From: Arabidopsis thaliana
Taxonomy: Eukaryota; Streptophyta; Magnoliopsida; Brassicales; Brassicaceae
NCBI RefSeq assembly: GCF_000001735.4
Contig: NC_003076.8
Span: forward strand, 20,587,835-20,651,834
Reading direction: 5' to 3'
Length of the DNA stretch: 64,000 nt
Shown here: positions 1 to 64,000 of the stretch, piece by piece
Layout: every line of letters starts with the position of its first letter
How positions within the stretch are numbered: the first letter of the stretch is position 1
Translations under genes and position numbers: made by a program
The notes under the pieces: generated by a model
What the model saw: the letters and a program-made list of their open reading frames with translations, nothing else
Told to the model about the DNA's origin: nothing
Database searches by the model: none

Positions 1-101
1 AACACAAAAGATACCAAATAATGATTTGGAGATTCTCTTATCCTTAATCTTAAATACTAAAGTCTATGACAGTGACATCTGAACAGAAGAAAGCTCAAGA
101 G

Positions 102-109
102 TATATAAA
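102..109 (+). promoter_or_regulatory. TATA box of HSD4 copy A
   Basis: TATATAAA lies 45 bp before the chosen ATG at 154. The same box is at 33444-33451 in copy B. Spacing suits a short 5' leader. Confidence 0.6.
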
Positions 110-153
110 TTGTAGCTTAGCCTCTGGTGAAGCAGAATCACAAAGTCAAGGAT

Positions 154-1462
154 ATGGATTTAAACAACAAGATCTTTAACATCCTTCTTCCTATTGTCAC
201 GGTTTCGTTTCTTTTAGTGTTCATGCCATTTTCAATATTCTTCAAGCTCCTCCAGTTCATAAGGGGATGCAAAGAGTCCGAGAAAGTCAACGGAAAAGTC
301 GTCATCATCACCGGATCTTCCTCAGGAATTGGCGAGGTTAGTTTGTTTGTAATCCTAGAAAAGCTTGGTCTATTTTTTATAAATTGGTTAGTTATTTGGT
401 AAAAAACAAAAGCAATTTGAAGTTGATTTAATGGTGTAGCACCTAGCGTATGAGTATGCTCGTAGAGGAGCATACTTGACTCTAGTAGCTCGGAGAGAGG
501 ATCGTCTCCAGGTGGTGGCTGACCGGTGCAGGAAGCTTGGTTCACCAGACGTTGCTGTGGTACGCGGTGATGTCTCAGTCATCAAAGACTGTAAACGTTT
601 TGTTCAAGAAACCATCTCTCGGTTTGGAAGATGTGAGTTAGTCACTATTATTCGAATAACTAATATTACTACTTGCTTAAAGAACATAAAAAATATAACA
701 AAATTTACATCAGTGGATCACTTGGTGAACAATGCTGGAATTGCGGAGGCCAAATTTTTCGAGGACTATTCTGAAATTTCGGATGTTCTTCCCATTGTGG
801 TATACATTTTTAGATTTAATACATAGTGAAGTCTTTTTTACAATATATGAACCTTGGCAAAATTTGCAGAACACTAACTTTTGGGGACCGGTTTACGCGA
901 CACATTTCGCTATACCGCATCTCAAGAAAACAAAAGGAAAGATCATAGCGGTTGCATCACCTGCTGGATGGTCTGGAGTACCAAGGATGAGCATATATGC
1001 TGTAAATGCTTCTTCTTCTTTTTCTTTCTCTTGTTCTCTAAATTAACCAAGCGTAACATATTAACATAATGAATGTAACATTTGTTTCAGGCAAGCAAAG
1101 CAGCTATGATAAACTTCTACGAGACTCTTAGGATCGAGCTTCATCCAGAAGTTGGTGTGACAATCGTGTTTCCTGGTCTAATCGAAAACGGAAATACTAA
1201 TCCGGACCTTTTAGCTGAGGTATTTTACTATCATCATTTTTCATTTTAGTCTGTCCAAGTTTTATGACTGAAGTCTCTTTTGCAGAAACAAGACTGGTCG
1301 CAAGTTGTGACCATCGAGTCAGCAGCGGAATGCGCCAAAGCGGTAGTTAACGGAATCTGCAGAGGCAAAACCTTTGTGGCAGAGCCGTCGTGGGTTCGTG
1401 TCCTGTTCTGGCTTAGTGCTATATGCCCTGAGCTTCTGATCTCTAAGCCTAAAAGGAATTAA
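154..1462 (+). CDS. HSD4: Steroleosin / 11-beta-hydroxysteroid dehydrogenase-like 4 (copy A)
   Basis: Short-chain dehydrogenase/reductase of the plant steroleosin family. Such proteins are NADP(H)-dependent sterol/hydroxysteroid dehydrogenases anchored in oil bodies or ER. Six exons: 154-336, 440-632, 714-799, 870-1001, 1091-1219, 1286-1462, encoding 299 aa. The start is the ATG at 154 (MDLNNK); an upstream in-frame GTG at 127 is not a plant start. Residues about 5-30 form a hydrophobic anchor. The cofactor motif TGSSSGIGE follows (about 53-61), then VNNAG and a catalytic YAASK formed across the exon 4/5 junction. The C-terminus is shorter than in HSD1: exon 5 has 12 fewer codons and exon 6 ends just past the CPEL motif. 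It converges on HSD1 with a 620-bp gap. Substrate is not deducible from sequence. Confidence 0.93.
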
Positions 1463-2082
1463 CCAGTTGTGTTGTTTAATAATTGCATAATAGAGATAAA
1501 AATCTGAAATACAACATGATGGCCATCTAGTTTTTCTAGTTCTGTTCAGTTTTTTTTTTTTTTGGTTTTAGGAAATGTTCAACCTTTTTTTTTCTTTTTG
1601 TCTTTTTTCTTGTCGTGTTTTAAATAGAAAATAAAATAATCAATAATCAATCATTGATCCAAATTACACATCGAAGTGTTTTTATAACAGTTTTAACATG
1701 TTCAGTTTAACTCAAACTAGTATAAATTTGTTGGAAAAAATCCAGATCAAAAGAGACAATATCATACTAATTGGAAATTTGACTTTGCTCACTCATGCAA
1801 ACCGCAAAAATTTTGTTTACCAATCTCAACTACTAGACAAATATAACTTTTGTTCGAATTCAGTTTAAAATATTTCAGTATGGTTGGATTCTCTTCTGTT
1901 TCGATACACACATGTTTAGTATTAGGCAACTCACTTATTCTTAAAGACACATAGTTAATATACATAGTCAAAAGTACCATTAACAAAAACAAACCTACAT
2001 TTTCACCCATTTCTTTGATAATTATTACTCATTGCACATACTCATGATACATCTCATCCATTTATTATGTATTGACCCCTCT
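1463..2082. other. Convergent 3' intergenic gap between HSD4 and HSD1
   Basis: AT-rich, with poly-T tracts near 1550 and 1585. It presumably contains the 3' UTRs and poly(A) sites of both converging genes. I see no further gene. Confidence 0.6.
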
Positions 2083-3819
2083 CTAATCCGACTTGATTTC
2101 TGGAGTTCTGATAGATTCCGGGTACAGAGTACTACGTACACCAGGAATGTCCATGATCCTCTTGTTGAGTGCAGTATCCTCGGACATACCAGTTCCAGTC
2201 ATGTACAGTAACCGACAACCCCACTCAATCAACTCCGGACATAGCACTTTCCAAAGGTACGTCACCTTAAACCATGATGGCTCTGTCACGTATCTTTGTT
2301 TCCGGCACACACCGTTCACTATCGACTTGGCACATCCTGATGCTGACGCTACCGGAAATGGTCCTACTTGAACCTAGTTAATTTTGGGCAAAAGAACACA
2401 CAATTCAACAATGACCTCAATATTAATTATATTGGTTAAGGAGTTAAAGATTTATTTAACTTACATCTCTCATGTCTTGGTTGACTATTAACTCGCCTTC
2501 ACCAGAGAAGTACTTGCCTTGTGTGAGCTCCGACTCGATATAACCAGGTGTGACGATTGTAATGTGTACATCGCCACCAAGCTCAATTCTCATCGTCTCA
2601 AAGAAGCTCAACAAAGCTGCTTTGCTTGCCTAATTAACATATTATATGTATAATAATATTCATCAATCCCTAAGAGCTTACTTTACTAAGTAATTAAAAG
2701 AAGTGAATATATACTTACATTGTAAAAACTCATCCTTGGAGCGGTTAGCCACGCTGCGGAAGACGACATAGCCACAATCTTACCATTACTTTGTCTAAGG
2801 TATGGAAGCGCAGCACGAGTGGTATAAACCGATCCCCAGAAGTTAGTATCCTAATTAATCACAAATCATTCATTAAAGATCAGGACAACGAATAAAATTA
2901 AAGGGTTGGTAATTAATTATTTTAATTACCAAAACTGCTTTTGTCCTCGTTATATCTTCAATGTTCTCAAACATTGAAATCTGCGTCATCCCAGCATTAT
3001 TTACAAGATGATCCACTGCAAGACCAAAGAAATTCAATGTTTTGTAGACCAAACTTGTGAATGGTAACAAAAAAACGGTCGGTTTTGATAGAGTGATAGT
3101 GATTAGCGTCCCGTGGCGTGACTTACATCTGCCAAAATGGGTGATGGTGTCATCAACGATTCGTCTACAGTCATCAGGTTTGGAGACATCAGCATGAACG
3201 GTAACAACATTGGGAGATCCGAGTTCACGAGCAATCTCTGCCACTTCCTCTAGACGGTTCTTCCTTCGGGCGGTCAGGGCTAAACATGCACCTCTACATG
3301 CGTACTCATATGCCAATTGCTGATATTTCATATACGCAAATAGACTCAAATCAATCATTTTACCATATAAAATATATATCCGTTTCACAAAAATATCGTT
3401 TATATGTTTTTTGTTTTTTTTTGTTTTATCATTTATATTTTCTTATTCATATATATATTTGTTAGAAAAAAACCTAATGTTTTACCCTGAAAATACACTG
3501 ATAATTGTAGCACTGAAAGTCATGATGATATAAATTAATCATTTAAGATTAAATGTGTGAAACTTAGTACTATTGTACCAGTGACCAATTAGGTTATTAA
3601 GTCTACAATTTTAAAATAAAGGCATTATGACCAAACCTCGCCTATACCGGAGGAAGCACCAGTGATGAGAACAACTTTCCCGTAAAGATTTTCAGAGAAA
3701 ATTGTCGAGAAAATAGACTGCAAGAACTTGAAGAAGTAAAAAGGAGGCAAGAAGAAGCAGAGACCAAAGAAGGTGAAGAAAGGAGCAGTTAGGTTGAGAA
3801 AGTCGTTTATCAACTCCAT
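2083..3819 (-). CDS. HSD1: Steroleosin / 11-beta-hydroxysteroid dehydrogenase 1 (copy A)
   Basis: Oil-body-associated SDR; A. thaliana HSD1 is known as a steroleosin linked to brassinosteroid and seed physiology. Exons on the minus strand: 3819-3637, 3319-3127, 3015-2930, 2850-2719, 2629-2465, 2373-2083. This gives 349 aa, the length I recall for HSD1. Residues about 10-35 are a hydrophobic anchor with an LPP proline-knob-like turn. TGASSGIGE binds the nucleotide; VNNAG and YNASK (Tyr/Lys catalytic pair) are intact. The extended C-terminus with CPELIEW is present. The first four exons have the same lengths as in HSD4 and HSD6, so the three are paralogues. RY and ABRE-type motifs lie 160-180 bp upstream of the ATG. 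Confidence 0.95.
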
Positions 3820-3978
3820 TTTTGTCGATCAAAACGTAAATGATTTAGCTCTCATCGATCATTCTCTTTTATCAGCGATATATAAATACAACGCCAATAC
3901 TAAGTTGGATTTTAGACAAAAACGGTGATGAGACGAAGAGAGACAAGACACGAAGATCAAGTGGTAGTGTGGCAACAT

Positions 3979-4001
3979 TGCATGGAACCGAGACGACACG
4001 T
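3979..4001 (-). promoter_or_regulatory. RY and ABRE motifs upstream of HSD1 (copy A)
   Basis: On the gene strand, CATGCA (RY core, bound by B3 factors such as ABI3/FUS3/LEC2) lies at 3984-3979 and ACGTGTC (ABRE core, bound by bZIPs) at 4001-3995, about 160-180 bp before the ATG. A second ACGTG-containing site is near 4328. This pairing is typical of seed-maturation promoters and fits an oil-body protein. The functional role is inferred. Copy B has the same sites at 37321-37343. Confidence 0.55.
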
Positions 4002-5704
4002 TGTGTCAAGATGTGGAAAATGCACGTCGACGACCCCTTCTTCTTCTTTCCTTTATCCACATAACATCTTTGGTAGATAAGATCAAATCTTCGTTCCACC
4101 TATAAGTTATTGTCGTTTCCAAACGACACTATTCTTTAATTGTCGTACTTCGTGTTATTACTCGGTAATTAATCACAAAAATGCTTCTCGCTCTAATAAC
4201 CATGCACATGGGTGATGATTTATTTTGGGTATTAGTAGTCCAAAAATTATATTTTAATTGATCAAACTATGAATTTGGTCCTAATTTATATCAACGGACT
4301 GATATCTTTAATACTTAGATCAGGTGACGTGACAACATACGGTTGGTCAGTATTTTCGCTTTAATAAAAAAAAGATAAACAAAATTTCTTTAATAATTTT
4401 ATGTTTTAACATATTAATTTTTGATTTTGTAATTTTTTTTTTATACTTAATCGATCTCACCAATACAAACATATTTAATAGAAGTATCATAAAAAATCTC
4501 AAATGATAAACAAATATTATAACTAATACTAAAAAATTACTTATAATACTATATAAATATCACCTATATACATGCTATAACTTTAATTATTTATATTAAG
4601 ATATTAATTAATTACAAAATTCTTTAACCAAAATAAATTATTAATTAATAGATCATGCGAGTACCTATTCACAAAACTACAAAAGTAATAAAACAAAATA
4701 ATTTGAGAAAATATTAAGAAACTCGTTTTTGAATATATATCTTATCTTACTTTACCAATTTAACTCCAAATTTAATTAAGAATTAATCCGTAAAATCATG
4801 TCAATGATATCTTATACAATCGAATGTTTGGAAATTTTGAAGAAGTTAAATGATGATTCTCGTATTAATATAATTATTTTTATTAATACAATAGGACGTA
4901 TTATCCATGCATGATGTTAGATATCACATATATGTCACGCCTTATTCATATATATGTTTTTCACGGGATCGTTTATTTTATTATATTAATTTGTTGCTTA
5001 GGATTGTGTAGAAGCTGCTTGCAAATTCGTGAAACTTTTATCACTAACCGTAAGTATATTTTTGCTTGGAAATTATGTTTGGTTACTTTTTGACTCTCGA
5101 GGCCTATGAGAATAATAGAAAGTTAGTCTCATTCTGGCAACCTCTGTTCATATTTAGAGATGTTATCGGGTGCTTACTTCACTAAAACTCGCCCCAAACT
5201 CAAGAACTATTGATTTTATCATCTCTCATGTTGACTCTTGAATTCATAACATGATAACCACGGATCTAATCTCTCGTAACATGAATGAAATTTCATAGAA
5301 GGTGCGGTCATGTCTTTTTATATTTATATATACTTTAGGCTTTCGGTTCCATTGGTATTTCCGTATTTATATATTTCTACGCATTTGATAGTTGGGAGCA
5401 AAAGACAAGCACACCGCTTTTACTTTCGACGTGTGCACGAAATAAAGTAAATCATTTTAAGATATGGTCCTCAACATGCTTTAACTAAGGATTGGTCCTC
5501 TACATCCAATTTAATTAAGCATTCGAAAATGGATTTGGTGAAAGACAACAAAATACTAAAAGGAGTTAAAAAGACAGTTAATAATTCAAAAGGTGTTTGC
5601 ACGCCCACATGGTTACTAAGAAAGTTAAATTAAGTATAACATAAAACGCTCAAGCATGTGATTAGTTTAATCTTAACGATGAAGAACCCTTAAACCATGT
5701 GCTG

Positions 5705-5730
5705 CATGCAAGTAGCTAGGGACTATAAAT
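5705..5730 (+). promoter_or_regulatory. RY motif and TATA box upstream of the DUF4408-like gene (copy A)
   Basis: CATGCA at 5705-5710 lies within a TGCATGCA palindrome, and TATAAAT follows at 5724-5730, 138 bp before the ATG at 5868. The same pair is found in copy B near 39047-39072. Confidence 0.45.
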
Positions 5731-5867
5731 ATTGTTCCAAAAAATAGTCTAGCCACTCCATGTCCAGTCACATTTCGTATCCTTTAGTACCCTAAGTTTC
5801 CTTTGCTACTATACATCAAGATATATCCCATTTTATTTTCACCAAACCTTATTTACCTATAGTATAA

Positions 5868-6425
5868 ATGGATCCCGTAATCGCCATGCAAGAGGCCCAA
5901 AGTAACAACGGACCAAGAACCTACAAGAAGCCATTTCTTAATTTTCTTGACCGCCTCTCCTTGTCATTTATCGTAGTTGTTTTCTGCGTTATTGTAGTTT
6001 TTAGTCCAATTTGGCTTCAATTTTCTAATAGTTTTTTCTTATTCACCATCCCTAGAGTTATTAATTACATCTTAAACCCTAAGGTTTTATTCATTCTCAC
6101 AAATGTTATCGTGATCATCCTCATCGGAGAATCAAGGATTTCTAGACCAAGATCTTCTCTTCCAGCTAGCGCATTACTGAGAAGCCATTCTTATGGTTTG
6201 TGGTCTAATGAAAATGTGAGGGTGGAAATGGGATATCAACGATTTTTGGAAGAGAATATTGATCGACCGAGGCTCGGAGAAGGCAAGATATGTAAGCTTA
6301 GTCCGTTGGAGATGGATTCATTAAACCAGAGGGCTGATGATCTGATCGCTCGTGTGAACAGACAGAGGAGGCTTGAAATTGGGCTGTTACATAGACGCAT
6401 AGACGAAGGCCACATATCATTATAG
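5868..6425 (+). CDS. DUF4408/DUF761-like membrane protein (copy A)
   Basis: Intronless, 185 aa, starting at ATG 5868. Two hydrophobic segments (about residues 30-53 and 68-87) are followed by a polar region. A conserved-looking C-terminal block (LNQRADDLIARVNRQRRLE, about 151-169) resembles the end motif of plant DUF761/cotton-fibre proteins, which often carry an N-terminal DUF4408 membrane part. Function is unknown. It sits alone between HSD1 and the hAT element and is duplicated unchanged at 39210-39767. Family assignment is by recall of the motif. Confidence 0.75.
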   Translation: MDPVIAMQEAQSNNGPRTYKKPFLNFLDRLSLSFIVVVFCVIVVFSPIWLQFSNSFFLFTIPRVINYILNPKVLFILTNVIVIILIGESRISRPRSSLPASALLRSHSYGLWSNENVRVEMGYQRFLEENIDRPRLGEGKICKLSPLEMDSLNQRADDLIARVNRQRRLEIGLLHRRIDEGHISL

Positions 6426-6658
6426 TTGTGGCCAAATGTGCAGAGAGAGCCTTGATTGTTACCAAGAAACCAATTAACATAAAGGAAAATGCAAATTTTC
6501 GTACAAAGGTTACAAATCAATTAATAAAGTTAAGAGTTTTTACGAGATGTTAATAGGATTAAATTCATAATCGGTGGAAATATTTTTGTTACTTTCTCTA
6601 AAAACTTATAAGTTAATATTTTACAAAAAAAAAAAAAAATTAAAGTAAGCCCCACAAG

Positions 6659-9650
6659 TAGGGGTGTCAAAATGGGTCAAAATTCATGGGTCAACTCAAC
6701 TCAACTCAACCCATGAACCCTAATGGGTTGATTTTTAACTCAAATGAGTTGATGGGTCAAATGAGTTGATGAATCAATTGGTTTGATGAGTAAAATGAGT
6801 TGGGTTGTAATGGGTTAATAGTTTTAATGGTTTACCCAATTAACCCATCAAATTTTGTAAAATTGAATTAAACCAACTAAAATCTCTAAACCAATATTTA
6901 ACCAACACATCTAAACCAATTTAATAAAATCATCCTCAAATTTAAGAAATCAATCGTTTGAACAGTTTTGTTTCGTTGAGTTAAAATTTGAAGGTCATAG
7001 AGATTGTAACCTAAAGAGACGGGGATTTTAATCTTCTCGGCCCCTTTTGATTGAATCAATTTTTGAAAAACTTCTACTTATTCTCACTGCCCCCTCTTCT
7101 TCTCAATATTTCTGAAAACCAACTCTACCCTCTCTTTATGATGGGACCCTTATCTTATCATTCTTTATTTCTTTTTTAAATTTTATATCTAACCAACTCT
7201 AAAATCAACTAATCAAATTCATTCTCTCTCCTTTCCCAATAACCATCAAAATCTATTAAAATGCCTAATAAACTCATTCTTCTTCTTCTTCTTCCTACCA
7301 TTTGCTCCCTAAAAACGTTTTTCACTTTTTTATTTTCTTTAATTCTTCTCCATACACCATTTAAGTTCATCATTAAATCAACACAAAAAAATCGTATCTA
7401 CATATCTTTTCTCTTCTTTGTGTTCTTCTTCATAGACCATTAAAAATATTTGTTTACTTTTTCTTATAGTAAGATGTGATGTTGGTAACTAGTATACTTG
7501 GTTGAATTCGCAGATTAAATACAGGTTTTTTTAGAAAAATTTGGGGATTATAAATTTAGGACAATTGAAACAAATGTGTACGACTATGTTGATAGACTAA
7601 TACGAAAATATAAAATTATAGACTATTTTTTTTCTCTTTTCCATTTTAAGTGATAATCAAAAAGACTTCAGTCATAAGCTTTGCTTATAATGAATATGAT
7701 TAATTTTCTTGTCGTATCTGAACAAATTAAGTTGTTCTGTCCTGGTACAACCAAGAACAACCCTTACAACTAAGGTCTATTGCCTTGTCTTGTTTTTAGA
7801 ATTTTATAAAATATGAAAATTTAAGACCAAATTTATAAAAAAAGAAAAACTTAAATGATGCATACACGATAGTAATGAAACTACATTACAAGTTTTTGAC
7901 CAAAAAAAATCATCTTTTCTAGAATAATGAAACTCTTATCACAAAATTCAACATTCATACACTAACAACCTTATACTTTCATGGTTACTTTGTATATTTG
8001 AACTATATTTTTTTAATTTTTTAAATACTTGTATTTTGATAAATATAAATATACTGATACATTGTAATGGTATTTTGATGAGATAATATCATCGGTTCCA
8101 CCAAAAAAATCTTATTTAGAGTTGATAACAACTAGATTTAATAAATTCTCGATATTGTACAAGTATGAGCATAAATGTGCAACCGAGTACAACTATACAA
8201 CTATGAACAAATTTGTGCAATTATTTAATTGATGTTTTCAAAATATCAGCGCCACATCATATATTTGTCAAGTTTTTTAAGATATGTAGATATTTTAGAT
8301 ACTTTATTTTTTTTTCCTTCGTTTTTAGATCAAAACTTCATAATAAATTTTTATTTTTTTCAAAACACAATCATTCATAATTTTTCGTAATTTTTTTTTG
8401 TCAAAAAATCTTAGATTCATAAATAAACCTAGAAGCATAGTTGTACATACGTCTACCAGTTGTACCTAAATGTCCTAAACATTTAGATTCATACATAAAC
8501 TTCAAAAACCACAAGACAAACCAAACAATTATACTTCAAACCAAAACCCAAGAGAATTGTACCTAAAAGACTACAACTACCAAGTCTTCTTTGTCTTATA
8601 CTTCTCTTTCTCTTTTTCCTTCTCCTTCTCTTCCTCCTCCTCTTCCTCTTGTAATAAAGACACAAATGTTCGAGGCTAATATACACATACAAAAAAATTC
8701 GTCCATGTCTGCAACTCCTTATTAACCCACTTGAAACCAGATTTCTTCCAAAATTGACCAAGAGAAATCAATCATTTTAATAAGAATTTACAAATAAAGT
8801 TACAGTTTTTACTCATTATCTCTCAATAAAAACAAGAAAAAAACTGTTACATGTCGTTCCAAGTCAATACTAAGTTAAGAAGTTAAGAACCTTCAAGAAA
8901 CTCACTCCATCTATGGAGATATAGAGTCGTCTCCATCGTACTCATCTATGACTTCAATCAATTTCCTAATTCACAAAAAACAACACAAAATGAAACGAGA
9001 ATTGAGCAATTGAACTAAAATCCAAGAGCAAAGATGTGAAATTGGAAAAGGAAAATAAGAGGAAGATGAAGACTATGAATCTGAAGTGGAATTAGCTAAC
9101 TGTAGTTGTTAGAATAACTAGAATTTATAAAAGGGATCCCTTATTCCGCCTAGTGGAGAGAACAATGGAAGCTGAGAATTTGGTTATGGATATAAGATTT
9201 TGTGGGTTTCAAATTTGAGGTGAGAAAGATGATGTAAAGTTGTCTGAGTATCGTGGATAAATAAAGAAGAGAAATGAGAAGATGTAGGTTTTTTAATTTG
9301 GGATTTAGAAATAAAAGATCCAAACTTACATGGATTTAGATCTAAAGTGTGGTTGAGTTGTAAATATGTCAAATATCATCAGATTTTTTTGTCTTTTATC
9401 ATTTATCTGAATTAAAATAAATAGATAAAGACATTTTTCTTATATCGGGGGCTAAGCAGAAAATGTTTCGAGCTTTGGGGGCCAAGTAGATTAAAATCCA
9501 AGAGACGGCGTGAAACCAGATAAGCGATCCCGGTGGTCTTACGGCGGAGGGATGACCGAACCGCTCGGGCCAACGGCTGAAATGCTCTAATCCCCGGAGT
9601 CTGCGCCACCGTATGTGTAGGTGAATCAAAGGAGAGACACCGTAGGTTAA
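6659..9650. mobile_element. Left part of a hAT transposon, cut at the duplication boundary
   Basis: Starts with the terminal inverted repeat TAGGGGTGTC, preceded by CCCACAAG (half of the target-site duplication seen around the full copy). It then carries subterminal repeats with ATGAGTTG/ATGGGTT motifs (6670-6850). It matches 40001-42992 without a visible difference. At 9650 it stops abruptly and different sequence follows, so the transposase part and right end are missing here. No transposase coding is seen in this 3-kb portion; an Arg/Lys-rich open frame at 8489-8761 (-) is low complexity. Confidence 0.9.
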
Positions 9651-9656
9651 AATATT
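9645..9656. other. Junction between duplication units A and B
   Basis: Left of 9650 the sequence matches the hAT copy at 42992; right of it begins DUF3444 relic sequence. The breakpoint base pairs include TTAA, so short microhomology is possible but can only be judged against the start of unit A outside the window. Confidence 0.8.
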
Positions 9657-10104
9657 CTTTTTCATTGAAATCTTGAGGCACTTCATACTTGTCCACAACT
9701 TCTTGGGGAGTTAAAATATCATGTGACCAATTTGCATAAAGAGCCAAAATATTGCCTTTTGTCGCTTATATGTGCATCAATCCTTTCTCACATATTGTTC
9801 ACAAGGCACTATGTGAGAATGAGTTGAGAGAATCATTGTTGCTATGTTTCCTAATTGAGAAGCATCCACTCGTCTTGTAATACCCTAAATCAATCCACTT
9901 CTTCATTGAACCCACATATCCATTTTTCTTGCCATTAAGCCAACAAATGCACATCTTGAACGGTTCTTGAGAGACAAACTTATGGACCAGTGCATACCAC
10001 TGTGGCATTCCATAATCATCATAAGTAGCCCAAACTTGGTTTTCTCTCAACAAAGCTTGAGTCTGATCCTTGTCGAAGTCTTAGACATCTGGAAGACTCG
10101 AAAC
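9651..10104 (-). pseudogene. Relic of a DUF3444 domain (C-terminal part of a J-protein)
   Basis: Reading 10104 to 9651 on the minus strand gives LPDV-stop-DFDKDQ, then QVWATYDDYGMPQWYALV, a cysteine-containing stretch, WIDLGYYKTSGCF, LNSFSH, and after two more stops NILALYANWSHD and TPQEVVDKYEVP. This order matches the DUF3444 domain of plant DnaJ proteins. In-frame stops at 10083-10081 (TAA), 9801-9799 (TGA) and 9768-9766 (TAA) show it is dead. The relic runs right up to the duplication junction and is cut by it. It probably belonged to the same ancestral gene as the J-like frame at 12893-13582. Confidence 0.75.
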
Positions 10105-10139
10105 ACTCATAACCACCACATTTTATTCATCTTTTTTGA

Positions 10140-10245
10140 TCAATGCAGGATGAATATCCAAATAGATGCAAAGATCAAATGGTTATGTTATGTGTGCTCA
10201 TTATCGCAAGCCCTTTGGAGCAATTGAGTACTTGCTCCATGGATA
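10140..10245 (+). pseudogene. Fragment of the J-protein zinc-ribbon-like segment
   Basis: The stretch with GAATATCCAA, ATGCAAAGATC and GTTATGTGTG followed by KPFGAIEY-like coding matches the arms of the inverted repeat at 11143-11634. In J/DUF3444 proteins the corresponding segment (C-x2-C ... YEYP ... C-x2-C ... F.A.E.P) lies between the J and DUF3444 domains. It is on the strand opposite to the DUF3444 relic, so the locus has been rearranged. Confidence 0.5.
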
Positions 10246-11142
10246 ATCCTTTTTAATCGATAGAATTATGCTAAGCAGCAACAAATCACGAGACTGAGTC
10301 AGTTTCCGAGCTATGATATAACTAAAGAGTTGTCACCAGAAGAGTCGTCGGTATGAATATAATCTACTCGGTAGTCACTAGAGGAGTCACTAATCAGGGC
10401 TAAATATGAATGTATCTCGAAGCAGGGCTATATGATTGGAATGAGAGTTTGATCATATGTTATATCATTTTGAAATTCTTATCATCATTTATGTCAAAGT
10501 TTTTATGTGATTTGCAATGAGAAGTGGAGCTTATAAGATATTGTTCCTCTATTTTGTTCTGAGAGATGTAAAGACTTATTAAATAGAGAGCAATCATGTC
10601 GTAACTCCAGTTTAAAACTGTTACATATCCTGCTAAGAAGACTCGACAGTTTCTTGCTCACCAGGAAATAGGGTTTCAGATAACGAAAACAAACCAAGTA
10701 CAATTCACAAAATTTATTTCTTAATTTTTATTTTTATTTTGACTTACACTTTCATTTTAGTAGACTTTATCTTGTTTCCTAAGTCTCGTAGGTCTTTGCT
10801 TCCTTCTAGGTCTTGATAAAGGATTTTCTTCCTTTTAGGTTCTGTTGAAACCCTAGAACCTTTTTTTTTTCAAAAAGGTTTTAACACTAGAACCTTGTTT
10901 ACAGCTTTCTTCTCTTTTATTATTCACCAGCTATTGATTTGATATAAACGAGGCTAAGAAAGAGAAAAAAAGAGAGACAATTAATGTTCAATGTATCGTT
11001 TACATGAAAGAAAGAGAAATATAGAAACGCCTAGTTAAAATGAATCGGTTCTACAAACTGATATTTTGTTATTATTATTATTTTCAAACTGAGCTTTTGT
11101 ATTTTGACTGAAGGAAAAACATAACTGGCAAATATAAAAATT
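10246..11142. other. Region without recognised gene
   Basis: Between J-protein relics. AT-rich, no convincing exon, no transposon ends recognised. A 66-codon minus frame at 10503-10703 has no family features. Confidence 0.4.
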
Positions 11143-11634
11143 ATTCTTCTGAGAAGAGAGCCTCGGAGGTGTTGTTTCCTTATTTCTTGGGTACTAATTC
11201 ATCATCATTATCATCCTCAGATGGTCGCAGCTTATGGTCATTATGCCGTTCTTGTAGCATAATGTATAAATAATAGATGCAAATTAAAGACCACATGATT
11301 ATTTGTGTTCATTGTTGCAAGCCATTTGAAGCTTTTGAAGTGTGTCTAGCTCCATCGATGGCTCGTGTTACTCCTGTGAACAATGAATTAGCATGAAGTC
11401 CATGAAACAACACTAGTCATCAATGGAGCCGGATACTCAAAAGCTTGAAAACTTCCAACATGGAACACACATAACGCTGTGATCTTTGCATATATTGGAT
11501 ATTCACACTTCATGCTAAAGCGCGGAATAGTGCCCACATGCTGAGACGATCTGATGATCTTAATGATGATGATGATGAGAAGTTAGTACCCAAGTGATCA
11601 TGAAACACCTCCGAGATTCTTCTCAAGCTTAGGG
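11143..11634. repeat. Long imperfect inverted repeat derived from a J-protein gene fragment
   Basis: The left arm (about 11143-11370) and right arm (about 11408-11634) are imperfect reverse complements around a loop of about 37 bp. Shared blocks include CTCGGAGGTGTT, CTTGGGTACTAA, TCATCATCAT, AAGCTTTTGA and GGCTCCAT-like sequence. Each arm can be read as a J-protein zinc-ribbon-like piece: left arm (+) ICVHCCKPFEAFE, right arm (-) GSFQAFEYPAP. RNA across it from either strand would fold into a long hairpin. Expression is unknown. Confidence 0.75.
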
Positions 11635-11960
11635 TCGTTTTCGATCGCTGTTAAAATAGTACACAATATCTTTTGGTCTCTTAGTTTTGATCCTGCAAAA
11701 GAAAAAGATTGATAATCAGAAAGTAGAAAGTGGGAAAACTTTTCATCAAACGCTTTAGTATGATTTAATTTCTTATGCCCGAGGCACAGGCTAGAGACCA
11801 AAAAAAAGTACTCTAAAATCTGATATATATCCCAACGAAATACAGAAAAGAAGCCTCCTAAATAATAAAATCAAAGTAAATAACACGAGCCATATATCAA
11901 AGGTGGTTTCTGTAAACCATACCTTTGCCTTGAGAGTGAAGAAGCAGTTTCAGACTTGTG
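11598..11960 (-). pseudogene. Partial copy of the 5' leader region of the J-like gene
   Basis: Sequence near 11690-11740 (GCAAAAGAAA, GATTGATAATCAGAA, GTGGGAAAACTTTT) repeats with differences the stretch just upstream of the J-like gene at 13620-13705. The CATACCTTTGCCTTG block near 11921 resembles 14489-14503. This is an older, diverged local duplication of non-coding 5' sequence; no J domain remains here. Confidence 0.45.
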
Positions 11961-12501
11961 GGTGATTAATATGAGAAAGAACAATTTTATCTTTTTCTTC
12001 TTTAACGTTAAAGTGAAAACTTCAAGAGATAAAATTTATAGGATGATAAGTACATGTGGTAGTGAGGATTAATAGAACATGCATAAAACTATTTATGGTA
12101 AATATTCCATTCCTTTGTATATTCACAAATTTTATATTCTCTGTATTCCCTCAGTCAAAATATTCGTTTCTGATTTCATTTGATTTCCATATACAAAATC
12201 GCTGTTTGTAGAAATGAATCTTTTCTAAATGGCGTTTTCATTAATTTATTTCTTTGTTTCAAGAAAAATATAGTTTGAACAAAGACTTTTTTTCTTCTTA
12301 ATCTCTAAAAGGTAACCAAAGAATTTCTACTCTAAACGAACCCTACTGGATATTGAGAATCTTGAAAACCTTTTTTTTTTTTTTTTTTTTTTTTTGTAAA
12401 TATGATATTTTAAATTTTGTCAAAAAAACAAAACAATTATTGTGCTGGATTTTTTTTTTCTTCTCAGTTATTCTTAAATGTTCATTTCTGTCCGTGTATA
12501 G

Positions 12502-12666
12502 TTTGATGGCAAGTACGAGAAACTGTACAAATCAGCATCTGGAACAATCATAAACCACCACTTTAGGCACATCGTTAAACCTGGAATTCAGCTCAATATG
12601 TTTGTTTCAAAGGAAACGATAGGGACCTGCTTCTTGTACGTTTGGGAGTATTCAATAGAACTCTAA
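12502..12666 (+). other. Exon-like open stretch, unrecognised
   Basis: After an acceptor-like TATAG at 12497-12501, 55 codons stay open to a TAA at 12664-12666. They read FDGKYEKLYKSASGTI, then NHHFRHIVKPGIQLNMF. The composition looks protein-like, but there is no start codon and I do not recognise the family. Probably a gene relic. Confidence 0.3.
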
Positions 12667-12892
12667 GAACAAGGAAAGAGATAAACTCTCTTTTATTAAA
12701 ACTCAAAAATGAATGACAAAGCAACAAAGCTAATGGAGGAAAATCCAAATAAAAAATGCAAATGTAAAAACAAAAAAAATCCAAATTTAAAATAAAACCA
12801 AAACCAATTTTAAATTAAACACCAAACGGTCCAAAACCAGCAAGTAGCCGTTTGCTTTAAGCGCCTCTTTCTTGAAGATGTTGCTGTATCTA

Positions 12893-13582
12893 TCACTCCT
12901 CCATGACCTTATTATCAGTTTCCTCAGCAGCACCAACATTATTGTGCGGAGAAGAACAAACAAACGTTTCAAGACTCAGTTTGATCACACTCGTAGCCTT
13001 TCGAGCCAATGCACTTCGAAGCCTATTTGGAGAAATATCGTGTCTAATCTCTGCGTCTTCGCTCATTCTTGTTAACTTAGAAACATGAAGTAGATTTGTT
13101 GGTGGAGGTTCCTTTTGTTTGCTTCCTTCACAACTAATCCTGCTTAGTTGGTTTATTGGACCAGAAACTCTCCGTGAAGGTAAAAGTTCGCGTCTCTCGA
13201 GAAAATATTTCGAGGCATCAGTGAGTATCTTCAGTGCCTCTTTAACACCACTACCAACAGATTCGTCACGGTCAAGGGAAATGTCAATAGCTAATGTGCT
13301 ATAACGATTAAAGATTGTTATAAAATCTGCGGTTCGCTCGACCGCTAAAACATCATACCAATCAACTTCACCATTGACTTGCTTCTGGAAACCCATGCAC
13401 ACGTCAAGAAGTGCATTGAGACGGCGAAGACCACCAAGTGCAGGATTAATTTGTTTTGCCTTGAGAGCAAACTCTTTGGCTCCAGCAAAATCACCCGCTT
13501 TATATTTTTCCACTGCGATGGCTTTCGCTCGTTTAGCTTCTTCTCGAATGATTTCCTTTCTTGATTCGTCCATGTGCATCAT
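12893..13582 (-). CDS. Degenerate J-domain (DnaJ-like) protein
   Basis: Single-exon frame of 229 aa starting at ATG 13582 (alternative ATGs at 13579 and 13573). Residues about 5-60 (KRAKAIAVEKYKAGDFAGAKEF, with a following LDVC) match the N-terminal extension of plant J/DUF3444 proteins. Residues about 77-140 (VDWYDVLAVE ... RYSTLAID) align with a J domain, but the HPD tripeptide needed to stimulate Hsp70 is replaced (IDISLDRD). The zinc-ribbon and DUF3444 parts are absent; relics lie downstream on the same strand at 11525-11405 and 10104-9651. It may be a truncated gene with lost co-chaperone activity or a pseudogene with an intact first part. Confidence 0.65.
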   Translation of the reverse strand: MMHMDESRKEIIREEAKRAKAIAVEKYKAGDFAGAKEFALKAKQINPALGGLRRLNALLDVCMGFQKQVNGEVDWYDVLAVERTADFITIFNRYSTLAIDISLDRDESVGSGVKEALKILTDASKYFLERRELLPSRRVSGPINQLSRISCEGSKQKEPPPTNLLHVSKLTRMSEDAEIRHDISPNRLRSALARKATSVIKLSLETFVCSSPHNNVGAAEETDNKVMEE

Positions 13583-15186
13583 TTCTTCGTCAAAAGGTCC
13601 TTTTATGTCTCTTAGTTTAGATCATGCAAAAGAAAGAGATTGATCAGAAAATAAAACAACCCAAAATTGAACATTGCTGAAAGCAGAAAGTGAGAAAACT
13701 TTTGCCCCAAGTTATCCATAGAGATAAAAATAATTCCAATATCTATGAAAACATAAATGGTGGAAATAGGTATCTAGATAGATGTTCTTTGCATCAAAGT
13801 TCGATAATATTAATTTTGAAATTTAAGAACCAAAGATATTGACTCCCTTAAGATCAAATCTTGAAGTCTTAGGTAAGGAATCCATCAAAATTGTTATAAG
13901 AAATATCTACTCCTAAACAAACAACTCATGCCAAATTTAGGAAAACGGCAATAATGAATAGACATTTTGCGGCCGAAAGTTTGTAACAAACTTAAATCCG
14001 AATTGAGTTTTCCCGCGTAAATCCGTTGGAAAACAAAGCCAAAACTCTTACGAAAATAAACAACATGGTAAACTTTAGAAAACAGATTCAGGAATCTAGA
14101 ACAGGCTTGTTGCTAGAGATCGTAGAGACCACTGGATTAAGATGAAACTTAACAAACATTTGCAAACACAAAGATGCTGATATAATCTATTGAAAACACA
14201 AACCATTAACACCATCAATCAAACAAACTTTACCATTCACTAATCTCAGAAAAATGGTTTTAACATAAATCAAAGCAAAATCACTTATCTCTTTCTTATA
14301 CAACACTACACACCAAACCAATTGATAGCCAAAAAGAAGTCCATAAATTTTTTATAATTTAGGGATTATAAAATCCTAAAAGTTGAGAACCCATTTGTCA
14401 AAGCAAATTTGATTAATGACAGAAACTCTAGAAAAGATAAGACAAGGACTAGGAAAAAAAATTCAAATAAAAGCACCGCAAGGTTCTATACCTTGTGAGT
14501 GATTTAGACGAAGAATTAAATTTTCTTAGCTTCTCTTATCTTCGTTTTGAATTAACGTTTAAGTAAAGATAAAAACACTCTCAACACCTTTAAGATGATG
14601 AACATGTAGTAAAGATTAGTAAACAAATACGACTCTTAAGGTAAAAAATATTAATTTTATATTTTCCAGTTATGTTTTTAATTCAGTCAAAGCACTCATC
14701 AGTTCCCAATTTCATATTATGTCCATACACAAAATCTCAAAACGAAGGAGAAGAGAATAGAACAAGAACGATACCTAGGTTTCTCCCCACAATCAAACTG
14801 AAGCATCCAAATTTCATAAGTTCAAAAACCATAAAGTGATACGTATTTGACAAGAATTTCGTACATGCATATAAATGACATTTTATGGTAAAACATTTCC
14901 CCTATTTCAGTGTTCCATTTCAATACTCAAAATCTATAGTTGGTATTTGTAGAAATTAATCAAATATAGTTGGTTTTTTAATTTTTCTTTCAAGAATTTT
15001 TTTTATATCTATTAAAATTATGTTTATGTAATGTAAGTTATCTAACTCTTTTAGGGCAATTATTTTTTTAATGTTACATTTAAATACTTGTGAACACCAA
15101 TTAAAGATTTTGAGTATGGAATTCAAAATTGCTTACATATATCTTCCAAAGACCAAATGAAAATTGCTTACACAATTACACTATCT
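13583..15186. other. Intergenic region upstream of the J-like gene
   Basis: AT-rich leader and promoter sequence of the J-like gene, then spacer to the 3' end of the MFS gene at 15187. I see no other gene. Confidence 0.5.
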
Positions 15187-17094
15187 TCAAGTCTTTGAGA
15201 CTCGGTGATGAAGCCTCAAGTAAAACTTCCTCGTCCTATAAACCACACTCAAACTCAAAACCATAGCCATTAGACACAACATGGACATGAGACTGCACGT
15301 GACTGAATAACACACCGAGCCCGTGCAGACGAGCGACTCAGTCTCTGTGGTGGGTCCGGCTTGCTTTCTGGCGTAGTAGTCATAGATGTTACTAGCGATC
15401 ACACCTGAGAACACAAATGACCCAATAGGCAAAGCTGTAATCTGGAAATTGTAAAGAGAACCGAAGCTCTTCAGGCCAAAAATGTCAGAGACTGAAGCAG
15501 GAGCAATCGCCCAATGAGCGCCATAACCCATTCCTATCACAATGGTCACTACGTAGATCTTCCCTGGCCAATCTATGGCATAGTAGATGAGCCCCAAAGA
15601 CATTATCGCCTGAACCACAGACATTGCCAACGTTCTTGGAAGTGAGAGTTTCCTTTTGAAGAGGCAGAAAGAGATGAATCTGTCAGTAAAAAACACAGAT
15701 GCTTCTTAAAAGCGAAAGTGAAATGGTTAAGGGTTTTGTACCTTATGATTAGCTCAGAGAAGTAGCCACCAGCAACACGGCCGAGAAAATTGGAGATGCT
15801 GATCAGTGAGACAAATATTTTGGTGTTGCTGTACCCGAGGGAATAACAAATCTGACCAAGATTGTCTATAATCGTGATTCCCGAACCTACACCTAGAACC
15901 AGAGACATAAATATAAGCCAGAAGTCAGCTTGTCCCAAAGCTTGTAACAAGGTGAAATCTTCTCCTATACACGGCGCTCTTTTCTTTTCCGGCGGTCTGT
16001 CACTTCTCTCAATTAAAGTTCTAGCCTCATGCTGATCCACATTGGAAGTTCCTTCTTCAGGCTTCACTGAGGTGACATTATTACCCGAGATGAAAACCGA
16101 TGAAAAAGGGACAAGAACTGGAACAACCATGAAAATGACAAGGATGGCTCCAGAGGTTGTGATAATCGTTTGAGTCATATCAAAAACACTCTGAAGTACC
16201 AACAATCCTAGTAAATATACCGCAAGGACAACACAGAAACCGTAAATAGCCAGGAATCTTAAATCATCAGATCGCAAGTTCGTTCTGCAACTTCTTTCCA
16301 CGGGTCTAACAATAAATAGTAGAGCAAGAACCACGACTGGTGGTCCAAGAGCAACCATGAGAATAACCGAAGAATCATGAGAAGGGTTGAACATCAAATA
16401 AACCTGAGTCAAGATTGCTCCACTCAAGCCAGAAAACCCTTTCAGGATTCCCACCACAGGACCTCGGCTTTCTGGGAAGTTATGAATGCATGACACAAGC
16501 GACGCTGTATTGTAGTATGTTTCCCCATTTGTTCCCACGAATATAGCAACAAACAACTACATGAACAAATAAACCAGAATCAAGCAGGATCACACTCATA
16601 TGTAAGCTTTAACATCTTTTTTTTTTTTTTTTTTTGAATATCTGGAAGTTCAAGCCAAAATTAGAGAATCGTACAAATAATCAAAAGCAAAGCACAATTA
16701 CTAACGAAATCGCAAATGTGTAAGCAATTTTGATTTGTAAAATTCATCTCACCATCCAGAGAGGCAAATTAGGCAATTGGCCAGTGACGACGAGCCAAAC
16801 AACACCGTAGCCGAAAAGGTTCTGAGTTGCACCGACGAGTAGAACCACCCAGGAAGGTGAGACTTCAGATAAAGCACCGGAGACGAATCCGATGGCGTCA
16901 CCGAGGTTTTTAGCTACGCCGAGAAGAGCGATCTGTTTCTGATTGTAGCCAAGGGAAGTCTTGATTGCCGGAGACATAGAGCCGCCGAATAGATAGCCAA
17001 CGCCGGCGACGGATTGGACCCACATGGCGCAGACGAAAACTAGCCATCGGTCGTTGACTAGGAGCTCTAGTTTGTGACGCCACAAAGTCATCAT
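15187..17094 (-). CDS. Nodulin-like major facilitator superfamily transporter
   Basis: Exons 17094-16753, 16556-15742, 15679-15187 on the minus strand encode 549 aa with phases that join cleanly (R split over exons 2/3). The start is the first ATG of an ATG-ATG pair at 17094. The N-terminal half carries nodulin-like hallmarks: NDRWLVFVCAMWVQS, GYNQKQIALLGVAKN, VGTNGETYYN, RGPVVGILKGFSGLSGAI. The C-terminal half is an MFS-type domain (FGSLYNFQ, ASPVSD-like ASVSDIFGL). About 12 membrane segments are separated by a polar loop near residues 255-310. Substrate is not deducible; relatives are called nodulin-like. Its first copy is expected in unit A upstream of the window. Confidence 0.92.
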
Positions 17095-17383
17095 AGTCAA
17101 ACGCTCTCAAAACTTTCTATTTCTTTTTTTTTTTCGTTGATTCATATGATTACTTATTTTGTAATTTTCAGTTTCAAAGAAAAGTTTGGACAACACCGTA
17201 AATACAAATAAAATGTTTACTTATTTATATACAATTCATGTGTAAGGTTGAGAAACAAATAAGCAACAAGATAAAAAAAAAAAAAAAAACACGAATCAAT
17301 GAAGAGGTATACACTTCACAAGCTTAGGTTTAAAAATTGGTTTGCAAAAGCATTCACTTTTGTATCTCCCCAAAATGAATCTG

Positions 17384-20300
17384 TTAGTTTGAGTTGCGCT
17401 TAAGGTACACCAAAACTCCAAGTCCAGCAGCAAGAGCAGCCCCGGCTGCAACCGTTTTGTAAGCGGCTGCCCATGAGTTTGACTGGTCGTAGTCCATATC
17501 CTCTGAACTTAGACCTCTCCTGTGCCCTCTTTCTTCTGTGTAGTCCAAATGCAATTTTAAACCCTGCACCATTTGGAATCCCCAACCCAAATATACTCTT
17601 CTTTAGCCCAAAATCCACATTAACCAAAACGAGACCGCGGATTTAAGGTATCATTTCATCCTAGTTCTTTACACTAATTGACAATAAGTATGGATGTACA
17701 ATTTATTACCTTCCAGCCTATTGATTTTGCATGTTCTACAGCAGCTCCAAGATCATTATCTGATGCTAAAACAACTTTGTCATTGTCTTCATCTTCGTAC
17801 TACACAACACAAAATATGTCAACAAAAGAAGAAAATTTTTCCTATCTTCTCGTTTAATAAGTTTTCGAATAAATATGTACCATTATCTGAGGCAAGTTAT
17901 CAGGCTCAATGTCATCCCCCATTCTTTGTAGGATTGCTGTTATCAGAGTTGTCAAACTCTGTGTTTCTGTTATTGAAAAGTAAAAACAAAAGGTTAATGG
18001 ACTAAGCAGCATTGGCATAATAGGTGTCCTGTTTCTCAAGAGTTATGATTTAACGTACCACACATAAATCTATGCATTCGTCCCTTTTTATCTTGGAGTT
18101 TAAAAGCAAATGTGTTGGGATATGAAAATGATTTTGTTACTTCTATCTCCGAAGATAATTTCATCGACTCTTCTTCACTGAAAAATCATATGATCCAGTT
18201 TAAGAAACCACCTTATGGTCAAAACTAAATGGTTCAAAGGAATATGAGTAGAAACCTCCTCGTTTCATCGCCATCTTCGTTAGGAGACAAAGCCATAGCA
18301 GAGTCCCAAAACTTTTGCATCATTGAGTTTGCTGTCTCATTGTTTATTCCAGCCGTACTTCCAGCCTTGTCAAAAGGAAATAAAGAGTTTATAGCAAAAC
18401 AAGAATAGTATGCAACAAATATATCATGTTCTTTCTTCTCTCGGATTGTTTATCGATCTTGTCTCATGTTTTCGACTTCAACTAGAAGAGAATAATAGAA
18501 GAAAAAAAGTGTACCGTAGTAACAGCAGCATGAGTTATGTGGATCACATCAATAACAGCGACAACATCTCCATCTGTATGTAATCATCAACATTAGACAA
18601 GTGTTGAAATAACAATGCTTCATACTTTATAGCTCAAAGTCAGTTTTGAGGACATTTTGTTACCTTTATCCAATACAGGAAGATGCAGAAATTTGCCATT
18701 ATGCATGATATGTAAGGCTTCAACAATTGCCATATCAACTGTTGCAGATTCTGGATTCGGTGTCATAACCTATAGAATAATGGGATTGAAAAGAAACAAC
18801 AAAGACGAAAAATGAGTACTCATATAAATCTAAGAGTTGAAAAGAATAATTTCAACCAGATTCAAAACTAACGAGCATAAGCATACATACATATATAGCG
18901 AAAACACGAACTTAACGAAAACTTTACCTTCTCCACAGTAGTTGTCTCTTGAGGAAGGTTTTGGGATATCACCCGCATCAAGATGTCCTTTGAGCTAACA
19001 AAAATCACAATTTAAGATCAAAGTTCCACTAGAAAAGATTAAAACATGATATTGTAGAGAAAAAATTTCAGAACCATAGAAACGAAAAAGAAGACAAGGG
19101 GCCAAATATGACACTTACGTTAGAATCCCAACTAATTTGTTCTCCACCATCACCATGGCTGCGCTAGACTGATATTCCACCATCTTCATGGTTACTCCTA
19201 ACACAGTCTCATCCAATCCAACCTTTAAAACCCTGTACGTTTTCATTCCAAATTTACTCGTTAAGCTTTGCATTATTTCTCTCAATAAAACAAGTATAAG
19301 ATCAAAATGATTTCAAATATGATAATAAATATAGAGGAGATATTACCTACTTTGTATTCTCCGGAATTATAGTTGAAAGTGAAGGCTTGAATATTCGTTC
19401 TCTAAGTGTCTCCATAAAAGTGTTTGGTCCTATCGTATATCCAACAAAAACGCCATCAGAGGCATGCAAGAAGACATTTGTGATGGATTCAAATGGAGAT
19501 ACTCAATTCCATATTTTTAAACATACCAGCAATAGATGTTCCCCAGTTCTTTTCAACGCCTTCAACAGCCGCAGCAATAGCCTTACCCTTCTCAACTGAT
19601 CTTTCCATGCGGGCAATAGCATCATACAAACACTTTGCAATATCGAGAAGCGCGATAACTTCTCCATTCTCCACCACCGGCAAATGTCTAAACTTGCCTG
19701 CATATCCACTAGTCAGCTCAAGTACCAAGACCAACAAAGAACTTATAAAAGAACAAGAAATAACAAACCTTGAACCATCTTTTGAAGAGCTTCAACAGCA
19801 ATAGTATCAGACAAAACAAAAACAGGGTTCTTGGTCATAACTTTAGATACAGGTGTTTCTTCAAGGTTAAGTTGTTTAGCAATCACTTTTGTTGCTATAT
19901 CCTTAAAAAAAACAAAAGAGATAAAAAAAAAAACATAAGTGAAAAGTCCAGTTTGCATTTAGAATCCTGTTCATGAAAACATGTATACCCTATCTGTTAG
20001 GATCCCACAAAGTAATGCATTAGAATCAGTCAGCAATAACGCATCAACACGACGAGCAGCCATTCTTCGACAAGCTTCAAATAAAGTTGTGCTATCTGGT
20101 ACAGTAAGAGCCTTACACAACCTTAGTCTCTTTACCGTTCTCTCACCACTCCTTTCCCCACTCAAGCTTCTACACCAAGAAACAACATGCAAACATTTAC
20201 TTCCAATCTCATATATTTTGAAACATGTATCATTCCTCAGAAAAATGAAGAATTGGAAGAGAATGGGGTGATGATTACATGGAAGAACGAGAAGATGTGA

Positions 20301-20430
20301 GAGATCTTCGTGGGAGGAGATCAGAGCCACCACCACCACCACCTTCGTTTTCTGAAGCTTTTTTCCTTCCTTGAAATGAATGACCGGAGAAGGAGAGACT
20401 TTTCCTCGACGGACCACCTTGGTTAGCCAT
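17384..20430 (-). CDS. CBS-domain protein with PB1 domain and C-terminal membrane anchor (CBSCBSPB family)
   Basis: Fourteen exons on the minus strand: 20430-20279, 20169-19989, 19901-19769, 19697-19527, 19429-19351, 19232-19119, 18994-18928, 18769-18664, 18573-18515, 18365-18256, 18177-18059, 17966-17881, 17799-17710, 17563-17384. All phases close, giving 548 aa. After a Ser/Gly-rich N-terminus, two Bateman pairs of CBS motifs span about residues 60-350 (ARRVDALLLTD, HLPVVENGEVIALLD, LVGILTSKDILMRV, FLHLPVLDKDGDVVAVID). A PB1 (octicosapeptide) domain follows at about 400-490 (KGRMHRF ... YEDEDNDKVVLASDNDL). The last residues form a hydrophobic anchor (AAGAALAAGLGVLVYL) with a Lys/Arg tail. 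CBS pairs usually bind adenine nucleotides and PB1 mediates dimerisation; the precise role is unknown. Confidence 0.93.
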
Positions 20431-22377
20431 TTTCAACTATTCCGATCTCCTCCTTCAAATTCTCTGAAACACTTTAATAAAAAAAATCATCAGATTTTGA
20501 TTTTTTTTTTTTTTTTTGCAGCAAATGCATATTCGAATTGGAACTTACCAAATAATCTTTCTCTTTCGGAAAATTTTTGATATCAATTCACAGAATAAAA
20601 GAGAAATTCAAAACTGGGAATTTCGAATCTTCACTTCGATAATGATCGACGATTTCGAATCGCCTAGTTGGGGCACGATCGATAATGCAGTTCGAAGGAA
20701 TTGGAATTTTTTTTGTTTCTGGGAATCAATCGAAAGAAATTTTGGAAGAGAAAGACGAAAGGAGAGGGAAAGCAAAGGGCCAGAGGAGATAATAATTAAT
20801 TGAATAATTAAAAAAAAAAAAAAAAAAAAGAATCCGTGGTGGAACTTTTCTTCATTTTGCCAATCTGTTAACCACGAAAATACAGATTTGCCCTTGGTAT
20901 CCGATCGGGCTGTGAGTATCACGCTACGCGGGAACGACGACGCTGACATTGTTAATGAGGTTATTTATTTAAATCCGGAAACTAATAATCAGTCCCATTC
21001 TTTATGAATTCAAGAGCACATGTGCCAATTTGGTTCAAGAGCTACGATAAGTAATTGTTTTTAACAATGTTATTTCTTAATTATCTATGATCTATATTCA
21101 CTGTGATAACAAGATGATAAAAATGACGTGAATGCAAGATATATTAATACAAAGCTTTTTTTAAAAACAATTTACTCATTTACAAAGATAATGATAACAT
21201 TCTGAGTTACCATAACACATTAAAAACAGAGATATCTGAAATGGTAAGTTTTTTCCATGTCTCAATAAAATATATATTTTCAAATTTTTCTATAAAAACT
21301 ATTAATTTGATATTATGTTTTATGTTTCTTGCATTTCTGTCTATCATGCCAGTAATACTTGTTAATGGTTCGTAAAGAGTTGGAATGAGATGATATAGTT
21401 TCATCCCCTCTTATAATTCAAGAGTAATCAGTGATTAGTATTAAGTATCTTCTTTGTCATGAAACACCAACTCCGATGCTCCCTTGGTATAGAAACTTCA
21501 AGGGAAGTATGAATACACAGTAACTGGTATGTACGATGTGAATGACAAAGATAATAGTATTCGCATCACCGAGTTGTATGTCTAAGTTAAGGTTCTTGGA
21601 GAGATTGGAAAAACGTAGTGTTATTAAGGCAGAATCAATGCTTTTGCATCATAAACTATCATAGATTTTTTGTATGTTTTTTCTATTTATGCGTTTATTT
21701 TTCAGGACTACAAAAATGACGGTAATAATATGTCAATTGACATAAAGTTGTCTTTAACTGAAGAGCAGATGGAGCATTTTTTGAATAACTATAACAAAAA
21801 TCCAAGAGGATTTCTTGGTATTTTGAGACTATCCATACCTTAAAGAACCAACAACATGTGTTTGCTTAATTAGTGGTCAACACCTATATCACTAATTAAG
21901 AAAAAAAAGCTTACAGTTCTTGTTATATTACACTTTCAAATGTTTTGTGGTCTTTTTGTTTAAACATTTCACTAGTCTTTTTTCGAAAAACATGCAAATT
22001 AAATAACCGTTTATAATATATTATCTCCGCATTTTGAACAAGATTTGTTCCAATGGTAAGATAACGATACCATTGTTAATATTTTTGTCCAACAAAATTA
22101 TGCGATTATCAAGGGTCTCTCATAGTTAATTTTAATGGTTTTGTTGGTTACAAAAATAGTAGTAGAAATTGGACTTTAGTATATAAACAAACTCATAGTA
22201 CAGTATTATTCTAAATCTTTAATCCAGTACATCTCCAAAGTGAATTTCGAATTATTTGGTTCTGTGTGAATAAATAAACTGGGCTTTATTGGGCTTAAGG
22301 CCCATCTCCGTTGTCGTCTTCAAGGTCACGCTTACAGACTTGGCTCCGCCGCTCCGGCATTGAGCTCCGTCGAGAGA
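20431..22377. other. Divergent intergenic region between the CBS gene and the SEC12-like gene
   Basis: The left part holds the 5' leader and promoter of the CBS gene, with poly-T/poly-A tracts at about 20504 and 20810. The right end (22260-22377) is the leader of the SEC12-like gene. Between about 21480 and 21843 there are exon-like relics (separate entry). The rest is AT-rich without visible features. Confidence 0.5.
21487..21843 (+). pseudogene. Two exon-like coding stretches, unrecognised relic
   Basis: Near 21490-21587 the plus strand reads KLQGKYEYTVTG, MYDVNDKDNSIRITELYV and stop. After an acceptor (TTCAG, 21701-21705), 45 codons run from 21706 to a TAA at 21841-21843: DYKNDGNNMSIDIKLSLTEE, then FLNNYNKNPRGFLGILRL. 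Both look protein-like but lack a start and a joined frame. I do not recognise the family; it may be a decayed gene. Confidence 0.3.
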
Positions 22378-24227
22378 ATGGCGAGTAATCAACAACCACC
22401 GTCGAATCTACAGACCTACGGTGTACCAATTTACGCCGTCGACTGGATTCTAGAGGAAGCTGTCAGATCCAAAATCACTAAGGATCAGGATGATGATGAT
22501 GATGATGGATCGTCGTCGTCGTCGTACATCGTTTTATCCGGCGGAGGAGGAGAAGGACGAAGTGGAATACCTAATGTCATCTTAATCTGTCGTGTTGATC
22601 TCCACACCAATTCTCTCTCTGAACAACCTGTAAGTGCGAATAACAAAGCTCCTTCTCTTATGATGAATCATTCACAATTCTCTGAACATTCTCAATGTTT
22701 TTCGCAGATTGGTAGGCGTGTGATTGGCACTGATCTACCTTATCGTATGGCTATTCATCCTCGTCAAGGTGGTCTTATTTGTGCATTGCCTAACAGTTGC
22801 AGACTGTTTGATTGGGAAAACATTATAGAGGATGATAATGAGGAAGAGTCAGAGAAAGTTGTTAAAGAGTTAAAAGATGTTGGACAACAGTTGTCTCTCT
22901 CGTTTAATCAGGATGGGACTGTTCTAGCTACTGGTGCAGAGGTAGGAAGGATCTTATATTCATTCTCTTGAGAAAGAAATAAACTTTGGTGGTGGTTCTT
23001 CTTATGTGTTTGGTTTTTGATGCAGTGCAGGATGGGACTTTGAGGGTTTTTGAATGGCCAAGCATGAAGACTTTACTTAATGAGTCTAAGACACATGCAT
23101 CAGTTAAAAGCCTAACTTTCAGGTGAGAAAGGGATCATCTTTGGAGAAATGATTGTAAATAAATTTCTTGATAGTGATATTTTTCTGTTTGCAGCGAAAG
23201 TGGTAAGTTTCTTGTATCTCTTGGAGCTCCACTTTGTCGGGTTTGGGATGTGAATGCTTCTGCTGCTATTGCCAGTCTATCAAAAGAGAAGGTCTGTTGG
23301 GTTTTGCTCTTTACTAGTTTCTCTTAACTTTATTGTTGTATTGGATCTGATGAGAGTTTGAATACTGAAATGCAGGACGAGATGTTTGCCTCGTGTAGAT
23401 TCTCTGTAGACAATTCAGGCAGTGAAGTTCTTTATGTTGCTGCAAACACTCGTAACTCATATTTATTCTCACAGTGCAAGAACATAAGAACCCTTTTTGT
23501 CTCAGCCAACAATTGAGAGATTTGATTTGTTTTGTGTAGAACGTGGTGGGAGTATTATAACATGGGATACAACATCATGGAGAAGAAGAAGTTCAAAGCT
23601 TATTAAAAGAAACAACTCTATATCTGCCTTTAATGTCTCAGCTGATGGGAAGCTTCTTGCAGTGTAAGTTTATCTTTCTTCTCACTTATGGGGCCAAACA
23701 GAAATACTATATTTTGTTTTCATGTTTTTTTCTTAATGCAGAGGAACCCTCGAAGGAGATGTTTTAATAATTGATTCGACAAAGATGCAAACTAACCAAA
23801 TCGTCAAGAAAGCTCATCTCGGTTTGGTCACCGCACTGACTTTCTCCCCTGATTCAAGGTTTTTTCTCTACTCCTTTACCGATTCAATGATGCCAAACAA
23901 ACAAACAGATACGAATCTGAAGGAAGAAAAGATGAAACCATTCAAAAGTGTTACTTTGGGTTTGGTTTTGCAGGTGCTTAGTGTCAGTATCTTTTGACTC
24001 AAGGGCAAGGCTAACCGTGATCAAACAAAAGGGTGAAAAACGTATGTACATTTACGGTTTCTCCTATTATCTTTCCATTTCAAGAACAGGGTCTCCATAA
24101 CCTAATACTCTGGTTTTTCTACGATGAAATTGCAGGTCGAGTATATCTGTGGGTGGCGGCATTGTTGTTTGTGTTGGTATACGTGGTTTTGTATTATTTG
24201 ATGGTGGCAATGGGGATCATACATTAG
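22378..24227 (+). CDS. SEC12/PHF1-like WD40 membrane protein
   Basis: Nine exons: 22378-22629, 22708-22941, 23031-23122, 23195-23291, 23376-23451, 23540-23663, 23742-23858, 23974-24041, 24136-24227. They encode 383 aa with all phases consistent. The start is the ATG at 22378. WD40-like repeats fill most of the protein (LSFNQDGTVLATGAEDGTLRVFEW, FLVSLGAPLCRVWDVN, GSIITWDT, LVTALTFSPDSR). The last exon encodes a single C-terminal transmembrane helix (YLWVAALLFVLVYVVLYYL) with a short tail. This layout matches SEC12, the ER guanine-exchange factor for SAR1, and its plant relative PHF1, which helps phosphate transporters leave the ER. An Asp/Ser-rich low-complexity stretch lies at residues 38-52. 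Whether it has exchange activity cannot be told. Confidence 0.9.
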
Positions 24228-24740
24228 ACATACGTAAAGAAAGCCTCTAAGTAAATCCACACGACAATACATGGAATGGCTTGAAGAAACCAACATACAG
24301 ATTTATACCCTCGTTAAGTTTTCTTAGACTTTGTGTTTTGAGTAGGTCGTAGAGATTCTTCACAGAAACTTTCATGCTTTTATTAGTTTACATCATATAT
24401 TCATATTCTCGTTTCTATCTTTTAGTATTACCACAATGAAAGTTTGAACTTCTTTTAGTCAACGAGACCCAATGATTAAGACATTAAGTGATTAGAAAAT
24501 GAGAGAGACCACCCAACCATCGTCTAACGAATCTCTCGGGACATTGACCAAAGACATCAACCACAGTTTGACCACGACACTTCTGACGTGTAACACCATG
24601 TATTAAGCCATTTCACCAACCATATCACAAGGGTTTCAATATCATCAACGCAAGTAATATAACTTAACTATCTCTCCTCTCTTTTCTTAAGATAACTTCT
24701 CTCTCTCTATTCGTTGGTATAAAAAAAGAAGACTAGGAAA
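24228..24740. other. Intergenic spacer between SEC12-like and DUF3339 genes
   Basis: Contains the 3' UTR of the SEC12-like gene and the leader of the DUF3339 gene, with a CT-rich stretch at about 24671-24710. No further gene seen. Confidence 0.5.
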
Positions 24741-24944
24741 ATGACGGAGTGGCTTCCGGTGGTGGTCGCGACGGTGTTGTTTGTGGTGCTGAGCCCGGGA
24801 TTGTTGTTTCAGGTTCCGGGAAACAACAACTTTGTAGACTTCGGGAAGATGGAAACGAGCGGATACTCAATCCTTCTCCACGCCTTCCTTTACTTTGGCC
24901 TTGTCACTGTCTTCACCGTCGTCATCCACTTTCCGGGCACTTAA
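24741..24944 (+). CDS. DUF3339 small membrane protein
   Basis: Intronless, 67 aa. Two membrane segments (about residues 4-22 and 44-64) flank a conserved central loop with LSPGLLFQVPG and VDFGKMETSG. These are signatures of the plant DUF3339 family of very small two-helix proteins, which typically end with HFP-like residues as here (VVIHFPGT). Function is unknown. The gene stands alone between the SEC12-like gene and a CACTA element. Confidence 0.88.
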   Translation: MTEWLPVVVATVLFVVLSPGLLFQVPGNNNFVDFGKMETSGYSILLHAFLYFGLVTVFTVVIHFPGT

Positions 24945-25481
24945 TTCTATGTAATCTTTACTTACAAAAACTTTTTCTTCCTATCTATGCTTTTACCTTT
25001 TCTATATTATCAGTTATACCATGTTTCCCGTGTTCACCTAATTATTATGCTAATGTTTTGTTACTTTTACGTTATAATGATATCAAACTTGCGATGCGTA
25101 AGAAACTTGTTTCGAATTAGTAATGACAAAATGGATAGTTGACTAGTTATACATTTTTGTTACGTTATTAGTATGTTGGAGTATATTAATGTTACAAATG
25201 TTATAAAAAGTTTAACCAAAATAGACATCCCAACAAACATAGACAACTATATAATGAATAGCTCGAAACATCTCCGCAGCCATTTCATTTTCATTAACAT
25301 ATGTTTTAGCCAAAAGGATAAGAGTGGTTCTCCTAAGATTCTATAGTTGCAATAAGATGTGTACATAAATAGTTATCTACTCTCTAAACTGTTAACTTGT
25401 TGCTAATTGGGTACTACAAGACCAACAGAACCTACACATCAACTAATCAAATGTCAATAAAAACCCACAATTCAACATTTA
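24945..25481. other. Intergenic region up to the CACTA element
   Basis: 3' UTR of the DUF3339 gene followed by AT-rich spacer. It ends with TTA (25479-25481), the left target-site copy of the CACTA insertion. Confidence 0.5.
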
Positions 25482-27956
25482 CACTACAAGAAATATGGAT
25501 ATTGATAGCACATTTTAATAGCTCAATTTTTGTAACTGCTATTAAAAATAAAATGTTGGATAAAGACACTATATAATAGCAGTTACGAAATGCTAAACGC
25601 TAACATGACTAACCGGACAAATAAAGTTTAATTGAAAAACCTAAAATTATTATAAGCACCAACATTTACCCAAAAATATTACACTTAGCCACCAAATTAT
25701 TAAAGATACGGCTTTGTGTTTTCTTTTTTCAATGAAGAACAAAATATTTTGTCTCATTCTCTCACAAAAGAAAAACCTAAATCCCTCCGTTCCTCCATCT
25801 CCAAATAGACAGCAAAATAAAAAATCCAGAATTTCCTCTTGTCTTCGTCGATGACCAGCGCAAACTTTGAGGATCCCCCTTCTTCTCATCGTCCTCTCCA
25901 AAGATGTTCTTACCCAAGCTTTTGTTCTGACATCTCCAAGGTTTCATCATGGTCAGAACTCAACCTACATATATCTACAAAACCAAATCGAGACCTCCAC
26001 AGTAATACCGTCTATTCAAAACCCTAGATCTACATATTTTGTCTCTCCCTAAAGTTGCAATCGCCAGTCTGAGGTTCCATTACTCCTAATTGTTTTTGCT
26101 TCACATCTCATTCAACGCCTAACCTATTACATTCTCGTTTATTTGGGAAAATTAGATTCGAAATTGAAATCGATTCCAAATTAGGATTTGAGATCCGGAG
26201 AAACCGCTTAGTCTGCTAACGACACTTCTTTTTTTTTTTGTATTGCGGTCATAGCCAATCCTATCGATGTTGTTAAGTTTCAAAAGTAGACAAATTTACA
26301 CACTTATCTATAAAATCGTTTTGTGTATATTTGGTTGAGCTTCTTGTGTATGTTTTGTTATAGGCAGACGAGATTACGCAGAAGAACATGTTGCAGGAAT
26401 TATGTATCAAGGCTCGTGTTGTCTGTTTATTTTAAATATAATATCCAAGAGATATTTGCAGCCATGGTAATTCATCATATATGCCTCTCAATCTCCATCT
26501 ATCTTTAACCATGAAGTTTCCGTTTACAAGCTTGATTTTCTAGAATTCAAATGTGGTATTTGTAACTTTCATTAGGTTATTAGTTTGAATGACAAACGTC
26601 TTTTCTATAGTTTTGAGGTTTTCAATCTGGTTTTCTCATTGTTGTTGTAAGGTTTTCTCATTCTTATTTGGTAATAGTTTGTTTATACTAGGACAAGAGA
26701 ACTGATTTGAAATTTTTCTTTGTTCCAGGGGATATAAGGGAAACATGGAACTCAACAAGGAAGATATCGTGCCATTGACACCAGCAGCTCAAATCACAGC
26801 ACCTCCAATCCTACAAGATGGCTCATCTCAACAAGGTAATTTATTAGCATTTTAAGTAACTGTTACAATATTTCAGTTTTTTCAGGTACAGTTTGTTGTC
26901 TTTTTTCTCTCATATTAAAGTTGCATAGGAGGGTTTTAGTGCTCAATGCATCTAGAACAGAACTCAATGATTTGGTCTATAGAGTCCATATTCTGTTTCG
27001 TTTTCTAAATTATTAAATAAGTGCTTTGGCTTTTCTTTGATTCTGTAATCCTTAACTCTAGTAATTCACGAGAATCATTGACATATGAGAGTTTTTCACT
27101 TGCTCCACATGTTCTTTGTTTTCTTTTTATGGTTAAAATACTAAATTTTGCTTAGATATTTTTGCAGATTTTATAAGTCTTGTAACTTCAGAACCTAATA
27201 ACGTTTGTAACAAAAAGGACAAAATTAATGGATGATTGCCATTAACATTTTGATTTCGGTTTATTTGTTTTCTTACAGCTGAGGATGCGTTTGGATTAGC
27301 AGTTTGGTTAGGAAGAGGTTTATCAAGTGTTTAAGCTCAGAGAAGAGATAGTGATGTTAATTCTAAGTTTCATGTAAGATCTGCTCAAGTACTCATTTTT
27401 ACACTATTCGAGTTTGAAGTTTGATTGGAGAGAAGAAGAAGACTGTACAAGATTATGAGAAGAATTGGAGAAGCGAGTCAAGGTTAGAAAGAAGATGTGA
27501 TATCATTTTACTTGTGGCATTTGTTATTGTAATGTTAGTTAAGACTTGGATTGAGACTTGTATGGAGATTTTATATATATTGAATTTGATCAAAAAGAGG
27601 TTTCTTGCAAATGTGTAACAAAATGTCCCAAACTTATAGGCTGTTTATAGATTTATAGCCAAAAAAATAAAGCTACAACATATCAGATCATAGCCTATAA
27701 AATATAGCTACAAAATAATAGTTTATAGCCCTTAAAAAGAGTTACAAAAGTATAACATCAAAATTGTGCAATAACAAAGGAAATCAAAGCATTTCTTTTA
27801 CGCCATAATATGTGAACATTTAATAGCATAGCAAGAAACGCTATTGTATGTGACCACTCTAAGATAGCTCCGGCAAACACAGCGTTTATGAATCCGCTAT
27901 GTAAACGTTATTATAGCGTTTTCGGTGTGTTAAGAATGTCCATATTTCTTGTAGTG
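25482..27956. mobile_element. Non-autonomous CACTA (En/Spm-like) transposon, 2,475 bp
   Basis: It begins CACTACAAGAAATATGGA and ends with the near-perfect inverted complement TCCATATTTCTTGTAGTG. It is flanked by TTA at 25479-25481 and 27957-27959, the 3-bp target duplication typical of CACTA elements. Short subterminal motifs (ATAGC, TAGCTACAA, TTATAGCC) recur near both ends, as expected for transposase-binding sites. No TNP2-like transposase is visible, so it depends on another element for movement. It lies between the DUF3339 gene and the 3' end of SPL13. Confidence 0.93.
26745..27334 (+). CDS. Possible two-exon small ORF inside the CACTA element
   Basis: ATG at 26745, exon to 26835 ending at a GT donor, then a TTACAG acceptor at 27273-27278 and a second exon 27279-27334. 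Phases join to 48 aa (start MELNKEDIVPLTPAAQ, end GLAVWLGRGLSSV). Splice sites and an upstream intron-like region suggest a transcribed non-transposase unit, but I recognise no domain. It may be a captured gene piece or chance. Confidence 0.3.
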
Positions 27957-28062
27957 TTAACAAGAACAATGATGATGATAAAGAACATTGAAAAATGAGG
28001 GAGAAGAGAAGAGACACAAATAGATCTTTCTGATTCTATCTATCTACCTACTTCTTCTTCTA

Positions 28063-29299
28063 CTACTCCCAATGAAACGGGAATGTCTGCGGAAGACGGA
28101 CAGCCTCGTTACCGGATATAACCGATCCATCAGAGACTGCACTCGCATTCTCAAACAATCCCGACCCGTAAAAAACTGTCTCAACTGCTTCTTGGGACAA
28201 AGAAAGTGGTGGTTGAAGCAAATGAGGGACTGACGACGAGGAGGATGACAGAAGAGAGAGAGCACAATCAGAGTCATGGATGCAACTCGTCATTCTCTCA
28301 CACAACGATGCGGTTCTCGAGCTTTCTTCTTCTTGCAAGAAAGGGAATTGTTTTGCTATGCTTCTGGTACTGTTTGGAGAAGAAGAGATTGGAAACATTA
28401 TCCCTGTCTTTGCAGGAGAAGAACCAACAACATAGCTCTGGCTCTGCCCATAACTCGAACCATTGGCGGCTACAGCAACGCTTACAAGACTATTTCCCCA
28501 GCTCGGGTTCAACACAGATGTAGTTGGAAACACATGTGAACCACCAGAAAACTCTAGCAATTTGCTACCTGAAAACATAAAACAATGCTTCTTCATCAAC
28601 AAGGAACGGTCTATTGGATTCAAGAAACTAACTAACTTTTCTTAAAACAGAAACCTTGAAAACCCGTAAAGAAGTTGGCAGGACGACCGATATGTTCAGG
28701 CTGCGGCTTCCGTCGTCTTCGATTATGTCCATCAAGACGTTTCCTACAACTTCTCTTCCCTTCATCAAACTCCTCCAAAGCATGAAACCTAATTAGACAC
28801 AAATGTTAACATCTTCACCAACCCAACAAGAAGCTTAAACCATTAACACACAATCTTACCTGCTGCATTGTTGACAAAACCTCTGTTTATGACCATTAAT
28901 AGTAACCACAGGAGTTTTTGAATGAACATCACAAACTTTATGTCTCTTATGATACTCTCTACAATTACTAAAATCAGAATCACATCCATCAACAAGACAA
29001 ATCGGCATCTGGTTGGTTCCAACACCATTCCCTCTTGTTCTCTTTGAACTCGAGCTTCTTGAACCTTCTGGTTTAGCTAAAGCACTATCTTTCCACTTAC
29101 TAAGACTAATCACTTGCTCTGTATCACCAAAAACAGAGGAAGAGTTTCCAATGTTTCTTCCAAGTTTTAGATCAAATGAAAAATCCGCTTTTGACTGTGA
29201 CGACCCACCAAACGAGATCGAACCATCCATTGGTGATAAATCTGGTTCTTGATCGAATCCAGATAAATAACCAGAGCTAAGTTTGAAATTCCAGTCCAT
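28063..29299 (-). CDS. SPL13B: SQUAMOSA promoter-binding-like transcription factor 13 (unit B copy)
   Basis: Exons 29299-28860, 28788-28655 and 28568-28063 encode 359 aa, the length known for SPL13. The SBP DNA-binding domain is at about residues 99-175: zinc ligands in CLVDGC, a Cys/His set in [19 protein letters not shown] and the SCRKRL region. A bipartite nuclear signal overlaps its end (KRSCRKRL ... NRRRRKPQ). The first intron splits the SBP domain at the usual place, after CQQCS. Exon 3 carries a miR156 target. SPL13 controls the juvenile-to-adult transition and shoot architecture. A second copy (SPL13A) is expected in unit A, outside the window. A 5' UTR intron is likely: a GGTAAG-type donor lies near 29874. 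Confidence 0.97.
28246..28265 (-). promoter_or_regulatory. miR156/157 target site in SPL13 coding exon 3
   Basis: The plus strand reads TGACAGAAGAGAGAGAGCAC, differing from mature miR156 at one internal base. The SPL13 transcript therefore carries the complementary site within codons for ALSLLSS. Regulation of SPL genes by miR156 is established. Confidence 0.93.
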
Positions 29300-31007
29300 T
29301 CAAAGATTGTGCTTTTTTTTCTTCTCTCACTATAAAAACACATACATACACAACAGCAATCAAAGCAATATCAAGATTTGTCCTTTTTGATATTGGTACT
29401 CTAAATTTAAGAACAAACAGCAAAAACAACTAGTAAACATAAAACCCATGAATCTTTAACTCAATTAAACTTCAACTTCAATACATATGAAGGAAAATAA
29501 AAAAGCATAAGCAAAAAGCAAAAACACAATTATAAAGAGTACTCTGAAATTGTAGTTGAAGCTCTAACAAAATGATCTATTTTGATATTGAAAAAAAAAC
29601 AAAAAAAAAATCCCAAAAAAGGCAAACTAATTGTACTGAAAAAACGAAATGAGAAGTGCAGAAACATAGAAACTAGAACAGATCCCACAAAATGGGAAGA
29701 AAGGAAAACAAAAAAAAAAACAAAAAACTTTTTTTCTGTCTACTCAATTCCAAGCAAGAATTAAAAAAATGCAATAAAAATGAAAGATTAAAGTAAGATT
29801 ATAAACATGTTATTACATTAAAAAAAACTATAGAATAAGAAAAGTTTGTTGTTTGAAGGTTGAGAAATCTTACCAAATCCATACACCTACCAGTAGAGTC
29901 AGTAGAAGAAGAAACTCCAAAAGAGAAAGATGAAAATATAAAAAAATGGGACAAGTGAAAAAAAAGAAAGAGAAGATGATGGAGTTTAGCAAGAGAAAGT
30001 GGAGACAACAAGTGTGGCTGCTACTTCAATAATGCAAATAAGAGAAAGAGGAAAGAGAGAGAGAAATTGATGATAATAGCTATTACTAAGTTAAGAAATG
30101 ATTTACTTACTTTAATTGTAACTTTACTTTCCTGATTTAGGGTTTTATTGATATCATTTTTTAAAAACTTTGAGTAAGAAAAAGTGAAGAAAAGAATGGA
30201 GGAAAGTGACAGCTGTTGTTGATTGTTCTTTTGCTTACTTTTTCAACTTTTCTTTGTTTATATTTTTCTCTGCCATTCATCAATTCTGAACTCTGAGCAT
30301 CCGATTTTTATGAATGAACAGAGTATACTTTTGAAAATTTCAAATTACTCATAAATCTTGTATCTTTTTACTGACCCTTATCCAAAATATATTAGTTTTC
30401 AAATTGTGATATAAAATAGATGTGGTTTTTTCTTTTTTATAACTATGATGATGATGAAAATGAAACAATAAATTGGAAAGTGATACTAAAGAAAGAGGTA
30501 TAGGATGCTTAGTTGTTTACGGCAAAAAACATAGCATGTGAATGTTGTGCTTCGCATTACACAACATCTTCTTCTGTTTTTTTTCTTCTCTCTTTCCACC
30601 GATACGCGTTATTTTCTTTGACTTTCATAGTTACGGGTCACACAAGTTGTCAATTATCAGGGAGAATCGTATAAAAGTCTTCCATGTCTTTAAAAGTTTT
30701 GCAGATGGATTTAAAAGATTTGGGGTCCAAAGCCCATGTTTCATTTGTTTCGGCCCATAAATTGTCCTAAAAAATAACAAATTGGTTATTTATTGAATGC
30801 ACAGTTGTTTTGAATTTAAAAATTTGTAGTTGACGAACCGGACCAAACCAAAACAAACCATGTAATTTGAATAAATAAAAAGAAAGCAATTTTCCGGTTA
30901 ACAAAAAATCTCAAACTCAGTGAGTGAGTCACCGAAAACCTCTTGTAGTAGATTCGTGACGGGTTTGATCATCTCTTCGAGGTCGGTTCTAGGGTTTCAC
31001 TACGAGA
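29300..31007. promoter_or_regulatory. Divergent upstream region shared by SPL13 and SAE1B
   Basis: Holds the SPL13 5' UTR with a probable intron (donor near 29874, first UTR exon to about 30050), GA-rich leader sequence, and the SAE1B leader at about 30900-31007. Poly-A runs occur at 29590-29730. No other gene is convincing. Confidence 0.55.
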
Positions 31008-32909
31008 ATGGACGGAGATGAGCTCACCGAGCAGGAAACTGCTCTTTATGACCGTCAAATTAGGGTATGGGGAGCTGGTGCTCAAAGAAGGTACTTCACA
31101 TTGAATCTAACTTCTATGGCTTCAAGCAACAACAAGTTATTGATTTTCCGTTTGAGTACTAATAAACTCTTCTTGTTGGGCTATACTCGGTGAAAGTTTA
31201 TCTCTTTCTGGGTTTTAAGCTAATTTAGCTGTTGAAATTTTGATTAGGGCTTCTCTGAATTTTGTTTTGTGTTTTTGCTTGCAGATTGAGTAAATCTCAT
31301 GTTTTGGTATCTGGAATTAAGGGCACTGTTGCTGAGGTACCTCTTACTTTATTTTGTGACTCTCTATTAGCTATGTTGCAGTAGAGTGAGTGTTGGCATC
31401 TTACTTGGTTTCCTCCATTTGGTGTTGCAGTTTTGTAAGAACATTGTGTTGGCAGGAGTAGGTAGTGTGACTCTGTTGGATGATCGATTGGTTACAACGG
31501 AAGTCTTCAACGCAAACTTCTTGATTCTTCCTGATGAAAATGCTTATGTAGGCAAAACCGTAGCTGAGATTTGTTGTGATTCACTTAAGGATTTTAACCC
31601 TATGGTTCATGTTTCAATAGAGAAAGGTTACTCCTCCTTTCTTCATTTCTCTCTAATTTTAGTAGAAACAAATGATTTTAGTAACATCGAGTCTATGTCT
31701 TCAATTTCAGGTGATTTGTCAACACTTGGTGTTGATTTTTTCGAGAAGTTTGATGTTGTGGTTATCGGCTACAGTTCTCGTGCTACTAAGGTACTGTTGA
31801 TACCTCCTTCTTTTAGTTGTTCCAGTTGTTTTTGTCTTTTGTTGCCATGTAGATTGATCACTTGAAATAATGTGCTTTGTTATGCAGAAAGCAGTTAATG
31901 AAAAGTGTAGGAACCTAGCAAAAGATGTAGCGTTCTATACAGTTGATTGTAGAGGCTCATGTGGCGAAATATTTGTCGACCTTCAGAATTATAAGTACAC
32001 AAAGGTACTCATCTCGTTTTTTTCTTTTGACGGTTGTATATCACATGCCTTTCTTTTGGCATATAATGTGTTAACTTTCTTTCTCTATTGTCAATTTTGG
32101 CTTCATAGAAAAAGCTTGATGAAACAGTGGAATGTGAACTAACATTTCCAAGTTTTGAGGTACAACAAACTTAACTTCTTACTTTCCTGGAACATACTTT
32201 CGCATGAAAAGTAATAGAAATTCAATCTATTAACTGGTCTTATTTCTCCAGGAGGCAGTTTCAGTACCGTGGAAACCGATGCCAAGGAGAACAGCAAAGC
32301 TCTACTTTGCAATGAGAGGTCTGGCTAACAACAACAGCTAACCTTTTGAAAGCTTGGTTTCTTCCTACGTAACTAATCCGGTTTTGTGATATTCTTGCAG
32401 TGATAGAACTATTTGAGGAAACTGAAGGACGTAAACCTGGGGAATGTTCGCTGTCTGATCTCCCAAGAGTTTTGAAACTCAAAAAGGAACTATGTGAAGG
32501 AAATGTAAGTTTCTTTAACCTTTATTTGTAAGCTCTACAATAATAACGACAAATAACAAACTTTGTCACTCACTTTGAATCCGAATGTTGCAACAGTCGG
32601 TCAGCGAGAATCATATTCCAGATATCCTCTTGGAGAGACTCGTATCTAATAACACAGAATTCCCACCGGCTTGTGCCATCATTGGAGGGATTCTAGGACA
32701 GGTACAGTTCTCTATCTCGCTTCTCTAGGACTTTGTTAGTTATCTAGATTAAGCACTTAGCAGAGTAATGTGACTCAAAAAAGTTGTATTTGTACGTACA
32801 GGAGGTGATAAAAGTTATATCAGGCAAAGGAGAGCCGTTGAAGAACTTCTTCTACTTTGATGCAGAGGATGGGAAAGGTGTAATCGAGGACCTATCCCAC
32901 AAGCTTTAA
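31008..32909 (+). CDS. SAE1B: SUMO-activating enzyme subunit 1B (unit B copy)
   Basis: Ten exons: 31008-31090, 31285-31336, 31431-31626, 31711-31790, 31888-32004, 32109-32159, 32252-32318, 32401-32504, 32597-32701, 32802-32909. They give 320 aa, as known for SAE1B. It is the small subunit of the SUMO E1 heterodimer. With SAE2, which supplies the catalytic cysteine, it adenylates SUMO in the nucleus. Hallmarks: YDRQIRVWGAGAQRRL near the start, the Rossmann-type segment VLAGVGSVTLLDD, and NFLILPDENAYVGKT. The C-terminus (CAIIGGILGQEVIKVISGKGEP, then FFYFDAEDGKG) matches the UBA/ThiF fold end. The first copy should lie in unit A. Confidence 0.97.
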
Positions 32910-33495
32910 CTTCCAAACATGAAAGGTGCTGTGAAACGCTGCTCTTAGTAATTAGTTCCTTGTTGAAGATTGTATTGGAAATTAGACTTTAGAGTACTTA
33001 GAACTTGGCTCCTTGTCTTTTGTATCTACTAACTTGGTTCGCTCCTAAAGACAATCTGTAACCCACTATTTACTTTAATCCATCAATTTACACACTCCTA
33101 TCTATGTGAAGGTGTTCTATTTTGTCCGGAAATTTTCGATTTCGGTTTCTGGCTCTTTGAGTGGCATCTTTATAATATAACAAACAGCAAAATTTGACAG
33201 TCTATAGTGAGTTTTGTTATGGTTCATTGCTTAGTGACATTATTTGTTGTTGAGGGAGGTTTCAAACCAATAGAGATGAAAGTGGAAACTTCTCCACAAG
33301 TTGAGAAAAATATTTGATAAAAACATAAGTTGGATGAGGACAAACACAAAAGATACCAAATAATGATTTGGAGATTCTCTTATCCTTAATCTTAAATACT
33401 AAAGTCTATGACAGTGACATCTGAACAGAAGAAAGCTCAAGAGTATATAAATTGTAGCTTAGCCTCTGGTGAAGCAGAATCACAAAGTCAAGGAT
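32910..33495. other. SAE1B 3' region and HSD4 copy B promoter
   Basis: SAE1B 3' UTR, spacer, then from 33343 the sequence equal to position 1 onward. The TATA box of HSD4 copy B is at 33444-33451. Confidence 0.6.
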
Positions 33496-34804
33496 ATGGA
33501 TTTAAACAACAAGATCTTTAACATCCTTCTTCCTATTGTCACGGTTTCGTTTCTTTTAGTGTTCATGCCATTTTCAATATTCTTCAAGCTCCTCCAGTTC
33601 ATAAGGGGATGCAAAGAGTCCGAGAAAGTCAACGGAAAAGTCGTCATCATCACCGGATCTTCCTCAGGAATTGGCGAGGTTAGTTTGTTTGTAATCCTAG
33701 AAAAGCTTGGTCTATTTTTTATAAATTGGTTAGTTATTTGGTAAAAAACAAAAGCAATTTGAAGTTGATTTAATGGTGTAGCACCTAGCGTATGAGTATG
33801 CTCGTAGAGGAGCATACTTGACTCTAGTAGCTCGGAGAGAGGATCGTCTCCAGGTGGTGGCTGACCGGTGCAGGAAGCTTGGTTCACCAGACGTTGCTGT
33901 GGTACGCGGTGATGTCTCAGTCATCAAAGACTGTAAACGTTTTGTTCAAGAAACCATCTCTCGGTTTGGAAGATGTGAGTTAGTCACTATTATTCGAATA
34001 ACTAATATTACTACTTGCTTAAAGAACATAAAAAATATAACAAAATTTACATCAGTGGATCACTTGGTGAACAATGCTGGAATTGCGGAGGCCAAATTTT
34101 TCGAGGACTATTCTGAAATTTCGGATGTTCTTCCCATTGTGGTATACATTTTTAGATTTAATACATAGTGAAGTCTTTTTTACAATATATGAACCTTGGC
34201 AAAATTTGCAGAACACTAACTTTTGGGGACCGGTTTACGCGACACATTTCGCTATACCGCATCTCAAGAAAACAAAAGGAAAGATCATAGCGGTTGCATC
34301 ACCTGCTGGATGGTCTGGAGTACCAAGGATGAGCATATATGCTGTAAATGCTTCTTCTTCTTTTTCTTTCTCTTGTTCTCTAAATTAACCAAGCGTAACA
34401 TATTAACATAATGAATGTAACATTTGTTTCAGGCAAGCAAAGCAGCTATGATAAACTTCTACGAGACTCTTAGGATCGAGCTTCATCCAGAAGTTGGTGT
34501 GACAATCGTGTTTCCTGGTCTAATCGAAAACGGAAATACTAATCCGGACCTTTTAGCTGAGGTATTTTACTATCATCATTTTTCATTTTAGTCTGTCCAA
34601 GTTTTATGACTGAAGTCTCTTTTGCAGAAACAAGACTGGTCGCAAGTTGTGACCATCGAGTCAGCAGCGGAATGCGCCAAAGCGGTAGTTAACGGAATCT
34701 GCAGAGGCAAAACCTTTGTGGCAGAGCCGTCGTGGGTTCGTGTCCTGTTCTGGCTTAGTGCTATATGCCCTGAGCTTCTGATCTCTAAGCCTAAAAGGAA
34801 TTAA
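33496..34804 (+). CDS. HSD7: Steroleosin / hydroxysteroid dehydrogenase-like 4B (copy B)
   Basis: Duplicate of the gene at 154-1462 with no difference seen. Exons 33496-33678, 33782-33974, 34056-34141, 34212-34343, 34433-34561, 34628-34804; 299 aa. Same anchor, TGSSSGIGE, VNNAG and YAASK motifs. It lies 586 bp downstream of SAE1B on the same strand and converges on HSD1 copy B. Known in A. thaliana as HSD7 or HSD4B (from memory). With identical promoter sequence from at least 33343 on, both copies should be expressed alike unless more distal elements differ. Confidence 0.93.
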
Positions 34805-35424
34805 CCAGTTGTGTTGTTTAATAATTGCATAATAGAGATAAAAATCTGAAATACAACATGATGGCCATCTAGTTTTTCTAGTTCTGTTCAGTTTTTTTTT
34901 TTTTTGGTTTTAGGAAATGTTCAACCTTTTTTTTTCTTTTTGTCTTTTTTCTTGTCGTGTTTTAAATAGAAAATAAAATAATCAATAATCAATCATTGAT
35001 CCAAATTACACATCGAAGTGTTTTTATAACAGTTTTAACATGTTCAGTTTAACTCAAACTAGTATAAATTTGTTGGAAAAAATCCAGATCAAAAGAGACA
35101 ATATCATACTAATTGGAAATTTGACTTTGCTCACTCATGCAAACCGCAAAAATTTTGTTTACCAATCTCAACTACTAGACAAATATAACTTTTGTTCGAA
35201 TTCAGTTTAAAATATTTCAGTATGGTTGGATTCTCTTCTGTTTCGATACACACATGTTTAGTATTAGGCAACTCACTTATTCTTAAAGACACATAGTTAA
35301 TATACATAGTCAAAAGTACCATTAACAAAAACAAACCTACATTTTCACCCATTTCTTTGATAATTATTACTCATTGCACATACTCATGATACATCTCATC
35401 CATTTATTATGTATTGACCCCTCT
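34805..35424. other. Convergent gap between HSD7 and HSD1 copy B
   Basis: Copy of 1463-2082; 3' UTR sequence of both genes, no further feature. Confidence 0.6.
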
Positions 35425-37161
35425 CTAATCCGACTTGATTTCTGGAGTTCTGATAGATTCCGGGTACAGAGTACTACGTACACCAGGAATGTCCATGATC
35501 CTCTTGTTGAGTGCAGTATCCTCGGACATACCAGTTCCAGTCATGTACAGTAACCGACAACCCCACTCAATCAACTCCGGACATAGCACTTTCCAAAGGT
35601 ACGTCACCTTAAACCATGATGGCTCTGTCACGTATCTTTGTTTCCGGCACACACCGTTCACTATCGACTTGGCACATCCTGATGCTGACGCTACCGGAAA
35701 TGGTCCTACTTGAACCTAGTTAATTTTGGGCAAAAGAACACACAATTCAACAATGACCTCAATATTAATTATATTGGTTAAGGAGTTAAAGATTTATTTA
35801 ACTTACATCTCTCATGTCTTGGTTGACTATTAACTCGCCTTCACCAGAGAAGTACTTGCCTTGTGTGAGCTCCGACTCGATATAACCAGGTGTGACGATT
35901 GTAATGTGTACATCGCCACCAAGCTCAATTCTCATCGTCTCAAAGAAGCTCAACAAAGCTGCTTTGCTTGCCTAATTAACATATTATATGTATAATAATA
36001 TTCATCAATCCCTAAGAGCTTACTTTACTAAGTAATTAAAAGAAGTGAATATATACTTACATTGTAAAAACTCATCCTTGGAGCGGTTAGCCACGCTGCG
36101 GAAGACGACATAGCCACAATCTTACCATTACTTTGTCTAAGGTATGGAAGCGCAGCACGAGTGGTATAAACCGATCCCCAGAAGTTAGTATCCTAATTAA
36201 TCACAAATCATTCATTAAAGATCAGGACAACGAATAAAATTAAAGGGTTGGTAATTAATTATTTTAATTACCAAAACTGCTTTTGTCCTCGTTATATCTT
36301 CAATGTTCTCAAACATTGAAATCTGCGTCATCCCAGCATTATTTACAAGATGATCCACTGCAAGACCAAAGAAATTCAATGTTTTGTAGACCAAACTTGT
36401 GAATGGTAACAAAAAAACGGTCGGTTTTGATAGAGTGATAGTGATTAGCGTCCCGTGGCGTGACTTACATCTGCCAAAATGGGTGATGGTGTCATCAACG
36501 ATTCGTCTACAGTCATCAGGTTTGGAGACATCAGCATGAACGGTAACAACATTGGGAGATCCGAGTTCACGAGCAATCTCTGCCACTTCCTCTAGACGGT
36601 TCTTCCTTCGGGCGGTCAGGGCTAAACATGCACCTCTACATGCGTACTCATATGCCAATTGCTGATATTTCATATACGCAAATAGACTCAAATCAATCAT
36701 TTTACCATATAAAATATATATCCGTTTCACAAAAATATCGTTTATATGTTTTTTGTTTTTTTTTGTTTTATCATTTATATTTTCTTATTCATATATATAT
36801 TTGTTAGAAAAAAACCTAATGTTTTACCCTGAAAATACACTGATAATTGTAGCACTGAAAGTCATGATGATATAAATTAATCATTTAAGATTAAATGTGT
36901 GAAACTTAGTACTATTGTACCAGTGACCAATTAGGTTATTAAGTCTACAATTTTAAAATAAAGGCATTATGACCAAACCTCGCCTATACCGGAGGAAGCA
37001 CCAGTGATGAGAACAACTTTCCCGTAAAGATTTTCAGAGAAAATTGTCGAGAAAATAGACTGCAAGAACTTGAAGAAGTAAAAAGGAGGCAAGAAGAAGC
37101 AGAGACCAAAGAAGGTGAAGAAAGGAGCAGTTAGGTTGAGAAAGTCGTTTATCAACTCCAT
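35425..37161 (-). CDS. HSD1: Steroleosin / 11-beta-hydroxysteroid dehydrogenase 1 (copy B)
   Basis: Duplicate of 2083-3819 with no difference seen. Exons 37161-36979, 36661-36469, 36357-36272, 36192-36061, 35971-35807, 35715-35425; 349 aa. All SDR motifs are intact (TGASSGIGE, VNNAG, YNASK), as is the proline-containing anchor. The upstream RY/ABRE block is copied at 37321-37343. Two identical HSD1 loci are a known feature of the Col-0 reference. Confidence 0.95.
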
Positions 37162-39209
37162 TTTTGTCGATCAAAACGTAAATGATTTAGCTCTCATCGA
37201 TCATTCTCTTTTATCAGCGATATATAAATACAACGCCAATACTAAGTTGGATTTTAGACAAAAACGGTGATGAGACGAAGAGAGACAAGACACGAAGATC
37301 AAGTGGTAGTGTGGCAACATTGCATGGAACCGAGACGACACGTTGTGTCAAGATGTGGAAAATGCACGTCGACGACCCCTTCTTCTTCTTTCCTTTATCC
37401 ACATAACATCTTTGGTAGATAAGATCAAATCTTCGTTCCACCTATAAGTTATTGTCGTTTCCAAACGACACTATTCTTTAATTGTCGTACTTCGTGTTAT
37501 TACTCGGTAATTAATCACAAAAATGCTTCTCGCTCTAATAACCATGCACATGGGTGATGATTTATTTTGGGTATTAGTAGTCCAAAAATTATATTTTAAT
37601 TGATCAAACTATGAATTTGGTCCTAATTTATATCAACGGACTGATATCTTTAATACTTAGATCAGGTGACGTGACAACATACGGTTGGTCAGTATTTTCG
37701 CTTTAATAAAAAAAAGATAAACAAAATTTCTTTAATAATTTTATGTTTTAACATATTAATTTTTGATTTTGTAATTTTTTTTTTATACTTAATCGATCTC
37801 ACCAATACAAACATATTTAATAGAAGTATCATAAAAAATCTCAAATGATAAACAAATATTATAACTAATACTAAAAAATTACTTATAATACTATATAAAT
37901 ATCACCTATATACATGCTATAACTTTAATTATTTATATTAAGATATTAATTAATTACAAAATTCTTTAACCAAAATAAATTATTAATTAATAGATCATGC
38001 GAGTACCTATTCACAAAACTACAAAAGTAATAAAACAAAATAATTTGAGAAAATATTAAGAAACTCGTTTTTGAATATATATCTTATCTTACTTTACCAA
38101 TTTAACTCCAAATTTAATTAAGAATTAATCCGTAAAATCATGTCAATGATATCTTATACAATCGAATGTTTGGAAATTTTGAAGAAGTTAAATGATGATT
38201 CTCGTATTAATATAATTATTTTTATTAATACAATAGGACGTATTATCCATGCATGATGTTAGATATCACATATATGTCACGCCTTATTCATATATATGTT
38301 TTTCACGGGATCGTTTATTTTATTATATTAATTTGTTGCTTAGGATTGTGTAGAAGCTGCTTGCAAATTCGTGAAACTTTTATCACTAACCGTAAGTATA
38401 TTTTTGCTTGGAAATTATGTTTGGTTACTTTTTGACTCTCGAGGCCTATGAGAATAATAGAAAGTTAGTCTCATTCTGGCAACCTCTGTTCATATTTAGA
38501 GATGTTATCGGGTGCTTACTTCACTAAAACTCGCCCCAAACTCAAGAACTATTGATTTTATCATCTCTCATGTTGACTCTTGAATTCATAACATGATAAC
38601 CACGGATCTAATCTCTCGTAACATGAATGAAATTTCATAGAAGGTGCGGTCATGTCTTTTTATATTTATATATACTTTAGGCTTTCGGTTCCATTGGTAT
38701 TTCCGTATTTATATATTTCTACGCATTTGATAGTTGGGAGCAAAAGACAAGCACACCGCTTTTACTTTCGACGTGTGCACGAAATAAAGTAAATCATTTT
38801 AAGATATGGTCCTCAACATGCTTTAACTAAGGATTGGTCCTCTACATCCAATTTAATTAAGCATTCGAAAATGGATTTGGTGAAAGACAACAAAATACTA
38901 AAAGGAGTTAAAAAGACAGTTAATAATTCAAAAGGTGTTTGCACGCCCACATGGTTACTAAGAAAGTTAAATTAAGTATAACATAAAACGCTCAAGCATG
39001 TGATTAGTTTAATCTTAACGATGAAGAACCCTTAAACCATGTGCTGCATGCAAGTAGCTAGGGACTATAAATATTGTTCCAAAAAATAGTCTAGCCACTC
39101 CATGTCCAGTCACATTTCGTATCCTTTAGTACCCTAAGTTTCCTTTGCTACTATACATCAAGATATATCCCATTTTATTTTCACCAAACCTTATTTACCT
39201 ATAGTATAA
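37162..39209. other. AT-rich intergenic region, copy of 3820-5867
   Basis: HSD1 copy B promoter at the left (RY 37321-37326, ABRE core 37337-37343), promoter of the DUF4408-like gene at the right (RY 39047-39052, TATA 39066-39072). Nothing else recognised. Confidence 0.6.
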
Positions 39210-39767
39210 ATGGATCCCGTAATCGCCATGCAAGAGGCCCAAAGTAACAACGGACCAAGAACCTACAAGAAGCCATTTCTTAATTTTCTTGACCGCCTCT
39301 CCTTGTCATTTATCGTAGTTGTTTTCTGCGTTATTGTAGTTTTTAGTCCAATTTGGCTTCAATTTTCTAATAGTTTTTTCTTATTCACCATCCCTAGAGT
39401 TATTAATTACATCTTAAACCCTAAGGTTTTATTCATTCTCACAAATGTTATCGTGATCATCCTCATCGGAGAATCAAGGATTTCTAGACCAAGATCTTCT
39501 CTTCCAGCTAGCGCATTACTGAGAAGCCATTCTTATGGTTTGTGGTCTAATGAAAATGTGAGGGTGGAAATGGGATATCAACGATTTTTGGAAGAGAATA
39601 TTGATCGACCGAGGCTCGGAGAAGGCAAGATATGTAAGCTTAGTCCGTTGGAGATGGATTCATTAAACCAGAGGGCTGATGATCTGATCGCTCGTGTGAA
39701 CAGACAGAGGAGGCTTGAAATTGGGCTGTTACATAGACGCATAGACGAAGGCCACATATCATTATAG
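39210..39767 (+). CDS. DUF4408/DUF761-like membrane protein (copy B)
   Basis: Same 185-aa protein as at 5868-6425, with two N-terminal hydrophobic segments and the C-terminal LNQRADDLIARVNRQRRLE block. In this copy the downstream neighbour is the full-length hAT element, starting 233 bp past the stop codon. Confidence 0.75.
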   Translation: MDPVIAMQEAQSNNGPRTYKKPFLNFLDRLSLSFIVVVFCVIVVFSPIWLQFSNSFFLFTIPRVINYILNPKVLFILTNVIVIILIGESRISRPRSSLPASALLRSHSYGLWSNENVRVEMGYQRFLEENIDRPRLGEGKICKLSPLEMDSLNQRADDLIARVNRQRRLEIGLLHRRIDEGHISL

Positions 39768-42700
39768 TTGTGGCCAAATGTGCAGAGAGAGCCTTGATTG
39801 TTACCAAGAAACCAATTAACATAAAGGAAAATGCAAATTTTCGTACAAAGGTTACAAATCAATTAATAAAGTTAAGAGTTTTTACGAGATGTTAATAGGA
39901 TTAAATTCATAATCGGTGGAAATATTTTTGTTACTTTCTCTAAAAACTTATAAGTTAATATTTTACAAAAAAAAAAAAAAATTAAAGTAAGCCCCACAAG
40001 TAGGGGTGTCAAAATGGGTCAAAATTCATGGGTCAACTCAACTCAACTCAACCCATGAACCCTAATGGGTTGATTTTTAACTCAAATGAGTTGATGGGTC
40101 AAATGAGTTGATGAATCAATTGGTTTGATGAGTAAAATGAGTTGGGTTGTAATGGGTTAATAGTTTTAATGGTTTACCCAATTAACCCATCAAATTTTGT
40201 AAAATTGAATTAAACCAACTAAAATCTCTAAACCAATATTTAACCAACACATCTAAACCAATTTAATAAAATCATCCTCAAATTTAAGAAATCAATCGTT
40301 TGAACAGTTTTGTTTCGTTGAGTTAAAATTTGAAGGTCATAGAGATTGTAACCTAAAGAGACGGGGATTTTAATCTTCTCGGCCCCTTTTGATTGAATCA
40401 ATTTTTGAAAAACTTCTACTTATTCTCACTGCCCCCTCTTCTTCTCAATATTTCTGAAAACCAACTCTACCCTCTCTTTATGATGGGACCCTTATCTTAT
40501 CATTCTTTATTTCTTTTTTAAATTTTATATCTAACCAACTCTAAAATCAACTAATCAAATTCATTCTCTCTCCTTTCCCAATAACCATCAAAATCTATTA
40601 AAATGCCTAATAAACTCATTCTTCTTCTTCTTCTTCCTACCATTTGCTCCCTAAAAACGTTTTTCACTTTTTTATTTTCTTTAATTCTTCTCCATACACC
40701 ATTTAAGTTCATCATTAAATCAACACAAAAAAATCGTATCTACATATCTTTTCTCTTCTTTGTGTTCTTCTTCATAGACCATTAAAAATATTTGTTTACT
40801 TTTTCTTATAGTAAGATGTGATGTTGGTAACTAGTATACTTGGTTGAATTCGCAGATTAAATACAGGTTTTTTTAGAAAAATTTGGGGATTATAAATTTA
40901 GGACAATTGAAACAAATGTGTACGACTATGTTGATAGACTAATACGAAAATATAAAATTATAGACTATTTTTTTTCTCTTTTCCATTTTAAGTGATAATC
41001 AAAAAGACTTCAGTCATAAGCTTTGCTTATAATGAATATGATTAATTTTCTTGTCGTATCTGAACAAATTAAGTTGTTCTGTCCTGGTACAACCAAGAAC
41101 AACCCTTACAACTAAGGTCTATTGCCTTGTCTTGTTTTTAGAATTTTATAAAATATGAAAATTTAAGACCAAATTTATAAAAAAAGAAAAACTTAAATGA
41201 TGCATACACGATAGTAATGAAACTACATTACAAGTTTTTGACCAAAAAAAATCATCTTTTCTAGAATAATGAAACTCTTATCACAAAATTCAACATTCAT
41301 ACACTAACAACCTTATACTTTCATGGTTACTTTGTATATTTGAACTATATTTTTTTAATTTTTTAAATACTTGTATTTTGATAAATATAAATATACTGAT
41401 ACATTGTAATGGTATTTTGATGAGATAATATCATCGGTTCCACCAAAAAAATCTTATTTAGAGTTGATAACAACTAGATTTAATAAATTCTCGATATTGT
41501 ACAAGTATGAGCATAAATGTGCAACCGAGTACAACTATACAACTATGAACAAATTTGTGCAATTATTTAATTGATGTTTTCAAAATATCAGCGCCACATC
41601 ATATATTTGTCAAGTTTTTTAAGATATGTAGATATTTTAGATACTTTATTTTTTTTTCCTTCGTTTTTAGATCAAAACTTCATAATAAATTTTTATTTTT
41701 TTCAAAACACAATCATTCATAATTTTTCGTAATTTTTTTTTGTCAAAAAATCTTAGATTCATAAATAAACCTAGAAGCATAGTTGTACATACGTCTACCA
41801 GTTGTACCTAAATGTCCTAAACATTTAGATTCATACATAAACTTCAAAAACCACAAGACAAACCAAACAATTATACTTCAAACCAAAACCCAAGAGAATT
41901 GTACCTAAAAGACTACAACTACCAAGTCTTCTTTGTCTTATACTTCTCTTTCTCTTTTTCCTTCTCCTTCTCTTCCTCCTCCTCTTCCTCTTGTAATAAA
42001 GACACAAATGTTCGAGGCTAATATACACATACAAAAAAATTCGTCCATGTCTGCAACTCCTTATTAACCCACTTGAAACCAGATTTCTTCCAAAATTGAC
42101 CAAGAGAAATCAATCATTTTAATAAGAATTTACAAATAAAGTTACAGTTTTTACTCATTATCTCTCAATAAAAACAAGAAAAAAACTGTTACATGTCGTT
42201 CCAAGTCAATACTAAGTTAAGAAGTTAAGAACCTTCAAGAAACTCACTCCATCTATGGAGATATAGAGTCGTCTCCATCGTACTCATCTATGACTTCAAT
42301 CAATTTCCTAATTCACAAAAAACAACACAAAATGAAACGAGAATTGAGCAATTGAACTAAAATCCAAGAGCAAAGATGTGAAATTGGAAAAGGAAAATAA
42401 GAGGAAGATGAAGACTATGAATCTGAAGTGGAATTAGCTAACTGTAGTTGTTAGAATAACTAGAATTTATAAAAGGGATCCCTTATTCCGCCTAGTGGAG
42501 AGAACAATGGAAGCTGAGAATTTGGTTATGGATATAAGATTTTGTGGGTTTCAAATTTGAGGTGAGAAAGATGATGTAAAGTTGTCTGAGTATCGTGGAT
42601 AAATAAAGAAGAGAAATGAGAAGATGTAGGTTTTTTAATTTGGGATTTAGAAATAAAAGATCCAAACTTACATGGATTTAGATCTAAAGTGTGGTTGAGT

Positions 42701-43809
42701 TGTAAATATGTCAAATATCATCAGATTTTTTTGTCTTTTATCATTTATCTGAATTAAAATAAATAGATAAAGACATTTTTCTTATATCGGGGGCTAAGCA
42801 GAAAATGTTTCGAGCTTTGGGGGCCAAGTAGATTAAAATCCAAGAGACGGCGTGAAACCAGATAAGCGATCCCGGTGGTCTTACGGCGGAGGGATGACCG
42901 AACCGCTCGGGCCAACGGCTGAAATGCTCTAATCCCCGGAGTCTGCGCCACCGTATGTGTAGGTGAATCAAAGGAGAGACACCGTAGGTTAACGTCCTTT
43001 GACTATTCTTTTAGGATCATTTTAGTTAGACTGTTCTTTTTTTTTTGCAAGTTCAGCACAAGCTCAAATCCTTCAATTTCCAGCTTCTGTTTGTTAAATT
43101 TCAGCTCTTTTGTTGTTTTTAAGCTAATGAAAGACCCTAGTTGATCTTAAGAAGCAATCAGCTGTTAGTATAAGCATCTGGAAACTTGAATTTTGCGTTT
43201 CTTTTTTGGTATCTTTTTGGTTTAAGTTGGTGTTGAAATATTTAACTTTCTATTTCTGGTTTCTATGGAGTTTGGTTTAGAGATCTATATGTAAGATGAT
43301 TTGTGTGTGAGTCCTGTCTCCTCTTGGTTTAGGAAATCATGTTCAGGATCTAACTTAAGTGATAGTAGAAGCGTATTCAATGCTGCTCTAGAGTTCTGAA
43401 GCTTGTTTATATGGTTAATTTTCACTTTATTTGAATGGCTCTACTTTTAATAGACTAGTCTTCTTCTAGCTTATGTCTAGGGTCAAAGATGATGTCTATC
43501 ACGTCTCCTCTTGGTTTGGGAAATCATGTTCATGATCTAACTTAACCAAATTTTTAATGTATCATGCCTAATCAGAGTTACACTCAGTGTAGAAATATTT
43601 TTAGAATAACAAGAGCTAACAAAAATCGTATTTAGTCATATGCTTGCCGTATTGTCCAAAACAGTCTTCTTTTCTCTTTGTTTTATTGATTCTTTGACTG
43701 TGTCTATGTGATTAATTCTTGTATTTGGCTAATAACAGGTTTTATTAAGCAATCTCTAACTTGGCCTTATTTCTATGTATAGTTATTTGCAGCTGATCTT
43801 TTACAAAAA

Positions 43810-44460
43810 ATGGACAATGAAGACGAATGTACTTATGGTGGTGAAGGTGGGCAAACATCAGCAGATACATCACAATCTAAAAGTTTAGTAAGTGCTTCTC
43901 GTTTTAAAAGAAGTAGAACATCAGATATGTGGGATTACTTTACACTAGAAGATGAGAATGATGGAAAAATAGCATCTTGCAGAATGTGTAGAAGGGGAAG
44001 GGGAAGTGCTTCTATCATTAGATGTGCAAACTCGATGGAATTCAACATATTTGATGCTTCACAAAGCTTTGAAGTATCAACGTGCACTAAATAGGTTTAA
44101 GATAGTTGATAAAAACTATAAGAACTATCCCTCGAGTGAAGAATGGAAGAGAGCAAAGACTATTCATGAGATCTTGATGCCATTTTACAAGATCACTAAT
44201 TTGATATCTGGGAGAAGCTATTCAACTTCAAATTTATATTTTGGTCATGTTTGGAAGATTCAGTGTTTGTTGGAAGTTCATCAATACAACGAAGATAAAG
44301 TAGTCCGAGAGATGATTTTTAAGATGAGACTGAAATTTGATAAATACTGGAAAGAGTAGTGTTATTCTTGCAATGGGGGCTGTTTTGGATCCGAGAATGA
44401 AATTCAAACTTCTAAAGCGATGTTATGATGAGCTTGATCCAACCACTTCACAAGAAAAAA
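43810..44460 (+). pseudogene. Remnant of hAT transposase (BED finger joined to catalytic-region piece)
   Basis: ATG at 43810 opens a frame with TSDMWDYFTLEDENDGKI then CRMC, the start of a BED zinc finger; the finger's histidine part is missing. Near 44005 the frame changes: LSLDVQTRWNSTYLML, YPSSEEWKRA, LMPFYKITNLISG and STSNLYFGHVW are read in another frame to 44359, ending with KYWKE and a stop. A third frame continues AMGAVLDPRMKFKLLK. These are canonical hAT (Ac/Tam3-like) transposase blocks. A large internal deletion and two frame changes make it inactive. Confidence 0.88.
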
Positions 44461-44461
44461 T

Positions 44462-44600
44462 AACGTAAGTCCGTGATTTTCCCGCCAAAAAAACGTAAAC
44501 CCGTAATTTTCCTCCCAAAAACGTAAACTCGTGAGTTTCCCGCAAAAAAACCGTAAACTCGTAATTTTACCGTCTAAAAATGTAAACTCGTAAAAATTTC
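44462..44600. repeat. Short tandem array near the right end of the hAT element
   Basis: About five degenerate units of 25-30 bp of the type ACGTAAACTCGTAATTTTCC followed by CGCCAAAA. One unit includes TTTCCCGCC (44478-44486), an E2F-type core. It lies between the transposase remnant and the right subterminal repeats. Confidence 0.7.
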
Positions 44601-44838
44601 TGAATCAATAAATATCTCAAATTTGATAATAATGAATTAATGATGATGATAATTATAAATTAAATTATTATTTAAATGGTTAACCCATTTAACAATTCAA
44701 CCCATCAAATGAAATGAGTTATGGGTTAGACCCAACTCATTTAACAAAATGAGTTGGGTCTAACCCATAACTCATTTAATTATAAACTCATTTGATTATG
44801 AGTTGGGTTGGGTTGGGTTACCCATTTTGACACCCCTA

Positions 44839-45608
44839 CCCACAGGAATGAACTTAAGATCAAGGTTTCTCCTAAAGACCGGCCATTGTAAGACTACACA
44901 AGAAAATAGTTTACCTGTAGGGTAATTAGAAAATGCATAAGACTAAGTGCTCCATCAAAAAAATTCCATCTAAATAATAAGAGCAAATTGGAAAAGTGGT
45001 TTAAATTTAGTCTTTTTTGCTCCAAACGTCCTAAGTTTGAACTAATTTTATTCCTTGTTAAAACGTTTCTGGATGACTGGATCCACCACTACATGAGAGT
45101 ATGTGTGAAATGTTAAGCTTATGTGTTGACAAAGAACATCATTTTACTGATCCTCCCGCATCGTCTACTTGGATATTTTAACGCGTGCATATTTGAACAT
45201 TACTGTGCAAGGTTTAAGGTAGTGAGATCAAACTTTAATTTGACAAGTTTAAAAATTATATCTGTTTTGAATTTTAAATAAGTGATTTCTAATCTACAGA
45301 GATTTGTATTGCTTAAGTTGTATAAGAATTCTATTTGATCTTATATTAAGTATTAAAATTTAAGGCAATGATATCTTGAAAGACTAAGAAGTGGCAACAC
45401 AAGATTTACAATTTTTTAATCTTTAATATAATAGTTTAACGTCGAATAAAAGGTCTTTTCATACATTCAAGCAGAGGCTCATAATAAGAACAACCCCATT
45501 TTTCCGTATATCAAAAGAGAAATAAGACAAAATAGAAAAAGCATAAAGAGATTAGAAACTGGAGACCCCAACAGTGAAGCCCTCTTGTGTCCCCTGCTCT
45601 TTTTGACT
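44839..45608. other. Intergenic region between the hAT element and HVA22E
   Basis: AT-rich spacer plus the HVA22E 3' UTR; no gene or repeat recognised. Confidence 0.5.
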
Positions 45609-46668
45609 CACTCAGCCTGATGCTCTACCTGTATTCCAAACACCAAAATAAAGGTAAAGTGACCGTAAATACATTACTTCATCCAATTCGTTTTAATACT
45701 TATTAGAAAAAGCTATGTTTTCTCCAATTCGTATTAATCCTTATTTGAAAAAGTTATGCTTTCTTTAGTCTATTTGATTCGTAAAATGTTTAGACTCGAA
45801 ACAAACCGGGATTGAACCGGCCGTCCTACGGGGCAACCAATTAAAGACAAGGTTCGGCCCTCACAAAGACTTTTATCCCACCACAACAACTTTTAATCAA
45901 GTGTCTTTACGAAATTAAGATATAAACTTAGTTCATAAGAAATTAAACGTAAAGGGAAAAATGAGAAGGATGAATTTGTTGACCTTAGGTTTGAGGATGC
46001 CGTACTTCTTGAACTGTTCCCTCACGACTTTGTTGTATATAAAAGCAGCTCCTCTAAATTGTGGTAAAACCAACCATGCCACAAACACTAGCTTCGCCGT
46101 GTACCATATCGGTATCCTATAAATATTCGATATCCATTTTAATATCATTACCATAACAAAAACATAACAAGAAATGAGACAGGTTTGATATGATTGTTAC
46201 CACTAGCCACTTACCACTCTAGGAGAGATTGAAGGATGAGTTCTGATAGAGTAAGGAAAGAATAGAGAATCCAATAAGCAAGCCATTGCTCGTCATCTAC
46301 TTTTGATGGGCTCTCTATTGCTATCACCGACGCATATCTTTACCAAAATCATAAAAACAAAATTAGATCAAAATAAAACTAAACAAAAATGTAGAGAAAC
46401 AATAGTAGATTACTTACAACGGATAGAGCAGCATCACCACGGGTCTGCGTATGATCGTACCATAAAACAAAACACAAAATCATAATGTTATTTTCAATGA
46501 TGAAATGAAAATCCAGGATATTAATCTTATCATATAACAATCAAACCATAAATTGAAAATAAAAACTTAAATGGATAGAGAAAATAATATTTAAAATCAA
46601 ATAGAAGAAAAAGAAATATACCCAGCGAGGGAATGAAGAGCAGAGAGAGAAGTCCATAGTTTTGTCAT
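45609..46668 (-). CDS. HVA22E: HVA22-like protein e (TB2/DP1/REEP family)
   Basis: Exons 46668-46622, 46444-46418, 46337-46215, 46116-45984, 45629-45609 give 116 aa, the known HVA22E length. The TB2/DP1 fold is clear: GPVVMLLYPLYASVIAIES, the DDEQWLAYWILYSF signature, LEWIPIWYTAKLVFVAWLVLPQ, and a C-terminal FKKYGILKPKV tail. HVA22/REEP proteins are hairpin membrane proteins that shape ER tubules and affect vesicle traffic; plant members are often induced by ABA, cold or drought. The second exon is only 27 bp and the last only 21 bp. A DRE/ABRE cluster lies 280-370 bp upstream. The last intron has a local 40-bp duplication. Confidence 0.97.
45684..45770. repeat. Diverged 40-bp tandem duplication in the last HVA22E intron
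   Basis: Two neighbouring copies of a unit starting TCCAATTCGT and ending GAAAAAG with TATG and TTTTC/TTTC, differing at about six positions. Confidence 0.6.
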
Positions 46669-48148
46669 TTTGAGAGGAACACAACAAAATCCAAAACCAA
46701 TCAAAGGACGCTCTTGTTTTCTGAAACAACACGATTAGAGAGATCTTCTTATTTATATTAACTCTCTTGGACACTTTAAACGGTTTTGCACGATTTGGTT
46801 CTAGTTCGAACCAGGACGAATGGTTTTATAAATTTACAAACCAAACCGATGAAATTAGTTGTTCTCTTCTTGAGTAATCAACTAATCATTATACTTAGTC
46901 CGGTTTAACGATCGGTTTGTCGTTTGTTTAGTGTCCATGAGTATACCGGACACGTCGGCTGTAAGAGACAAAGAGTATCAGATTCTAACTTGAGCGTATC
47001 CGACATGTCACCGGCCAATGAAAGCCAGATGTCGGTGAGATTCTCTTTATTGTGATTTTTCATGCTTTCTTGATATTTATCATTAATTCATAAAACAGTG
47101 TAAACTTGTCAAGTATCTAAATACTAACAAGTATACAAGTATAAATGTATCAATTATTATTTACATGGACAACTATGATCTATGATACTATTTCAATTCA
47201 ATATTGCAATATCAATCTTTTTATAAAAATATATTAATTAATATATCCTCTTAATCAGTCTTATCTTGTCTTGTCTTTAAATCAGTTTTATCCAAACAAT
47301 AAAATATCCTCTTATCAAAAACAATATACATTTTAGCAAGGATAAATAAATAAAAGTAAAAATTATCTATATATTAATTAAAAAAATATGATCTCTATTT
47401 TAGAAAGTTTACATTTAATACATTCATTATTAGTTTAACATATACAATAACATTTTAAATATTATATTCGTTAAATATTTCACAAATCTTTTACATATAT
47501 TCCATAAATAGTTAAAATATTATAGATTAACCTATATTGACCTTTTGCCATTATAGCAATACATATAATTATTTTTAATGAGGATCAATCAATATGACTG
47601 TTACACATGGATTACTGATGATTTTTTATCTGTCAAAAGGAAATAAAGTTGTCAAAAATTTGCTGGAATTATATTGAAATACTAAGACCGTAGAAAAATA
47701 TCGTTAGTTACGTTTCAACGGTTAAAAAAAAATTGATAAACCAATTCCATCAAATGACAAATTTTGTTGAGCAGTTGGATTTGAACTCTTTTCCGCTAAT
47801 GGGCCATTAAAGCCTTAGAGGGTTCATGTTTATTCCTTTATACGAAAATGCGAATTAGAATTAAAATAAGACAGTTTACAAGTTCCAATTTGTAAGAAAC
47901 TGGTGTGATCTTTTTATCAATCATGTTGTGAGAGTGTTGAAAGTAACCTATGATTTCGTTTTCTTGGGGATCAATTCAAAGACTCATACGTCTACACGAG
48001 GATAATTTATTATTTTAAAATATCAAAAATACGATCATTCAATTCGGTTGAAACTAAAAATTACCAAAAATACATTTAAATTAAAATTCTGCATAGAAAT
48101 AAAGTAAAAAAATAACAAATCCTACAACCCCTTAAACCGACGATTTTA
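46669..48148. other. HVA22E promoter and long AT-rich spacer
   Basis: The first 400 bp carry the HVA22E promoter motifs. From about 47050 to 48100 the sequence is AT-rich with no gene, tRNA or transposon end that I can identify. Confidence 0.5.
46949..47036 (-). promoter_or_regulatory. DRE/CRT and ABRE-type cluster upstream of HVA22E
   Basis: On the gene strand GCCGACGTGTC (46959-46949) overlaps a DRE/CRT core GCCGAC with an ABRE core ACGTGTC, and a second DRE core ACCGAC lies at 47036-47031. These are the recognised binding cores of DREB/CBF and ABF/AREB factors. Position and combination fit a cold/ABA-responsive HVA22 gene. Confidence 0.6.
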
Positions 48149-50136
48149 TTATATAATGGTACAAGCATTGGGGTTTTCATCACTGAATATCTGCGGTGGA
48201 TAAGCAAACATCTCCACGGGGTACCTCGGTGGCTGGTACTGATATTCGTTCTTCTTCAAGTCTACCACTTTGTTCCCCTCCTCCGCGGCAGCACCATCGC
48301 CTTTAGCACCTCCTCCACCACCGTTTTCCTTGGCCTCTTTTCCTTCTTTGGGCTGTCCCTCTTCCTTTTTCTTCTCGTCTTTGTCTTTCGTTTCTTTTTC
48401 TTTCTCCGGAGGTTTTGGCGGCGGATCTTGCTTGACAACCGCGGCATGCTTCCCGATTCTCTTGTAAATGAACTCAACTAGCTTTTCCGGCGTAAAAACT
48501 CCTTTCACGCTCACTTGTGATGCTTTAAAATCTGGTTCCACAGACTCCACTCCTATATGTATAAACATGTTTTGACTTTATTCTCTATATGAAAATGTAA
48601 ACTAACTATATATTATAATAAAATAATAAGCATTACAAAAAAATTCAAATTAACTATCAAATGAGATCATTGTACAAAGCTAATATCAATTCTATAGGCA
48701 GTAGTAGTCACCAATGTAATCTTTTGGCCAATAAATTTCTACCTAACATAATTAACCACACTTTCATAATATAAAATCTGGTCCAACTTATTGATGGCAT
48801 TATAAATATAAATTTGATTTCAGATAAGTACAAAATCAGGATATATGAAACATAAACCCTAATTAAAGAAGTGTTTAGAACTTTGGGATTCTTGGGGAAT
48901 AGGTGAAGTAAAAGTAAAGTAGTTGACTTAAGTTAGACTCGATTCAACACAATTCGTATTATTTATGTAATCTTGAAACACTCAAAACAAACAAAAATAT
49001 ATGTGAAGAAGAACGGTTTGTAACTATATGATTATAATAACAATAATCAGGTGAATGAGAGTTTCTTTTTTAATGAAAGATTCACTAAACACATGCTTTT
49101 TTCAAATTGCTATGTTTTAAAAAGGTCCTACACAGTACACAGTACTTTCAGTAAAATAAAAAGAGTTGGAATCAATTTATGACACATAGAAGAGTCCACA
49201 CTTGATGTCCCAATTAAGTGTAGTCCCACAAATTCAGATTTTTTTTTTTTTTTTTTTTTTTTTGAACCAAATTCAGAATCAATAGAAATTGTACCCAATT
49301 CAGAAAATAAATTTTAAATGAGAAAAGTAAAAAAATAAAATAAAAAATACAAACCTTTCATTCTCATGATCCTCTTTTGAATCTCCATGGCACATGCTTC
49401 ACAATGCATGTGAACTCTCAGCACCACTGTCACTACCTGTTTTTCTCAGTGCCCACAAAATCTTACTGTTAATTACACAAAGCCAATAAGTTTTCTATAA
49501 ATTACAAATCAAGCCCCCAAAATCTTACACATATTATACAACATACCTCTTCTTTTTTCTCCTCAGGTTTAGGTTTCTCCTTCTCCTTTTTCTCCGGTTC
49601 ATCAGAAACCGGTTTAGGCTCCGGAATCGGTGAGATAAGCTCCACTTGACGATGGCTCTTCCTCTGCAATCTTTGCAACACTTTTAATGGATCTGCCTTC
49701 TCTCCTTTCACCACAACTTTACTAGTCTTACAATCAGTAGTTACATCCTCCACTCCTATCACATTTTCAATAATCCCAAAACTAGCTTTAAAATTTCTAA
49801 AGTACTAAACACTAGAGTGTGATAAAATACACTAGAGTATGATAAACTGGTAGTACCTTCAAAGCCTTTAAGACATCTATGGATTTTTTTAGCACAACCT
49901 TCACAATGCATAAAAATCTTAAGCACAATCTCTTGAGGTTCTTTCTTTTTCTCTTCTTCTGGTTTCTTATCTTCTGATTTCGCTTGTGGCTCTTCAGATT
50001 TCTTCTCCTCCATTTTCTTATCTTCCTGAAAATGGCAAAAATAAGGAGAAATATATTTGAGAGGTCAATAGACAAGAATAGTGTTTGGCTGTGTAAATTT
50101 GAATAAGTTTGAAAAAACACACTAAACCTCTCCCAT
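48149..50136 (-). CDS. Heavy-metal-associated isoprenylated plant protein (HIPP) with two HMA domains
   Basis: Exons 50136-50128 (only ATG GGA GAG), 50025-49857, 49755-49547, 49436-49355 and 48552-48149 give 290 aa. If the 9-bp first exon is not used, translation could start at the ATG at 50013. Residues 1-31 are Lys/Glu-rich. HMA1 (about 32-95) has the metal-binding CEGC in FMHCEGCAKKI; HMA2 (about 130-195) has CEAC in HMHCEACAMEI. A Pro/Lys/Glu-rich linker and a Gly-rich stretch follow. The protein ends NACTII, so CTII is a CaaX prenylation box that would anchor it to a membrane. HIPPs bind heavy metals and act in metal homeostasis and stress. Both introns entering a second HMA half begin after FEG/MKG, suggesting an internal domain duplication. 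Confidence 0.92.
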
Positions 50137-51540
50137 TGAATTTAGTGTCAGTGTTGAGACTTGAGAGGCTTTTTAGTGGCACAGTTATTAAAGCTTTTTT
50201 TCTTTCTATGGACCGTCAGATTTTGGTGCTTTAGATCTGTTTATATACACATATACATCACATTTCTTTATTCTTTTACCCTAGAGTGACAGAGCGCATT
50301 TACTACCAATTTCTTATTTACATTTTTTTTATTAATAAAACTTCAAACCAATAATTCATAGATTTTGTTTTTGTTGTCATTGCTTTAAATGTTTTTTTGT
50401 TTGTTAATGCTAGACTTTGAATGCTTGCTGCAGCACATAAACTACTAATGGTGAGTTTTAGACTATCTTTTGGTAAACTACGTTATTTATAAGCTGGAAT
50501 TTGAAACACAGATAAGAAACAGTTCAAAATTTCTAGACGTTGTGTCATTTTCGAAAGCTCTTATAATAGACCACGAATATCTCGTGAGAGAGGAACAAAT
50601 ACTTGACTAACTGAGATCTAGTCAAAGTACACTATTTACCTGAGAACGGTTTATTCTTTTACACTTAAGCCTAATATTGATTTGCATATACTTTAAATCT
50701 TTTACTCTGCCAAAAAAAAGAAACTCCTCTGATAAACTTTAGACTATTTGGTATAACCTAACTTTTAATTAACAAATAAATGTATTGCAAATGGCAGAAC
50801 AAAAAATAGGTATAAATTCACATGGAGGTGCATTTGCGGAAAAACGAGTTGGAATAATTTTATAAGGAGGCACGTTGCACTCCATGACAAATGATATTCT
50901 TTCGATGTCAGAAAAAAAAGCTTCAGTTTCCCGTTGAGATGATTAGAAAATCTTAACGTTGTATATCTTATGAGTTCTAATTTAAGCTTTAATCGGGGAA
51001 AAATAACTGTATTAAGATACACGAATTTAGATGAGATATAACTTTATCTTCACATACATAGACGACATTTCGAATATTTATGCGGAGCTAACAGAGTGAC
51101 GGGGCTAAGCGATCCGGCCTACGGACGCCGACCAACAAGAGGCGATGCATAGAATAATTTTTCTGAACATAGAAAAAAAAATACCAAAGCGCATTTTCAG
51201 GCCCAGTTTATTCTACTCGAAGCCCATTACCAAACACACACAACGAAACCTAAAATTGAACCCGTCAAGTTTATAATCTCATATTCATAACTTTCACACA
51301 ACCCCAGTATTAAAACTGGATTCACAATTCTAAGGGTTACCATGTATTAAAACTGCCGTTAGATCAGTTTACACTACTCATCAAAAAATAATGAATAATT
51401 CTTTCTAATGCCCTTTTCATGATGTCCCTTTTCAACTCTACCCTTTTGTTTTATCTATTTTTATTTTTTCCCTCTTTAAATTTTTAATTACTTTTTTACC
51501 CTTATTTGGAAATTGTTTTAGGTCAATAAAATAAAATATT
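50137..51540. other. HIPP promoter and intergenic region
   Basis: Leader and promoter of the HIPP gene, then spacer. A GC-richer 60-bp patch lies at about 51090-51150 (GACGGGGCTAAGCGATCC type) of unknown origin. No gene recognised. Confidence 0.45.
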
Positions 51541-52405
51541 AATATTTTTTCGCATAAAATATTCCAAAAATAAATTTCTCGCCAATATTTTCCCGCCAAA
51601 AATTTTCGAAAAAAAATTCCCGCCAAAATTTTTCGAAAAACAATTCCCGCCAAATTTTGTTTTCAAAAGTATTTTTCCCGCCAATTTTTTTTTTTTGCGA
51701 GAAATAAATTTACAAGAGATTTTAAAAGAGTTTTAAAATATTTACAACGGATTTTAAAGGGATTTTATAAGATTTATAAGGGATTTTAAATGGGTGATTT
51801 ACAAGAGATTTTAAAAAGTTTTTAAAAGATTTACAAGGGATTTTAAAAGGGTTTTAAAAAATTTACAAGAGATTTTAAAGGGATTTAAAATATTTACAAA
51901 GGTCTTTTAAAGATTTTTAAAGAGTTTAAAATTGTTTTAAAAGGATTTTAAAATATTTATAAGGGATTTTAAAAGAGTTTTATAATATTTATAAGGGATT
52001 TTAAAGGGTTTTAAAAGATTTATAAAGGGTTTGTAAAGATTTTTAAAGGGTTTAAAAGTGTTTTGAAAAATTTACAAGGGATTTTAAAACCTTTTTAAAT
52101 TACTTGTAAATTTTTTAAAACCCTTTTAAAATCTCTTGTAAATCTTTTAAAACTTTTTTAAAATCTCTTGTAAATCTTTTAAAACTTTTTTAAAATCTCT
52201 TGTAAATCTTTTAAAATCCCTTGTAAATCTATTTGTCGCCAAAAAATATTTACAAAATCCCTTGTAAATCTATTTGCCATCAAAAAATATTTACAAGGAT
52301 TTTTAAAATCATTCTTTTGGTTGAGGAAAAAATTGTTATGAAATAAAAAATTGGCGGGAAATTTTTTTTTGGCGGGAAAAAAAATTTTTGGCACCGGCGG
52401 GAAAA
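51541..52405. repeat. Foldback element of AT-rich ~32-bp repeats bounded by TTTCCCGCC motifs
   Basis: From about 51709 to 52090 roughly ten direct units of the form TTTACAAGGGATTTTAAAAG plus about 12 AT bases follow each other. At about 52091 the orientation flips and five to six units in reverse complement follow (TTGTAAATCTTTTAAAAC type) to about 52308. Outside, TTTCCCGCC motifs point inward from both sides (51589-51597, 51674-51682; complement at 52353-52361, 52371-52379, 52396-52404). The whole forms a large imperfect palindrome. No coding capacity. It resembles a foldback transposon or MITE-like element, family not identified. Confidence 0.8.
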
Positions 52406-53231
52406 GTTCAGTTTCCAATTACATGTTTCTATTAGATGAGGGTAATTTGGTCATTTTGTTCAAGAAAATGAGTATTTTAAAAAATGGACAACATAAAAGG
52501 GTATTGTTGCAAAAGGGTACTAAAAAAAGGTAGTTTTGCAAATCTCCCTAAAAAAATCTATCGACAAAAAACCGATGCAAAAAAAATATGTGAGATGTCG
52601 ATAGATCAGTTTACAAGAAGATTTCTTCTCTTTAGCGTCTCAAGAGTAGTTGCAAACATATGACACGATGAAACAGTGGTTCAACAATCGTTCAACGAAT
52701 CAATTGAATGGTCCATCAAGCTATAGTTGTCCCACTAACTCAAGAAATTCCATATTAGTATCTAAATATCTTTATTTTTAATTCTTTTATTAACTGGTAA
52801 TAGAGGCAAATATTCTTTTGTTGGTTTATTGAAAGAATTTTATTTCGTATAAGCTACTGATTAGCGAGTTAGGTAGTGTACCTCTGTTATTTTTGGTTAA
52901 TGGTTAATTTGTATACTCAAAAAGATTATATGTTCTGTATAGAAACATCTATGCTTTTTTAGAAATAGGACAAAAAATTGGGATTCTTTTTATACGATAG
53001 ACTATACTTTAGAGCATTTGAAATGAGTCTTTCTCTTCTGGATAACGAGAGTTAACCTCCTAGTGATCGCAATATTCAAACCACTACGTACGATATGAAG
53101 AAAATCCAGTTGATCCTTTCTTTTTTATTAATCAAATTAATGAAGGAGTATGAGAACCATTATAAAAACCAAGCCATTCCCCTAAAAAATATCATCTTAT
53201 TCACACATCTAATTAACTTTAAGTACCAAAA
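52406..53231. promoter_or_regulatory. RGP4 upstream region
   Basis: AT-rich promoter region. TATAAAAA at 53161-53168 lies 64-71 bp before the ATG at 53232. Confidence 0.5.
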
Positions 53232-54636
53232 ATGGCGGGCTACAACCTCGAAGCTATCGAAGCGGCACCTTTGAAAGACGATCTGGATATTGTGATCCCA
53301 ACCATCAGAAGCCTCGACTTTCTAGAGCAATGGAGACCATTTTTGCACCATTACCACCTGATCATTGTCCAAGATGGAGACCCTTCCATCAAGATCCGAG
53401 TTCCCGAGGGTTATGACTACGAGCTCTACAACCGTAATGATATCAACAGGATCCTTGGTCCAAGAGCTAATTGTATCTCCTACAAAGATGGTGGTTGTCG
53501 CTGCTTTGGCTTCATGGTTTCTAAAAAGAAGTATATCTACACCATTGATGATGATTGCTTTGTAAGTCTCTTTTGAATTATTCTCTTTAACACGTTTTCA
53601 TTTATGATTCATGCAACTCCATGCATTTTTTTCTTCTTGAAAACGTAACAAAAGGTGGCAAAGGATCCAAGTGGGAAAGACATCAATGTGATAGCTCAGC
53701 ACATAAAGAACCTTGAAACACCTTCAACACCACACTACTTCAACACTCTCTATGACCCTTTTAGAGATGGAACTGATTTCGTCAGAGGGTATCCTTTCAG
53801 TCTAAGGGAAGGTGTCCAAACCGCCATATCTCATGGTCTTTGGCTCAACATCCCTGACTATGATGCCCCAACCCAACTTGTGAAGCCCCGCGAACGTAAC
53901 ACGAGGTTATAATATAGTTTGCGTATTAATTATCAGATGATTTAGGTTTATTCAACTTGTTTCAATTCAGTTGCATTAGTTTGTTTGTGAATCCTTTCAA
54001 ATTCCTTTTTGTGGTTGATATTAAAGCAAATGATTTTTTTTTATATACAAGAATATTTTTTCCAAGAAACTATATTGTTTTGGTCTACAATATGCATATA
54101 AACGCTATAATAGCCTTTGCAGGTATGTGGATGCAGTAATGACAATTCCAAAAAGAGTATTGTACCCAATGTGTGGTATGAATCTTGCTTTCAATAGAGA
54201 GCTTGTTGGACCTGCTATGTACTTTGGACTTATGGGTGAAGGCCAGCCCATTTCTCGGTACGATGACATGTGGGCTGGTTGGGCAGCAAAGGTGGTGTGT
54301 GACCACTTGGGCTTTGGGGTCAAGACTGGTCTGCCGTATCTGTGGCACAGCAAAGCCAGTAACCCATTCGTGAACCTGAAGAAAGAGCATAAGGGACTCC
54401 ACTGGCAAGAAGATATGGTTCCTTTCTTCCAAAACCTTCGTCTCTCGAAAGAATCTGACACTGCAGCTAAATGTTATATGGAAATTTCAAATATGACAAA
54501 AGAAAAGCTCACTAAAGTGGATCCTTACTTTGAGAAGTTGGCTGATGCAATGGTGGTTTGGATTGAGGCGTGGGAGGAGCTTAACCCGCCGGTTAAGAAG
54601 AAGCAGAGCGATGGCAAAGATGTCAAGGCCAAGTGA
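53232..54636 (+). CDS. RGP4: Reversibly glycosylated polypeptide 4 (UDP-arabinopyranose mutase family)
   Basis: Exons 53232-53561, 53655-53905 and 54123-54636 encode 364 aa, the expected RGP length. The family interconverts UDP-arabinopyranose and UDP-arabinofuranose at the Golgi/cytosol face and becomes reversibly glycosylated. Features: [11 protein letters not shown] near the start, LIIVQDGDP, the acidic DDD at residues 106-108 (DxD-like nucleotide-sugar/metal site), and [10 protein letters not shown] with the Arg that family members use for glycosylation. [17 protein letters not shown] and [11 protein letters not shown] follow. RGP4 is a divergent, seed-expressed member of the family; mutase activity is doubtful for it (from memory). 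A TATA box is in the upstream 70 bp. Confidence 0.96.
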
Positions 54637-56945
54637 TGAAGATAATGAGTGATCCTATTGTTGCTAATGAATAAGTATGTTGTGAGTTTATAGATTATAT
54701 GATATTGTATTTATTTTCTCCATTTTGGAAGTGTGCGTTATTATGTAATAATTTGGCATGTATTAAGCGTGATTGGAAGAACAAGAGAATCTTACATTTC
54801 TAGTACATGGATGACTTCGTTGATTTAGTTTTACTCTCGTAATGATTCTTCGTTGATCACAGCATTTTAGAAATGCCAATAAATAAATAAAAACTGCCGT
54901 CGATGATATATACATCAAATTGTGAGTCCTACTTCGTTGGGTGACCGCAAGAGCACTTATACCAGGTCAAATTCGATACCTATCATTAGCCATTTAAAAC
55001 CACTAAAAAAATCAAAACACCCACTAAAGATTCGAGGAAATTCCCTACAAATCATGGTTCACTCCAAATACTACTAGATCGAGAAATGATCTCTAATAAT
55101 TCAAAAGCTCCAATTTCTCACCTCAGAAAAAGTCAAAATATATCGGATTGGGTTGCTTGACGAACTTTTGTAAAAGAAATTGGTCATATGGTTTGGAGTT
55201 TGGACCAACTAGGCCACTTAATCATACGCATGGGAGAGGAATCGAATTTCCCAAATAATGTTGTTTATAACTTGCACCACCACACCAACTACTCCAAGTC
55301 TCCGCATTTAAATTCGTTGGAGCTCTAATTAGCTATATCTCTATCTACTCTAAAAATAAGCATAATATGTTGCCGTTATCTATATATTAAAAACCTTTGT
55401 CGTTTAACGAGAAATAAAACTTTATCTCAACTATACTTCTTGTTATTGCCGCCTATGGGAGTGTCTTTCTCGGGTAGCTGTAACTTGAGGAAGGCTTTCT
55501 ACATCAATGTGTTTTTTTTTTCCTCTTGATATTATCTATCTAAAAATGCAAAAATCGATTATTTGTCATATATTGACATTTTCTGTGTTTAGAGATGCAC
55601 TTCATGACGACAAAAGGAGATGCACTTCATGTTCCTAACGTACACGTGTGAGGTTTTGTTTCTTCTTTAGCCTTTTAATAATGTTTTTCTTTTTAAAATT
55701 TGGTAAATGGTTTTTAATAATAGTTTTTTGTTATCTATATTCTTATGTTATAAAATATGTTGTGAGTTATTTGTATTTTTTAATTGTTGGTTCTTGCAGG
55801 GGCACAATTCCGTAAAATATCAGTGTCGGTCTTCTTTACTATCAGACTTTCGAATTTTAACCTCGTTACGGTAATGTATACAAAAAAAAAAAAAAAAAAA
55901 TCTTTTTACGGTAACCTTACTTCTCTTTTTTTTTTTTTTTAGTTTCATTTAATTATAGTTTTATATTTAATATCCTAAATGGATTGTACTAATAGGTTAG
56001 TTTCCTTGTACCGATTTTATTCTAATAAAAATGGGTTGACCTAAGCCAAGGGAGATGCATTTCGTGGAAAATGTGGAAAACATGTCTCCTTATTGTCTCA
56101 TCGACTTATTTAACTACTGATTTTAAATTTGGACTATTCAAGCAAGGTCGAATATTATTAACGGTTACAAAGAAACTATGATCTGCCAATATTAAAAAAA
56201 AAAAAAGAAGAAGAGTAGGGTAATTCTTTGGCCATTTTTTTAGTTTATTAAGAAAATAAATGCTATAATATTTAATCTTTCCAAGTATTCTTTCAAATTA
56301 ACAAAATTGTCTTCGGATTCTTTTAGAATCATTCAAAACCATTTAAAATTCTATTTAAAAGCTAGAATATTAAAACAAGAAATCCAGCTGAAGAGAGGAC
56401 GTGTGTTCTGCAGTTAAAAACAAATTGAAATACGTATGTTCTAAGGGAAATTCAGGTAGTATTCGTCTTGAAAGGCGACTTAAACAATTTAATTCCGTTG
56501 ACGAACTTGAATAAAACAAACATACCAAATTACCAATAATTGTTTGAAAGATATATTTTTTTACGAAGTGATGTCAAAAGAAATTATTGTTTACTATGGA
56601 ATATATTGGAGATAACTAAGATTATCAGAATCTATTATAAACAAACTCAATTATTAGAGCGTGAGTGCTTATATGGTGAAGTATGGGGGTATATGCAAAA
56701 GTTAAGCCTGCCCTCATCAATTTGTCAATGTCCTTAAAGTAATAAACCCTATCTCTTCTTTCCCAATCAAGATCGTCTATATATAAGAAAGATTGAAGAA
56801 GCCGATATATTTTTAAAACCAAAAAAAAAAAAACCAAACGGTCAACCAAAACTTGTCTGACCCACAAACACTTCTTGATTCTGTCATTGAAAAGAAAACT
56901 TTTTAATTTTTGGATACATCATCCTCTCATTGGAAGAGAGAAACA
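54637..56945. other. Long intergenic region between RGP4 and the SAUR-like gene
   Basis: RGP4 3' UTR, then 2 kb of AT-rich spacer with homopolymer tracts (poly-A at about 55880-55898, poly-T at 55925-55940). A TATATATAAG box at 56778-56787 may serve the SAUR-like gene. No gene recognised. Confidence 0.5.
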
Positions 56946-57497
56946 ATGAAGAATCCGATATTGAAGACATGGAGAAAAGTGAAGTCTTTTGGGCATACGA
57001 GCTCTTCGACCACACCCTCGTTCACGAAGAGCAAGTCTTGCCATGGCTCTTTTCGTCTCGAGGATGCTAAGAGCAACGAATCAAAAGGAAAGCCGAAGAA
57101 AGAGTCGCCGTCACATGGATTTTTCACGGTTTACGTTGGTCCCACGAAACAAAGAATTGTTGTGAAGACAAAACTTCTGAACCATCCTTTGTTCAAGAAC
57201 TTGTTAGAAGATGCTGAGACTGAGTATGGATATAGACGCGATGGACCCATTGTTCTTCCTTGTGAGGTTGACTTCTTCTTCAAGGCTTTGGCGGATATGA
57301 AGTCTAATCCTGGTCATCATGATCATGATGATGATTATGATGATGATGATGGTTTCACGAATTCCCCGATTTGCGGATTTGTCTGTAGTCCCTATAGATC
57401 ATACGGTGGTGGTGTTACGGATCCTCTGGCCATGAAACGGAACGGCTCATACAAGCTTCTTCGATCTCCATCTTTGTTCAAGTTGACTAGATTTTGA
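56946..57497 (+). CDS. SAUR55: SAUR-like auxin-responsive protein
   Basis: Intronless; ATG at 56946 gives 183 aa (an in-frame TTG at 56910 is not a plant start). The SAUR core lies at about residues 59-120: GFFTVYVG, a positively charged VKTKLLNHPLFKNLL, EDAETEYGY, and GPIVLPCEVDFF. A Ser/Lys-rich N-terminal extension precedes it, and a His/Asp-rich insert (GHHDHDDDYDDDD) follows. SAURs inhibit PP2C.D phosphatases and promote acid growth; this longer form resembles the SAUR-like proteins with extended termini. The symbol is from memory of the locus order. Confidence 0.85.
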   Translation: MKNPILKTWRKVKSFGHTSSSTTPSFTKSKSCHGSFRLEDAKSNESKGKPKKESPSHGFFTVYVGPTKQRIVVKTKLLNHPLFKNLLEDAETEYGYRRDGPIVLPCEVDFFFKALADMKSNPGHHDHDDDYDDDDGFTNSPICGFVCSPYRSYGGGVTDPLAMKRNGSYKLLRSPSLFKLTRF

Positions 57498-58955
57498 TTT
57501 TCTTCTTCTTTCTTCTATATTATATATCTAAGTTCTTGTTCATAACATTACCATATATTTTTCTTTTTGTTTTGGCATGAGTGGAAATGTGAAAGAAAAA
57601 CCCTCTCACTTCCTAAATTTGAAACAATTAGCTTGAATTACTTTCAAATATTTTGATGTTGGCTTATATCATATTTGACACATTGTTATTATGGATATAT
57701 GGTTTGTATCTTAATTTACTTTGATTTGTGGTTTGTATCTTGATATAGATATACATGATAGAGGTTTTGGATGAGTGAGACGATGAGTTATAGAGATAGC
57801 TAAAAGAATTACATTAAAAAAGAACTGGATTTAAGGCTACAACATCCAATACAAACATTCCAAAGTATTTTTCAATATAACATAAATAAATTATTCACTT
57901 TACCTATGTAAGTAAAATATTATTATTAAAGGAAAAGGTAATGGAGACTTATATATGAGTTATATTTTATTAAGAAAATGTATGTTGTATCAATTTTGAA
58001 AAAAGCTGTATGTTACATATTATAATAATCTTTAAAAAAAATAAAAAAATAAAAAATAATAATAATCTTTAAATATATGCGATTCAATTTTGAAAAGACG
58101 CATATAATGAAACGAAAAGAGTTGTTAATTTCCTTACATGATTCTAAGAGGCACGCACCATCTCTCGTTTAGTAGTACTTGAAATATTCAAATGAGTAAA
58201 TGGTAAGCATCCTCTAGCTATATTTTTTAGGAAATTAAGAGTCATATTAATTTATTATTTCAGTGACGACTTTAATTTTGGTTTGTATCCGATTGAAATA
58301 GTATTTTTTTTTTCGTCAAAGAGGCGGTAGAGAAACAATTGTGGCTCATATGAAAAGTTGAAAATGATGTAAGCAATTGCCAATTGGTGTGGTTCATACC
58401 AAATGTGTATTAAAGTATGTAATTGTATTGTTTGTTATCTTAATTCTTTCCAAATTATGGTGAATCATGCAACGTATGTGACTCATAATCGAGTCATTGA
58501 AGAAGAAAAAAAACTCACATGTACTTTTCGTGCAACCATATACCAAATATAAAAATGTTATATAAATTTATCGTTTGTTATATATTTGGATGTTACATGT
58601 AGAGTAAACATTTAGATGCATCATCCAGATTTAGCATTTAAATGCAATATCTAGAATTTGGTGTTTTAGTTAGTTTTAAGCTATGTATGAAAGGATCGAG
58701 GAGACTACTTGTACTCGGAGGCTTGACATAAGGGATGCATTGAGAAAATTTGGAAGAAGAATTTGGTGTTTTGTTTTGTTTTAGCAACAAAATATTTTGG
58801 TGTTTTGTTGCTACTGTTCGAATAAGTGTAACCCAAACAGGATATATAGTATTAATTATATCAAGCTGGCCAATACACTATGGTAACCCGAAGTTGTATA
58901 CAGTAGTTTTAGTTAAAAAAAACACATAAACGGGGAGACTCAAGTATCGATATTC
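57498..58955. other. Intergenic region between SAUR-like gene and HSD6
   Basis: SAUR-like 3' UTR and AT-rich spacer. No coding or element ends seen. Confidence 0.5.
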
Positions 58956-60862
58956 CTAATAATGAGGAAAAGAGAAGAAAGAATTAAAGGCATGGGCTAC
59001 ATCAAGGATCTTGTTGCTAAGAGCCTCCATCATTGGAAATTTTGGTCTGGCTATCAGCAGCCACCGGGCTACCCACTCTGTTGCCTCAGAACAAAAAACC
59101 TTCAACAATATGACACAACCTATCCAGTCGGGTTCCAACAAGTACCTATCTCCTCTACATACGCTCCGCATTATTGCTTTCGCACACCTCTCGGCTGATT
59201 CTACTGGCAATACGCTCATTTGCACCTGATTCATATATATTCATTCTCTTAATTTTACATAGCAACTAGTTGTTCATGGTAACTACAACCGATGAAATTT
59301 GAATCCCAGCGTAAATGTAAAAAAAAATTGGGTCCTCAATCGAACAAAAATGAGTGACTATAGCTGGATTTCATCAAAAAGTTACCATTGACGCTGGCAA
59401 TATCTTACTAGTAAATTTATATTTAAGTTAATTAATCTAACATGAACTTATCATTCATTATATTTATCTTATATTACTCCAAATAACCATTAGTTATAGC
59501 CATATTTTCTTAACCATTCAAGAACAATAAAGATTCCCGGGATTCTTACATCTCTGAGCTCTTTATCGACGACAAGTTTACCGTCCTTTGTCATGAACTT
59601 GCCTCGGCTCATTTCCGAATCGACGATCCCCGGTGCTACAATGGTAACCCCAATATCTGATCCAAACTCAGTTCTTAGTGTTTCATAAAAGGCGATCACA
59701 GCAGCTTTACTCGCCTGAATTCATCGGCATGAAATGAAGGTACAAAAATGAATGCTTGAGATCAGATGGTTAGTAAATTAGGAGAGGGAAATGGATACAA
59801 AATATAATGTTACACAGTAAAAGCTTAGTCTAGGTGAAGCAATGTATCCACATCCAGAAGCAATCACCACAATCCTTCCTCTAAACTTCTTTAGGTATGG
59901 AGAAGCAAAAAATGTGCAATACACAGATCCCCAAAAGTTGATGTCCTATGCAAAGAAAAACAAAACTTATCACAAACGGTTAGTACAAAACTATTTTTTT
60001 AGAGAGATCTTTGGTCGGAGTAACTTGACCATAGCCGGCGAAGCCTTAGAGACATCTTCGATGTCTGCAAAAAAATAGAGTGGAGCAACTCCTGCATTTG
60101 TCACTAGATGATCCACTGCCCAAATTAGAAACATAAACAAAATAAGAAAAATTAAAATCAGCAATACTATTTTAGTTTACTCATATTATCCTCCATAATT
60201 TTTGAATTGTCCTACCTAATTATGTTGCGATTGATTTAGACGCCAATTTCTATATTTGTGTTTACAAATGAAAAAAAAAAAAAAAATACCTACTAGAGCC
60301 TAGGTCATAGTTTCAATTGCAAAAAAGCAAAAAAAAAATACATTATCTGATAAATTGTCATGCAAACAAACTACATTTAGAACGTAATTTAGTAATTATA
60401 CTTATTGACTTACATCGTCCAAAATGAAGAACCGTGGCTCGGATAAAACGCTCGCAGTCTTGGAGTTTGGAAACATCGGCTACTAAGGGCAAGACTTCAG
60501 GGGAGCCATAGAGCTCAGCGAGAGCCGCTACATGGAAGAGAGGTTCTCCTCTTATGTCAACAAGTGCTAAATACGCTCCCCTCTTCCCGTACTCATACGC
60601 TAAAGCCTATACACACACTATCACACCCACTTTTACATAACCCTAATCATCATTTTTGTTTGTTTGTTTGTTGACTTACCTCGCCGATGCCAGAAGCTGC
60701 TCCGGTGATGACAACAACTTTTCCGGCGACATTTTCCGAGAACAGATTCCGGCAGATGGAGACGGCGGATTTGAGCCTCTGGTAAGTTGGGTAGAAGACA
60801 AGAAGTGCATACAAGGTTAAGAGAGGAAACAAGAAGTTGATGATCTTGTTGATTGAATCCAT
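58956..60862 (-). CDS. HSD6: Steroleosin / hydroxysteroid dehydrogenase-like 6
   Basis: Exons 60862-60680, 60606-60414, 60115-60030, 59945-59814, 59714-59550, 59225-58956 encode 342 aa. The first five exon lengths (183, 193, 86, 132, 165) equal those of HSD1. N-terminal hydrophobic anchor with YPTYQR, then TGAASGIGE, VTNAG (Asn-Asn changed to Thr-Asn) and YCASK. The nucleotide-specificity region reads VDIRGE where HSD1 has TARRKN, suggesting NAD rather than NADP preference (inference: Asp at the end of beta-2). The exon 3 donor is GTCAAG, a weaker site. A perfect ACACGTGT G-box/ABRE lies 136 bp upstream. It is single copy, outside the 33-kb duplication. Confidence 0.94.
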
Positions 60863-60997
60863 GCATCAAGGACTATACTTCACAATGGTTTTTCAGTTTT
60901 CCTTGTTCTCTCCGCTTTCGGAGTTTTTTGTTTTGCTTTATTCTGGTGGAAGCTTCTCATGATAATGTATGTGGCAATCCTACAAGCTGATATGCCC

Positions 60998-61005
60998 ACA
61001 CGTGT
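60998..61005 (-). promoter_or_regulatory. Palindromic G-box/ABRE upstream of HSD6
   Basis: ACACGTGT, 136-143 bp before the HSD6 ATG; a bZIP/bHLH site commonly found in ABA- and seed-regulated promoters. An RY core CATGCA overlaps the start codon at 60860-60865 and is probably coincidental. Confidence 0.55.
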
Positions 61006-61580
61006 TTGCACAATCTACAAACCTCAATTATATAGTGTTTTTGTTATGGACGATATATACTTGGGTTCACCATAGTATTAAACCCTTTTATTCACCCGTC
61101 TCTTTTTCTATCTAATCAAAATAAACCAATATGCTATGTCATATAGTCATATACTCATATTATATGTTTAAAAATAAATCAAAACTAAAAAAAAAAAAAA
61201 GCAAAATAAATTATGAAAATAAAATATGTATTTTTAATTAAAGAAAATTAAATATTACTTTATGTTTATAAATAAGAATTTAAGTTAGTATTTACAATCA
61301 TTTAATTATATTTAATTATAAATCTAATCACATTAATAAAATAAAATGAAATTCCTTCAAATAGTACAATTTTAAGTTTTTAAGACAAAAATAGCATTCA
61401 TATTTTTTTTTGACATAAATAACATTCAGATAACTATTTTATTTTATTATTAAAATTAACAATTAAAAAAATACACATATTCATTACCAAAAATTCCTGA
61501 CAATTTTTTCCGCCAAAATAAGTTTTCGTCAAAAAATTTCCCGTAAAAAATATATGCCCCTATTTTCTCGCAAAAGAAAA

Positions 61581-61830
61581 TCCAGGAAGAATTTTACAAA
61601 ATTTAGGAAGGAATGTAAGCAATTACGAAGGATTTCATGAAATTCAAAAATTTCTTTTTGTTGTGTATAACTCTTCATAAATTTTATGATATCTTTCCTG
61701 AATTTTATAGATTCTTTCCGAAATTTCGTAAAATCATTCAAATAATAATTTTCTAAAATTTAGAAAGGATTTTACGAAATTCAGGAAAGATTTCACGAAT
61801 TGTTTTTTGTGAAATCCTTTCTGAGTTTTG
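61581..61830. repeat. AT-rich short-repeat palindrome
   Basis: Repeated units of the type GGAAAGAATTTTACGAAATTC appear in direct and then inverted orientation (for example AATTTAGGAAGG near 61601 and TTTCCTGAATTTTATAG near 61692, GGATTTTACGAAATTCAGG near 61770). Just before it are CCGCCAAAATA and CCCGTAAAAA motifs (61510-61548). The layout resembles the element at 51541-52405 but the unit differs. Confidence 0.55.
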
Positions 61831-62434
61831 CAATTATCTTCTTAAAAACCACATTTCTTCAAATCAAACTATTTACATTTCTAAGAGTGCTCATGAATTT
61901 TCTCACAACTTTTTTTTTGTTTTTTTGATGACTTTGTTTTTCTTAAGTTCCTAGTCCCTCCCTACTATGACTTCCTATTTTTTTTAAGAGTCACAATCGT
62001 TATTTTAAAGCCAAAATCTTTTATAATCACTACTTCAAATTTCTTGAGTCATTTACAGCCAATAATCATTCAGTACTTCAAATTTCTTGGTAATAGGTTC
62101 ACAAGGCGGTTTGAGTCTGACTATCAATTTCCGCCGGAACCAAAAAACAGAGACAAAGGAAAGGTTGGAAAAAGGGACAAAAACGGCAGCGTTTCCATAT
62201 CGGTAAATAACTTCGAATTACCCTTTTTAACCTTTTTTTGCAGTTCTCGAGATCTTTCTATCACTGTAATTGCTTTTTAGTTTTTTCCCAACTTTTCGAA
62301 AAAATTAGAAACAAAACAAAAAATCGATTCTTCGTCTTCTTCTTCCTTCTTCATCAATCATCATTCTCTCTCTCTTCTTCTCAATTCAAAACTTTCGCTC
62401 TGTTTCCTTTTGGTCTCTGCTTCTTTTAGTTTTA

Positions 62435-64000
62435 ATGGAGCCTATCGTGAAGCAAGAGAATCCGGTAACTACTTCTACTCTCTCCACATGGAAACCCGCC
62501 GCTAGGAACAAAACCATTCCGCCGCCAGAATCCGTCATCGAACTTAGTAGTAGCAACGAAGGATCCGAGTTAGGCGAAAATCTCGACGAAATCGCTGAGA
62601 TTCAAAGCGTAGACCGAACCGGTGGTGATGATGTTTCTGGAACGAAGAGAGCGCGAAGTGATTCTATAGCTTCACCGGCGAAGAGACTAGCGGTTATGAT
62701 TCCGGATGATGACGAAGAGTTTTTACTATCGACTACTTCTGGACAAGCGATTTTGGCTCTTCCGGCTACGCCTTGTAACGTTGTGGCGGCGCCTTCGTCT
62801 TGGGGAAGTTGTAAGCAGTTTTGGAAAGCTGGTGATTATGAAGGAACATCTGGTGGTGATTGGGAAGTTTCTGCAGGTTACTTTGCTATGTGATGATTCT
62901 GATATTACTTGAGATTGTTAGTGTTGGAATTTGAGTAAAATTGTGGTTTTAGGTGGCTTTGATCATGTGAGAGTACATCCTAAGTTCCTGCATTCCAATG
63001 CAACTAGTCACAAATGGTCTCTTGGAGGTACGTATTGAATGAAGTTTGATTCAATCTATTGAATGAACAATGTTTTCTGCAATGACTATAACGATGTTAT
63101 CTCTTGCAGCTTTTGCTGAGCTTTTGGACAATGCTTTAGATGAGGTGGGATTATATTTTTTTTCTACATTTAGAAGTATCTCAAAGGTTGGTAGTATTGG
63201 TTTCTCATCTTTTGATTATCAGGTTCGTAGTGGAGCTACATTTGTTAATGTAGACATGATCCAGAACAGGAAAGATGGAAGCAAGATGATCTTAATTGAG
63301 GGTATACAATTAATTTTAGTATATCTTTTGTTGTGTTGAGTGTTGACGATGCAGCGTTTTTCTTGATCCTCATATTCTTATGTTTGATATGCAGACAACG
63401 GAGGTGGGATGAATCCTGAAAAGATGCGGCATTGTATGTCTCTAGGATATTCTGCCAAGAGTAAACTTGCAGATACCATTGGACAATGTAACCATTTCTT
63501 CTTTTTGCAAGATAAATATATATCAAATGTTTTAGATTAAGATTCTTAAATTCATATACTTCTTATAGATGGTAATGGATTCAAGACTAGTACAATGAGG
63601 CTTGGAGCTGATGTCATTGTTTTCTCACGTTGCCTTGGAAAAGATGGAAAGAGGTTCGTTATCTGTTACCACGCTGTTACCCCTTTCAGCTATCATGTTT
63701 TTATTGGTCATACAGTATCGAATGAAAAAATCAACAGCAGCTAAAGTTATACACTATCTGATCATAGTTCATCATGTTGCTTTAGCTCGACGCAGAGCAT
63801 TGGCCTTCTATCATATACATTTCTAAAGAGCACGGGGAAAGAGGACATAGTTGTACCCATGGTAATCTACCTTTATTTAACTGTTAGGGTAAAAAACCCA
63901 CTTGATAATTTCGAATGGTTGTTGATTAAGTTATGCACAACGTTCGTTGCAGACCATCTTTTGTTTCAAATAATGTTCTCCTTGAACGTTGAAGGAAATG
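62435..64000 (+). CDS. MORC4: MORC-family GHKL ATPase, 5' part (runs off the window)
   Basis: Exons seen: 62435-62876, 62953-63027, 63110-63144, 63223-63301, 63395-63487, 63569-63653, 63786-63861; phases join through 295 codons. The next exon lies beyond the window. An acidic, low-complexity N-terminus (about 1-145) precedes the GHKL ATPase fold: SHKWSLGAFAELLDNALDE (N-box, Glu/Asn for ATP hydrolysis and Mg), DNGGGM, then GYSAKS and GQYGNGFKTSTMRLG (lid and GxGxK). SIGLLSYTFL and TGKEDIVVPM follow. MORC ATPases act in RNA-directed DNA methylation and heterochromatin silencing in the nucleus. The symbol is from locus order; assignment to the family is secure. Confidence 0.92.

Follow-up and report, generated by a model that had tools for sequence, protein, structure and literature searches.

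A 33-kb duplication carrying SPL13 has already been reported as recent in the Columbia strain of Arabidopsis thaliana. According to the parts consulted of the study by Xu et al. (2016; PMC4991793), SPL13A and SPL13B lie within a 33-kb tandem duplication showing no polymorphisms, and qPCR assays on four accessions gave twice as much SPL13 DNA as SPL9 DNA in Col and equal amounts in Ler, Bak-2, and Voeran. The text seen of PMC10311447 traces HSD1a/b and HSD4a/b back to a chromosome 5 duplication of 33 kb, with reference to Baud et al. (2009) and Aziz et al. (2020). Both SPL13 coding sequences are described as identical in the excerpt available from PMC6191825, as are the HSD4 and HSD7 proteins in that from PMC12712439.

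The locus analyzed here lies in a window of 64,000 nucleotides corresponding to C5:20587835-20651834 (C5, contig NC_003076.8). It shares its genes, its size, and the absence of substitutions with the duplication described in the consulted parts of Xu et al. (2016; PMC4991793), and was taken to be the same locus; whereas that description gives no polymorphisms, the present assembly shows two one-base homopolymer differences. The size and the chromosome of the HSD1/HSD4 duplication (PMC10311447, seen in part) also agree with those found here, steroleosin-type dehydrogenase exons are present inside the unit, and we know of no difference between the two. The additions made here are the exact ends of the unit, the joint between the copies, the two homopolymer differences, and the surroundings of the breakpoints. 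These details, which may nevertheless have been published elsewhere, were not found in the portions of the published descriptions consulted, and the anatomy of the breakpoints was not found in those of PMC4991793 in particular.

Extent and Structure of the Duplicated Unit

When the window was compared base by base with itself at an offset of 33,342, positions 1-9650 and 33343-42992 showed no mismatches, which bears out the identity claimed for them in the initial annotation of this DNA. At this offset, the first mismatch appears at position 9651, and the identity amounts to approximately 25–30% per kilobase from position 10001 onward. Of copy 1, the window shows no more than the last 9,650 bp on the right, so that the 33-kb duplication proposed in that annotation had been deduced from the spacing. 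Traced outward with the left flank fetched from the assembly, the two-copy unit is indeed a head-to-tail duplication, but the length of 33,342 bp previously assigned to it does not apply to either copy (Table 1) and corresponds to the spacing of the right part only.

The match between the copies extends over 25,719 bp at a spacing of 33,342 in the right part, then over 4,901 bp at 33,341 in the middle, and over 2,717 bp at 33,340 on the left. The spacing shifts because of two one-base differences in homopolymer length: T24 and A16 in copy 1 are replaced by T25 and A17 in copy 2. The unit contains 15 homopolymers of at least 10 bases, and these two differences may be sequencing errors. Within the limits of the copies, no substitutions occur in this one assembly over 33,337 aligned bp. 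The absence of divergence previously noted therefore holds for substitutions, but not for the two homopolymers, which are located outside the stretch compared at that time. In a BLAST comparison of the 113-kb region with itself, the unit was recovered as a single alignment of 33,343 columns at 99.991% identity with one mismatch, because the alignment extends a few bases to the left past the joint and counts a C/T pair there, involving C5:20564147.

In this one assembly, the copies are thus adjacent, in direct orientation, and span the whole unit, as befits a tandem segmental duplication, and they show little or no substitution, as befits a recent one, the only candidate being a C/T pair at the joint that may be a true difference. 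A query consisting of window positions 1-3000, 3,000 bp from inside the unit, matched the 119.66-Mb, seven-contig genome over its full length at the two sites already known, in addition to a 52-bp match at 85%; no third copy of the unit was present among the best-scored matches.

Table 1. Features of the duplicated unit and its breakpoints (window positions, unless C5 coordinates are given).
Feature	Position	Strand	Details
Copy 1	C5:20564148-20597484		33,337 bp; start falls left of the window
Copy 1, final 9,650 bp	1..9650	+	Matches copy 2 at the offset
Copy 2, entire	C5:20597488-20630826 = 9654..42992	+	33,339 bp
AAT at the copy 1/copy 2 junction	9651..9653	.	In neither copy end
KDTA-like first exon, ectopic copy	9500..9650 and 42842..42992	.	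151 bp; 149/151 to C5:995230-995380, minus
Nodulin-like/NFD4 transporter exons	15187..17106	-	PF06813, PF23262
CBS-domain exon	19971..20432	-	PF00571, E=3.7e-6
SBP-domain exon, read as SPL13B	28856..29299	-	PF03110, E=3.7e-16; name after PMC4991793 (seen in part) and position
Weak ThiF exon, read as SAE1B	31371..31865	+	PF00899, E=0.00068, below curated cut-off; name after the papers
Short-chain dehydrogenase exon, HSD1 or HSD4	33782..34168 (copy 1: 440-826)	+	PF00106, E=8.6e-11; copy 1 version scanned
Short-chain dehydrogenase exon, HSD1 or HSD4	36215..36784 (copy 1: 2873-3442)	-	PF00106, E=1.2e-9; copy 1 version scanned
DUF4408 open frame	39210..39767 (copy 1: 5868-6425)	+	PF14364, E=1.5e-6; both copies
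hAT-like transposase piece, right of the unit	43973..44359	+	PF14372, E=3.9e-12; transposon-like DNA

Genes Present in the Unit

The Pfam scan covered 23 of the 32 stop-to-stop frames of at least 110 aa in the window, one frame being scanned in both copies, as well as one frame from the KDTA-like locus, which makes 24 entries. No Pfam family was detected at an E value of 0.01 in nine of the 23 window frames scanned. The names SPL13A/SPL13B, SAE1B, and HSD1/HSD4 were fitted to the frames on the basis of their domains and their order, and should be read accordingly. The names SPL13 and SAE1B, already given in the initial annotation, fit the SBP-domain exon, the ThiF match (below the cut-off), and the published gene pairs. 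Matches with Transposase_28, Viral_cys_rich, and MFS_1 were below the curated cut-offs and were taken to be due to chance or redundant.

Surroundings of the Breakpoints

The left end of the unit is located within an imperfect palindrome of approximately 800 bp (C5:20563703-20564500): a 992-bp query around this end matched its own reverse complement at 77% identity over approximately 800 bp. The inverted pair detected in the self-comparison is part of this palindrome. Among the matches listed, its relatives include at least C5:20380315-20380905 and C5:9934555-9935073. Folded as a single strand, 911 nt of the palindrome gave -272 kcal/mol, versus a mean of -91.5 (sd 7.4, n=20) in the case of shuffled sequences. 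In the hairpin, which is centered at C5:20564101.5, C5:20564067 is the pairing partner of the base with which the unit starts; the left break is therefore approximately 46 nt from the center. The palindrome may plausibly have given rise to the left break in this single event.

At the right breakpoint, the edge of the 151-bp KDTA-like fragment coincides exactly with the end of the unit in both copies. Its source at C5:995230-995380 was interpreted as exon 1 of a KDTA-like gene, based on a PF04413 match (E=0.001) below the cut-off. That this fragment might be filler created at the joint was considered and rejected as the straightforward interpretation: the identical 151 bp also close copy 2, where it meets the original right flank. 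Since both copies end with it, the fragment most likely predates the duplication. At the end of copy 2, transposon-like DNA adjoins this fragment. Position 42993 was considered as a candidate for the true end of the hAT-like element; related pieces on C4 and C2 start aligning at positions 42994 and 43019, respectively, the sequence beyond being different.

Several other features were observed to the right of the unit. The two Rfam matches obtained at gathering scores both lie there: the MIR405 family (RF00768) matched positions 44703-44786 on both strands, in transposon-like DNA, with 104.9 and 102.1 bits (cut-off 102). ARAGORN, run with bacterial settings, detected nothing in the window. An AT-rich nested tandem repeat array with periods of 11, 21, 32, 63, and 126 and many internal inverted matches occupies positions 51708-52296, and its second part is apparently mostly the reverse complement of the first one. 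Among the genes on this side, exons of a reversibly glycosylated polypeptide (PF03214) occupy positions 53223-54636, and a frame of the auxin-responsive, SAUR-like type (PF02519) was found at 56907-57497.

Joint Between the Copies and Mechanism of Duplication

At the joint, copy 1 ends in GGTTAA, followed by AAT and then by copy 2, which begins with ATTC. The AAT may be either a three-base filler or the result of 1–2 nt of microhomology combined with one C/T difference. Little or no homology, or a short filler, is what end joining leaves at a joint, and end joining is probably the mechanism responsible for the duplication, as inferred from this single event. Two breaks would have occurred, the left one inside the palindromic element and the right one at the edge of the KDTA-like fragment, and non-homologous or microhomology end joining would have linked them across sister or homologous chromatids, leaving three bases at the joint. 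A more specific scenario, which we put forward tentatively and consider rather unlikely, is that a break near the tip of the palindrome-forming, transposon-like element may have seeded the duplication and been joined to a fragile KDTA-like/hAT-like site, the latter having been broken at least twice, upon the insertion of the fragment and upon the duplication.

A recent duplication might also have arisen by non-allelic homologous recombination between flanking repeats, which would affect only the mechanism proposed. Transposon-like sequences are present at both ends, and two direct repeats, one of approximately 214 bp (80%) and another of 187 bp (85%), are in keeping with this possibility, but they connect the left flank with internal parts of the unit, not with its right end. 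No direct repeat linking both ends of the unit was detected in the self-comparison of the 113-kb region (repeats longer than 150 bp, E values up to 1e-5), the joint shows no hybrid repeat, and the bases shared there amount to no more than 1–2, so that recombination of this kind is extremely improbable.

Age of the Duplication and Alternative Explanations

The substitution rate adopted is that of the initial annotation, 7e-9 per site per generation. The calculation previously made on the 9,650 bp visible was correct (7,402 generations per expected difference); with the whole unit (two copies of 33,337 bp, 7e-9), one difference is expected per 2,143 generations. The absence of substitutions sets an upper limit of approximately 6,400 generations (95%) on the age of the duplication, provided that gene conversion has erased none of them; this estimate leaves out the C/T pair that may differ at the joint, and also the homopolymer differences, since tracts of this type are prone to errors and accumulate mutations rapidly.

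We conclude that the unit is almost certainly a real, recent tandem segmental duplication in the Columbia lineage, which at least three other accessions lack according to the qPCR data printed in the consulted parts of PMC4991793. A very recent duplication, as suggested in the initial annotation, is the best reading of the locus, and the published DNA dosage (same source and parts) is in line with it. The same annotation had mentioned two alternatives, ongoing homogenisation and an assembly artefact. Had the second copy resulted from the joining of two overlapping large-insert clones that were not merged, nearly total identity and a unit of some tens of kilobases would be expected, and the two homopolymer differences would also be compatible with two clones sequenced separately; the reference was assembled clone by clone. 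The three bases at the joint are, however, foreign to the end of either copy. Among the motifs GATC, AAGCTT, and GAATTC, taken as sites of cloning enzymes, the one nearest the joint, a GATC, is separated from it by 126 bp, which argues at most weakly against a clone end, since trimming could mask the site. It is chiefly the dosage printed in the parts seen of PMC4991793, where SPL13 DNA is doubled in Col and single in the three other accessions, that makes an artefact of this kind exceedingly improbable.

Taken alone, the sequence would also fit a duplication of greater age whose copies have been kept identical through gene conversion or unequal exchange, and does not distinguish this from youth. 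Homogenisation can occur between long identical direct repeats. Gene conversion is usually less complete near the ends of repeats, however, and the identity observed here persists until a few bases from either end. The single-copy amounts measured in the three non-Columbia accessions (PMC4991793, parts consulted) make an old duplication needless. Of the two possibilities raised in the initial annotation, recent duplication was therefore retained, whereas homogenisation is unnecessary and very unlikely.

Implications for Studies on Columbia

The recent tandem duplication explains why two loci each are listed for SPL13, SAE1B, HSD1, and HSD4 in Columbia. SPL13 is involved in the phase change controlled by miR156, and SAE1B is a subunit of the SUMO E1 enzyme. 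The exact ends of the unit and the homopolymer tracts lend themselves to simple assays, with which the joint can be detected and, if the differences between the tracts are real, the two copies can be told apart. Data obtained on Columbia in this region, whether they consist of gene numbers, knock-outs, transcript quantification, or SNP calls based on short reads, would probably not be directly transferable to accessions carrying a single copy.
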